From assembly GCA_963402885.1 (NCBI GenBank), contig OY727103.1:8780501-8844500 (forward strand): DNA of 64,000 nt. Reading direction: 5' to 3'. Below, piece by piece: positions 1 through 64,000 of this stretch. The stretch is from Antedon bifida. Lineage: Eukaryota > Echinodermata > Crinoidea > Comatulida > Antedonidae. Every line of letters starts with the position of its first letter. Within the stretch, counting starts at the first letter, position 1. Both the position numbers and the translations under genes were made by a program. The notes below the pieces were generated by a model. That model did no database searches and had not been told where the DNA came from. It saw only the letters and a list, made by a program, of their open reading frames with translations.

Positions 1-1890
1 CCTTCTGTCGCCAATGAAAAAACATACAAAAAATTTCGCAATAAACTAAATACTTTGGTCAAACTGGCTAAAAAATCACATTACAAGGACACTTTCATTA
101 AACATAAAAATAATATCAAGGCAACCTGGAAAACCATCAATTCACTACTCAAAAACCCCAATAATCGAAACTCTGATATCTCTATCAACTGTAACGGTGA
201 ACTGACTAAAGATCCCAATACAATATGTAATGCTTTTAACAAATACTTTGTAGAAATCGGTCCCTCCCTTGCTAACAAAATTCCCAATGTCAACAACTCA
301 TTTAAAGACTTTCTGCCAAATCCAACTCATAATTCTTTATTTCTTAATCCAGTTGATGAGACGGAAGTTATAAAAATTATCACATCCTTTGAAACAAACA
401 AATCCCCTGGCATTGACGATTTTAAAACTAAACCCATTAAATATGTCGCCAATTTGATCTCTTTCCCTTTATCCCATATTTTTAATCTTGTTTTAACTAA
501 TGGTGTGTTCCCAGACAGGATGAAGATAGCGCGCGTTACTCCTATTTATAAGTCCGGAAACAAATCTGATCTCTCCAACTATCGTCCTATCTCAATTCTT
601 TCAATTTTCTCGAAAGCCTTGGAGAGAGTGATTTATGAACGTACGTCCTCATTCATAAATAAATACAACATTCTCTACAAAAAACAATTTGGATTTAGAA
701 AAAGCCACAATACTGCATCCGCTCTAATCGACCTAACTAATAAAATTGTTGATGGTTTCGAAGACCGTCACCTCACATTAGGAATTTTTATAGACCTCTC
801 CAAGGCTTTCGATACAATTGATCACAATATACTCTTATTCAAATTATCTCACTATGGAATCCGTGGCCCTGCTTTAAATCTCTTCAAAAGTTACCTCTCT
901 AATCGTGTCCAATGCACAAAATTCTCCAATTCAATCTCTAATTTCAATCATGTAACTTGTGGTGTTCCCCAAGGCTCCTTACTCGGTCCCCTTTTATTTA
1001 TTCTGTACATTAACGATATCTATCTTTCTTCCCCATTACTTGATTTTTACCTATACGCTGACGACACAACTGTCACTTATTCTCACCCTGAAATCCAAAC
1101 TCTGTTTAATACTACCAACTCCCACCTAGAGATGTTGTCCCAATACTTTGCTGCTAATAAACTTTCTATAAACCATAAAAAATGTAACTTCATCCTGTTT
1201 GGGACCCCCCAGAAGTTAAAAAATGTTGACCCATCACTATACAATATTACCATTGAAAATATAAACATCCCATCTGTTCAATCAGCAAAATTCTTAGGTG
1301 TCCATCTTGACTCTGGCCTGACGTGGAAAACACACATTAGTGTAACTGAAAACAAAATTTCCAAAAGCCTTGGTATTATTTTTCGTTTGTCTTCATATTT
1401 ACCCCCTAATATCCTACGCATCCTGTATTGCTCTATGATTCTTCCCTATTTGAGTTATTGTAATATTGTTTGGTGCAACACATACCCTACAAACCTTAAT
1501 AAATTGCATACCCTCCAAAAGAAGGCTATCAGAATTATATCTGGCGCGCCTCCGCTTTCCCATTCCTCTCATTTATTTTCAAATCTTAATCTCATCAAAC
1601 TTAATGATATCAACTTAATTCAACAAACCATTTTTGTCTACTCTGCCTTAAACAACATCCTTCCTCACCATCTTTGTTATATATTTACTTCCAATTCCTT
1701 CTATCATTCCCATCACACACGTACTAAAAATAAATTATCTATACCCTCCCATAGAACAAATTTTTTCCAACATAACATTCGATACTCTGGACCCACCCTA
1801 TGGAACAACCTACCACCCTCCATTTTAAAATCTGCTTCCCCTAAGATACTTCTCTCAAAATTAAAAAAATACACCTTTTCTACTTATTAA
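1..1890 (+). CDS. LINE ORF2 reverse transcriptase, CR1/Jockey-type, 5' part outside window
   Basis: The reading frame is open from base 1 to the stop at 1888-1890, so this is the C-terminal part of a longer protein whose endonuclease would lie upstream. It would copy element RNA at a nicked target. Visible RT blocks are SPGIDDF (fingers), FIDLSKAFDTIDH (first catalytic Asp), GVPQGSLLGPLLF and the catalytic YADD. The C-terminal part, with SGPTLWNNLPPSI, is typical of the CR1/L2/Jockey group as known from the family. There is no RNase H domain after the RT. The RT part is free of stops, so the copy is fairly young. The exact clade cannot be set from this fragment. Confidence 0.9.
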   Translation, partial: PSVANEKTYKKFRNKLNTLVKLAKKSHYKDTFIKHKNNIKATWKTINSLLKNPNNRNSDISINCNGELTKDPNTICNAFNKYFVEIGPSLANKIPNVNNSFKDFLPNPTHNSLFLNPVDETEVIKIITSFETNKSPGIDDFKTKPIKYVANLISFPLSHIFNLVLTNGVFPDRMKIARVTPIYKSGNKSDLSNYRPISILSIFSKALERVIYERTSSFINKYNILYKKQFGFRKSHNTASALIDLTNKIVDGFEDRHLTLGIFIDLSKAFDTIDHNILLFKLSHYGIRGPALNLFKSYLSNRVQCTKFSNSISNFNHVTCGVPQGSLLGPLLFILYINDIYLSSPLLDFYLYADDTTVTYSHPEIQTLFNTTNSHLEMLSQYFAANKLSINHKKCNFILFGTPQKLKNVDPSLYNITIENINIPSVQSAKFLGVHLDSGLTWKTHISVTENKISKSLGIIFRLSSYLPPNILRILYCSMILPYLSYCNIVWCNTYPTNLNKLHTLQKKAIRIISGAPPLSHSSHLFSNLNLIKLNDINLIQQTIFVYSALNNILPHHLCYIFTSNSFYHSHHTRTKNKLSIPSHRTNFFQHNIRYSGPTLWNNLPPSILKSASPKILLSKLKKYTFSTY

Positions 1891-2180
1891 ATATTTATTA
1901 ATCGGTCATGTCTCGATCTGCAGTACCAACAGATTTTTTTTTTTTTCTGTTATTCATATTTTAGATTATGAAATTTATTATAATTTTCTTCAATGCATTT
2001 CTTTTCTTTTTTATTTGTGTTAAGGCTCGCCCAACACAAGATGTTACAAACATCTTTCTGGGCTTTTGCCTTCATTTTCTGATACACTTTTATAAGTCTG
2101 TACAATCCTGTTTCTTGTTTTCCTACTGTATGTATTCAGATTTTGTAAATAAATGTCTATTGAATTGAATTGAATTGAAA
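1..2180 (+). mobile_element. CR1/Jockey-type LINE, 3' half, ending in TTGAA repeats
   Basis: The LINE contains the RT ORF and a 3' UTR of about 290 bp. Its end is a short tandem of ATTGA/TTGAA at 2158-2180, the kind of microsatellite tail found in CR1/L2-like LINEs instead of a poly(A) tail. The downstream base run at 2181 belongs to another element, a Penelope-like element on the minus strand. The LINE therefore inserted into that element. Confidence 0.8.
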
Positions 2181-2822
2181 ATGACGTTTTTGGTTAGACA
2201 ATTAATTGATTGTCTTATCCTAAAAATGCGGCCAGTTTGGTTACTCTTAAATGTTTCAGTAGTATCAACCAATGAACAAGTTTTGCAAGATTTGCAGCAA
2301 AGGTGACTGCCCAAATTTTGGTTGTCATGAGAGTTAATTTCACTCTTAAATTTGGATCTGACTAATATATCACGAAGGTTGGGAGGTCTACGAAATGCAA
2401 TAATGGGTGGTTCCGGAAAAACAGTCCTGAGACGTTCTGTGGACTGTAGGATGGGCATATTATGTTTCTCAATAATAGCCCGTAATGGAGGCAACCTAGG
2501 GTGATAGGTCGTGACCAATGGCACTCGAGGAATATCTTTTGCTTTCTTAATAGCAGTTTCGATGTATTCCTTCTTGTAATTTCTATTCCGGAGATGCCCG
2601 GTTAGTTCTTCGGTACGATTCTGAAAATCTAAATCTGAAGAACAGATACGTCTGATACGTAATGCTTGACTGTACGGTATGTTTTTAATACAGTGTCGGG
2701 GATGACAACTGCTAGGGAGCAGGTACATATTTTTATTCGTGGGTTAACGGAATAGGTCAGTTTTCTATGGTCACTATAGTGTCCAAAAAATCAACGCTAC
2801 TAGTGGATTTGGTAGTAATATA
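2181..2822 (-). pseudogene. Penelope-like element fragment: end of RT, linker and start of GIY-YIG domain
   Basis: The minus strand reads through VDFLDTIV, TDLFR, PTNKN, SSCHPRHC and IPYSQALRIRRIC, the conserved block at the end of the RT domain in Penelope-like elements. A cysteine cluster (CCKSCKTC) and the start of the GIY-YIG endonuclease (SINCLTKNVI) follow. The copy is broken. The GIY-YIG domain stops at 2181, where the LINE tail begins. Around 2750 there is a stop codon (TAA) between LFR and PTNKN and a one-base frameshift a few codons further upstream. The 5' end of the fragment fades at a TA microsatellite near 2826. The assignment rests on motif recognition. The nested order (Penelope first, LINE later) is read directly from the junction. 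Confidence 0.8.
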
Positions 2823-3398
2823 AAATATATATATATATAATAATAAAAAGATACGTAACAAAACAAACAAAATGTAAAAAAATAAATTAAGAAAAGCGTC
2901 TCTCGGTAATTATCCATACTTCTACAAGTTATTAATTCATTTGTGAACGAAGAGATTTAAATTGGTTTCATTGCATTTACTGATACTTTCCAAACTAGCT
3001 AAATATCAATCTATTTTACCGTATCTTTTAATAGACAGTGCTTTAATGATATATTTCATACTGGTTTCAGAAAGAAAACTTCCATAAGGCAACTTTATAT
3101 TCGATCATTCATTCATAATAACATTTATTTATTTCTCTTTCAAAGTAAACAAGATAACAATTTAAATATAAATAATAAAGAGGTAAAACCCAGGAAGTAA
3201 TAACATTTGAGTCTCCTTCCAAAAAAACGTGTGACGCGAAGGCAGTTAATACAAAGTTATTACAACCACCAGCCATATTGATATCAAAACAAATCATCCT
3301 TGGTGTATTCTAAGAACTCATTAAAATGAGCCATTATCCATCATATTGGTTTAAAAATTACTTTAAAAAAACGATGACAGAGTATATAATTATATAAA
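2823..3398. other. AT-rich stretch without gene
   Basis: It starts with a TA microsatellite at 2826-2842 and continues as AT-rich single-copy-looking DNA. I see no coding motif or RNA gene. Confidence 0.5.
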
Positions 3399-3830
3399 CT
3401 AGATGGTACGCTCGCTTCGCTCGCCTACCATCTAGGTCGTGTCCACAGATGGTTCTTGAATACACAGTAATTTCAACGTCAAAAAAATGGCGATTTCAAA
3501 TGTACTTTAAATACATTGTCGTTTTCAGAAACGAATAAATACACACGATGATTAATGTAGTCAACTAAAATTAGCAAACTGGGAATTAGGCCTACTTCCG
3601 AAGAAGAAACTTGTCTTAAAATGAGTCCACAAAACTAAAACTGTCCCTGTTATAGTCGATTGAAAGGTAAGTACATGTAACGATACACCACTACGACGTT
3701 TATATTTTTTATAATTACTAATTAATACAATAGACAGTAACCACATTCACAGTAAGAAAATTTCGATTCAAATGGCGACCAAAAATAGTTAACGTACAGT
3801 ATTTACAATATTGTCAAAGTATTGCAATGC
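3399..3830 (-). mobile_element. Helitron-like 3' end with hairpin and CTAG
   Basis: On the minus strand the block ends in a palindrome (AGATGGTA ... TACCATCT around a GCGAGCGAAGCGAGC core at about 3402-3434), and its last four bases are CTAG (3399-3402) followed by T. Helitrons are known to end in a hairpin and CTRR placed before a T. The internal part (about 3700-3830) recurs in the opposite orientation at 32840-33160. The 5' TC end was not found, so the full length is unknown. It is a different subfamily from the copies at 40.3, 49.7 and 57.4 kb. Confidence 0.55.
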
Positions 3831-5862
3831 TATATCTCAGTTTTAAGTTTATTCTCAAAAGACCCATAAATTTACCTACTTGTGTTAAACCATGGAGGGC
3901 TCGTAAATTGGAAAAACAAACTGGAGAGATTGGAATGTTCCATTCATCGCAAATCAATACATTTGTATAAACGTATATTAAATCTATCAAAATAGTATTT
4001 TTTAAAGAAAATCGGCCTGTCTTCAACATTATGATACTGTACTCGAGCTGTTCAACCGGTTTTCAGCTATTAAAAACAATTATCGTAGGAGGAGGTAGGA
4101 AAATGTGAAGCATCCTCGTATTATTGTGTGCGGGTATTTTTTAAGAGGACATCCATTAGACAGTGTATACTACGGTCGGAAAACACCCCTATTTGGGGCA
4201 AATCTTTCAACCTAAATTCGTTTTAATTGTCAATAACTAATTATCTAACTCAATTTAATTAGTAAATAGGGTTACATCTGGTGGTTTAAATCAGTACCGA
4301 GATTCTAACCAACTTTATATACCATCGAGTAAACATTCTAGAAATAACGCGCGATTTACCAAATTTTGCCCTTACGTAAATTTATATATAGATGTAATTT
4401 ATTGTAGATGTAATTTATTGTTGTGCAACGCATACTCAAACTAAATGTCTTGATTATACACTTTCATTTGCATATTATGTATACTAATGTAGGCCTATGT
4501 GTATAACAACATAAAGAACAAACACAATGTGTAATCTTATATTAAATTTAGATACTGTGTTCAATTATCTAATCTTACCTAGCCTATATCATGGTATCTC
4601 AATGGGAAGTCAACGCGATTTAACTTATTCCTTATTTCACAAAACACTAACAATAATATAAATCGTTATTTTAAACATTGTTCTTTCTGTTCTAATTGAC
4701 AATCATTTTTTTCAGATTTTATCCCGTTTACTAAAAGAATTACGATCTTCATGTTACGTGTCAATGTCACCACATACATAAACATGTCTGTAAGCGTACG
4801 TTCACAAGTATGGCGTAACAAGTGCGTGGCTTACGGAAGCGGTAAGCCACGGATTAAAATGATCAGGTGTTCAAACGCACGGCGTATATTAATGAATGGC
4901 GTTAAACAAAGAAGTCCAAGTATCGTTTACGTTTTAAAAGTTAAACCCAGGGTTCATTATTAAATTTTACACTGTCTTGATGACCATTTGTTTGGGTTTA
5001 TTTATACCATTTCTTGAAATATAATCAGCGCTTGATATCTAAATCAATTTTTCCCGAAAACACTCTGCTTTTGACCATTGTTTACTTTATTTTACACTAA
5101 ACAATTCATGCGCTTTTAGATGAAAGAGCATAGAGTGAGTTGTGTTAATAACGCCTAGTTCACACGCAAGACATAGCTTATGACATACGTGTGAACAGGA
5201 TCTGAAACTCTGACTTAAAAAAATATACTAAGAGAGAGCATAGATAGACATTTTAAAGATATATCAATACATTTAAATGTGTTACGTGTTTTAAGAAATG
5301 GTTCTGTAACAACAAATTATTTAGAGGCCGGTACATTTATAGTAACATATTGGCTTAAATAAAATAATAGATTTGAATAAAATTGAGATAAAATCGAATT
5401 AATTAAAAATTGAAAATGAAATAGAAAATGGCATTTATTACAAGTTATTAAAATTAACAGAAACACAAATGATGATAAAACAGACGTGATAATATGACTA
5501 TAAATGTTAAATAAAACGTACATTTAGGTTGTTACAATTGAAATGTTATTTAAAGAAAAAACATACTCCATTGTTAAATATAACTAGCATAACTATAACA
5601 ATAAATATATTGTAAAATATAAATGTTTTCCAGCCTTATCCTGGCAATTATTTACTTCAGTTATACTTATTTTGTTTGGTCTATTGTTTATTTCACCAAT
5701 TTTGATTGTTTGTCTAAAAAAAGAAAGTTAAAATGGCAGCTATAAATCTCATTTCACTGAAAAATATATGTCAACCATTAACATAATGTTATAGAAGCCA
5801 TTTCTGGTATCAGTATGATGTGGCATGCATTTTGAAACAAAACCTAAGATATACACACGACT
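3831..5862. other. Intergenic AT-rich DNA
   Basis: Nothing here looks like a gene. Short ORFs, such as the one at 4751-4963, have no family motif and no splice-consistent neighbours. Confidence 0.5.
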
Positions 5863-5866
5863 TTAA

Positions 5867-6820
5867 AGGTGGGCTCCGGGAATAAAATTTCTAATCCTTA
5901 TCTTGTAATATTGTCTTATGAGAGGTGGAAATTGTGATTGGCAAAAATGAATGTGAATGCCCAATGCAAGAATAAGGCTGTTAAACTTTGCCCAGCTAGG
6001 TAATTGGTGGTATTATCAAATTACACAATGGTAAAGGATAGGCCATTTTGTGTGTGGACCAACTTTACATGACTTGTATTAAATACCTATATAATAAAAC
6101 ATAGAAATGAATAGATATCCTTATACAATTTGTATCAATATTTACATTTATAATGACCATTTTTCGTGAAATTATCTTTTTTTTACATGAAAATTGGTTG
6201 TGGGCCAATTTTCATATAGCAAAAATTACAGTAGCTAAGGAGTTTGTTTTCTATCCAATTTGACTCAGCTCATAAATATACATCGCGAGAGAAAACCATT
6301 GAATAATGTCATTGCTACTATTTAATAGTACTATTACTGAACGACCCGACGCGTGATGGAATAAACATTGTACAACCAGACAATACACAATGTTATTATT
6401 ACATTTTGTGATAATTGTTCAGTATAACAAACGTTGAAATAACAGGGAATGTTTTAAAGGGCTACTGAAAAGAAATATATATATATATAAGATATAATTT
6501 GAGCAAAGGTAGGAGCAGATTTAGGAGGCTCATTCTAGCCAGGCTAGGCCTAACCAAGTTAAGCCTAGCCAAGCCAAGGCCAGTGCATGTTTAGCATCAG
6601 CAGTAGAGGTATCATATACCAAACAGGAAATGTCAAAAAGCTCATGAATATTAATGAGCTCTATAGAAATTACCTAACCACTGAAAAGAGGTTTTAACCC
6701 TGAATCAGGACAAATTATCAAAGTATTCTATTTTTTTTTAAATCAGGTTATATTGGTACTTCATCAACATAAGTTGACAAGGTGATACAATGTTACAAAT
6801 TTGATTATTGGCTCCCACCT
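5867..6820. mobile_element. MITE with AGGTGGG termini and TTAA target duplication
   Basis: The element starts AGGTGGG and ends CCCACCT, with TTAA directly outside both ends (5863-5866 and 6821-6824). A shorter relative of the same family lies at 51100-51686, also between TTAA tetramers. There is no coding capacity. TTAA duplications are known for piggyBac-type transposons. The superfamily here is an inference, because no transposase is present. Confidence 0.65.
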
Positions 6821-6824
6821 TTAA

Positions 6825-8144
6825 GGAAAATTAAAGGTGGCCATATGGTTTTTAAAAAAAATGTATAACGAAATGTATGGATGCAAACAAGGTCACACGG
6901 TTTTAAGCATTGTCGTATTCGATTAGGAACTTTTGAAGTCAACATAAATACTTGGTAAGTGCTTTATGTATTCGAAAGGTAAATTGTAAACGGATTGTGC
7001 TCAACAGAAACTCATTCGAATAGAAAACGTTAACAAAGCATTTTTTTTTTTTTAAACAATCTGAAAGCTCAAAATACTGCGTAAATTAGGTACTCAACGG
7101 AAAAAAACTATACTCAACGAAAAACCCCAATCGAATACAACAAAAGTCACTAACAATTTATAAACCGCATCATTCATGGATCTTTCCGCGGGCTTGGCGG
7201 GCGTGACTGATTAAATTCTCCGTTAGCTATACGTCTTTGGTAATAAGGAAAAACTACAAACAACTATTTTAAAATGTAATCTATAGGCTACGAATCAAAC
7301 TTAATTCACATACTAATGATACAATATGACAGTTACACAACAACAGACAAAACAACGTATGCTACCGCGTACTTATTGTTGACAAGTTTTACAAATGATG
7401 TCATTAAACTGTGCAAGCTCCGCCTGCTTGTCAGACTGAACGTTAAATCTACCAAATACAGTACCGATAATAAACAGAACATAATACACTGCATGGGCTT
7501 AATACGCATACGCAGTTTAATCGATTGTATAAATTGTCGTCTCATTGTTTTCGTTTACCGTCCCAATGCGGAAGTTCACTAATAGGCCTACTTCTAAGAT
7601 ATTATGGTTAACAAATACATTATGGTTTATACCAAGGTCGTTATTGGAATACAGTCCTACTTTGTTTTATTGTACAAACAGGTATATCCGTACTTTCGAT
7701 TCGATTTGCTATATATCCGATTTACTACAAATAACAAATAACATACGATACTGTAGCACTGGCTTATGCATCTGAAAATGGTACAACTTCCGTTATACAA
7801 TACATAATTGTTTTGATGTATTTTCTTCTGCGTCATTGTAGTGTATTATTTTATCAATTTATTTGAGTATATTAAATCTACGTCATTTATGTAAAACTAA
7901 TCCGCACCATGATTGTGGGTGGTTTACTACTTCTCTACATCGGGTTTCACTATTAATTTACTAATTAGATATACACTGTAATGTTTTTACTAAACAGGAT
8001 GCTTGAGGAAGTTTACATTAATGTTCATTGTTGCTTTTAATGATTTAAAAAAGTACTCTGTTTCAAGTCTGAGTATTAGTATGAGACTAATCTTAATTAA
8101 CCAGCAATAATTAAATTGTAGATTGACATCAGTAATACCCGTCG
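6825..8144. other. Region 3' of the Roc-COR gene
   Basis: The gene ends at 8145 on the minus strand, so this region is downstream of it. An ATTAAA polyadenylation-type hexamer is present on the minus strand at 8041-8036, about 105 nt past the stop, which would suit a short 3' UTR. The rest is AT-rich with no convincing coding sequence; ORFs at 7316-7582 and 7545-7775 lack any recognisable domain. Confidence 0.4.
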
Positions 8145-9027
8145 TTATTGCTCAATCGGATCTTCTAACTTTTCAGCAGCAACATTCATCCCATTCTCCC
8201 TTAAATCATTAATAAACGATGGCAATTCTTCTTCTGTAATGATACGTCTTCGTTCGAGATCTAGTATCATAGTCCACTGGTTCTTACGTTGTTTCTTTGA
8301 AAAACCTTTAAGATGAGTAAGCGTTGTTATATTGTCTTTAGAAAGTGCTTTACCGAATTTAATCAGCTTTTGTCGATATGGAGAGAAAGAAACTACATGG
8401 TGGTCGGCTTCATCATAAGTGTCTTTTAGCAGTTTATTGACCTCAAGAACACCATTGAAACCAGTGACATTAATTGCGTCGATAAGAACTTTAAACTTGG
8501 TGACTGTAAGATGGCCACAGCGCTTTAATACATTGAATAATTCCATGGTGCTTCCGGCGTTCTGTAGGTCACTGTAAACTGTTATCATGTCATTGCACAA
8601 CACCTTCAGCTTATCAAGTAGATCATGCTGATCACACCAGGTAGATACTTGTAGCAACATTGTCTGAAATTCCTTCTCGGATGATTCTGTACAACGGAAA
8701 TGCATAAAAACAACATTTGAAAAAAATGTACTATACACCACAATAATTGTATAATAATCATACACTTCAGTATAACAATATAACGTACACCCACTGCCTT
8801 GATTATCTTTTTAATCAATACTATATCGTTGTGTTATTTTATATAATAATTTAACAGTAACATCGTCTTCATTATCAACAACTTTGTTGTCATCTTATCT
8901 TTTTTATCATCATAACAATAACCATAGCAGTATATGATTTGTATGTAGGCCTTTACTAGTTTACCTTTACTTGGATGGCATCGATGATCAAATGAAGCAC
9001 CTTCATGTTCGTTCTTCTCAATACTGC
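8145..9027 (-). CDS. C-terminal exons with two death-effector-like domains
   Basis: A 63-nt linker exon (9027-8965) joins in phase to the last exon (8686-8145), which ends DPIEQ and a TAA stop. The last exon has two similar helical modules. In the first, ELFNVLKRCGHLTVTKFKVL fits the helix 5 region of death-effector domains. In the second, LDLERRRIITEEELPSFIND fits the same place. Death-fold modules bind like with like and would tie the GTPase to an apoptosis or immune adaptor. This is inference from pattern, because the key charged triad cannot be judged by eye. A death domain or CARD is a weaker alternative. Confidence 0.65.
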
Positions 9028-12000
9028 CTAAAATTAATCACAATGAGAGGCTACTTTCAAAATAATGTACATATATGATCTTCTTCAATATATGCATTTA
9101 TTTAAGCATGGTACATGTTCACACACAATGTTGTAAACTGTTTATACTGTGTCGTATCAAAACCTATTTAAACATTTCGTGTGATGACAATTATGGGTAG
9201 TGAGTTATTGATTTGTTTTATCTTTTGTGGTAGCCACCACCTTTATTCATCATTCAATCTTTCATAAATGTATTACAATTGTTGTATATACTTTCATTTC
9301 ATATAATATATAATACATTTCCGTTTCCTCAGTAGTTTTAATATTAACAATGTTTGTTTTTTCTTCTGATTAGAACAATCAGTTGTATTCATTTCGTAAC
9401 ATATTATCATTATTTTTTTGTTTGTATCTATCCTATTCTTATATAATTTTTCCTAACACATTCCCATTCTCTTAGCATTTTTTTAAATATTTTTTTGATA
9501 GATATTTACAATCACAGTATACTATTACCGTTGCATTTGTTTCGATCAAACATATATTCAATTAACAATGCATATTCTCTCTATTAACTGTGAATTACTA
9601 CTTACTAGCTATTTAAACTAACAAAATATTAACATTGCTTTTTATTTTGAATAACAAAATATTTTAATTTAACATTGCTTTTTTTTAAAATAAATCCACT
9701 TTTCAACAGTTTCTTTTGCCTTATTGTTACATAAAATTTACTTGAAACATAGCGAATGTTGCATGAATTAGTGAGTGAGTCCAAGATATATGATAAAAAC
9801 CATAAAATATTTAACTACATGAAATGTCGTATATTATGTTACTAATCTTAGTAAAAATATTGCATATTCCTTGTGATTAGTTCATTATGAAAGACATTAA
9901 TAAGAGTGTTTTTATGGTTACTGTGTTTAAATTTACATATTGAGAATTTAGCAATAAAAATAATTTTTTTATATAATTATTTACAATTCATTCTTTGTGC
10001 GTAAAATCCAAACATAACATGTTTTAACTCTATATTTATCATATATTTCGTCTCAGTTCATCTCATAAACAGAGACTCTGGGACACTATATTGTCTATCA
10101 ATTGTGCATTACAGAAGTTACAAAACTGATCTTCAATTATTCCCATTTTTTCAGTAAAATGTTTGTTGGATAACAATTATTCAGGATTTTTCAGTTTGTG
10201 GAGAATACTCTAGGGTATTGGGAGACTAGTGAGGTAGTGAGTTATTGATGGAGAAAATTATTTAAATTTAGTTAATGCATTTTCGCATATTGTTTTGATG
10301 TTCACTCTTCTTAATTTTACCCATAAAAAGTAAAATTAGAATCTTTCATTTGCTTTGAAAGAAAAATGTTGATTTGATGAAGTTATAGTGTGCCTTAAAA
10401 ACAAAATTCACAATAGTCCACGCAACCAATGTTTTGTATAAATAGCAGACTATTTTGGTTAAATATGTTATCTATTTAATTGGATTTCAATAAATATAGT
10501 ACTATTATTTGTATTATCTAACTGCTTACAAATGTGTGATGACATAGGCCTATTAGCACTCACATACAAAATGAGTGAGGAAGCTGTAATCACTAGCAAT
10601 AAAGCTATAGAATATAGAAAGAACAAGCACCTTTATTTTTGAATAATTGAAATCGGAAAACGTCATCTGTATTATTGTAATACTTTCAATGAAACACGAT
10701 TTTTGCTAGACGCCTGTCATTAGACTGGGAAGGTCCGACGCGAGTTAAGATACAATAATGTTGCAGTATGTTTTGGGTATGTATGTATTTATCATTGGTA
10801 ATGACGAATAATGATGATGACAAAGATGCAGAGTCAACTAAGATAAAGTAATTGCATAGAAGTTGCTGGAACAAACAACAACTGAACAACTTTACCTGTC
10901 AAAAAGAAGCGCTTGATATTAGCGGTATCCATAGACGTATCGGTTCCACAGGGTACTACATCATTTTTCAAACACTTTTCAAGGTCAACTAAGTGATGTT
11001 CCTTTGGATTACAAGCATCGCATACCACACGTAGCTTGTAACCACTACCTTCGTATATGTTGCATACAGTTTCTAGTTGGTCTCTCAAGTAACTTAGTAC
11101 CTAAAAAACGTGGAAGTGGTGTGAAATATTACATTTAATTTACATTATGTTTAGAAGTGTTAGGGCAAATTTACACAGACAAGCGGTAACGGTAAGCGGT
11201 AGGCCTAAAGGTAAGCGGAAAACGCAAACATAGAATCTATGTTATTTCTTATGACCATTTACACAGAACGCGGAATGGACAGGCGGTTGAGCATAAATCG
11301 GCTTAGGATAGAAACAGATTCGATTTTTTTTAATACCGCCCGGTAATCGTGGATTCTGGCCAATCAACGACATGATTGATGTGACGTCATCTATCAACAA
11401 CTTTTTTTGCGCGAGTCCGTCGAGTTCAAGATGACAATAACAACGAGTGCCGTAGTAGGCCTAGCCAAGTTTTGAACTTCTTATTTTTCAGAAATACAAA
11501 CTACTACGATGTTTGTATAAGAATTGGGTAAAGGAAAAATACAGTAAGGACGTTATTAGCCAACAAGTCATTTTAAAACCTAGGCATGTGTGGTAGGCTA
11601 CTGCGTGGTAGGCCTACTGACAGTCTAGCCCAGGTCAGCGCAGTGCTTTCAACATGTAGTAGCCTAGAGGTCTACAAGCACCAATTCCGCGCGCTGTGTA
11701 AATGGAACAAGTCACGCGGTTTTCCGCTTACCGTTACCGCTCGTCTGTGTAAATTGGCCTTCAATATCATGCATAATAATGATTACCTCCATACAGACAC
11801 TCGGCTGGAGTTGTCGTTCAGTGCATCCAACTTCTGTAGACCTCGTTATTGTCCGACGAAATATTTCAAGCTATCAAGACAAATTGATTAGTGATTAAAA
11901 CTTGTCTGAACATCATAAGTAAATGTAGTTGATGTATTGATGTATTTATTGTAAAAATATAAAGAGAAAAATACATTACACAGTATTATATTGATGTCCT

Positions 12001-15000
12001 ACCTTAATTGCGTGTGGTTTTTCATTTTCACGCTCAATTTGTACGGCACCTAAACTGACTTTGTGATCTTTAAATTCAAAATCACTACGATTCCGGAACA
12101 CTTGTGAATCATCACTATCTGTTCCCGTCATCAATTCAAGAAATGCAACAACTAAAGTGTGGTACACGGCATCAGGAAGAAAGTCTGTCGGAGTAAGATA
12201 AATTGATACCATCTGCATGCTATCTGGTGTCACTTTCAGAATAGTAGTTGTATAAACATTCATCCGACACGGAACCAAGAATTCACGGTTACCATCTTGT
12301 ACCTGTTATTATAAACATTGATGTTTGCATTTATTTTACACATTATTCACGAGAGTTTTCAATTATTGATGTAATCAATTAATGCACATAATACTTACCC
12401 CCTTCTTCTCAAAGAGCAACCGAAACACCCTCATCACTTCAATGAAGATGTCAAAGTGATCTCGATTTTCAGTTTTCCATAAATAACGTAGTAACTTCTC
12501 CTCAAGAATACCTTGTTTTTCAAGTCTTTTCCATAGCGACTTCATTTCCTCCTATGTACAAATAAGTAACTAAAGTAAGTAAGTAATTATACACAATAAT
12601 TACTAAAAATTACTTCACAATTGAAGACTCCAGTTGTCAGCAAAACAGAATTTACATGTTATCTATTTTTTTCTCATTCTAATACTATTCTAATTATTAT
12701 GATTTGTCTACTTACATCTTCAATATGTGGTGGAAATAATGTGATCACAGTTGTCAACATCTGGATCATCGTGTGAAGATTAGTTACTACTATGTTCTTT
12801 AATTTCTTGTCTTTATTGGAATGCAAAATCTTTCCAATGTCATTCATATACCTTATGGCAACTTTAATCGCTTCTTCGGAAATTCCACATTCAGTGCCAA
12901 TTCGAGAAGCCTAATAAAAAATTGACATTTAATAAACGGTTTCATACCAATATATTGACGAATAAGTATATAAACATTGTGATAACAAATTACAATTGTA
13001 TTTATTATAATTACTACAAGGAATGGCATGCTATTACATTTTATAATGCAAATAGAGAAAAGTAAAAAAAAACTTAAACATTTACAACAAAGGCTTATTT
13101 TAACATAATCATTAGATTATTGATTTAAGCATTAGTTAGTTCATTAGTTTATAGTTTTTTGCTACCGCTCATATTGTATCAATTTCTGTATTTGGATGTA
13201 TGATGATTCGTTGATATTTGTTTGTCACATGTAATCTGGCTAAATGGTAACAGCATTGTAAGTGTTTTGATATATTCTTTTAAGTTTTTTTTTTGCAAAA
13301 ACAATGGTTAGTTTATTAGTTATTAGAGTACCGTATATGTTTTACGTTAATATAATTATCGTCTGTTATAGTGAAGCTCGGGAGCTAACGAAATACAATG
13401 AAGAAATGATGTGAACAAAATAAGTAGACGTACTGTATGTTGTGAATTAATATATGCTATGATAAATTTTGCTGCACTCTGAAGTGGACGGGAGTATTAA
13501 ATTTAAATTAAACTATCGGAAAATATATTGAGTAAAATTAATACGTAGTGTATTTTTTTTCAATATAATTCAATTGAATTAAAAATTAATAAATGCAGAC
13601 AAAAATCTACATCTTTAGGTATTAATGTGATATGTTATACAATATCATTAATGCGGTAGAGAATGTCTTTCAAATGTGATACAATTAAGGAGTGTATTTT
13701 GAAAGCCTATAAAATAAGTAAAACAATCATACTTAATCACATATTCAAAATTAAGTTACAATAAATTGTAAATCAAAACACAGACAAATAGTTAAAATAT
13801 CATACTAACAAAATACACTGTTTTGTTTTCGACAGTGGCGTTCTGAGGAATTGCGAATCTCTCAAATACTTGTGTTTTTAGTTAGCCGTTACAGAATGAC
13901 ACACCAACAAACTTTTGGTATTGTGACGCGGTCTTCGAGTCAGACTTCGAACACGTGATTTGCATAAGAATGAACTCACCAAGAAGGAAATCGAAGATTT
14001 AAAAGAAAACCGACATACAATTCCAATCTTTTTCTTTGGATATTGTTGTTTATTTTATTGTTGTTATATTATTATTGTTTATATGTAAGGCTCAGGTTAG
14101 GTCATCTAACTAAGGTCAACTATGTTGTGCACACAATAATTGCCATCACACATACGTAGAAATGGTATGAAATAGATATTGCTATTATACCATGAAAGCA
14201 CAATCAAGATTTACCTCATTAAATGAAATGCACAGTCTTGTTTTTCCAATTTCTTGTAATCTTTCCTGAAAATCAAGCCACTTCAGAGGAATGACCTTCG
14301 CCCCTATTACATCCATGTATCTAACAACGTTTCTCTTAAGTTTTTTAATACCTTCGTGTGATTTAACCGTGTTGTTGACCATGTACATTTCACGATCTAC
14401 ATGCTCGGCATATTCCGTTCTTTCTATTTTAGCAAAAATGGTCTCATACATATTCTGAACCTTCAAATAAAAACAATACAGGTATTAAAATTGTTACAGT
14501 TTAAGTTTATAAAATACGTTTTAACTATGTAAAATGTTGTTAACTATGCCTACTGCTAAATTCTGTCAAATTTTTAATATTCAATGTTTAATGTTGTTTC
14601 TGTGGAATAATATTAAAATCGTATGTACATGTACATATATGCCTAGCGGTCCAGATGATACGAAGCTAGATAACTGATATTACACGAGATGTCCTATGTC
14701 GATACATACTATGCCTACAACCACAGTCGTGTCAAAACTGAAATAAACTCTACATTTATTGCGTTGACATTTCATTTTGGTGCTAGCCTGCAACACAAAA
14801 CATTCAATTGAAACCTATAATGCTCGTATCGTTATCATTATACACGTTGTTGTATTTTGAAGCACTAATTCCTGCACTAATCATTACTTAATTACACTCT
14901 TTATTATGGTATTATTATTTCTACTGATGTGATAGATGTGTGCCTAATATTTCCATTTTCTTGGGAAACCGTTACCTAAAAAATTAATGCATAAAAGTAT

Positions 15001-18000
15001 GTATTGATGATTTCTAACGACTCATAAATATATACATTTTGTTATTATCCCGAAAAAAAACCCCGCAGGAATACTTTTTTTAATGATAGTATAATATTTA
15101 TTCCATTTTGTTAAACTCAAATTTCTTATCTGTGCATGTTGTAATACTCAAAGTTATGACCATTGCTCTTCATATATTAATTATGTATTTACATACTGCT
15201 ACTTCATTAAAACATTGTTATAATCTAATAGACAGAACTAATCAATATCTATTTATTAATCTGTATATTTCATTATTTTATTGTCGCTATTACCTCTTTC
15301 AGCTTTTCTGATGTTCTCCCTGGCAATTTGTCTATATGAGTAGCAACCAAACTGATGGGAGGCGATTTTATTACTTTGCCATCAATTGAAATTTGGTTTC
15401 CGGAATCATGTCGTTTCACAGTATGTTCATATACTGACCTTACCCAGAACATAATTATGTCCAAATTAGTCATTCCTAACGGACCCTAAATTGAAATGTA
15501 AAATAGATTTTAAAATGATATATACTGTATTATATTATATATAGCCAACGTATTCTATAAAAAAACTAACAATAGGCCTATTACATTTTAATACAATAAG
15601 CATAATATAACTTGGTAAACTTACCAATGCTGGATCTCGTCTTTTAGCTAGTTCGTCTAACTTATCCAACGCACTAAACGCAATGCAGTACGATACTCTA
15701 TTTGTGAGGAAAAACTGAAAACAAAACACAGATAATTGATGTAGGATATAATGATTTTTGGAACCTCATTTTGGCGGTTGGAGCATTCTCAATTTGTATG
15801 GAGCGCAATTTGTGGTTAATACTACTAACACTATACACATTTAGGTTGTGTACATTTGTTTTAATTCTCTTTTTATTGGACATTTTTAGTCACGTGCTGA
15901 ACCACCCGGGTAAGTGATGCGGAATGTTTCAGCGTCAAATCAACTCGGGGGGACGCACCCGGGATGAACCCGTGTTTGCGGTGTAAAACTCAGCGTATCT
16001 TTACCCGTTTGTTTACTATCCTCGCCCACTATAGTATTTAATTTACATAAAATGAGGATAAAATTGATTTTGTTTATTCGCTTATTTAATAAATAAAACT
16101 TATGGTTTTTTGTTATTTATTTTTATTTCAAGATATTATTCTTCCAGAGTAGACTTATTTTGTGTGTGTATTGCCATAAAACAAAATTGTGGGAGGTATT
16201 ATGAGCAGACCGTTACTATGGTGTCTCTTCATGCGTGAGAAGGCGATATTTCGATTGATCTAGAACATTTACATGGGTTGGTATTTTGCAGTGTAAATAC
16301 ACGCAACCCGTGTCATTCCCGTGTTATGAATCAGGTGCGAAAAGGAAATTTATCCACACACGACACGGGGTTGTTATAAGCTCGGCGGTGTAAAAAAGGT
16401 ATATGTCGGTTGGTCGGTAAACACTAACTTGAGCACGCGACTGCAGCCCTGTATATATGGCATTGTTACTACAAAATCTTGTTTATGGTAGGTGCATGGT
16501 GGTCTATGACATTTTTGGCAACTATGGGGACCGATTATGATTACAATTTAATTGGCATGGAGAATGCTTCAATCGTTAAAATGACAATTACAATATACCT
16601 GAAATGTAATAAATATGAATACGAGAATTTTCATTATTTTCTTCTTTAAAGTTCCTTCTGAACATCTTTCGCATATTTTTGGCGTTGAATTTATAGCCAT
16701 ATGTGACTATATCATATCATTTGTCGCACAATGCTATCGGAAATATTGCATTCTGAGACGAGTATATGTAAACTGATTAATGTTAAAATGGTACATATTA
16801 TAATCGTTTCATTGCAGTTAAGACAAAGCAAACTAAGTTTTGAAAAATATGTACAGCAATATTTACGTAACGTAATATGTATATAATAGCATTGTTAAAT
16901 AGTCAAAGATGTCATAACATTTACATGTGTTTGTCATTAGGCTTGTGTTGGCCACGATATAGTATAATAATGAAGAATTAATCATATTGAATGGGATGGT
17001 TACGTTACGGCAGAAAATAGGTTGGTATGGATAAACAATTTCGGTAACGGTAATAATCGATATTACGCCTGCCTATTAATTTTAGGGATAATGTCAAATG
17101 CAATGCACATCCTGTTTACATACTTTAATAATACTACTTATATTAATAATTAACATATTGATAAGCATACCCTGTGCGTTATGTAGTAATCCAATTGACC
17201 AGCGTAGTCCCATATGCTAGTTATTTCATTTGGAATACTCTCTGAATCATCACTTCCTATTTTACTTATAAAATCTTTGAATTTGTTCAAGAGGCTCCGG
17301 TTTTCATTGCTATCTATTGTAGGATAAACAAAAACACATGGAAACAAAACGAATTTGATCGCTGTCCAGGTTTTCAGGAATGCTTGTTTTCTTTAAATGT
17401 TAATTAGAAGAAATTGTTATTTTGTGGGAGGAATAATATTTCAAATAAATAGTTCACAAGTTCTTAAGTTCACGAAAATAACATTTGGACGTATTACCAT
17501 GAAAATAAATCAACTCGTTTCAGAAGGTTTCAATCTGATGTTACGGATGGTTGTAGACCTACATACATGTTTCGAGAAGCATTACCCATCAGTGTGAATC
17601 TATTTTACCCTCTTTATATTTGTCAAGTATTTTTAAAATACTATCCTATGATTTACTATTGCCAGTACTTTTCATTTGTATTTTTTTTAATGTCATGTTT
17701 TTAAATTGATATTAATCATGTGATTTTTTTATTTTTTTTTATCTTATGGTGATCCTAAATACAACTTTTAAAGTTCACCATTTTTGTACTATCGTCTAGG
17801 TTTTATTCCTTAATATCCAATCATTAATCTACAGTTTCGTTTATCATAATTGATAATGAAAGGTGAATACATTCAAATGTTAACAAGCTTCCATTATTTT
17901 TGCTGTACATACCCTGTTTTAACTCTTTGTCAACTTTTTTTGCTAATGCATTTTCACGCATTTTCTTGGTTAGCTCAGAATCTGTACAAATAAACCAATT

Positions 18001-21000
18001 GGTAAAAAATGAAGATTGTATGCAAAGATGTTGTTTAAAGTTTATCAGAAAGACGGAGTTAGTGTTAACATGTATCATGCCTATTACTATGTGATGTCAG
18101 TCATTTAAGCATTCACACAACGCGGTGTCTATTCCTGACACAGAGTTTATCAACGTTAAAGAAATATAAATAAGGATGATAAAGAAAGCAACACAAACAT
18201 TTACAGTTTGGTTAATCACATTATCTTTACCGTTTTCCTCTTTAATCTTCTTCCATTTACTCTCTCCAGTTGCTTTAAACACGGTAGCTGTAACTATACC
18301 ATCCGTCGATGGTTCTTTGGGGTTGAATCTATTGTAAACATGTACGTTGAAATTGAAACAAAATTCATTAAATACTTTTAATCCATTACATCCATCATGC
18401 AAGTTTAACGAAGTTAAATTATCAAACTAGTTGATACAAATCAATTTTAAAAAGCTTTAGATTATTAAAATTCAAGAGAGGGAACCATTAGTCAACATAA
18501 TAGGCCTATACGTATAAATGTACGTTGAAATAATTAATTAATAATTATTAGCGTATGTTAACACATATTTGTACCAATTGTATTTTGTTTACCTCTCTCT
18601 AAGCATGGACTTTACGCAGCTTGTCTTCCCAGCACCTTCCTTCCCAAGAAACATACATCTTGAATTCACAACTGCAATTTTACCATCTTTTAATTCATAT
18701 TTATATATCTTAATAGCCTCTTTACCCATGGCAAATATTTCTGGAGGAACTAGCAGTTCTAATTAAAAATAATTAAAAATACGCATAACATACATGTATC
18801 ATTTCGGTCTTCGAATTCGTGGTTTTATGTAAATGGGTATTGCTAACATCGAGAACCTTTTCTCTTTAAAATTAAATCAACTTCAATTTTAATATAATAT
18901 TTTTAACTTACTGTCAAAATACTCTAAAATCATGATTTGTTTTGTTTTTTCTATTTGCGTATTTTCTTCTAAAACAGATACTGCTGTTTTTCCTTCCTAT
19001 AAACATAAAAGTATATTAGATATCTAGGTCATTCGCGTTCTAAACAATTTCAGCCCACTTTATTAATCATACACGTCAGATGTGTTATATGCGCGGTTCT
19101 GGTTAAATTTGGTTAGAACCAATTGATTAAATTTGGTGATTCTGGAGTGATTCCGATGATGATGTAGCCAAGTGGGAAGCTATTTTTAGTATAGCCAAGA
19201 ACAAGTATTTGCTTTCGAATGTTGTAAGTTACATCACACCAAAACATTACATTTTTAAATATGGGGTGTAAAAAACAGATAAATAAACATAATTTCGCCG
19301 TAAATTTAATATAGAATGACCATCCTTCCAATTTGTAGCTCCGCGGGTGACGCATCAATCACGTGACCAAACTAATTTGCTAACATTGCTTTCTGTCATG
19401 ATTCTAAATTCAACCAATTTATAATGACATGTCCACATAAAACTTAGTTAAACAATTATTAATTTCATTGTTCAATATACTAATCTCACATCTGTAGAAT
19501 CTTGTTTATTTACTACTAAATAATTATTGCAGCAAGTAATTCTAAATAGCTCAATCAAATGTAATATGATATTAAATAAAGTGGATAAAATAAGTTTGCG
19601 GCGCAGATCATACGTACGTTATAGGGGTAATCATATAAATTATTTCTAGACCTATATTACCTTATTTAGTGCTGTTATTGATGCACCTTGCATCCTGAGT
19701 TATAATTCATTCGTATCCTTATTAAATATTTTGATGCCATTGTTGTAAGTTACATTACACCAAAACATTACATTTTTAAATGGGGTAAAAAACAGATAAA
19801 TAAACACAATTTCGCCGTAAATTTAATATAGAATGACAATTCTTCCAATTTGTAGCTCCGCGTGGTACGTGTTTACATCAATCACGTGACCAAACTAATA
19901 TTACGCCTTTCTTGCCTTAGTAAAAAGTAATAAAGGTATGATAAGCCTTAACTATCATTACCATACACTATGTACTATTTAATTACTAAATTAAATTTAA
20001 ACATAGTAACATTTCCGTGAATACGTTTTAAAAGCTAAATATCTTCAGATAAACTTAAAATTGAGTGCAGCCTTCCATACAAAATAAGTGTACCCAGGTA
20101 ATAACTCAGGCAATAATAAACTACGTCTCTTCAAAGGTAACTAATTCACGCAATAAAGTTATAGTATTTATAATTAATGTTAACAAAATGATGTTGTTTT
20201 TAACTGTATTTGCAATCAAGTTTGAAGTAACATTTAATGAAAGGCATTTTCGTACTAGTATAGCGTACATGCATGGTGCATGGGCGACGTAGTCAATTTG
20301 CTAGAATTGTGATTATATGTTTTTGAGGAAACAAATAAATAAATAATACACAAAAGAAATTGAAATAGAAGGTTTTGCTGGTGCATATACTGTGAACGTA
20401 GACCGACTTATATCAATTGTCTTTGTATTCCTTTAGTTTGCAATTTTACTGAAAAAAGAAAGTATAATCGTGTAGTTTATACATACAGGTTAATGTGAAC
20501 ATTGCTTTCTGTCATGATTCTAAAATTTAATTCTGTTTTCTAATGACATGTATACATAATACATAGTTAAATTAATAATTTCATTGCTAAAATATACCAA
20601 TCTCGCAAAAACTGTAGGATCTTGTTTAATTACTAAATTAAACAAATATGTTTGCGGCGCAGATCATACGTACGTTAGGTGTAATCATATCAATTATTTC
20701 TAGTCCTATATTACCTTATTTAGTGCTGTTACGGATGCACCTTGCTTCGTGAGATAGTCTACTACTTCTAAGATAGGTTCATTTGCACGCATGTATTCAT
20801 GCAGCGGGGTGTTTCCGTCCTTTAAATAAAATATAATTATGAAGTTTATACAAACAGTGTATTGCAGCAAATAATTATAGTTAGATAATGATAAATAATA
20901 CACAAAGAAATTGAAATAAAAGGTTTTTCTTGTTCATATCCTGTGAACGTAGACCGAATTATATCAATTGTCTCTTATATTGTAATTTTACAGAATCATA

Positions 21001-24000
21001 AACAAATCATAATCGTATACAGGTTAACGTAAACATTGCTTTCTGTCATGATTCTAAATTCAGCTCTTTTATAAAGGCATGTCTATACATAACACATAGT
21101 CAATATACCAATCTCACAAGAACTGTAGGATCTTGTTTAATTACTAATAAATAATTATTGCAGCAAGTAATTCGAAATAGCTCAATCAATTGTAATATAT
21201 AATATGATTGCTTCCTACTCTTTTCAAAATTTTCGAAAAATCGATTTAAGTTTGCCATTTTGTATGTTTCATGTTTTGTATTTTTATGTGCTTTTAATTC
21301 TATATTTATATCTAAAGAGTTTTAAGGCATCCTTTAATTGGCGATTTTTCGCTGTTGGATGTGGTTGAAATAAAATAAAATAAAATAAAATGATATGAAA
21401 TAAAGCTTTGGATAAAATATGTTTGTGGCGCAGATCATACGTACGTTAGTTGAAATCATTTAAATTATTTCTAGAACTATATTACCTTATTTAGTGCTGT
21501 TATTGATGCACCTTGCTTCGTGAGATAGTTTACTACTTCTAAGGTAGGTTCATTTGAACGCATGTATTCATGCAGCGGGGTGTTTCCGTCCTTTAAAGAA
21601 ATTACAATCATGAAGTTTATACAAACAGAGTATTGCAGCAAATAATTAAAGTTAAGAATACAAAGAATTTGAAATAAAAGGTTTTGCTGGTGCATATGCT
21701 GTGAACGTAGACCGAATTATATCAATTGTCTCTTATTATTTTGTAATTTTACTGATAAAAGAAATCCAAATCGTGTAGTTTATGCATATAGGTTAACGTG
21801 AACGTTGCTTACAGTCATGATTCTAAATTCAGCTCGTTTATAAAGGCATGTCTATACATAACACATAATTACATTACTATATTCATTGCTCAATATACCA
21901 ATCTCACAAAAACTGTAGGATCTTGTTTAATTACTATTAAATAATTATTGCAGCAAGTAATTCTAAATAACTCAATCAATTGTAATATGATATAGAGTGG
22001 ATAAGATATAGTTGAGGCGCAGATCATACGTACGTTAGGTGTAATCATATGAATTGTTTCTAGACCTATATTACCTTATTTAGTGCTGTTATTGATGCAC
22101 CTTGCTTCGTGAGATAGTTTAATACTTCTAAGGTAGGTTCATTTGAACGCATGTATTTAGCAGCGGGGAGTTTCTTTTTTAAAGTGTATTGCAGCAAATA
22201 ATTATAATTAGGTAATGATAAATAATACACAAAGAAGTTAAAATAAAAGGTTTTGCTTGTGAATATGATGTGAACGTAGACAGAATAATATCAATATTAT
22301 CTGCGCATTCCCTTATTTTGCAATGATCTCTAGCCCATTATTACCTTATTTAGTGCTGTTACGGATGCACCTTGCTTCGTGAAATAGTCTACTACTTCTA
22401 AGGTAGGTTCATTTGAACGCATGTATTCATGCAGCGGGGTGTTTCCGTCCTTTAAAGAAATTATAATCATGAAGTTTATACAAACAGTGTATTGCAGCAA
22501 ATAATTAAAGTTAAGAATGCAAAGAATTTGAAATAAAAGGTTTTGCTGGTGCATATGCTGTGAACGTAGACTGAATTATATCAATTGTCTCTTATTATTT
22601 TGTAATTTTACTGATAAAAGAAATCCAAATCGTGTAGTTTATGCATATAGGTTAACGTGAACGTTGCTTACAGTCATGATTCTAAATTCAGCTCGTTTAT
22701 AAAGGCATGTCTATACATAACACATAATTACATTACTATATTCATTGCTCAATATACCAATCTCACAAAAACTGTAGGATCTTGTTTAATTACTATTAAA
22801 TAATTATTGCAGCAAGTAATTCTAAATAACTCAATCAATTGTAATAGTTGAGGCGCAGATCATACGTACGTTAGGTGTAATCATATGAATTGTTTCTAGA
22901 CCTATATTACCTTATTTAGTGCTGTTATTGATGCACCTTGCTTCGTGAGATAGTTTAATACTTCTAAGGTAGGTTCATTTGAACGCATGTATTCGTACAG
23001 TGGGGTGTCTCCGTCCTATAAAGAAATTTTAATCATGAAGTTTATATATACAGTGTATTGCATAAAGTAATTAGTTAGACAAAATGATATTTGCTGTTAT
23101 CACTATCGAACTAACTATACACTCGAGTAAATATACCTCCGTATATTTGCTATGTGGTAAACTGCCTTTATGAAGATGTATTATTACATAATAATGAAGA
23201 CGTACGTAAGCCACCTTTCTCTCAAGTTTATTACAAATCACACGTATTATTTATACAATATAAAATAAACAAACGATGCGGATAATTTAAAACATATAAT
23301 TATATTATTTCATTTCCCATTTAGAGATTTAATCTCGGTACCACGACCGTTAGAGGAGTTCAACTGTATTTGCTTGTCGTAACCACTAGTGATCTGTGGT
23401 GTGTTTGAGTGCCACTCGATAATTACACAAGGTTAGATCACGAGAATATAGGCCCACTTTACCTTATTTTGTAATGTTGGTTTAACATATCTGCCACTTA
23501 GAAATACATGTAGAGCATTGGTTCCTTCCTAAAAAAATGTTATATTTTTAATAAATATTTTTCTTCGATGGATTATACAACATGGATTAACTAAATCAAA
23601 TTAATCGAAATAAGCTAAAATGTATTAATTATACCAATAGCAGTTGCATCATGTTAATAATAAATAAACAACATAGAGTACATTACCTTCTTACATTTGA
23701 AAATAACAATATGATGAACAAAAACGAAGCAAAAAAAGAATATTATTAAGCATACGTGTACTATTACCAGTATGCTATACTATTTCAATTTACATCTTGT
23801 TGTCGAATTACCTCTTTTGTTAATGTGCGGGATACACCATTGGTTATCAGACAGAACAATATCTCTAATTCAACATCATCACGCATCAGATACAAATTTA
23901 TCGGTGTGTATCCATCCTGTGAAGAAGTCATAAACATCAAATACAAAGAATATAACAATAATAATAATAATAATAACAATACTGTAATAATAATAATGTA

Positions 24001-27000
24001 TATATAATGTAGGCTGGTATGTCGTTTATATGAATGTCGTGTATATTTTTTGTTAAAAGCAAACTTTGACTTTATTTCATATCTTAATAATATAAGGAAT
24101 GAAAAAAAATATGTTGCCATTTTTTCTAAAGAAATTTAAAGGACCAAATTCAAGATGGCCGCCAATACTCAAATAACCCTATTTAAAACCAGAATATCAC
24201 CAATAACACAAATTATGAATGTGGAACAAGTCCGTTTTGATGGTATTACACATTATACAATCTTAACTATGTATAGCGATAATCTGTCGGCCATCTTGGA
24301 TTTCAAAATGGCCGCCACTAAAAAATAAATTTAAAGAATTTTTGTTGTTTCAACACAATGTTCTAAAATAGTCACTTCTCATAGGATTGTCTAAATATAA
24401 GGCTGTCTAAAGTTGTCAATGTTCTCTATATAATAGATATACCCCTACTATGATCCTTGAATTACCTAATCGTTCAAAGTTGGAGTTGCAAAAGTATGGA
24501 ACAACTTACATTGATATCAAATATTCAGCAACAATTAATTCTAAATCTAAATTAAAGATCTCATTTCTTTTCATAAAAGTGAAACTTGTATTTCAATGTT
24601 TGTATCTCAGACAGGACCACAATATAAAACAAGTGTATTTATACCTTACTGGCAATTATACCCGCCACAGGGCGGCTTTCTAAATTAGTTTAAAGCCTTC
24701 TCAGACCCCAGTGTTCCTATACCCGCCAACCTCCACCCCTCTTCAATAACATCCCACACTCTTTTTTAAAAACAAATTCTTCCCAGGACAAATGTAAATT
24801 CAACTTTAGGGTTAGGGGTATACATAGCTATGATAGGCCTATGTTTTAAGTACGTTGTAAACTGTGTAAATGAATAGGTGTCATATTGGCTGATATATAT
24901 AATTTAGATACTGCGGCCCCCAGCCTTCTTTCTCCTATCACCATCCCAGCCACAAAAACAAACTCCTCCCATGGACAGTTCAAATGTAGTAACTTTTCCT
25001 AGTACAATTCCAATCACGTTATACTTCATTACGCCAGGATTTCCGCCCGTCTTCCTCCCTCCCAACACATCCCAGATACTGGGTGATTGTGTTTAAGACG
25101 TTTCCAGTACAAATTATGTTAGCCATCACTACCAACTCATAATCCCTCAGTGCCTGTTTTCAGATGTAGTTTAAAACATTCCCAGTACAGTTTCGGTCTT
25201 GGTGACAGGCATACATCCCCACCCCCTTTCCAGGGCTAATTAAAATACTTTATAACAATTTCCTACCACACAGTTCTGGTCAATTTGATAGCTTACTACC
25301 CCTAGCCTAAGCAAAATTAAATTCCCGGTACAATTGCGGTCATTTTGATACCCCATATGCATGGTTACGTGCTGAAACGGAACTAACATCGAAAGTGAGG
25401 AAAAGTGGGCCATTTTGACCACATTTTGGCCCCTAATGCTTGGTTCCCACTAGAGACGCAACAAAACGACGTAACGCAACGTAAGGGATTTGACCAATCA
25501 CAAGCGATGGATTTATTTGACGGTCGCTTGTCATTGGTCAACTGGTTTGCGTTGCGTCTACGTCCTTGCATTGCGTCCTAATGGGAACCAAGCTTAACTT
25601 ATATCCTAGATGGCGGATGATGTTCAAATTAGAACTTTCCCGGTACAATTCTGGTCATTTTGATACCCAATATGTAAGGTTATGTGCAGTAACAAACATT
25701 TGTATAACGAACAAACAAACAAACGTACAAACTCTCTAACTTATAATATAGATTGTGAAATCCTGTATAAATATGGTGTTCAATAATAAATGCGTTATTG
25801 CCATGTAATTCAATGTCTGAAACTTCAAGGCCATGGTCACCAGTATGGTTGGTAAGTTTTCAACCTGTCAACTTTTGGCAGAAGCTTGAAGAAAGATACA
25901 GCTCATTCCCAAGCTTCATGGGCAGCATTAACTCCCACTTCTCATCTTCTACAATCTCAACCGATTTCATTAGATGTACTTTAAAGTTGACCACCATTAT
26001 ACACTGGTTTGATGAGTTCACATGGTTGTGGTATAAAAACTCATGTACTAGGGAAATACAAGATAATGCCTGGTGATGACTCTTGCCCGAGATAAGTGGA
26101 GGTGGACAGAGATGACATCAAGAAGCAATTATTTCGACCTGGTGAATTATATGGCTTTTAAACATGTAGCATTGTGAAAATAGTGTTGCGGCCAGTGCTT
26201 TTGTTGTATTGTATTACCTATACAACAGTGACACAAATATCTTAAAAACTCTGCTTTCTCTCTACAACTTCTGACACTTTTCTCGAAAAAATTCAGACAG
26301 AGAAAATGATTCTAAGTGACGTATCATTTTGTTTGAAAAACGCTGATCATAAAGATATTAACTTGAATACAGAGAGATGTGGTTAAACTATCCCTATATA
26401 TGTCAGAGACACAAGACAACGATATCTGCACACATGGAAAGTACACATGCTTTTATAAAATATTTCTTTACTCATGACCACCTGAACTATGGCCGGTTAC
26501 TTCAGCTGTATCACTTTCAACAGATTACTGATATTGGAGTTTATGAGACGACATGTATGTGTGACAAAGGGAATTGCTGGATTTACATCAATTGATCAAG
26601 GTCATTGAGCATGGTATCATTGGAATAACACAAATTAATAATTTCATCAGAGCTGGCAAATCTAGTTGATGAGTTTGAAAGCCAACATTTAAAGAGGGAT
26701 GATATCTTGATTAATGAAGAATGCTGCAAATCTCACAGAGGTGTTTGTTAGCCATGGCATGATGACATTGGACAGAAAATGTTTAAGGCATTGGTAACAG
26801 TTTTGTAGAAGGCAAACTATATGGGATCCTAAGAAAAGGATGAATATTGGCAAAAAATATATATGACGGTGAATACAGGTGACAAACTTATCAAAGTAAA
26901 AGAGGACTCCAATAGAGATTCTTTGTCGTATCACATAGTCAGCTGGTACAGTACTGTATATAAGAACGTATGAGCATTTGGGGGTGAAATGAGGTATTGA

Positions 27001-30000
27001 TTGCAGTACTTTTGCAAATTTGTTTCTGAACAAGCTTGTTGGGATCACAGATCAGTCTGTTGAAGTTTGATGGATACAATAGTAGAGAACCAAGGAAGGT
27101 CAACTTACTATATTGCATGCATAATATATGCATTCAAGACAGCGCACTGATTAGAAATATTTCATTTGGCAGAGTTAGTTAATCACCATGTTGTTGTAGG
27201 CATATCATTTTGTGTCATTTTAATCTAATTTAATTTAACTTACACACGTTTTAATAAGAAATTTAACCCTTTTTTAACAAATGGCGGCCATTTTGAAATT
27301 CAAAATGGCCACCATTTTGTGTTAATAACCGTGTTGTTGTCATAGGCCTATCATTTTATGTGATTTCAATCAACGTCATAACTTGCACATGTTTTAATAA
27401 GAAATTTAATCCATTTTTTTAAAATGGCGGCCATTTTGAAATTCAAAATGTCAAAATACTAATGAATATAGGTTTATAATAATTTTTATATAGCAGAGAA
27501 CCCATATAGCATTAATTTTAACTTAAAATATTATTCATAATGGGTGTTACTTTGTCCAATATGGTACATTTATTGGATATTTTACGTATTGGCGGCCATC
27601 TTGGATTTGACACCCTTAAGCTTTTTTTAAAAAATGGCAACATATTTTTTTTATTACTTTACATCCTAAAGACACTAAATCAGCTGGAATTTTGCTTTTA
27701 ACAAAAAAATGACACGAAATTACATAGTGGCCTACACTAATATTGAAATAGACCCAATAAATAATGAAATGAAATACTGTTATATAATGTAACAACTGAA
27801 AACATGAATACCCATACTCCATTATTAGGCTTGGTGAAATGCAGTAATAGTCCAAGAGCATTAGTTCATAAATATAGGCAGACCCGGACATTTCTGGTAA
27901 CAAGCTAATTTTGGAACATCATACTAAAAGTCCTGAAAAATCCTCCTTGTGCTCTCCGAGAAATCCAAGATGGCGTCCAAAATGGCTGCCATTTTAGTTA
28001 GTCTATAACTTTGTAACCGCTTGTCATAGAGTATTGATTTTGGTGTCAAATAGTTCATAATATATACATTCCTATTTGCTCTAACAGAAAATTTTGTCAA
28101 AAAATGGTCGCTACTACAGTTTCTGGCAGTTTGACCTTTGACCTGGTCTTATTATATCTCGGTAATGGCTTGTCATATAGAATTGAGATTAGGCCCAAAT
28201 TGTTCAGAACATGCATATTTTTATTTAGTGTAATGAAATATTTTATCCCAAAATGACCGGAAGTAAGGTTATTGACCTCTTATTTACCTATTCATATATC
28301 TTTTACCGTATCTCAGGAAATATTTGTCGTAGAGCGTTACTTTTGGAGTCAAATTGTTTGGAACATATACATTTCTATTTAGTCTAATACAACAGTTTGC
28401 CCTAAAATGCTCGGAAGTAAGTTACATTATTGAAAATTAAAAAAATCAATGAGCTGCCTAGGCAGTGTATATGAATACTGTAGATAAAATCAAAACCAAA
28501 GCACATCATCATGTAAAGTGAATTGTTACAAAAAGAAAATATCAAGTCAATAACTTACAAAGAATAACTGTTGTCAGTGGCTAATCAAAGTTAGTTAATT
28601 AAACAAAAAAATGGGTTATTCCGCAACAAGTGTTACATTTTATTGGGTATGAACTATACTAGACAAGAAAAAACCAAAATAATCATTTATTTATTAACTT
28701 CGATAGAACAAAGATGAAAACAAATTAACGTCATAACTGTTTTAGGCAAACATGCAACAACACCCATACAGATGAACATGATGAAAATGATGTGAAAGAA
28801 GCAAACACCAAGATGATGAAGATGCAACATCAGATGATAAATGACTGTAACAGAATGCTGCTGATCAATTTTACAGTGATTTAAAGACCCTTATTTTGCA
28901 TATTTTCAATATATAATAAATCCTATATAGGGCATATGGCGATAATTTTTTCTTTAAACAGTTAAATATGTAACTGGGGGACTAGCTCAAATGGTAGAGC
29001 GCTCACTTAGCATGTGAGAGGTACCGGGATCATTGCCCGGGTCTTCCAATATATTTTTCATGGATTTCCGCAAGGACGAAATCCGATCTGAATCTGAAAA
29101 AAAAAGTCTATGCATGCCGGGTAAAGAGTGTTTGACGCGAAATACCTAGGGTATACATTCTCTTTTTATCATAAATAAACCATATAACGAACATTTAAAA
29201 CAAGGAATGTTTCAAAATGCATTATTTTTACAAAGTCAACAAGGCCATACATGGCTGCAGTCGCGTGCGCAAATTTGAGTTATTGTTTACTGACCGACCG
29301 ACATTGCTGAAAATGTTTAAAAATGTTGATACATTTAACATTTATATTTGCCTTCAAGTATTAATATCCACTGTCTAAATAACGAAAAAATATGAATATG
29401 AGTTAGTGTTTACCAACCGACCAACTTAAATTTCTGAAAATGTTAAAAAATGTTGAAAAATTAAAAAAACACATTTATATTTGCCTCCAAGTGTTAATAT
29501 ACAGTGTCAAAATAACCGAAAAATATGAATATGAGTTAGTGTTTACCGACCAACCGAAATTGCTGAAAATGTTTAAAATGTTGAAAAATGTTTAAAAACA
29601 TTTATATTTGCCTCCAATTATTAATATCCAGTGTCAAAATAAAAAAAAAAAATATGAATATGAGGCAGTGTTTACCGACCGACTGACCAACCGAAATTGC
29701 TGAAAATGTTAAAAAATTTTGAAAAATGTTTAAAAACATTTATATTTGCCTGCAAGTATTAATATCCAGTGTCAAAATAACGAAAAAATATGAATATGAG
29801 TTATAGTGTTTACCGACCGACATAGTAAGCTATAGAGTCGCGTTTGCACGCGACTAAAAAATGCATAGGGTCCTTGACATTTGTCTTTTGTTTACTTAAC
29901 CAACTTTGATTAGCCACTGATAGTTATTCTTCGTAATTTATTGACTTTATATTTTCTTTTTGTAACAATTCACTTTACCTGATGATGTGCTATGCCCAGA

Positions 30001-33000
30001 ACAGAGCAAAGTTAAAACTTTGATTTTGATACACTGCCTATGCAGCTCTTTGATTTTTTAAATTTTCAATAATTTAACTTACTTCCGAGCATTTTAGGGC
30101 AAACTGTTGTATTAGACTAAATAGAAATGTATATGTTCCAAACAATTTGACTCCAAAAGTAACGCTCTACGACAAATATTTCCTGAGATACGGTAACAGA
30201 TATATGAATAGGTCAATAAGAGGTCAATAACCTTACTTCCGGTCATTTTGGGATAAAATATTTCATTACACCAAATAAAAATATGCATGTTCTGAACAAT
30301 TTGGGCCTAATCTCAATTCTCTATGACAAGCCATTACCGAGATATGATAAAACCAAAGAAACTGCCAGAAACTGTAGTAGCGACCATTTTTTGACAAAAT
30401 TTTCTGTTAGAGCAAATAGGAATGTATATATTATGAACTATTTGACACCAAAATCAATATTCTACGACAAGCGGTTACAAAGTTATAGACCTAATTAAAA
30501 TGGCAGCCATTTTGGACGCCATCTTGGATTTCTCAGAGAGCACAAGGAGGATTTTTCAGGACTTTTAGTATGATGGTCCAATCATAGTTCTGGACCTTTC
30601 CTGAAAAAATTAGCTTGTTACCAGAAATGTCCGGATCAAAACCTAATGCTCTTGGACTATAAGATAACTTGATAGTTTGATCATTTATAAGGAAATAGGA
30701 ACCGGTAACGTTAAATTAAATTTGCAGACTAGATTGCAAAAATTAAAGCTTGCCGAATATAAGCGACTAAAAAACTACAACACCAGGCTTGAAATAAAGC
30801 TGGCTTATTACAACGAATTCATAAGCTCGCTAGGCATTGCATCTTACATTGGCTAAGTTGATTAAAATGGTTCTAGCAAATCGGAAAATGATCCAAAAGA
30901 TGATCATCAATGGTGATAATTAGAGATGTATTAGAAAGGGAGATGGTGAGGATGATGATATAACTACAAAATGAAAAGTGGAAAATCTAGATTGTTACAG
31001 ATATTTAAAACAGAAAACATATCATATATCAAAAAACATCAGATCAACTTGCTGCTCATAGTTTGAGACAACCACATTACAGCCAGACCAAACAACTATT
31101 GTTTAATAGATAACAAATGTGTAATTGACATATGATACCAAATTTAATTGAACAGCAGGTTCACATTAAAGTCAGACTTTGAATAGACCATTTTAATGAA
31201 ATTATTCACTTCCATAAGAAAAAAAACACGAAATAAAATAATGATTTCACTTATTCATTGTCTTTTTTTGCTCTACATTACAGTTTTCTCAGGTAAATAA
31301 TTTATTTTCGATCTAAATTTTAGTCAAAGTGAATAACTATTACGTGACATTAAAATGGCATATTCAACAACAAAGGTAAACTAATTATTATTAACCAGAG
31401 GGACAATACTTCAACTACTTTATGCATGTTTTAATGGATATCAAATAGATAACAAAGTCGTATAAATAAACCTAATATTTGTGTCAGTGTCTTAGATGGT
31501 GAGAATAACACTTTAAATTACCATGTCTTTTGTTCGGATTTTATTAATTTTTATTTATTGCCATATTTAATGAGGGTGGCCCATCCAGTTCTAGTGAAGG
31601 AAGAGCCATTTGTTTGTTATGAGTACACCGGGGTAACCTCATACTCGTATAGAAAGATGCACTACTTTCTTTAAAGTGCAAATGAGCTAGATGTGTACAC
31701 TGGACCTACGGTTTATAGTCCTTATCCGAAAAGACTCGTTCTACCACCAGGAACATGGAGCCCTTTCCGACGTTATGGTTACGGTTCCACTGTCTTAACC
31801 GATCGGCCACTCATTCACTATATTGGGGTGGGGTTATAATAAAGGAAACATGTAACATTAATCAAATTGCTTATCTGAGAGGGAATTTATTCAAAGCAGG
31901 GCGTTGATTCAATAAATTAGGCCCAAGAGATATGTATCTGGCAGTGGGGTTTTTCCATCCTATAATGAATTCATAATCATGATTATTATATACATACATG
32001 TTTTTACAGCAAATAATTGTAGTTAAGTATAATAATAAACAAACAAATTAAAATAAAACGTGTATAGGTGTATAATTATGCTGTGAACGTATTCTCAATA
32101 TATAACAGCACTAAGCTAAAATGGGTCTATCTCCTCCCAAACTGTAACTCTCCTCTATCCATTAGTTTATATTATAACTAACAATTTGTAAGAAAAATGT
32201 GTTTTTAGGCCCTTTTTTTTTGCAACTGCCGAATGCCAATTCTCGGCCATTTTCCTTCGTCACAATTAGACCACTCGGGTCAGTAGCAATATCGAAACAG
32301 CACTCATGTGATCAGCGCAGCTGCAGTTATAGTATAGCTATAGTATAGATAGTTATAATAGGCGTACGAACTATATTCTTGTTCATGTTTCTACCTCATG
32401 CACATCGCTCCTGCCAAACGTAATTGAGCACTCCTTTACTATTTTTCCAAACACCAAATGCAGTGATAACACTAGGCTAGGTTAGGTTTCTTACTAATTA
32501 CTATTCCAAAGCTGCTATAGGTCTAGGAAATAGCTGAATGCGGGATGATTCGACCCAGGTGTGACGGGACGAATCGGCCCATTTTTAGGCCGATATAATA
32601 TCTTTCTGGTAATTTCATTAGCTCACGCTTGGTGTATTATATGAAATATTGTGAAGTACATTATGCTTACATTGTGTTTTGTTATTTTTTGGTTGATTTT
32701 TAATTGTTCGTTTTATGTAATTTATTTGAAAGGAATGTAAGCTATTGTAGGCCTATATAAGGAGGTACAAACAGTAAAGATGAAGTTGCAATCGTATTGA
32801 CTTCTTCCTAATTAACTTAATTCTAATAACTACCAGAAGTAGTATTGCAATACTTTGACAATATTGTAAATACGTATTAACCATTTTTGGTCGCCATTTG
32901 AATCGAAATTGTCTTACTGTGAATGTGGTTACTGTTAGATATCATAAACACATATACAAAGAACATGTATTACTGTGACTGTGGGTAGGCTCTACTGCTG

Positions 33001-36000
33001 GATATATAAACATATAATATACAAATGAAAACATTATTACTGGCAGTTGCTTCTCAACATTTGTATTCATTAATAATTATAAAAAAATATAAACGTCGTA
33101 GTGGTGTATCGTTACATGTACTTTACTATTTCAATCAACTATAACAGGGACAGTTTTAAAAAAGTATTAAATCGTAAATGTTTTATTGTGTTTAGTGGTA
33201 TATTATTGATAGGCCTATAAAACATTTAAAACAATATTTCGTTACTGAGTGAATATATATAATATAATATATTTAAAAATTGTTCTTCCCATCCTCTTTC
33301 CCATCCCTCAACTCTAATGTTATATACAAAACACAAATTGGGTTTGTTTAAATGCGTTCAAATAAAAAATTTGGACTCATTTTTAAGACAAGTTTGTTCA
33401 CACTTACAAATACTGTACTTTGATGTATTGGCTGATAGAACAAGGAAATGAATAAACGTTTCGGGCGAGTGGTACAATTCGACTTCTATATTTATATGCT
33501 ATAGATGTTCACCTAATTCATCATATAACAGAATAATATACAATGTTAAACAGTATAACATATATGTAATGTACACAAACATGTTGTAAATTTATTTATA
33601 GGGAAAATTTTAGGCCAATTTGCTGTTATTAGAATCGGCAATGTCATTTTCGGACGAATCTTCTGCTGGAGCAAGTGTGCTTTTTCAAGGTGTTGCATGG
33701 GTTATAAGGAAGTCTCACTTCATGTTTGTTCGGAATGGAACATATATTTTTGATACACAGAGACTTAAGAATAAGCATACAACATCATTTTCTGGCATAT
33801 AAATATTTTATTGGAAAAATGAACATTCTAAACGTGTAACCTGCATGTGATTGAAAACAGAGATTAAAATTAACTTACTGAATAATTGTTGAAGACGTGA
33901 GAGCAGCGTGGTCCAAGAGGATTGTACCACGCCCTCTCAGTTCTCAAAATAGAATCGTGTTAAACTTTGTTTTCACACAATTCCTGCTTATTAGTGGCGA
34001 TTTTGTTATCGGTGTCGTTCCGAGTCTTCCGGTCTGGGGTGTCAATATCATTTTGGAAATTATTTGGCCGGAGAGTGACAGTATAATCGGGTGTAAAATG
34101 TGTGTAAAAAATTATTTATCACACATGCTGCCATCATGTGAGGTGGCGCAATATATGGCATAAAACCCGTATCCGGATATTCACCCTCTGGACATTTACC
34201 CCCCGGAAAACTACCCCCCGGACAACCACCACCTGGACAACTACCCCCTTAGGACAACTACCCCTTTAGGACAACTACCCCCCGGACAAATACCCCCGGG
34301 ACAACTACCCCCTTAGGACAACAACCCCCTTAGGACAACTACCCCCTGGACAACTACCCCCCGGACAATTACCCCCTAGGAACAATTACCCCCTTGACAA
34401 TTACCCCCCCCCCGGGTAATTACCCCGCGGACAACTAACTCTGACACAATACTCCCCGTAGGACAACTACCTCCTAAACCTGGACAATACTCCGAGGGCA
34501 AATCATCTTTTAGGACAACTACCTCCGTAGGACAACTAACCCCTGGACAACTACCACCCAGACAACTATCCCTTTAGAACAACTACTACCCGGACGGACA
34601 ACTACCACCCAGACCATTCAACAACCTGACTCTGCAACAGTGTATAATAGGAATTAATAACTATATTTTAATTCGATACTTTGACGAATTACTATTCATT
34701 ATTGTAATTAAAAGTAAAAGGTTGAACATAAATATTGTCCTAAGGAAGGGGGTAGTTGTCCGTGGAGTAGTTGACCGGGGGGTAGTTGACCGGGGATAGT
34801 TACCCGGGGGGTAGTTATCCTAAGGGGGTAGTTGTCCTAATGGGGTAGTTGTCCGGGGGGGGGGGTTATCCTAAGGGGGTAGTTGTCCTAAGGGGGTAGT
34901 TGTCCGGGGAGTAGTTGTCCGTGGGGTACTTGTCCTAAGCGGGTAGTTGTCCGGGTGGTAAACATCCGGGGGGTAACTGTCTAGGGGGTAGGTGTCCTAG
35001 AACCCATAAAACCATAGATGTTATTCATGGTCTGTGATGCTTGGGGTGTAGCCCATTTGAGTTGATGTATGGTCAAACGGTTTGAGTTCCTCTCAAAATT
35101 GTCTAAGACTGTTTGGGAATGTAGAGGGGTCTGTATCAATACTTGATTATGTTTCTGAAATTTGTGATTAGTTAAATCGTGCACGTGAGATGATAAACAG
35201 AAATTAGGTAAATATTCAAGTTAAAATGAAGAGAATGTTCGATAGAAAAGAAGAGAATAGAGGTTTTAGTTCGGAGAATGACGTGTTGGTTATGTTGCTT
35301 CTTTCCAGTCAACTATTGTTTGCAAGAATTGCTGCTGCTGGTCCTTACAAACTAGGAGAAGTTGATTATGTGATAGATACTAGATACTCCAGTTTGGCGT
35401 AAGAAGAAGCGACTAAACACGTTGAAACTGTACACGAGAAAAAATAAGATAATTGTATACCGTCGAAGACTATTACGTGTGCTGTGGAAGATAATTCAGG
35501 GATCCTGATACATATGTTAAGTTCAATAATTCAGATTTTCTTGAACAAACAACATTGAACACACATATTGTCAATTGTTTATGTGATCAGAAGGTTGAAA
35601 TTGTTAGTTTGATATTTGGAAATATGTAGTTTCGGATGTTCCAGGTCGAACAAATAATAGTAAAACACGAAATACAAACAGCTGATAGTCATCAGTAAAA
35701 CAAAATCCATATAGGGCAAATCCGTTTAAGATAAGGATTGTAAAATGAAATTGATTTTATCGTTGCTCTTCACACGAACCGGCGAATCATTCGTGTGAAG
35801 ATTATTGATGACGTAATTTTCAGCCGCTAAACGATATTCGACGCATATTCTTCACTTCGTGTAAACAATAATCTTACGCAATGACTATAAAATACGCGGT
35901 ATTCGCCGCGATTGCGTAGTGGTAATGAATAGGCAGTCCCACATAAACATCTTAGATAGGGCCCTATTGATAATAATATAAACGTAAACAAATTATTCTG

Positions 36001-39000
36001 TTAAAATGCAAAAGAAGAATCACAAATAAGTTGAAAAATATAATTTATAGTAGCCTAAACTGATGTAAAAACATAATTTTTAATTAAAAGACGTAACCTT
36101 GGTTTATTTAATTAAATTTAATTATTAATTTATACATGATTTGATCTCTACATAAAGCAAGGCACTTTTAATTGTTAGAATAAACGTTTTTAATTCAATT
36201 TTCCCTTAGTAGGGAAAAAATCCATTGCACAACTGGGATTTTCAGCATATTAGACCTACAATCATTTAGCAATAATGTCCAATATATTATTTATTAAATA
36301 ACATTATGTTATATCTACCTTTTCTAATCCGTATTTGAGGGCTATTTTAAATTATTTACTAATTCAATGACATTCAGGTCTAGCGTAGGGCCTTTCACAG
36401 TATAATTTACAGACCACCCTATACAGTATAATATTTAGTATAGCCAAAGATATTTAATGACTGATTAAATGCCGTAATAATCGAATTTAAAAATCAAGAA
36501 CAGTCGTAATCGTTACAGTACCGTTTCGTGTGTGTTGTCAATGCCATAATGTAATGTAATTCAATGTACATGCTTGTGCTAGAGAGAACGTACGAAAGAA
36601 CAAACATCGAAGCATGACATTAAATTGCCTGAAATTTATTTATATAATTAGCTTACTATATAATTTAGCAATAACCACATAAATCAGTTTTTACTGGGTA
36701 AAATACTGTTCAATATTCCATAAACTATGCTCACTCTTACATCGCGCGACTGAACATTAGCCATAAAGTAATGGGATGTTCCAGATACACAATAAACCAA
36801 TAATACCACTTGCAATTAGTGACCAATCGCATATTCGCCGTTTATTGAGCCGCGTAAACAGTGTGCGCGATGCGCGTTTTCCTCCCACGAAGTGACGAAT
36901 CGATATTCGACGGTCAGTGAGAGGAATAATACACAACATACAATATTCGCCAAATTATAATTAAAATAATTAATTAATGAAATAAGATACGCAGTTGATA
37001 TTTGCATCAATTGTTCTTTAGAATAAATACTTTCAAAATATACACAAACAAATTTCGCGCCTACATGACGATTCGCCGGTTCGTGTGACGGGTGACGAGT
37101 GACGGTATGATTAGAAATGATATCATAGAGCCTAGTTGCAGTGCTTGGTATAATTAGATATTGTATTAGTATAACTTCCAACGCAAGATAAATCTTTTTG
37201 CTACTCGGAGACTGCGGCAATTAACAAACTCATAGAATAATAAATAAAGACGCATACAACATAAGTTCTGGCTTAAATAGTTTAATTAGTAAATGAACAT
37301 TCACCCATGTAAAACTGCACATAAAAGTCATAAGCAAATATAAGTTATATAGCAATAATTTTCCAATTCTAAGTAAGCACAACAGGGATGCTCCGATAAA
37401 AATACTCAGAGAAAAATAGCCCTATTGCCATAAGTGTCATAATATTGGGCGGGAGGGAGGGAAAATTGTCTTCAACTTAATGTGATCGTGTTAACAGAGA
37501 GGATGCTTGATCAAAGAGGTCGAAAAACCCGCCCTCTCCGTTCTCAAAATAGAATTGTGTTCCCAACCCAATTCTTGATTTTTGCTACTCGGAGACTGCG
37601 GCAATTAACAAACTCATAGAATAATAAATAAAGACGCATACAACATAAGTTCTGGCTTAAATAGTTTAATTAGTAAATGAACATTCACCCATGTAAAACT
37701 GCACATAAATCTTATCCTTTTTGCACTGATTATCGGAAAGGCGGTAATTATTTTAGTTTTAGTTTATTGGGAAGGTGTTCCGGGCGTTTATTCAAATAAA
37801 TACCATCCTAATTGGTATAATTAATACATTATTCCGCTACACAGTGAGCCTTTTTGCCTAAGAACGAAGACGTTTTAGACGGCTTGCAACACTGGCCAGA
37901 AGTATCCCAGGGCCCTAATGGGACACAGATAGCGCACAGTATACATAAAGTCCTGGCATCTTATACTCAACAACTCGGCTATCGGAGTTTCAATCGATTT
38001 CAGACAAAAGCTGTTATCATCAGTTCTCTCGATGTAATGTTATATAAATATTTCCCACAATTTACTCCTATGTTTTATAAATATCTTTAATTTGATCTTT
38101 ATGTAGGCCTACTACTATATACCTTCACACGCGCGGTCCGAAAATATAAAAAACAAAATGGCTATCGCCACCAAGCACCAACGGCCAACTTAGTTGAAAC
38201 AGGGAGTTGTTTTACAACTCCCTGGTAGAAACCATGACGACCTTGCAGGGAATAGTAGCAAGGTGATTGACACACCTTACCGTGAACCCCAAAATTACTT
38301 CTACTTCTACCGCACATAGAGTTAAAATTTACCGATTGAAATTGAAATGTTGTTATAAAACCCTTTAGAATATCCTCCTAAGATAGAAATATGGAACAAT
38401 ATCGTAATAGTGGAAACTAATGTTATCAAATCTACGTTTCGCGGTACATCTGAGATAGATAAGGTAGGTATCCAAAGCAGAGATTTATACCGAAGTTTTT
38501 GCATTGTGCTCGCCTATGTCGGAATTAACCATAATTTATATATAGATGCAATGTAATATTATAAAAGAGATGTCGAAAATGGAATAGAGATGTTTGCTTG
38601 AACCGATAATGTTTCATTAATACTGGCATAATAGACCTCCTAAAATTGTATGTTACCTTATTTCGTGACGTTACTACTGCGCCGTGTTGTATGAGATAAT
38701 CCACTATTTCTGTTGTAGGGTTGGCAAATAGTAAATACACATGTAGTGGAGTGCTTCCAAACTAGAAAGAAATCATAACCATGTAGTAGCAAATATCAAT
38801 TCCAGCTGTAATGCAATCGTATATTTTGGTCATGCCACATTGATAATGGTTGTAAATTCTACATTGTTATGACAAAATCTTCTGAATGTACAAAACAATA
38901 AAAATCAGCTAAATTCATTTGTAAATTATTTACCACACATAGCTTGTTACATAGCATACCGTACTGACCAACGTCAACGCAATAAAATTATTTCAAGAGT

Positions 39001-42000
39001 TGATTATTATATTATATAAACCAACTTAAACAAACTAGACAGATAAATTAATGTGCTACTATAATTGTAATACAATGTGTGAATTAATATTAATTGACTT
39101 TATGCAATGTAATATTGTTTCTAAAAATATATGTCGGTTATGGCATGTCTTCATTTCTTGCTTCATTCAATAACTGCTTCTAAAATTCGCAATAAATAAT
39201 TCAAAATAATTAATATTAATTATAAATTACATATTATAAATGAAATAGAGATGTTTGCTGGAACAGATACTGTTTTCATAATAATGACATAAAAACCACT
39301 ATGATTGTGTGTACATTACTACATGTTGTGGTGTTATTGATGCGCCATACTATGTGAGACAAGTCACAATTGCTGTTAGAATATCGCAAATACCTATGTA
39401 GTTTAGTGTCGCCATACTAGAAAGAAGTCATATTCATGTAATGTATTCATATTTTTTATGTTAAATTAAGACCCAATGAAATTAGTTCAAGAATAATAAA
39501 TATGTTCTAACCAGCTTTAAAAAAAAATAGACAGATAAATTGAAGAACTGCTATAATTGTAATACAAATGTGTGAATGACAATCGATTATATGACGTCAT
39601 AATTGGCGAGAAACACTTAGTTATACTATGGAATAATTGTTTGTACAAACACATATCGATCATGGCATGTCTGCATGATATAGTTTTTAATTAATTTATT
39701 TTGTATTTAATAACTGTTTTTGAATTTGCAATACCTACTGCTAAATAATTCATATAATTATAAAAGAGACGTCATGAATGGAATAGAGACGTTTGCTTGA
39801 ACCGATAATGTTTTATTAATACTGGCATAATAGACCTCCTAAAATTGTATGTTACCTCATTTTGTGACGTTGCTGATGCGCCGTGTTGTATGAGATAATC
39901 CACTATGTCTGTTGTAGGGTTGGCATATCGTAAATACACATGTAGTGGAGTGTATCCAAACTAGAAAGAAATCATAACCATGTAGTAGTAAATGTCAATT
40001 CGAGCTGTAGTGTAATCACATTTTGGTCATGCCACATTGATAATGGTTGTAAATTGTACATTGTTATGACAAAATCTTCTGAGTGTAAAAAACAATAAAA
40101 ACCAGCTAAACTCATTTGTACATTATTTACCACACATAGCTTGTTAAATAGCATACTGTACTGACCAACGTCAACGCAACAGTCTACTTGTCTACGCCTT
40201 TATAAAATAGGACCCAAATAAAATAATTTCAAGAGTTGATAATTATATTATATAAACCAACTTAAACAACCTAGACAGATAAATTAAAGTGCTACTAAAA
40301 TTGTAATACAATTTATGAATTAGTATTAATTGACTTTACTAGAGGGTGAGCTCGCTTCGCTCGCTCCCCCTCTAGGAAGTGTAGACGATGGTTCTCGGAA
40401 TGATAATGTTCTTCTTTTACGTTTTCTGTCGGTTACCATTATTGAAAATGCTTGATATTCGTAAAACTAATCTAATAGATATGAAAAGTGGTAAAAAAGA
40501 ATAACAAATGCTTGGTAAATTGTAGATAACAGTGCGATGAATTCTACTACAAATAGTATAATTGTGTTATTATAAATGTGGATGGGATGGACGTTTATTA
40601 GATAGTTGGGTTGGCGGGGGGGGGGGGGTGGGGGTGTGGGTGTGGTGATTATTATTCAAAGTGATGTTTTATTGGAGAGGCGTTTATTCAAATAAATATC
40701 ATCCTAATAAGTATTATACATTATTTAATTTAAACATCTTTTGAAACTAACTGCCGTGACAGAGTGGGCCATTTCGGCCCAAGAAAGAAGACATTACGGC
40801 TTGCAACATGGGCAGACATCTCGGTCCTAACAGGACACAGATAGCCTACAGTTATTCCTGTCAGCTATCGGGATTTCACTCGATTAATGTCTTATCAACA
40901 AATCTCCCTATGTAATTTTATAATACTATTCCCCACAATATATTCCGATTCTTTATGGCGTATATTTAATTTGATCTTTATTAATTTGCAGTATAATTTT
41001 TATTTTTTAACTACTGTACCTTTCACACGGGCGGTCCGTTCCTAAAATAAACAAAAAACTAAAATGGCTATGACTAATGGCCAACTTAAGCTCCAGTCCT
41101 ATCTGATTTTTTTTTTTTAGTCTTCCAAAGAGACACTGTATTGATTGATGGAAAGTGCCTGTTTCCTGTCACCTTTAGGGTCAAATCTATTATTTTAACT
41201 GCTCCCTTGTGTATAAAAGAGAGAAAATAGTTGAAACCAAGTTGCTGTAAGGTACTTGAACTTATCATAAACCCGGAAATAACTTGACCGCCAAGAATTG
41301 AAATTGAGTAGAAAATCTACTGTTGAAATCATAAATGTTGTTAAAAAACTCTTTATAATATCTTGCTAAGTTAGAAATATGGAAAAATAGCGTCGAACTG
41401 CACATTAATGTTATCAAATCTACGTTTCGCGGTACATCTGAGATAGATAAGGTAGGTATCCAAGGCGGAGATTTGTACCGAAGTTTTTGCATTGTGCTCG
41501 CCTATGTCAGAATTAACCATAATTTATATATAGATGCAATGTAATATTGTTTCTAAAAATACATGTCGGTTATGGCATTCATTTCTTGTTTCATTCAATA
41601 ACTGCTTCTAAAATTCGCAATAAATAATTCAAAATAAATAATATTAATTATAAATTACATATTATAAATGAAATAGATATGTTTGCTGGAACAGATACTG
41701 TTTTCATAATAATGACATAAAGACCACTATGATTGTGTGTACATTACTACATGTTGTGGTGTTACTGATGCGCCATACTATGTGATACAAGTCACAATTG
41801 CTGTTAGAATATCGCAAATACCTATGTAGTGTAGTGTCTCCAAACTAGAAAGAAGTCATATTCATGTAATGTATTCATATTTTTTTATGTTAAATTAAGA
41901 CCCAATGAAATTAGTTCAAGAAAAATAAATATGTTCTAACCAGCTTTAAAAAAAATAGACAGATAAATTGAAGAACTACTATAATTGTAATACAAATGTG

Positions 42001-43736
42001 TGAATGACAATCGATTAAATGACGTCATAATTGGCGAGAAACACTACTATGGAATAATTGTTTGTACAAACACATATCGATCATGGCATGTCTGCATAAT
42101 ATAGTTTTTAATAAATTTATTTTTTATTTAATAACTGTTTTTGAATTTGCAATACCTACTGCTAAATAATTCATATAATTATAAAAGAGACGTCATGAAT
42201 GGAATAGAGACGTTTGCTTGAACCGATAATGTTTTATTAATACTGGCATAATGGACCTCCTAAAATTGTATGTTACCTTATTTTGTGACGTTGCTGATGC
42301 GCCGTGTTGTATGAGATAATCCACTATGTCTGTTGTAGGGTTGGCATATCGTAAATACACATGTAGTTGAGTGCTTCCAGACTATAAAGAAATCATAACC
42401 ATGTAGTAGTAAATGTCAATTCGAGCTGTAGTGTAATCATATTTTGGTCATGCCACATTGATAATGGTTGTAAATTCTACATTGTCATTACAAAATCTTC
42501 TGAGTGTACAAAACAATAAAAAACAGCTAAATTCATTTGTACATTATTTACCACACATAGCTTGTTACATAGCATACCGTACTGACCAACGTCAACGCAA
42601 CAGTCTACTTGTCTATGCCTTTATAAAATAGGACCCAAATAAAATTATTTCAAGAGGAGTTGATTATTATATTATATAAACCAACTTAAACAAACTAGAC
42701 AGATACATTAAAGTGCTACTATAATTGTAATACAATGTGTGAATTAATATTAATTGACTTTGTGCAATGTAATATTGTTTCAAAAAAATACATTGGTTAT
42801 GGCATTCATTTCTTGTTTTATTCAATAACTGCTTCTAAAATTTGCAATAAATAAATCAAATAATTAATATTGCTTGAACAGAAAGGCCTACTGTTTTCAT
42901 AATAACAATTAATACTACGTTTAATAACATGCTGATCTTACAAATCATGAAAAACAAAAGCACAAACAAACAGTTATTGTACAACCCTGAAGTAAATAAT
43001 TGTTATAACTATAATGAAAAGCGAAAAAAGTGAATACATAGTTGTTGTTGTCCACTGTCAAAGAATTGTGAGTCTACTGTAGTCACCATTATGAATTATC
43101 TGTATAATTATTTCGAAAAGTCTTACTAGATTTAGATGAACCCAATTATGCTCTTGAAGTTTTTTATTCACATACACAAAATGGGCTCTTGACTTGAAAC
43201 TGTCATTCTGACCGTCTACCTAATCGGCCAACCCTCTACAGTAACTGTACACACCGATCTCATAATTTAAAACAAACATTAACAGTAGGCCTAAGTACTG
43301 ATTAATATCGTCACTAAGTTTATTTAATTTGCAGCATTCGTCAATGAAGTGTGTGTTATTGATCCAGGGTATTATACAGTAATCATTACATTTGAATATA
43401 GGAATAATGAAAACAGTTTTACAATTTACATACATGTAACGGTCTTCTTGGAACTAATTGAATGAATTAGTAATATGGGAGTCCTATCATTTGTCTTACC
43501 AAATTTGTTTTTTTCAAAATATCTGGCTCTCTTTCACATAATTCTTTAATTTGTTGCAAGTCATTAATATCGAATGCATTTTGTAATCTGTAACGGTAAA
43601 GGTATAGGATATAACATGAATTACATCAATACATTAACAAAATAATGATACATTTGTTTATAGCCTTGTTAGAAAATGTATTTAATATTCAAAGGCATAT
43701 AGTGTTGTTCTGCAACTTTACAACTCACCTCCACAT
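8145..43736 (-). CDS. Ankyrin-Roc-COR protein with C-terminal death-effector-like domains (25 exons)
   Basis: I joined the exons from GT/AG splice sites and frame. Coordinates (minus strand): 43736-43729, 43587-43500, 42381-42277, 39960-39856, 38761-38657, 23916-23812, 23528-23463, 23015-22911, 22449-22345, 21590-21486, 20819-20715, 18996-18912, 18758-18593, 18328-18231, 17981-17913, 17313-17171, 15714-15625, 15485-15294, 14460-14215, 12910-12716, 12551-12399, 12302-12003, 11100-10896, 9027-8965 and 8686-8145. The joined frame is open for about 1182 residues. Order: N-terminal cap (1-32), ankyrin repeats (33-362), Roc GTPase (about 395-615), COR (about 640-913), Cys/His link (914-1002), two DED-like modules (1003-1182). 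It is probably a cytosolic signalling GTPase of the ROCO class, with adaptor modules at both ends. There is no kinase domain, LRR, signal peptide or membrane segment. An in-frame TGA lies nine codons 5' of the ATG, which supports the start, but the 8-nt first coding exon is the least sure part. Which ankyrin exons are used in the mRNA is unknown. Confidence 0.82.
9031..10890. other. Intron of the Roc-COR gene
   Basis: AT-rich, with no recognisable element or exon besides those reported. The ORF at 10686-10889 overlaps the real exon end and the intron. Confidence 0.5.
10896..14460 (-). CDS. COR domain and Cys/His-rich link exons
   Basis: Exons: 14460-14215 (ends with IPLKWLDFQERLQEI, the start of COR), 12910-12716 (YMNDIGKILH and a wHTH-like part), 12551-12399 (LWKRLEKQGILEEKLL), 12302-12003 (FLVPCRMN and FLPDAVYHTLV) and 11100-10896. 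The patterns Lys-Trp-Leu, GxIL, the VPC strand and FLPDxxxHxLV match COR domains that follow Roc in ROCO proteins. The last exon holds CDACNPKEHHLVDLEKCLKN and a further PCG, a possible metal-binding cluster that I do not recognise as a named domain. COR mediates dimerisation and couples it to GTP turnover in known ROCO proteins. Confidence 0.85.
11163..11759. mobile_element. MITE with GGGCAAATTTACACAGAC termini
   Basis: The left end (GGGCAAATTTACACAGAC, then AGCGGTAACGGTAAGCGG) is repeated in inverse at the right end (CCGCTTACCGTTACCGCT, then GTCTGTGTAAATTGGCC). It sits inside the intron between exons 12302-12003 and 11100-10896. The left flank is TTA and the right flank is TTC, which hints at a decayed 3-bp target duplication as in PIF/Harbinger elements. 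There is no transposase. Confidence 0.7.
12920..14205. other. Intron of the Roc-COR gene
   Basis: Single-copy-looking AT-rich intron. I see no exon or repeat. Confidence 0.4.
15294..18996 (-). CDS. Last ankyrin piece and Roc GTPase exons
   Basis: Exons: 18996-18912 (EGKTAVSVLEENTQ, final ankyrin-like piece), 18758-18593 (P-loop GKEGAGKTS, residues 401-409), 18328-18231 (switch I, EPSTDGI, Thr426), 17981-17913 (charged helix), 17313-17171 (switch II, WDYAGQ, Asp509 and Gly512), 15714-15625, and 15485-15294 (G4-type THIDK, residues 600-604). All splice phases agree (1, 2, 1, 1, 0, 0, 0). By family knowledge a Roc domain binds and hydrolyses GTP and dimerises through the following COR domain. 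All expected nucleotide-binding residues are present, so the GTPase looks competent. The THxD form of G4 is usual in this family. Confidence 0.88.
15890..16470. repeat. GC-richer repeat block with partly inverted ends
   Basis: A GC-richer island in an intron. ACCCGTGTTT near 15970 and AACCCGTGTCATTCCCGTG near 16305 suggest a decayed inverted-repeat element. Its end (about 16395-16465) matches, in inverse, the CGACC-rich satellite and flanking GCAGTCGCGTGC of the fold-back element at 29.2-29.8 kb. Confidence 0.4.
19219..19376. repeat. Direct repeat, copy 1
   Basis: Nearly identical to 19742-19896 (shared ACATTTTTAAAT, AATTTCGCCGTAAATTTA and AATCACGTGACCAAACTAAT). Both are in the intron between the ankyrin array and the Roc exons and lie about 520 bp apart. 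Confidence 0.75.
19671..19706 (-). pseudogene. 3' remnant of an ankyrin exon
   Basis: Only the last codons (QGASITALNK) and the GTAATA donor remain of the 105-nt exon. The upstream part is unrelated sequence. It marks the downstream edge of the duplicated array. Confidence 0.65.
19742..19896. repeat. Direct repeat, copy 2
   Basis: Second copy of the repeat at 19219-19376, in the same orientation, with a small insertion (TACGTGTTTA) before the CACGTG motif. Confidence 0.75.
20715..23916 (-). CDS. Downstream cluster of ankyrin-repeat exons (six intact)
   Basis: Exons of 105 nt lie at 23916-23812 (DGYTPINLYLM...), 23015-22911 (DGDTPLYEYMRSNEP...), 22449-22345, 21590-21486 and 20819-20715 (all DGNTPLHEYMR.NEP...). 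A 66-nt exon lies at 23528-23463 (EGTNALHVFLSGRY...). All are phase 0 and most have a GTAATA donor. The last four are nearly the same at protein level (TLEVVDYLTKQGAS) and their introns are nearly identical over hundreds of bases, so they arose by recent tandem duplication. Each adds one 35-residue ankyrin unit. The short exon lacks about 13 residues in its middle but stays in frame. Confidence 0.85.
22075..22175 (-). pseudogene. Degenerate ankyrin exon copy
   Basis: The 3' two thirds match the DGNTPLHEYMRSNEP exons. At the 5' end the acceptor has become an A-rich run and bases are missing around the TPLHEY codons, so the frame is lost. The donor GTAATA is kept. It lies only 270 bp from the intact exon at 22345 and looks like a product of unequal exchange. 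Confidence 0.7.
23950..24003. repeat. AAT/ATA microsatellite
   Basis: A run of AAT units broken by AAC, in the intron before the 23.9-kb ankyrin exon. Confidence 0.85.
24660..25437. repeat. Decayed tandem repeats with CCCGGTACAATT motif
   Basis: Versions of the phrase TCCCAGTACAATT or CCCGGTACAATTCTGGTC, followed by ATTTTGATACCC, recur at roughly 60-110 bp spacing, from about 24970 to 25665. Copies are poor matches, so this looks like an old satellite-like block within the TIR element. Confidence 0.4.
25438..25593. mobile_element. Short MITE, 156 bp, termini GCTTGGTTCCCA
   Basis: GCTTGGTTCCCA at the left and TGGGAACCAAGC at the right form perfect 12-bp termini. GACGCAA and TTGCGTC continue the pairing inside. 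It is embedded in the decayed tandem-repeat block. Confidence 0.8.
26377..26740 (+). pseudogene. Decayed transposon ORF fragments
   Basis: Read in more than one frame, this stretch keeps blocks THDHLNYGRLLQLYHFQQIT, SIDQGH.HGIIGIT and LANLVDEFESQHLKRDDILI. I recognise the general pattern (HLNYARxxPxY ... DxxxEQ ... GIxGIT) from uncharacterised invertebrate element proteins. Its function is not known to me. Stops and frameshifts separate the blocks. Confidence 0.4.
28976..29048 (+). tRNA. tRNA-Ala(AGC)-like gene
   Basis: A 73-base cloverleaf: acceptor stem GGGGGAC with GTCTTCC (two G-U pairs), D arm GCTC/GAGC, anticodon stem CTCAC/GTGAG with loop TTAGCAT (anticodon AGC), T stem CCGGG/CCCGG and discriminator A. 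The T loop reads ATCATTG, where the usual loop has CGA at its centre, so tertiary pairing and the B box are damaged. A T5 run follows at 29054-29058. It is either a decaying tRNA gene or the tRNA-like head of the surrounding element. No CCA is encoded. Confidence 0.7.
29275..29830. repeat. Satellite-like tandem array with GTTTACCGACCGACC motif
   Basis: Five starts of the motif TTTACYGACCRACC occur at about 29286, 29411, 29543, 29671 and 29810, a period of 125-139 bp. Each is followed by TGCTGAAAATGTT and TTTATATTTGCCT. The array is flanked by GTCGCGTGC on the left and GCACGCGACT on the right. It lies between the arms of the fold-back element. Confidence 0.75.
31560..31815 (-). mobile_element. 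tRNA-headed SINE with conserved central core
   Basis: On the minus strand it begins AGTGGCCGATCGGTTAAGAC, like the A box of Leu/Ser tRNAs. A core with TTCGGATAAGG and TAAACCGTAGGTCC follows. The B box is hard to see, so the copy is old. The core resembles the one in the 5S-headed SINE at 47.5 kb. There is no ORF. Confidence 0.6.
31920..31962 (-). pseudogene. Fossil ankyrin exon inside the large intron
   Basis: After a TATAG acceptor the minus strand reads DGKTPLPDTYLLG and then breaks off. The flanking intron (31963-32060) matches the intron next to the DGNTPLHEYMR exons, including the motif GCAAATAATT. It is therefore a piece of the same array, left behind between mobile elements. Confidence 0.6.
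32525..32820 (+). repeat. Dispersed repeat, copy 1
   Basis: Matches 52105-52400 in the same orientation (shared GACGAATCGGCCCA, TTTTTAATTGTTCGTTTTAT and GTACAAACA). Family unknown and no coding motif. Confidence 0.65.
32840..33160 (+). repeat. Copy of the internal part of the 3.4-3.8 kb Helitron-like repeat
   Basis: Matches the minus strand of 3640-3830 (shared GCAATACTTTGACAATATTG, TTGGTCGCCATTTGAATCGA and AACGTCGTAGTGGTGTATCG). The hairpin end is missing here. A further piece of the same repeat is seen near 33370-33400. Confidence 0.65.
33161..34165. other. Intronic DNA without recognisable gene
   Basis: Contains open frames at 33620-33802 and 33897-34163 with no known motif. A short phrase, TTCTCAAAATAGAATCGTGTT (33942 region), recurs near 37540, so part of this is repeat. 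Confidence 0.4.
34170..34625 (+). repeat. Minisatellite, C-rich arm, unit like GGACAACTACCCCCTTA
   Basis: Many tandem copies, about 12-18 bp long, of GGACAACTACCCCC with or without CTTA or GG. They degrade toward 34600. Together with 34736-34995 they form an inverted pair. Confidence 0.85.
34736..34995 (-). repeat. Minisatellite, G-rich arm, inverse of the C-rich arm
   Basis: Copies of GGGGGTAGTTGTCCTAA are the reverse complement of the unit in 34170-34625, separated from it by about 110 bp of AT-rich spacer. The whole block could fold into a large cruciform or G-rich structure. Confidence 0.85.
34996..35770. other. Intronic DNA, no feature seen
   Basis: No convincing coding sequence. An open minus-strand frame at 34981-35184 is partly built from the minisatellite. 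Confidence 0.4.
35771..37087. mobile_element. Inverted-repeat element with CACACGAACCGGCGAATC termini
   Basis: The left end CACACGAACCGGCGAATC (35771-35788) is inverted at the right end, GATTCGCCGGTTCGTGTG (37070-37087). Inside, related phrases such as ATATTCGACG and ATTCGCCG recur on both sides, so the inner ends are also partly inverted. There is no transposase, so it is a non-autonomous DNA element of about 1.3 kb. Confidence 0.7.
37195..37327. repeat. Tandem duplication, copy 1
   Basis: 133 bp starting TTTTTGCTACTCGGAGACTG is repeated almost without change at 37578-37709. The two lie about 380 bp apart, a recent local duplication. Confidence 0.8.
37578..37709. repeat. Tandem duplication, copy 2
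   Basis: Second copy of the 37195-37327 block. It is directly followed by the 3'-truncated Helitron-like copy. Confidence 0.8.
37740..38546 (-). mobile_element. Helitron-like element, copy A, 3' truncated
   Basis: The 5' end is TCTATATATAAATTATGG on the minus strand from 38546, preceded by A. The body shares CGCGGTACATCTGAG, GTGATTGACACACCTTACCG and GACACAGATAGCGCA with the other copies. The hairpin and CTAG end are missing. No Rep/helicase coding sequence is present. Confidence 0.75.
38657..42381 (-). CDS. Upstream cluster of ankyrin-repeat exons (three intact)
   Basis: Three intact 105-nt phase-0 exons, at 42381-42277, 39960-39856 and 38761-38657, each encode one 35-residue repeat. The residues TPLHVYL and VDYLIQHGA fit the ankyrin pattern (TPLH turn, then the second helix and GA). 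The exon at 42381 has TQLH in place of TPLH. All have a CTAG or ATAG acceptor and a GTAACA donor. They lie in tandemly duplicated units of about 1.23 kb (39103-40338 and 41535-42762, plus partial units), each also holding a broken 97-nt exon copy. Helitron-like elements sit at the unit borders. Confidence 0.85.
39320..39416 (-). pseudogene. Broken ankyrin exon, sister of the 41.8-kb copy
   Basis: It is 97 nt and starts YGDTKLHRYLRYSN, with the same 8-nt deletion and the same downstream stop as the copy at 41748-41844. The shared damage shows the exon died before the segment was duplicated. Confidence 0.75.
40339..41534 (-). mobile_element. Helitron-like element, copy B, complete ends
   Basis: The 5' end is TCTATATATAAATTATGG at 41534, preceded by A. 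The 3' end is the palindrome CCTAGAGGG ... CCCTCTAG with core GCGAGCGAAGCGAGC, ending CTAG at 40342-40339 and followed by T. Length 1196 bp. The unoccupied site is seen in the neighbouring duplicated unit at 39102/39103, so the boundaries are exact. It is non-autonomous. Confidence 0.85.
41748..41844 (-). pseudogene. Broken ankyrin exon (97 nt)
   Basis: It aligns to the 105-nt ankyrin exons: it starts FGDTTLHRYLRYSN, and after an 8-nt deletion it continues in another frame, where AIVT and YGAS are visible with a TAG stop between them. Splice-like ends remain (CTAG acceptor, GTAATG donor). Inclusion would break the reading frame, so it is probably a dead exon. The same 8-nt deletion is found in the copy at 39320-39416. 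Confidence 0.75.
43500..43736 (-). CDS. First two coding exons (N-terminal ankyrin cap)
   Basis: Exon 43587-43500 follows a CAG acceptor and precedes GTAAGA. It encodes LQNAFDINDLQQIKELCERE and ends in KKTNL, a helical N-terminal cap like those before ankyrin arrays. Its first base completes an Arg codon split with the upstream exon, 43736-43729, which reads ATG TGG AG before GTGAGT. Together they make 32 codons and end in phase 0, as the following ankyrin exons require. The start exon is an inference from phase and splice signal; a longer 5' exon elsewhere is possible. Confidence 0.6.
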
Positions 43737-43739
43737 CTT

Positions 43740-46315
43740 AATTACTATATTGAGTCTTCATTTAGCCTTTTTCTTTGTTGGTTTCGTTTGATTTGTTTCT
43801 GTGAAGATAATATAATTAATGGCTTTTGATGAATAATATCTACATTGTATGTTGACATAAATGTGAAATATGAAATTATCATTTAAAAAGTGTAATATAA
43901 TACTAATAATATGAAACGTGTGGAATACAACATTTAAGGAAAATAAGTAAGCCCTGCATAAATGTGACCAACACATTTGTGACTATTGCTCATAATGAGA
44001 TTCTGTACATTTAATAAATGTTATATTTGACTTTTGTCATTTACCCATATTGGTAGTGTTTTACAGATTATTCAATCATACACTGGTAGAACTGTTTAGT
44101 ACATTACATAAGAGTAGTTTTGTCACGAATACCTTATTATAATACAGTATTCACCTTTGTGAATTTTACAATTAAATATTGTTTCTCCTATATTACTCGT
44201 TTAACTTGTTGTAGAGACTATATGTATAGGTATTACAAAAACCATTGAGGACCCTTATCATTCGTTTTATTTTAAATAGATAAAACTGTATATTATTATA
44301 ATATATATTAAAAACCCGATTAATAAGATACATGCATTTAAATTTACTTTAAATTCATAATTTTCTTCCAAGCAGAAATACTACGAAAGACATCACACCC
44401 ATAAGGAAGAATAGTCATGAACAGACTATTTTCTAACATAGGCAAACATAGGCCAGTACAACGTACATTAATATAGAAACAAGATATTCCACTCCAACAT
44501 AAATACGTTGCTTTCAATCAATGTATAGTGTATATGTACTTTCCTAATGATAGTTTTAAAATAATCAGTTTAAACAGAAAAACTTACACAACAGTTGATG
44601 TCATTTAAACAGTACATGTATGCTGACGATGCAGTATGATGATTGTATAACTTATACAAATAATACGTTTTTTATCTAACTGTAGCTAAGTTAAAACAAA
44701 TATTATCCATTGTTTGGTATTAGTTGCGAAATATAAGTAATGTATACATACAATAATTCACCATAGATACTGTAGGTATTTACTTTATTATTTAAATCTT
44801 TTGACTGTTTTTCAAATATAGTTTTAGTCCTGTAGTGTTTATGATAACATTACAATAGCGTTTCGCTAATCAATACAGATATCAACAAACAAATTGGCAA
44901 TTTTTGCTTTGCCATTATGTTAAAAAAAAAACAAGACAAAAACAGTAATTAAATATTTTTAATGATATACACAATGATACCGTTGATGAATGTTATATTT
45001 AAAGATATAATCCTGGAAAAAAAACTGTAATATAAAGAAAAACATTGTCAAATTGACTGGAAGTCAATAGGATTTTGATTGAATGTTACCGTTCATTTTT
45101 TCTTTTTAAGTGACAAACTACGAAAGTGTTTAACTTTATAAAAACTGCAAAATTACGCATTACCTTCATTTTTCCTGTTTTGGGGGATAAAAGCTACTCC
45201 ACAGGACTGTAGTCAACAATTAAATTTCTGTTGGTGCAGTACCCGCTGCACTGTGAAACACAATTACAATATAAACATAGTAATTGACTAAAAATGTGAG
45301 GTCAATTTTGATACGTGTGCTTTCTCAGTCTGATTTTACGCTAGGTCCGCCAAGTAAGACGTACCTGTACTTGGTTTACATTTTACCGCCGCATTTATAT
45401 ATTTTAGATGGTGCTCTCAATATGTCGTTGACATACGAATACGTTTTTGTGACGTATTAGTATCGTATTCCTAAGTTTGTGAAACCTTCCTAATAACTGT
45501 ATTATAATGTATTAACATTATAAGTTTAAATACACCAGTGTTTTCGTTGTAAGACAATAACGACGTATTTTACAGTGTTTCCTCATTTTGGAATCGCTTT
45601 TTTCAAAAAAACTATAATTAGAATAGATAAAATAATTATATAAAAAGAAGATCCAATTTCGACAATGTCCTCCAAATTAATTGTTAAAACGTCATTGCCC
45701 AGGAAATAATAAATTATTTCAAACCCGTTTTTAAAAAGGCCGCAGCAAGACACATGGTGTTCAAATAGCGTTTATTTGATTGACAACAATGCTTTAGTGT
45801 AGGTTATCAGATTACTTCCCTATATAGGCCTAATGTAAAACTAAGGGGTGGTGATATTGTTGTAGAGTTTACCATAATACATTTGCAAAGAAAACATTGC
45901 GTCAAAAAGTATGTAAACGTTGTTCATAATATGAATGTGAACTTTTCTAACTAATACAAATATTTTAATAAATAACAGATAAACGTAAAGTGTATAGAAG
46001 GAGAGAGGCCGATCACACTGTGACAACAAAACATCGCTATTTGCGATAATAAAAAAGCAACAAGCATAACTTTATCTCCTTATGTATAATCATTTGACTC
46101 CGTAACGCCCTCTGCAGTTTCTGCCATAGCCTGATTGAAAACAAAAATGCTGCTGAATGAGGGCGTGCTTATCCGAAAGCGACTTAACAAAGTAAACCAA
46201 CCCGAAACGAATTTTTATGATATAACATAAACGTGGACAAAGACAAAATCGTGGGCGAAAATTGACAATTCCGATATGCTTAGAAATCGATTGAAACGAC
46301 CAATACATTACTTAT
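43740..46315. other. Region 5' of the Roc-COR gene
   Basis: This is where the promoter and 5' UTR should lie. I see no clear TATA box or CpG island. An in-frame TGA at about 43761 lies upstream of the proposed ATG. No kinase or other exon is visible. Confidence 0.4.
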
Positions 46316-46529
46316 AGAGCCGGGCGTCTGAACGAGGGAACTTGGCGGCCCCCATGCCCCCAGTACCCAGCTAATGTACAGTTGCTCGCTTCGCTCGCAA
46401 AGTATTTAATTTTGTATACGCTTCCCCCGCCCACTATTAAAACGGATCTGTAAACTATAATATCACTATGGTATAACCGTAGTTTTTTGTGTAGGATTAA
46501 TGTGTAGGACTATATTGTGTTTGTAAACT

Positions 46530-47285
46530 CGTGGTCTTAGAGCCCAAGATGAACGGCAAAAGGTATTCCAATACTGCAAAGATCAAAAGGCAGATATAGT
46601 TCTCCTACGGGAGATACCTTTCACCAAAGATCTAATTAATATATCTGGGTTTAATTGGGAATGAAAAGCTTTTCATAGCTTTGGTAGTTCTCTGTATAGG
46701 TCTTAATAAGAAAAGGAATAGATTGTAACATTAGCAATATTTTACCTGATCAAGACGGAAGATATATTTTATAAAATTGGTATTAAATGGAAAGCTTCTT
46801 ATTTTAATTAATGTTTATTCACCGAATAAAAGTAAAGGGAGAAGTACTTTCTTCAGAAATATCCATTTCATTGTAATTTATAAAACTGTTAATGTTGTAA
46901 AGTGTAGACAAAAATCATCATGGGGGGAGAGACATGAATTGTATTTTGGATATGAAATTAAATCAAAAGGGAAGTGTATATAAAACTGATAAATCAGTAC
47001 TTACCCTTAAAAATCTAATGAAAAAATTAAAACTAATAGATGTGTGGAGGTTAAAGAATGAAAACAAAAATTAATTTAAATGGCGACAAAAAGTTAAAAA
47101 TATTTATCGTAGGTTAGATTACTGGTTTATATCAAAAGAACTAAATGGGGATGCTAAGTCTTGTGACACATTCGGCCCGCGATCTTAACTGACCACCAGG
47201 CTGTGTCTATTAAATTATACATGCATGAACCCATACGAGGTCCTGGTCTTCGGAAATTCAACAACAGTCAATATTTGCAACGTAT
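46530..47285 (+). pseudogene. Decayed L1/Tx1-type LINE, endonuclease part
   Basis: Blocks in several frames: VFQYCKDQKADIVLL.E (start of the APE-type endonuclease), LLILINVYSPN, LKLIDVWRLKNENKN, RRLDYWFISKEL and LTDHQAV. These are the order and motifs of an L1/Tx1 endonuclease. Stops and frameshifts are frequent. A SINE interrupts the element after about 47285. Confidence 0.7.
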
Positions 47286-47339
47286 ACAAAAAAAAAAAAA
47301 AAGGGAAAAAAAAAAAATGACAAAAAAATATACAAATTG

Positions 47340-47766
47340 AATTTAACTAGAAACTGAAAGAAATCGGATTAGGCCCTTCAACGACACACGACAGCCAGCA
47401 GGGAAGCGCCTACCAGATCAACACACCGAGAGACGATACTCTATTCTTTTCGAGTAGTGTACAAAATTCTTTAACGTGTACTCTTAAGTACACGGGACCA
47501 ACGGCTTTACATTCGATCCGAAGGATGAGTCAATGAGAGTAAAGCATCTTTACTAAGGATGCAATTAGTATGGTACCAATAACCTCTAACCCATGCCTAT
47601 CACATGCTTGTCCGATATTATCATTACACCATCACTCTTCGCTGTATATACAGCACCCGCCGCTATTTCCAGACGGTCTCCCATCCAGAACGCAACCGAA
47701 CCCAACATTGCTTAACTTCGGTGATCTGACGAGAACCGGTGTTTCAACGCAGTATGGTCGTATATA
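47340..47766 (-). mobile_element. 5S rRNA-headed SINE (SINE3 type)
   Basis: The first 120 bases on the minus strand (47766-47645) are a 5S rRNA-like sequence. The tail that follows carries a core with CCTTCGGATCGAATGTAAAG, then CCGTTGGTCCCGTGTAC. A T-rich run lies at its far end (minus strand, 47320-47286). It lies inside the decayed LINE. Confidence 0.75.
47645..47766 (-). pseudogene. 5S rRNA-like segment
   Basis: GATCACCGAAGTTAAGCAA, GGATGGGAGACCGTCTGG and GGGTGCTGTA are recognisable 5S rRNA blocks, including the internal promoter boxes A and C. Length is about 120 nt, as expected. Changes in the stems, and the lack of a T-run terminator just after it, argue against a working 5S gene. It is the head of a SINE. 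Confidence 0.75.
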
Positions 47767-47789
47767 CAACGCAGTATTGCCATACAATT

Positions 47790-48480
47790 TACTACGGCCG
47801 TGTAAAAGAACTATGTGAAGATAAAATTACTACTGAGGAATGTAAAACAAATCACCTGGTTCTGATGGGCTGGGTGTAGAATTTTAAATAATTAGGAGTA
47901 TATGTAGGTTATGATCGCAAAGCATTGAAGCAAAAAACTGAAATGATAAACTTGTGACCTTTTTTTAAATTATGGAGTTCTAGAAATGTATCTTTTTACG
48001 GACAATTAGTTTTATTTAAATCACTTGCATTAGCAAAACTAGCGTATAATGCAAATATTACTATTGTACTAAAATATGTTTAAGATAGGCATACAATTAG
48101 CAAATTGAGTTATGAATTTCTATGGAACAAAAAATCAGAAAAAGTAAAAAGGAAAAATCTCTCTGGAAACTTAAATGAAGGTGTGATTGTGATGCCTGAT
48201 TTTGTGTTCCACACAGAAGCACTTGATGTTTTATGGTGAGGAAGTAAAATGGAAATATATTCCAAAATTCTTTATTCATAAAATATGTCCAGACAGGGAA
48301 GAGTTAAATTACAATTAATTTAACTCTTCCCTGGTCCAGAGCACATCCTTTTTAAGATTACACATGAAAATCAGATTATACATGTTATGCCTTTATTTTA
48401 TGCAAATATATTAAAAGCATCTGTAAAATATAAAGATTGTTGTAAACAAATTGCTGACACATATATGATGGTATAAACTT
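47790..48480 (+). pseudogene. Decayed L1/Tx1-type LINE, C-terminal part
   Basis: Blocks such as LGVYVGYDRKAL, YGQLVLFKSLALAKLAY and YEFLWNKKSEKVKRK correspond to the part after the RT domain in L1/Tx1 ORF2. The RT core is missing, so a deletion joins the endonuclease part to this part. It is full of stops. A 16-bp-arm hairpin lies within it at 48296-48333. Confidence 0.65.
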
Positions 48481-48489
48481 GCCTCAAGT

Positions 48490-49715
48490 CTGTATTCATT
48501 GTCTTTTTTTCATGTATTTGTTTTTATTTCGATTTTTGTCGATACAGAAAATACAGACTTGTAAAATCGATTTGCAGACCGCAAACATCCGATAGGAATG
48601 ACGTAGGTTATTATACCGTATTTGGCTATAGGGCGGGCGGTATGTAAATATCGATTTCGAATCAACCAATGATTATTTTTGTTTCAAAATAAAAAAGATC
48701 GAGTACGTAACAGTACTACTAATAAATGCTCAATTTACGATCGAGACTGAAATAACAACTGTTGAAATATAAAATCGTGTGGCAAAGTTTTTTTGTTTAT
48801 TAATAGTCTAGTCCTAGCCTAGGCCTTCTTCGTAGGCCTACTCGTACGTATGACCTGCCAAATAAAACGACAATAAGATACAAACCACCACCGGCACACA
48901 GAGCTACACCACACAGGACAAGGTGTGAGTGGGAATTAAATCAAAATATTTCCGCATAATAAATGATCTATTCAATGTTTTATTTGCGGAGAAGCTAGCC
49001 TATCATATCAAGACGAGTTTTCATGTTCTTGGGAAAAATCCCATCAAATGTTTACCAGACTACTAGGCATATAAAATTATTTCTATCCTTTCATCATCAT
49101 CACATTATCACTTCGCTTCGCGATAATGTACCCAAACAAGTATACATCGTCTAAACGTAACATAGCGCATGCGCATCATCTTAGTTGTTAAATCTGAAAT
49201 TGAAATTCTGAAATATGAATATTAAAACTGCGTACGAGTGAGTAGCCAATCGAATGTGGCTGAAACTAGTCAACTGGATAATCTTATGCACCAAGAATTG
49301 TTGGTGCCAAGCCACGTGACTTGTACGTGTGTGCCAAGACGGAGTATCCAAGCTCAAGTGGTATACGTATGAAACGCCATATGTGCCAAAATATTTATCT
49401 TTTTACTAATATTAAAACAAAACTCCGTCTGGAACCTAGACTAATGATGATATTATGAATGAACAATTACGGGGTAATAAGTTAATACACCTTAAAAACA
49501 AATAATTATTTTGTAAACACTAGATTGCACGTCGTAAGATTTTAATGAAGGATGTTGTAAAAGAGAATAGGTTTTTAACATCAAAAGAAATATTAGTAAA
49601 ATTAACACATATATCAAACTGGTAAATACATGTGCTTATTAAAAGATATACCCAAAGAATAATTGAATGCTATCAAGTCACAAATAGTTGCAACTATAAT
49701 ATAACAGAAATTGTA
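48490..49715. other. Intergenic DNA
   Basis: No gene seen. A short palindrome, CATTATCACTTCGCTTCGCGATAATG, lies near 49103-49128 and resembles Helitron hairpins, but no CTRR end was recognised next to it. Confidence 0.4.
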
Positions 49716-49719
49716 TTTA

Positions 49720-50335
49720 CTAGAGGGTGAGCTCGCTTCGCTCGCTCCCCCTCTAGGAAGTGTAGACGATGGTTCTCAGAATGATAATGACTCGGGTAAA
49801 AAGTTTTAAAAGGACATTCTGGCCTGGACGATTTCGATCGGTTACCATTGTTGAAATGCTTTTGATATTCGTAAAACTATACCTACTCACTAACCTGTTT
49901 CACAGTGTCTTAGATGAGTAATAGCGTTTTACGTATAATGTTTATTGTAGATATGAAAAGTGGTAAAAAACAATAACATGTAATCTACTAAAAATAGTAT
50001 AATTGTGTTATAAATATAATACAATATTGTGTATATAAATGTGGATGGGCGTTTATTAGATGGTATTTGGATAGTGGGTGGGGGAGTGTTTTAATTGATG
50101 TTTTATTTGGGAGGTGTTCCATCCTAATTGGTATAATTAATACATTATTCCGCGACACAGTGAGCCGTTTTGGCCTAAGAAGGAAGACGTTTTAGACGGC
50201 TTGCAACATGGGCAGAAGTATCCCAGGGTCCTAACGGGACACAGATAGCGCAAAGTATACATAAGTAACTCGGCTATCGGGGTTTCATTCGATTTCAAAC
50301 AAAAGCTTTTATCATCAGTTCTCTCGATAAAGAAT
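49720..50335 (-). mobile_element. Helitron-like element, copy C, 5' truncated
   Basis: The 3' hairpin and CTAG (49720-49723) are followed by T on the minus strand. The body matches copies B and D up to about 50335. The 5' TC end is absent. Confidence 0.75.
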
Positions 50336-51099
50336 ACTATTAAGAATAAAATGTGATATTCACTAGGAAAGACAGAAAGGTAAACACAAATGGAAATATC
50401 AATTTAAATATTATTGCAAAATTTGAGATTAGGCTATTTAATACGTTTTTAAAAATGACATGACAACAGATCGATATTGGTTTAAAATGTTAATGTTACA
50501 GTATAATAATATACAGCGTCTGAGTTGTTTGTTTTACATTTTATATTGTTATATTTTATTTATGTATAATGTATAACTATTGACGAATGAAACCTAATAT
50601 ATATTTAAAAAAAGCATATAAGAAATAAAATAAAAACAGAAATTTCGATTGCATACAAACTTTTGTAATACAGTATGTTTACAATGTTAAAACAAAATTC
50701 TCTGTATATGTACTAAAAAGGAAATAAAGGTGAGTATCTCACGAAAGACAAACCAAGAAGAGGTTTCGCATGACTAACCAAACAAACGGAAACGAATCAT
50801 CTTTATTTGAATAAAATAAATTAGTTAAATCTCAATTTTTGCATCTATTACACACACATGTAAAAGACTAGAGTTGAAATCAACATTTTAAAGAATTATA
50901 ACAAATTAGCATGTCCTACCAATACATCTCTAGATTATGCAAACGTGGTTCACTTCTTCACAATGTTAATTTGATTTCAGGTCTATTCCGGTTTCCGATT
51001 TACTGAAACTATACAACATTAAAAAGTATGAGTACATTCAAATGCATGAGGGAGTGAATAGGCTTACCATTCAAACTAAATGTATACATCTTTTCTTAA

Positions 51100-51686
51100 A
51101 GGTGGGAAGCAATAATTACATTTCTAACATTGTATCACATTGTAAACTAAAGTTGATGATGGGAAAATAAATGCTCAAAGTAAAATTTACTAAAATATAA
51201 CCTGATTTAAAAAAAAAATAAATAATTCGTTTAGTTTCATTGTTTCATGTCTATGTGGTCATTAATATTCATGAGCTTCTAGGCATTTCCTGTTTGGTAT
51301 AATATGATACCTCTACTGCTGATGAAATTATATCATTTTTTTCTCGATAGCCTTTTGTAAACATTTCCTGTCACATTTTTTTTTATACTGAATAATTATT
51401 TGAATACTATCAGGTTATTTTTTATTCCATGGAGGTCTCCCTGGTTTTCTCTCGCCATGTTGTTATGAGCTTGGTCAAATTGGATAGAAAATAAACTCCC
51501 TAGCTACGGTAATTGTTACTATTTGAAAATTGGGCCATAACCATTTTTCATGTAAAAATGAGATAATTTCATGAAAAAAGGCCATTCATAAATGTAAATT
51601 TTGGTTAGAATTGTATAAGAACTGAATAGCTATTCATTTCTATGTTTTATAGTATTAGATTAGAAATTGTATTCCCGGGTCCAACT
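51100..51686. mobile_element. MITE related to the 5.9-kb element, TTAA-flanked
   Basis: TTAA (51096-51099), then AGGTGGG at the left; CCAACT, then TTAA (51687-51690) at the right. Internal blocks shared in inverse with 5867-6820 include TTCATGAGCTT-type and CCTGTTTGGTAT sequences. Shorter by about 370 bp. Confidence 0.6.
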
Positions 51687-51763
51687 TTAAACTTAAACCG
51701 GTAAACAGTTATTAGTAGTAATCATAGGCCTACCAAATATAGACCCAAAAAATACTTCAAATG

Positions 51764-51935
51764 TGGTTAGAAGCATAACACTTGGTATGGCAGCTTGTAT
51801 CGAAAATTCGCAACTTTTAAGATTTGAGGCCATTTAAAATTTGACCAGATAATGTCCTATTCCTCAGAATTCGTAAACCGTACATCCTAGAAAATAATGG
51901 CAAATGATGCAGAAGTACTACTTTCTATTCACGTT
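51764..51935 (+). repeat. Left arm of a 3.5-kb-apart inverted repeat
   Basis: Reverse complement of 55103-55290, with shared AAAATTCGCAACTTTTAAGA and AATGGCAAATGATGCAGAA. The two arms enclose a Penelope-like remnant. Confidence 0.75.
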
Positions 51936-52104
51936 TATCATATCATATAATATCATTTATTTTGCTAAACAGTAAAAGTAAATCAATGAGGCAGGATCAC
52001 CTAAATAAATAAAAATAACCGTCGAGATGCTCCCCACATAGAAATACTTACATAAAATAAATAATACATATAAAAAACATCAGTTCCTATAATATTAGGA
52101 TAAA

Positions 52105-52400
52105 ATGTTTAAATTAGCTGAATGGGGAATGATTCGGTCCAGGTTTGACGGAACGAATCGGCCCACTTTAGGTCGAAATAATGTCTGACTAAGAGAAGCT
52201 TCTAATTTCATTAGCTCCCGATAGATTTTTATGATATGAATGATTGTAAATACATTTTGCTAAAATTATGTTTTATTATTTTTGGGGGGATTTTTAATTG
52301 TTCGTTTTATGTAATTTATTTTCAAGGGATGTAGGCCTACAAGTAGGTACAAACAAGGAGGATGAAGTTTCAATCATATTTACTTCTTTCTAATAAGGCC
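52105..52400 (+). repeat. Dispersed repeat, copy 2
   Basis: Same family as 32525-32820, same orientation. Confidence 0.65.
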
Positions 52401-53085
52401 TATATCGCCAGAGAATATACAGTGTTGTTCATCTTGAAGACAAACCACCCAAATATTCTTACCACCACCACAAATCAAGACATTCAACTGAACAACGGGA
52501 TACCAGATTCAACTAAGTCACTGTTCGCCAGCCGGAAATGACAAAAACATACTTTGAAGGTTTTTACAAAACATGACGATTTACCAGACGACTATGAAAT
52601 GCAGTATTATGTCTTATACCAAACTTATAATAATAATAATAATAACTGACATAATTATATTACTTAATAAAAGTATATTATTTTAATATATTTACACAAA
52701 CAAAAGAAAAACAAAGATACACTAGATGTATATTACAATTAATATTAACGAGATTGCATGTTTTTCAAACATTCATTGAGCACAATTATTATTGTCGATG
52801 ACTCTGCAAATGATATCACAGAATACTTTAGAGTCTTATCTAAATTACGAATAAGGGTACGTTTATTGTAAATACATAATATAAAAATAACGCTTAAAAA
52901 AGAACGACGTTTCGACTCCATCATGGGGTCATTATCAAGTCCAAAAAACAAAAACTAATTAAATAGCACAAGCCAAGGGTCAAAGTTTAACCCTAACCCT
53001 AACAACAACCATACAGAACTTTAAACCAACAGAGAGCAATAACAACACTGCAGAAGGCGAAACAGATAATAAAACCGAAATACCA

Positions 53086-53415
53086 GTGCGAATCATCCTG
53101 CAATTCAAAGACCAGAAATCTGCGAACTCCGTCAAGCGACAACTATGCCAACTAAGTCACAAGATAAACAAAAACATTGTTCCTGTATTCATAAGTAAAA
53201 AAGTTAAAGATAACATTAGGAAAGTCGAAAAGAAACCAACTATTATAAGTCAACAATGTGTTGTGTATAAATTTAAATGTGACTTGTGCGATGCAAGTTA
53301 TGTTGGATATACATGCCGACACCTCTACCAACGCATTGTTGAACATAGTAGATGCTTAATAGGACAGCATTTAAAGGATCATAACGTCATTGTTAATCCA
53401 AGTAAAATTAATTAA
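53086..53415 (+). CDS. GIY-YIG endonuclease end of a Penelope-like element
   Basis: The ORF reads a linker (VRIILQFKDQKSANSVKRQL), a basic stretch with KKPTIISQQ, then CVVYKFKCDLCDASYVGYTC and HLYQRIVEHS. The Val-Tyr and Tyr-Val-Gly pair separated by a CxxC stand in for the GIY-YIG motif, with Arg and Glu further on as catalytic candidates. The sequence ends early (IGQHLKDHN then a stop at 53413). The frame is also open somewhat upstream of the first Met. There is no RT domain, so it cannot move on its own. It is a remnant. Confidence 0.75.
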   Translation: MRIILQFKDQKSANSVKRQLCQLSHKINKNIVPVFISKKVKDNIRKVEKKPTIISQQCVVYKFKCDLCDASYVGYTCRHLYQRIVEHSRCLIGQHLKDHNVIVNPSKIN

Positions 53416-53599
53416 TGTTTTAGTATACTTAGGAAATGCAAAAACAAATTTGACTGCCTTATCTATGAAATGTTGTATATCAGACTTTGTAAAAGCTAAG
53501 CTTTTCATTTGACAGGATGTTAGACAATAGGTCTTTTCTTATTTAAACTTTGACCCTTGGCTTGTGCTATTTAATTAGTTGTTGTTTTAAATTTTATTC

Positions 53600-53645
53600 A
53601 TTGGACTTGATAATGACCCCATGATGGAGTCGAAACGTCGTTCTT
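53600..53645 (+). ncRNA. Degenerate hammerhead-ribozyme-like motif
   Basis: TTGATAAT, then a stem GACCCC / GGAGTC (one mismatch) with a short loop, then GAAACGTC. This is the layout of a hammerhead core (CUGAUGA - stem II - GAAA), but the first box has changed bases, so cleavage activity is doubtful. The inverse copy lies at about 52905-52950. Such motifs are known from Penelope-like termini. Confidence 0.4.
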
Positions 53646-53779
53646 TTTTAAGCGTTATTCTTATCTATGTAACAATAAGTTTGATTGCCTAATTAAGAAG
53701 ATGCTGTGGATCAAAGAGTTAAAACCTACACTCAATAAACAATCGGATTCCATCAAAGCTAAATTGTTTATCTAACTCA

Positions 53780-55560
53780 GTAGGAGGAGCTAATTACTTA
53801 ATTAGCCCTCAGTAGCATTTCCTGTCACCAACTTTGGTGCTTAGTACACATAATTATTATTGTTTGTATTCACTTGATCTTGAAAATCGCTTCTTTCTCT
53901 CAATAAATGTCATATTGAAAAAGACTGCAAATGTCCATTTAAAATTGCTTGCTTTTAGAATTAAATCAAAATAGACACTGAAATTAAAATACGAATACAG
54001 TATAATGCTGTATAATGTATTCCTCTTGGCACTATACATCCATTCTTACAGATTTGTGTATACTGTACTACTATTATTAGGCGTACTATACTATCTTTTT
54101 GATTCCCAAATCTTAAAATAGTTATAAGATGGTGCCCGTTCATTGGACAGGTAACTGCTAGTATAATTCCAATGCAAAAGCCCTATAATGATTTATATTT
54201 TGTACAGGAACCATTAATCCTATAAAGAGTGCCGAGTTAAATATTGTAGGAATGTAATTCTTATCTTCGCACATGACTGTGCAGGCTACATTATACAATA
54301 TGTAAAATAAAAGGGAACCCTGGTCTACTTGACAATGGGCTAAATTAATCCTCTGAAAAACATTATACCGGTACCATTAAATGAGTGAATTTTTCAGGTC
54401 TATATTCCTAAACGTTTGTAAAAGAAGAAACAATCCTTACAATAACACCATTATTTAACACGCATTCTTACAGTACAGAAGTAACATTAAATGTAATTAA
54501 AATTGTGATATCTAGAATGGTTTGAGCAATTAGCTTGCACAATGCAACACTGCATGGAAATATGTTATAATTACTAATATAATAGTATACATAAAACATG
54601 TTGATTATGGATTGTTAACAATAGCTTCGCTGAACTTAGCGAAAAACATTATAGGGTGGCACGTTTGGAAATGATATAGGCCTATGGCATTGCTTTTAAT
54701 TTTTCTTTTATTGTAATATCTTTCTTCAGTTGGTAAAATTGTTTCACTTTTGTACTAACTAAACCGAGCACGTCCTTTAGGTTGTTGAGACAACAGCTTT
54801 CTGCGACTGTATTTTCCTTTAAAGTAAATCTTTGTGAGAGAGTTGGATTACAGTTATTTTTAAATGTTGTAAAGATAAAAACAGCATAATAATGAAAAGG
54901 AGTGTTTTCCTTTTTTACATACAGTGATTACTATACTATAGTGATGATGTTAAATCACCAATACTAAATTTCAACACAGTAAATAGCATATTCGTGCATC
55001 TTTTTCCATTCTGAAGTTTCGCCCAATAGGTTCAGATCTATTATTTTTATTTTGTTTAACTCCTATAGTATTGAGTTAAATGCATAGGTTTCTATTAAAC
55101 AGTATTATTTCTGCATCATTTGCCATTATTTTTGTGTTTCTAGGGTGTACGGTATATGAGTTCTGATGAATCGGATATTATCGGTCAGAAGTCAAATTTG
55201 AAATGCCCTCAAATCTTAAAAGTTGCGAATTTTCGATACAAGTTGGCATATCAAATGTCATGCTTCTAACCAAACTTAAAGTATCGACCTTTTTTTCAGA
55301 TTATACCTTTACCTTAATTATAATAAACAACAACTAGAATAACACTGGAGCTATTATAAAATTCAGAATTGTAAAATAGCAATCTTAATGACTCACCAAA
55401 ATTTGAGCTTTCTGCATTTAAATAATATATTCTATAGAGTAGCCTACAATACTTCCATTAGTGTGTGTTCACTGCCTTCTGTTCCTGTCTGCACTGCACT
55501 AAAACAAAAGGCCAAGATTGATAAGGAAGGTATATTATATAAGTAATAAGAACTTTACGC
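53780..55560. other. Intergenic AT-rich DNA
   Basis: Apart from the inverted-repeat arm at 55103-55290 I see nothing: no coding motif, no RNA gene. Confidence 0.4.
55103..55290 (-). repeat. Right arm of the inverted repeat
   Basis: Inverse copy of 51764-51935. These could be termini of one element or two separate insertions. Confidence 0.75.
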
Positions 55561-55618
55561 AATAGGACGGTAGACCATGGAGGAAATAATTATATGTCTA
55601 TATATTTCCTCCATTGGT

Positions 55619-55925
55619 TAGGGCGTGTGGCGCAGTGTGTTGTGTGACTACTGATCGTGAGATCGAGGTTCGAATCAAACTCTCGCCGCATTGCTTGTAT
55701 CCTTAGACAAGATACTTTACTTACTTTGCCTCTCTCCACCCAGATGTTTAAATGGGAACCCGGTTAGATCAAGACACAACTTTGCGCTGATTACTAGCTG
55801 CATTATGGGCATATGTTTCAATACGTGTTTGATCAGAGAAAATTACAGTGGTAATAATGTTCAGCGCTTAGAGGTTTCACAACATTAGGCGCTATATAAA
55901 TCCAGGATATTATCTATATATTATC
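55619..55925 (+). mobile_element. tRNA-derived SINE
   Basis: The head has an A box (TGGCGCAGTGTG, 55628 region) and a B box (GGTTCGAATC, about 55668-55677). The body has CCTTAGACAAGATACTTTAC and CCTCTCTCCACCCAG. The 3' end reads GGCGCTATATAAATCCAG, then short TATCTATATAT repeats. This is a typical tRNA-headed SINE with a microsatellite tail. No LINE partner is identified. Confidence 0.8.
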
Positions 55926-56289
55926 TATATATTAATGCTACTAAATTTTTCGCGCATTTTACGTATCTCCTCCAAAACCACTGAACGGTACGTGCTCACA
56001 TTTGGCACACTGATGTTTATTGATGGGCCGCACACGATAGGTTATGTCACTTTCCTGAATTTTAAGGATAAACACTAACAAAAGGCAAACAATAGCAGTA
56101 ATTTGACGTCTCAGCGACCAAAATACGTCACTGTATAAACTACGCACCCTCCTCTGTTGTGTACCGCCATGGCCGGATCTACAAATACCATGCCGGGCCG
56201 CTAAATAAACAGTCTTTAGTAAACCGTATCGAATGATCGCGTCGTTGAGGTTTTAATTAGTTTTACACCTATTCTTTGAACAGAATGAC

Positions 56290-56375
56290 CGTAAATCACG
56301 GTATGGCTCAGTGAGTAAATCGCCGTGACCATTGATATCAATGCTTAGTAGGTTCGAGTTCAATCCGCGAGATGT
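56290..56375 (+). repeat. Possible tRNA-related fragment
   Basis: TATGGCTCAGTGAG (A-box-like) and GGTTCGAGTTCAA (B-box-like) lie about 50 bp apart. No cloverleaf can be drawn. It may be the head of an old SINE. Confidence 0.3.
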
Positions 56376-56399
56376 GTAATAATTAAGTATCACCGTTTA

Positions 56400-57390
56400 A
56401 AGCTAAAAATCAAAACTAGACCACAATGTAGTTACAAAACTAGAAAATAAGATACAATACCTCACACAAAAAAAAATTGCAAAAAAAAATGTAAATGTAA
56501 ATAAAAAATAAGAAACACAAACAAATAAAACGAATCCAAAAGAGTGTCGTGTTTCCAAAAAATATCAAATATTGTGTAATTGTTTCATTTGAGCAAATAT
56601 CAACGAAATTGTAGTTAGCTCATTTCTAACGTCACAGCTTATGGACAAGATTAATGAATATTCATGTTTATTTTGTGAAGTTTCATGAGCGGTCCCCAAC
56701 TTATTTTCGAAAACAAATATCGTGGCCGGGAAAAGTACGCTTTTATTATACTTAATAATCATGCCATGCGAATTATTATTAAGGCAGGCAAACCGGAGCA
56801 CGGGTTTCTGGTAGACCACAATTTAATTACAAAAGTACATAACAAATCTCCCATACAAAAAAATTGCAAAATATCAAAACAGTGAAATAAAAATAAAATG
56901 TAAATAAATAAACTTAACAATTCGTGTTTCCGCAGCAATGTGTTTTTCATTCGATTTTTGTCCACTTTTTTCTACGAATCAAATAATTAATACACCACGA
57001 AAAACACTTAAAATAATACTGTTTGGCATTTTTATACTTTCGTTATGTGTTTGCGAGCATCATCTAATTTACACAGCACATTTTTCTTTAGCGTCTTTTA
57101 TTTTCCAGTCAAAAGTAAAGTTAAAGTTCTATATCCACTCTACTGCTATTGCTTTAATTTTTTAGCCTACATATATTTTAAAGTGAAGGGATGGTGTATA
57201 ACAAACCAATGGCCGTAAATACAGTACTTCCGAATTTTATTCGTGATACAATTTGTTTTTATTTTAATAATTTGTCAAAGTACTTTTATCAAAGTGTGCT
57301 GTTATTATACTTGCCCATGCAAAGTATATAACAATATATTAAGGCAGAAAAAGACTGTTCGGAGGACGGGTTACTGCTAGTTATTATTTT
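56400..57390. other. Intergenic A-rich DNA
   Basis: Low-complexity A runs near 56467-56490. The ORFs on both strands are short and without motif. Confidence 0.4.
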
Positions 57391-57395
57391 TATTA

Positions 57396-58556
57396 CTAGA
57401 GGGTGAGCTCGCTTCGCTCGCTCCCCCTCTAGGAAGTGTAGACGATGCTTCTCGGAATTATAATGACTCGAGTAAAAAGTTTTAGAAGGACATTCTTTCG
57501 GTCGGTTACCATTATTGAAATGCTTTTGATTCTAAACTAAACCTACTCACTAACCTGTTTCACAGTGTCTTAATAGCGTTTTACGTATAGTGTTTATTGT
57601 AGATATGAAAAGTGGTAAAAAAGAATAATAATTGCTTGGTAAATTGTAGATAACAGTCCGATGAAATCTACTAAAAATAGTATAATTGTGTTATAAATAT
57701 AATACAATATTGTGTGTATAAATGTGGATGGGCGTTTATTAGATGGTATTTTGATATGGGGGAGGGGGGCGGGGTCAAGAGAGTGGCAATAATTAGTTTA
57801 ATTGATGGTTTATTGGGGAGTAGTTCCGGGCGTTAATTCAAATAAATACCATCCGAATTAGTATAATTAATACATTATTCCGCGACACAGTGAGCCGTTT
57901 TGGCCTAAGAAGGAAGACGTTTTAGACGGCTTGCAACATGGGCAGAAGTATCCCAAGGTCCTAACGGGACACAGATAGCGCACAGTATACAGTCCTGGCA
58001 GCTTACTCAACAACTGGGCTATCGGGGTTTCATTCGATTTAATCATCAGTTCAGTTCTTTCGATGTAATTTTATATAACTATTTCCCACAATTTTTATGT
58101 TTTATGAATATATTTAATTTGATCTTTATGTACTACTATACCTTCACATGCGCGGTCCGAAAATAAACAAAAACACAAACTGGCTATCGGCACCAAGCAC
58201 CAACGGTCAACTTAGTTGAAACAGGGAGTTGTTTTACAACTCCCTGGTTGAAACCAACCATGCAGAAAAGTTGCAAGGTGATTGACACACCTTACCGTGA
58301 ACCCGGAAATTACTTCTACCGCGCGTAGAGTTAAAATTTACCGATTGAAATCAGACATTTTCTTATAAAACCCTTTATAATATATTCCTAAGATAGAAAT
58401 ATGGAACAATATCGTAATAGTGGAAACTAATGTTATGAAATCTACGTTTCGCGGTACATCTGAGATAGATAAGGTAGGTATCCAAGGCGGAGATTAGTAC
58501 CGAAGTTTTTCCATTGTGCTCGCCTATGTCAGAATTAACCATAATTTATATATAGA
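57396..58556 (-). mobile_element. Helitron-like element, copy D, complete ends
   Basis: A precedes the 5' TC at 58556, and CTAG at 57399-57396 is followed by T. Length 1161 bp. The body is close to copy B. It contains no gene. Confidence 0.82.
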
Positions 58557-58827
58557 TTTATATGTAGACAAAGTGGAAGGTAATTAACAGAGCGTGACGG
58601 TTATATCAATACATAGTTAGCATACCCTGTTAGACGTGGGCTTAGTGGGCATGTTTGAAATGTTTCTGCGTTACCTAGGCAACAGTAAGTATTAGGTTAG
58701 CAAAGTTCAAAGGATGAACTAAAACCACCTTATTACTTACGATTAATTTTGTTCATGTCTTCTCTAAGAATATTCCCTCCCTTAAAGAAGAAAAGAAGAA
58801 AACTGTATATACATTTAATTATTTTAA
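58557..58827. other. Spacer between Helitron-like copy D and the LINE
   Basis: No feature seen. Confidence 0.4.
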
Positions 58828-58991
58828 TTTTTTTTTTCAATCTTTCTTTAATACATTGGAATACAAAAAAAAAGCAGACAGAGTAAAAATAGAAAAATTA
58901 TACATAATCAATTCTCCTATATAAACACCTTCTTATAAAATAAATACAGTTGTGCACATCAAGTCAGAATATAGAGTGATACAAATCTATG

Positions 58992-61900
58992 TTACAGAAG
59001 ATTATCCCAGGCACTCCACTCTTCCCATTCTTCGGCTCTATTATTAACCAAACATCTAAACTGTTTAATTGTAAAGTAATATTTTACAAAGCTTATGAGG
59101 CCGGTTTGTGAGAGGAGGCCCGAAAACTTACTCTTATATATATATATATATATACAACTTTAGTATTGACAAAATTAAATTAATCCTATTGGATGGTGTA
59201 TTACTAAGAAGCAGTTCACTTTCCGATACACATATGCGAATATCAAGATTTCGAGAACACCATTGAAAAAAAAAATTGCTTATACATCTACTGATATTAC
59301 ATTTACAGAATAAATGATAAACTGTTTCTCTTCTAATGTTACAAAAGGAGCAGTTATCTTCGTCAATGTACTTAATAATCTTAAGGTAAACTTTAGTTGT
59401 GAGGATACTGTTGTTAAGTCTGTATTGAAACCATCGTAATTTTATGTTGTCGGTCACATTAAAAGTTGCAACATTAATTCCTTCCCATTCATGTTCCGAG
59501 AATTCAACATTTAAGATTTTACCCCACTTTCGTTTAGCTTAACAGTTAAAGTCTTTGTTTTTAATAAACTTACTATAAAAAGCTTTACATCCTGTTTGGG
59601 GTTTGGTTATGGTTTCAAGTATGGGTAAATTTATTGGGTTTTGTAATTTAGTATTTATTTCTGTACCCAAAGAAGGGTATTTAGTTATAATTGCATCAAT
59701 TAATCCATAGTTTTTTAAGGAAATTATTTTTTTTCACCTTATAGTGTGTTTTGAAGTTTTCATAACTAAGCAAGGTTCCTCTATCCGAGATTAAATCATT
59801 TATGAACCTTACGCCACACTCATAATAATTGGTGTAAAAAATTGGAAAGTTATTGATTAGAATCGAATCATTCAACCATATTGGTTCTTTTAGTACGTTA
59901 TAGTTTGCAGATGCTGTTGAATTATGAATAGCAATAAACTCGGACCATGAATGGAGAACATCTCTCCAGAACAAATTGTTCATATTTTTCGAAAGCCTCT
60001 GAATCATGCATGGGCCGTATTCAAAGATTGATTCAGTTTTTTTACCATGGCATATTTTGTTGAAAACTACATTGAGAATTCCAGTGTTGTTACGAATTCT
60101 TCGCATCCAACTAATCTTAACTGCCTTTATGTAACTGAAGATATCAATCATGTTAATTCCGCCATCCTTATACTCTCTAATTAGCTTATTTCTTTTGATT
60201 TTATCCTTTCCCTTCCAGACAAAATTAAAAAACATCCTATTAAGTTCACTTAGATAAGCTGTAGTTGGGTTTGGCAACATTGTAAAAATATAATTAAGTT
60301 TTGATAATATTAAGAGATTTTAACACAGTTAATCTTCTCTTACGCCACACATTGATAGTAGACCTAATTTTACCCGCTATCTCTTCAACATTTATTTTAG
60401 TCATTTTGCTTATTTCTAAGTCAAATGTAACACCCAAAAAATCAAAACGGCCTTTATCACACCAGTCAAGATTTGAATTAGTATTAATTTGTTCACTCGA
60501 GAACTTTTTTAATCCAAACCATATTGCTTTGGATTTAGAAATGTTAATTTTTAAACCAGACATCTTTTCAAATTTTGAAAGTGTACTCATGCATTCAGTA
60601 AGTGATTTGTGTGAGCCGTCCAGAAGAAATGCAGTGTCATCTGCGTATTGTAACAATTTAATCTCAGAGGTATCAATTGTTACTCCTTTAATATTAATAT
60701 TTTGGCGTACCATTATGTTTAGAATTTCCACTCCCAGAATAAAGGTATGGAGATAGCGGATCGCCCTGTCTGCAACCTCTTTCAATATTGAAAAAATTGC
60801 TGGGGTGTCCATTAACTAGAACGCATGAAGAGATATTCGTGTAAAAAAGTCTAAACCATTTCTTAAGAGTTGGTCCAAAATTAAAGAAGGTCAAACACTT
60901 ATCAATAAATTTGAACGCCAGGGAATCAAAAGCTTTCTCGAAATCTACCAGTAATACGAGATCAGGTAGGTTTTGTTCGTCATAGAGTGAGAGGATATCA
61001 TATGAAATACGAACATTTTCTCCAATATATCTACCTTTTATAAATCCCGCTTGGTTTTCATTAATGATATTTGGAAAGACAGATTTTAGCCTCTCTGCTA
61101 TATGACCGATGAAGCAATTTTGTAAGCAACATTTAATAAAGATATAGGACGCCAATTTTTTAATTATTTTCTTGATTTATTCGCCTTTGGGATTAGAGTG
61201 ATTGCTCCCTGTTTTTGAGTGACTGAAAGGTTACAAGTTTTAAAGCCATATTTCAAGGAACGAAGAAGTAGAGCACCCAGTTTCCCCAAAAAAATCTTGA
61301 AAAATTCAGACGTAAAGCCGTCTGTTCCAGGTGATTTGTTGTTTTTCATTTTATTGAGCGCATTTATAAGCTCAGCTAAGGTCAATTCACTCTCAAGCTT
61401 TTGAGACTCTTCTTCTGAAACTTTTTCGAAGTTCTGGTTTGTTATTAATACGTTTAAATCTATTTGCTCTATATCTTTTTTTTATATAAAGAACTGTAAA
61501 AATGCTCAACTTCCTTTATTATAAGTTTATTGTCCAATATAGTTTTTTTTTCTTCATCTATTAATTTGTCTATTAATGTGTTCGTAAAGTTAGTTTTCTC
61601 GAGACCTAAGAAAAATTTGGTTGGCTTTTCAGCCTCTTCTATCCACTTAGCACGAGATCTAATAAATGCCCCCTTTAGCTTTTCGTTTCGAATGTCTTCT
61701 AGGCGTGCTTTTTTTTGTTCAATTTCTTTTACTCTGTGTTCTGTGACTGTAATATCTAATGTTTGTTGTGCGAGATCGTTTTCCATCTCTTCTATGTTAT
61801 TAATTAATTCTTTTTTCAAATTACGAAGGGCTTAATTTTTTCTTGAACTATATTGTATTGTACCTCCACGAATATTGCAAAGCAACACCTCAAAAAATAG

Positions 61901-62771
61901 TTGGTCATTTATAGTTAGATTTAACTTATTATTCTCTGGGTCTTTAGGTGTGGTGTTGGTATAGCTTTTAATCGTATTCTCTATAATTTCATTTATGAGT
62001 GTAACATAATCTTGGTCATGGAGAAGTGAATTATTAAATTTCCAAAACCCCTTTCCTCTTTCTATACTTTTTAAATCAAGTGTTATTGTCACTATGGAGT
62101 GATCAGACTTTGCATTTGACACTAGGTGCAATAAATTGTTTGATGTCAAAAAGTAATCAAGCCTTGCTTGTTTAAAAGGATTTTTTGATCACCACGTATA
62201 GCGCTTCTCGTTTGGGTTTTTTTTTTCTCCATATGTCACATAGATCCAAGTCTAGCATAATTTGTTGTACAATTGTTTTAGCTTTAGGATTATTTACATA
62301 TCGATAGTTAAATAGGTCTAGATTTTCATTTTGAACTAGATTCCAGTCACCGCAAATCAGAATGTAAGGGCTAGTGAATAATTCGATCACCTTTTTAACT
62401 TCCTGATAGAAAGAAGGATCATCTTTATTAGGCCCGTAAACATTCATTTTTATTAAGTCAATATCTCCCACTCTAATGTTGATCGCGATCCAATTACCAT
62501 AGTTATCTTTTTTAACATCATTTATGGAGTATTCGAAATTGTTATTTAGCAGAATAGCGACTCCCCTAGAATTTGATTTTCCATAGCTAATAAAACATTT
62601 GTGTCCCCACTCGGATTCTATTTGCGTTGTTTGTGATTCTACCCAATGAACGTCTTGTAAACAGTATATTGATAAGTGTTTCTCCCTCAAATAATTAAAA
62701 ACGTCATTTCGTTTTTTCTTATCGCCTAGGCCTCTGCAATTGGCAGACATACATTTAATGTTACTTAACAT
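58992..62771 (-). pseudogene. LINE ORF2: APE endonuclease, RT, CCHC end, frameshifted
   Basis: It begins MLSNIKCMSANCRGLGDKKK with the APE endonuclease motifs SANCRG, LQDVHW, NVYGPN, GDWN and ARLDYF. RT blocks follow: NNKSPGTDGF, NQAGFIKGR, VDFEKAFDSL, RGCRQGDPLSPYL and catalytic YADD (60645 region). The C-terminal part has a cysteine-histidine cluster (CSFCNIRRETVYHLFCKC) and ends WEEWSAWDNLL then TAA at 58994-58992. Frame breaks lie near 62190 (endonuclease, with a TGA), 61830, 61480, 61160, 60770, 60290 and 59560. The order endonuclease-RT-CCHC is that of L1/Tx1 elements. Catalytic residues are kept where they can be read. Confidence 0.88.
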
Positions 62772-63052
62772 CTACCAATAAAAAGTGACTCCACTTCATT
62801 TGACAATATTCTCAGATAAGTTAGACCTGACTGCGTGCACAAACGACAGTTTACAGTATGTTTTATGACTAAGGATAATACATTAGGAAAATTCATAAAA
62901 AAACACAAGCAAAAAAGACATTTAACAACAATAATATAAAGCCTCATATCTTAAGATGTTTAAATTAGAACAAACTTCCGTCCATCAGGATGAGAAGGAA
63001 AGAACCACCCCCAATACAAAATCCAAAATATTCTTTTCTCTTTATCTAATGT

Positions 63053-64000
63053 TTATTCCTTGTAAAGTTTTCCATTAATGTATAGACTCCCTTTCTTGAA
63101 TAATACACGATTCCCTTTTTCATAAGCAGTTTTCATAATACCCTTAAATTGCTTTTTTGAGTTTAAGTCTTTATATGGTAGATCAACAGTGACAAAAATA
63201 TCGCTATCCGGCAACTCCTAGCCATCTTCAGAATATCTGTCCGATCTGGTCGGGCTTGAAATCGCACAATGATATGCCTTGGCTTGGGTCCTTTTCTTCC
63301 TATTCGATGGGCATTTTCAATGGGTACCCGTTTTTTGAAGTGGGAGGAAATTATTTTATCAATAGTAATTGTACATACCTCCTCTGGGTTTTCAGCTATG
63401 CCACCAAACCTTAGGTTGAAGGACCTAGTATATCTTTCTAGGCTAAGTACTTCATTCTCTAAACTTTTTATTCTTTTGTAATTTTCATCCACTTCAGCCA
63501 TTTCTTGTTTGATTCTTTGATAGATTTGTTCAGGTTTTCCGACGCTTTGACTACCTTATCTAGGCGTTCACTTTCAAAATCCAATGACAATCTGTAGTTT
63601 TCCTGCTTCTCTTCTACTGTATCCAGCCTCATATTGAGAGTCTGTTGATTTGTTAGAATAGTATCTAGCTTGTTGTTGATTAAAGTTTGATTTGCTTTCA
63701 TAGTTGTTTCCAATGGAAGAAAGGTTAGCTTCAGTTCTTCCCGTATTTGTTCAAGCACCGAATCAACATGTTTCACCTCCGTCGTGCTGTTGCTTTGTGT
63801 GCTTGGTTTCAGGCATGCGTTCGAATTCTCCGCCGTAGCCCCAGCTGCATCATCATTTGCATATCTGACACATTCCATATGCGCAGTACGTTCGATTTGT
63901 ATGGATGCCTCACTCAGCGTAATGGGATGGACAGAGGTTGTTTCACCCGCTTGGCTTTCATGTGTAAGCCCACTGGTATCACCTTTCTGTTGGGGCTTTT
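63053..64000 (-). pseudogene. LINE ORF1 (coiled coil and RNA-binding), frameshifted
   Basis: The frame 63878-63468 has heptad-rich sequence (LDTILTNQQTLNMRLDTVEE), a coiled coil that would trimerise ORF1p. It shifts near 63490 to the frame that starts MAEVDENYKRIKSLENEVL and contains RSFNLRFGGI and RIGRKGPKPRHIIVRF, the RRM and C-terminal parts of L1-type ORF1. A second shift near 63225 leads to ELPDSDIFVTVDLPYKD and the stop at 63055-63053. The N-terminus lies beyond the window. By family knowledge ORF1p binds element RNA as a chaperone. Confidence 0.82.

Follow-up and report, generated by a model that had tools for sequence, protein, structure and literature searches.

An ankyrin-Roc-COR gene predicted to end in two death-effector domains, from a tandemly arrayed ROCO family of Antedon bifida

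Analysis of a 64-kb stretch of the Antedon bifida genome assembly (C16:8780501-8844500, positions 1-64000 here and termed the window; the assembly comprises 315.6 Mb in 27 contigs) showed a predicted gene with the layout ankyrin - Roc - COR - DED - DED (DED, death-effector domain), and showed that this layout is repeated in tandem arrays. We favour, with modest confidence, the reading that the gene belongs to a lineage-specific ROCO family whose products would act as GTP-switched, ankyrin-sensing, NLR-like receptors or adaptors that signal via their DEDs. The combination of ankyrin, ROCO and DED was undescribed in the open-licence literature searched, preprints excluded.

The window gene and its Roc-COR core

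The gene lies on the minus strand, from 43736 to 8145, and was modelled as 25 exons by exon chaining and paralog curation (Table 1). Splice and codon scores were used for the chaining, and exons were retained only with paralog support or an ankyrin match. The spliced frame encodes 1187 aa with agreeing phases and no internal stops. This independent model agrees with the original prediction of 25 exons with consistent phases and about 1182 residues. The agreement of the phases was confirmed; however, it carries little weight in the ankyrin part, because the ankyrin exons there are phase 0-0, and the exact set of ankyrin exons that the gene uses is a guess. Unguided chaining gave many spurious exons inside long introns, which were removed, and lost the WDYAGQ join. 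A 63-nt phase-1 exon is probably additional to the 25-exon model, and perhaps optional; it is predicted in the window gene and in the paralog L072, with 17 of the 20 residues compared being equal. The interval 23917-38656 is an intron of ~14.7 kb. It has a simple repeat of the GGSCPGG type at around 34 kb, and no coding exon was recognised in it.

Both ends of the gene were compared with those of its paralogs. Exon 1 comprises the ATG, two to five bases and a GTRAGT donor in 12/12 aligned copies (the window copy and 11 of the 12 other places found), and the sole length difference among them is 3 bases. A short upstream frame (43761-43738) precedes the start, and an in-frame TGA (43760-43758) is present 24 nt ahead of the ATG; no kinase can therefore be read into the start from the same exon. 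The paralogous DED frames mostly end at nearly one residue, with two (L013 and L020) extending ~30 residues more, and for this reason the DED pair is probably the true C-terminus of the window gene.

Table 1. Exons of the window gene, in window positions, with the evidence for each.
Feature	Position	Strand	Evidence
Exon 1, start codon, MW + split R	43729..43736	-	ATG/donor kept in 12/12 aligned copies
Exon 2, ankyrin cap (RLQNAFDINDLQQIKELCEREPDILKKTNL)	43500..43587	-	Exon model, first-exon region alignment
Exon 3, ankyrin repeat, 105 nt, phase 0-0	42277..42381	-	Exon model, ankyrin-exon comparison
Exon 4, ankyrin repeat, 105 nt	39856..39960	-	Exon model, ankyrin-exon comparison
Exon 5, ankyrin repeat, 105 nt	38657..38761	-	Exon model, ankyrin-exon comparison
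Exon 6, ankyrin-like repeat, 105 nt	23812..23916	-	Exon model
Exon 7, short ankyrin-like, 66 nt, least certain of the set	23463..23528	-	Exon model
Exon 8, ankyrin repeat, 105 nt	22911..23015	-	Exon model, ankyrin-exon comparison
Exon 9, ankyrin repeat, 105 nt	22345..22449	-	Exon model, ankyrin-exon comparison
Exon 10, ankyrin repeat, 105 nt	21486..21590	-	Exon model, ankyrin-exon comparison
Exon 11, ankyrin repeat, 105 nt	20715..20819	-	Exon model, ankyrin-exon comparison
Exon 12, ankyrin-Roc linker	18912..18996	-	Homologous exon in L069 and L071
Exon 13, Roc G1 P-loop, GKEGAGKTS	18593..18758	-	Motif, Pfam
Exon 14, Roc switch I, STDGI	18231..18328	-	Motif, exon model
Exon 15, Roc insert	17913..17981	-	Exon model
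Exon 16, Roc G3, WDYAGQ	17171..17313	-	Motif, exon model
Exon 17, Roc core (FFLTNRVSYCIAF)	15625..15714	-	Equal join set in L069; phmmer alignment to C. tepidum Roco
Exon 18, Roc G4, THIDK	15294..15485	-	Motif, exon model
Exon 19, Roc end and COR start	14215..14454	-	Acceptor 14454, or in-frame 14460
Exon 20, COR-A	12716..12910	-	Pfam COR-A 64.7 bits, cut-off 35.3
Exon 21, COR-A	12399..12551	-	Exon model, Pfam
Exon 22, COR-B	12003..12302	-	Pfam COR-B 18.1 bits, below cut-off 27
Exon 23, COR-B	11787..11870	-	Exon model
Exon 24, COR-B end, Cys/His-rich CxxC...HH...C...C	10896..11100	-	Pattern also in L069, L071 and L072
Probable extra phase-1 linker exon, outside the 25-exon model	8965..9027	-	Predicted in window gene and L072
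Last exon, two DED modules and stop codon	8145..8686	-	Pfam DED 4.4e-07 (module 1), profile matches (both)

The motifs GKEGAGKT(S), STDGI, WDYAGQ and THIDK of the original prediction were all located on the minus strand (GKEGAGKT at 18645-18622, then 18309-18295, 17212-17195 and 15341-15327, respectively). The spliced frame thus carries the G1, switch I Thr, G3 and G4 motifs, and GTP binding is predicted; G1-G4 are kept in the paralogs L069 and L071. Pfam analysis of the joined protein gave, in order, ankyrin families, Roc (38.5 bits, cut-off 27), COR-A above and COR-B below the respective cut-offs (Table 1), and DED. The proposed ankyrin-Roc-COR-death-fold layout was therefore recovered by profiles for ankyrin, Roc, COR-A and DED, and weakly for COR-B. 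With Roc followed directly by COR, the predicted protein is a ROCO by membership. Its solved relatives, as identified by phmmer, are bacterial and archaeal-type Roco proteins and LRRK2, the best being C. tepidum Roco. The CxxC-x4-HH ... C ... C pattern at the COR-B end, shared with three paralogs, is a possible zinc site.

No kinase, LRR, NACHT or NB-ARC, or Death family was matched in the joined protein by Pfam at E up to 0.1, and an HRDxKxxN-type motif was absent from all six frames of the 64-kb window. Together with the stop ahead of the ATG, these results support the earlier suggestion that the kinase is absent, although a kinase exon could be spliced past this start or lie outside the window.

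A family in tandem arrays

The window gene was shown, from genome-wide sequence matches, to be one of a predicted family in tandem arrays. The last exon, used as the query, gave at least 150 matches. In at least 48 of these (window included), the alignment covers 174 or more of the 184 residues, with 55-100% identity. The COR-A search yielded at least 122 loci with E no greater than 0.001 (best 150 of 248 candidates scored), a lower bound that omits the window gene itself and includes some weak rows. Only eight COR-A loci were above the curated cut-off among the matches listed, because the exons were scored apart.

The position of the DEDs relative to these 122 loci was then recorded, with the DED places pooled from two listings (150 rows and 117/118 rows). 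Downstream of at least 35 loci, a same-strand DED place lies no more than 5 kb away; among the matches listed, no locus has one upstream and none has one on the opposite strand within that distance. Within 15 kb, the count was at least 44 downstream and, among the matches listed, six upstream and none opposite. For the 78/122 COR-A loci with no DED within 15 kb downstream, among the matches listed, possible reasons are a different end, longer introns or DEDs outside the listing. A COR-A locus was present within 15 kb upstream of 44/229 pooled DED places, among the matches listed, and some of the other DED places appear stand-alone, with frames of ~200 residues (L087), while the rest may have different partners. 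Many such DED-DED frames of ~200 residues were observed, in an array at C10:3.00-3.12 Mb (L087), at C7 32-36 Mb and at C12 25-27 Mb; they are ~30-39% identical to the window exon, and some are apparently stand-alone.

The exon structure is also shared. A phase-1 AG acceptor is present at the same codon in 27/30 fetched DED exons (window included), and within four codons in 29/30. The paralog L069 has the entire Roc, COR and DED exon chain, with phases as in the window gene, and the Roc-COR-DED chain of L070, L071 and L072 matches up to the limits of the sequence fetched and of the automatic chaining. Possible Lys/Pro/Ala-rich or Pro/Ser-rich linker exons were noted in L069 (7709-7978) and L071 (7012-7134, both in reverse strand coordinates); these low-complexity linkers sit between COR and DED, and the window gene differs in this respect.

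The window gene was compared with L072, the last exon of which lies 5 kb past the window edge. Over 569 codons, dS was 0.218, dN was 0.107 and dN/dS was 0.49 (95% interval 0.35-0.69), with the 63-nt linker exon excluded from the pooled value. The exon-wise point estimates of dN/dS were 0.79 for the Roc end, 0.56 and 0.33 for COR-A, 0.61, 0.34 and 0.29 for COR-B, and 0.37 for the DED exon. A dN/dS below 1 was thus shown over the predicted COR and DED exons against one paralog. As the exon phases recur in paralogs, the dN/dS is 0.49 and the DED acceptors are conserved, the predicted window gene is confirmed as an observation, with a recurrence beyond chance. A 281-base stretch at C16:8385739-8386019, 438 kb distant from the window copy, shows 100% identity to it around exons 1 and 2, a sign of a recent duplication or gene conversion.

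Eight ankyrin exons of the window gene are exactly 105 nt, with phase 0 at both ends. The exons at 42381, 39960 and 38761 form one set with a mutual identity of 90-95%, and those at 23015, 22449, 21590 and 20819 form another with a mutual identity of 90-97%; the exon at 23916 stands apart from both. The similarity extends into the introns, with 184-190 of the preceding 200 bases agreeing in the first set and 169-196 in three members of the second. The intron before 23015 agrees at 135-143/200 positions, slightly over the 122-130 between unrelated members. This agreement means that exon and intron were mostly copied together, and the copying of predicted 105-nt ankyrin exons with neighbouring intron was shown on this basis. 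Broken or cut ankyrin-exon copies are present near 41844, 39416, 22173 and 19699.

With one ankyrin exon as the query, 123/150 among the matches listed were on C16 at 8.15-9.37 Mb, and the intervals between first exons contained 1-20 matches each, among the matches listed. The listing covers one sub-family, and the first-exon intervals represent putative genes; within that scope, the ankyrin repeat number seems to differ between genes. An automatic ankyrin-exon scan of all fetched loci found three exons, all in L069.

Several further features of the window and of the assembly were noted. A LINE-like piece with an open reverse transcriptase frame occupies the left edge of the window (1-1890, plus strand), and a frame-broken LINE-like copy with endonuclease, RT and zf-RVT pieces lies near the right edge (59134-62771, minus strand). 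Intronless frames, mostly of ~950-1000 codons and arranged in tandem arrays, have the Roc split, as at L088 (C15:13548250-13551450). In L088, G1 and switch I are followed by ~390 residues, in which a simple scan gave three or four hydrophobic stretches, and then by WDFAGQ and a COR-A match that is weak (16.3 bits, under the cut-off). Similar two-piece Roc matches are present at C15 13.46-13.55, 17.21-17.33 and 11.74 Mb, C8 26.33 and 26.44 Mb, and C10 17.91 Mb. If true, such a membrane-like insert, placed between switches I and II, would make for a very unusual ROCO-type GTPase. Ten large contigs of 19-37 Mb, and C13 with matches up to 20.5 Mb, suggest 11 chromosomes. The mitochondrial contig C27 (15,844 bases) reads AAA as Asn, ATA as Ile and TGA as Trp, i.e., the echinoderm/flatworm code, and GYNVEYAGG-like motifs in its translations are presumably normal mitochondrial protein motifs. 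One strand of C27 carries cox1, cox2, atp6, cox3, nad3, nad4, tRNA-Arg, nad4L and nad5, with nad1 and nad2 opposite (genes named by eye). In sea urchin mitochondria, unlike the C27 order, nad4L lies between cox1 and cox2.

The two C-terminal modules

Module 1 gave a Pfam DED match in 12/12 members (the window gene and 11 paralogs; best 4.7e-10). The score of the window copy was 30.5 bits on the exon alone and 22.0 bits in the whole protein, both under the curated cut-off of 35.9. Module 2 of the window gene was without a Pfam DED match. The modules were compared with a reference profile built from six other DEDs of the same genome (L084-L086), which itself matches caspase-8 at 1.9e-28, as well as c-FLIP, PEA-15 and FADD (PDB). 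With hhalign, module 2 matched this profile at 93.9% over 76 columns and module 1 at 92.7% over 75 columns, while a COR control reached 1.0%. The real score was reached by 0/60 column shuffles for module 2, 0/60 for module 1 and 6/60 for COR, and the reversed profiles gave 2.2%, 0.2% and 0.7%, respectively. The suggestion that the C-terminus is DED-like thus held for both modules, which match the genome's caspase-8-like DEDs profile to profile. As judged from these profile matches, the predicted death fold of the window protein is a DED, without a Pfam Death (DD) match.

Other results weigh against this assignment or were of no use. Modules 1 and 2 did not match each other (0.1% in the profile comparison). 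PDB profile searches with the DED exon, module 1 and module 2 gave zero, zero and three unrelated matches, respectively, with no death-fold structure. Single-sequence AlphaFold2 prediction of the last exon was all-helical at a pLDDT of 45.6, too low for use. RxDL, the motif of DED helix 6, is absent from both modules in all 12 aligned rows (window and 11 paralogs) and present in 4/6 of the genome's other DEDs (L084-L086). As it is missing in both modules, a canonical DED contact may be lost.

Proposed role and relation to known systems

In the reading that we favour, an NLR-like mode of working is inferred from the layout, with the Roc-COR switch standing in for NACHT. The ankyrin array would bind a microbial or danger ligand, and Roc-COR would then alter its nucleotide and dimer state; Roc-COR as a nucleotide-dependent dimer switch is discussed for other ROCO proteins in the available part of a review (PMC6337361). 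The switch would expose the tandem DEDs, which would nucleate or cap filaments of the genome's DED-bearing initiator caspases, and the DED-caspase filaments would lead to cell death or an immune response. The copying and loss of ankyrin exons between genes would be the source of recognition diversity, as suggested by the copy number.

An adaptor role in caspase-8-type signalling is plausible, although RxDL is absent from the modules of the window protein. On C1, a DED pair (8500675 and 8500105) is followed on the same strand by a caspase exon (8496153), and a second pair (8322278 and 8321867) likewise by a caspase exon (8320718); each is a putative single gene. These DED-caspase loci are candidate partners of the ROCO DED pair. 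A separate array of eight caspase matches at C10:23163492-23255205 has one same-strand COR-A match inside it (23192629), and a ROCO-caspase gene is possible there.

Rather unlikely, in our estimate, is that the DED pair serves as a brake or decoy like c-FLIP, in which case the ROCO protein would cap caspase-8-like DED filaments until GTP cycling or ligand release removes it. The tandem DED is as in FLIP, no catalytic domain was found in the window protein by Pfam, RxDL is absent, and the genome also has the apparently stand-alone DED-DED frames (L087); however, the variable ankyrin arrays fit a receptor at least equally. Caspase-8, c-FLIP, FADD and PEA-15 resemble the window protein in their tandem or single DEDs, and are strongly matched by six other DEDs of the genome, but the window DEDs lack RxDL and are fused to ankyrin-Roc-COR.

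The description of the protein as DAPK1-like stood in part. The order ankyrin, Roc, COR and C-terminal death fold is that of DAPK1 (ROCO group 3), and both are without LRR, but in the window protein no kinase was found and two DEDs take the place of the single DD of DAPK1. In number the two also differ, with at least 44 COR-DED loci within 15 kb here and one human DAPK1 gene in the available part of the review (PMC6337361). On its sequence features, the predicted window protein is not a DAPK, having neither kinase nor DD. Descent from DAPK1 through kinase loss and DD replacement, with a DAPK1-like housekeeping role in cell death retained, is a reading to which we give little credence. It is favoured by the common domain order and by DAPK1 being, according to the available part of the same review, the sole ROCO group that has a death domain and lacks LRR (PMC6337361). 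Nevertheless, a tandem family among at least 122 COR-A loci is unlike a housekeeping gene, the ankyrin exons are recent copies, and the phmmer relatives are prokaryotic Roco proteins and LRRK2, although the DAPK1 Roc-COR may be missing from the structure set.

DED signalling to non-caspase targets, e.g., NF-kB-type or RNA-linked immune complexes, would fit the absence of RxDL, and DEDs in other proteins work outside apoptosis; we rate this lower still. A gene-model artefact (a chance chain of exons from adjacent genes) or a pseudogene or dying copy is very improbable. In its favour, the gene sits among LINE remnants, contains broken ankyrin-exon copies and gains false exons on unguided chaining; against it, the gene has 1187 codons without a stop, a start, phases and acceptors conserved across paralogs, a dN/dS of 0.49, and the COR then DED order at at least 35 loci.

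The nearest published combinations found are ANK-ROCO, DED-NACHT and TIR-linked ROCO proteins, as far as the available parts of the sources describe them (PMC11378527, PMC2575513, PMC9334734). The ANK-ROCO proteins of oomycetes and Gonium also have ankyrin ahead of Roc-COR, with the DED pair of the window protein unmentioned in the available part of that source, the comparison being by description only (PMC11378527). LRR-Roc-COR proteins (bacterial Roco, MFHAS1 and brown algal ROCOs) share the Roc-COR core, whereas the window protein has ankyrin in place of LRR, plus DED-DED; with an ankyrin N-terminus and no LRR among its predicted domains, it is not a group 1 ROCO. The brown algal ROCOs are, in the available text, candidate immune receptors that are likewise subject to repeat-exon shuffling, of 72-bp phase-2 LRR exons in contrast to the 105-nt phase-0 ankyrin exons here (PMC11378527). 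The DED-NACHT NLRs of sea urchin, Nematostella and amphioxus, as partly described (PMC2575513), are alike in the proposed logic of repeat sensor, nucleotide switch and DED output, but the switch of the window protein is Roc-COR, its DEDs are C-terminal and its repeats are N-terminal. The window protein, lacking NACHT, is not an NLR and resembles one solely in its logic. ROCO-bearing TLR-, MyD88- and TIR-type proteins of Aplysia also join a ROCO core to innate immune signalling domains; in the available part of that source, the partners are TIR, LRR or death-like, the genes are few and a DED pair is unmentioned (PMC9334734).

Most of what is known of ROCO proteins concerns LRRK2 and DAPK1. According to the available part of the review, vertebrates have four ROCO proteins (PMC6337361). 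Brown algae have 9-47 ROCO genes per species, stated in the accessible text to be above other organisms reported to date (PMC11378527). Against this background, we suggest tentatively, and with less confidence than for the favoured reading of the family, a further great cytosolic receptor class beside NLRs and plant-type NB-ARC proteins. It would combine a recognition repertoire, made by the copying and loss of symmetric ankyrin exons within as well as between tandem genes, with a Roc-COR GTPase as the switch in place of the NACHT ATPase and a tandem DED leading directly to caspase-8-like enzymes. The receptor-class reading involves at least 44 COR-DED loci from a COR-A set that numbers at least 122 in this one animal, and the family adds an example, from an animal, of shuffled repeat exons in candidate receptors. 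Should the switch model hold, a GTPase would take on in an animal the job done by NACHT ATPases in NLRs, and the tandem paralogs would form a naturally occurring set for relating the Roc-COR nucleotide state to death-fold assembly.
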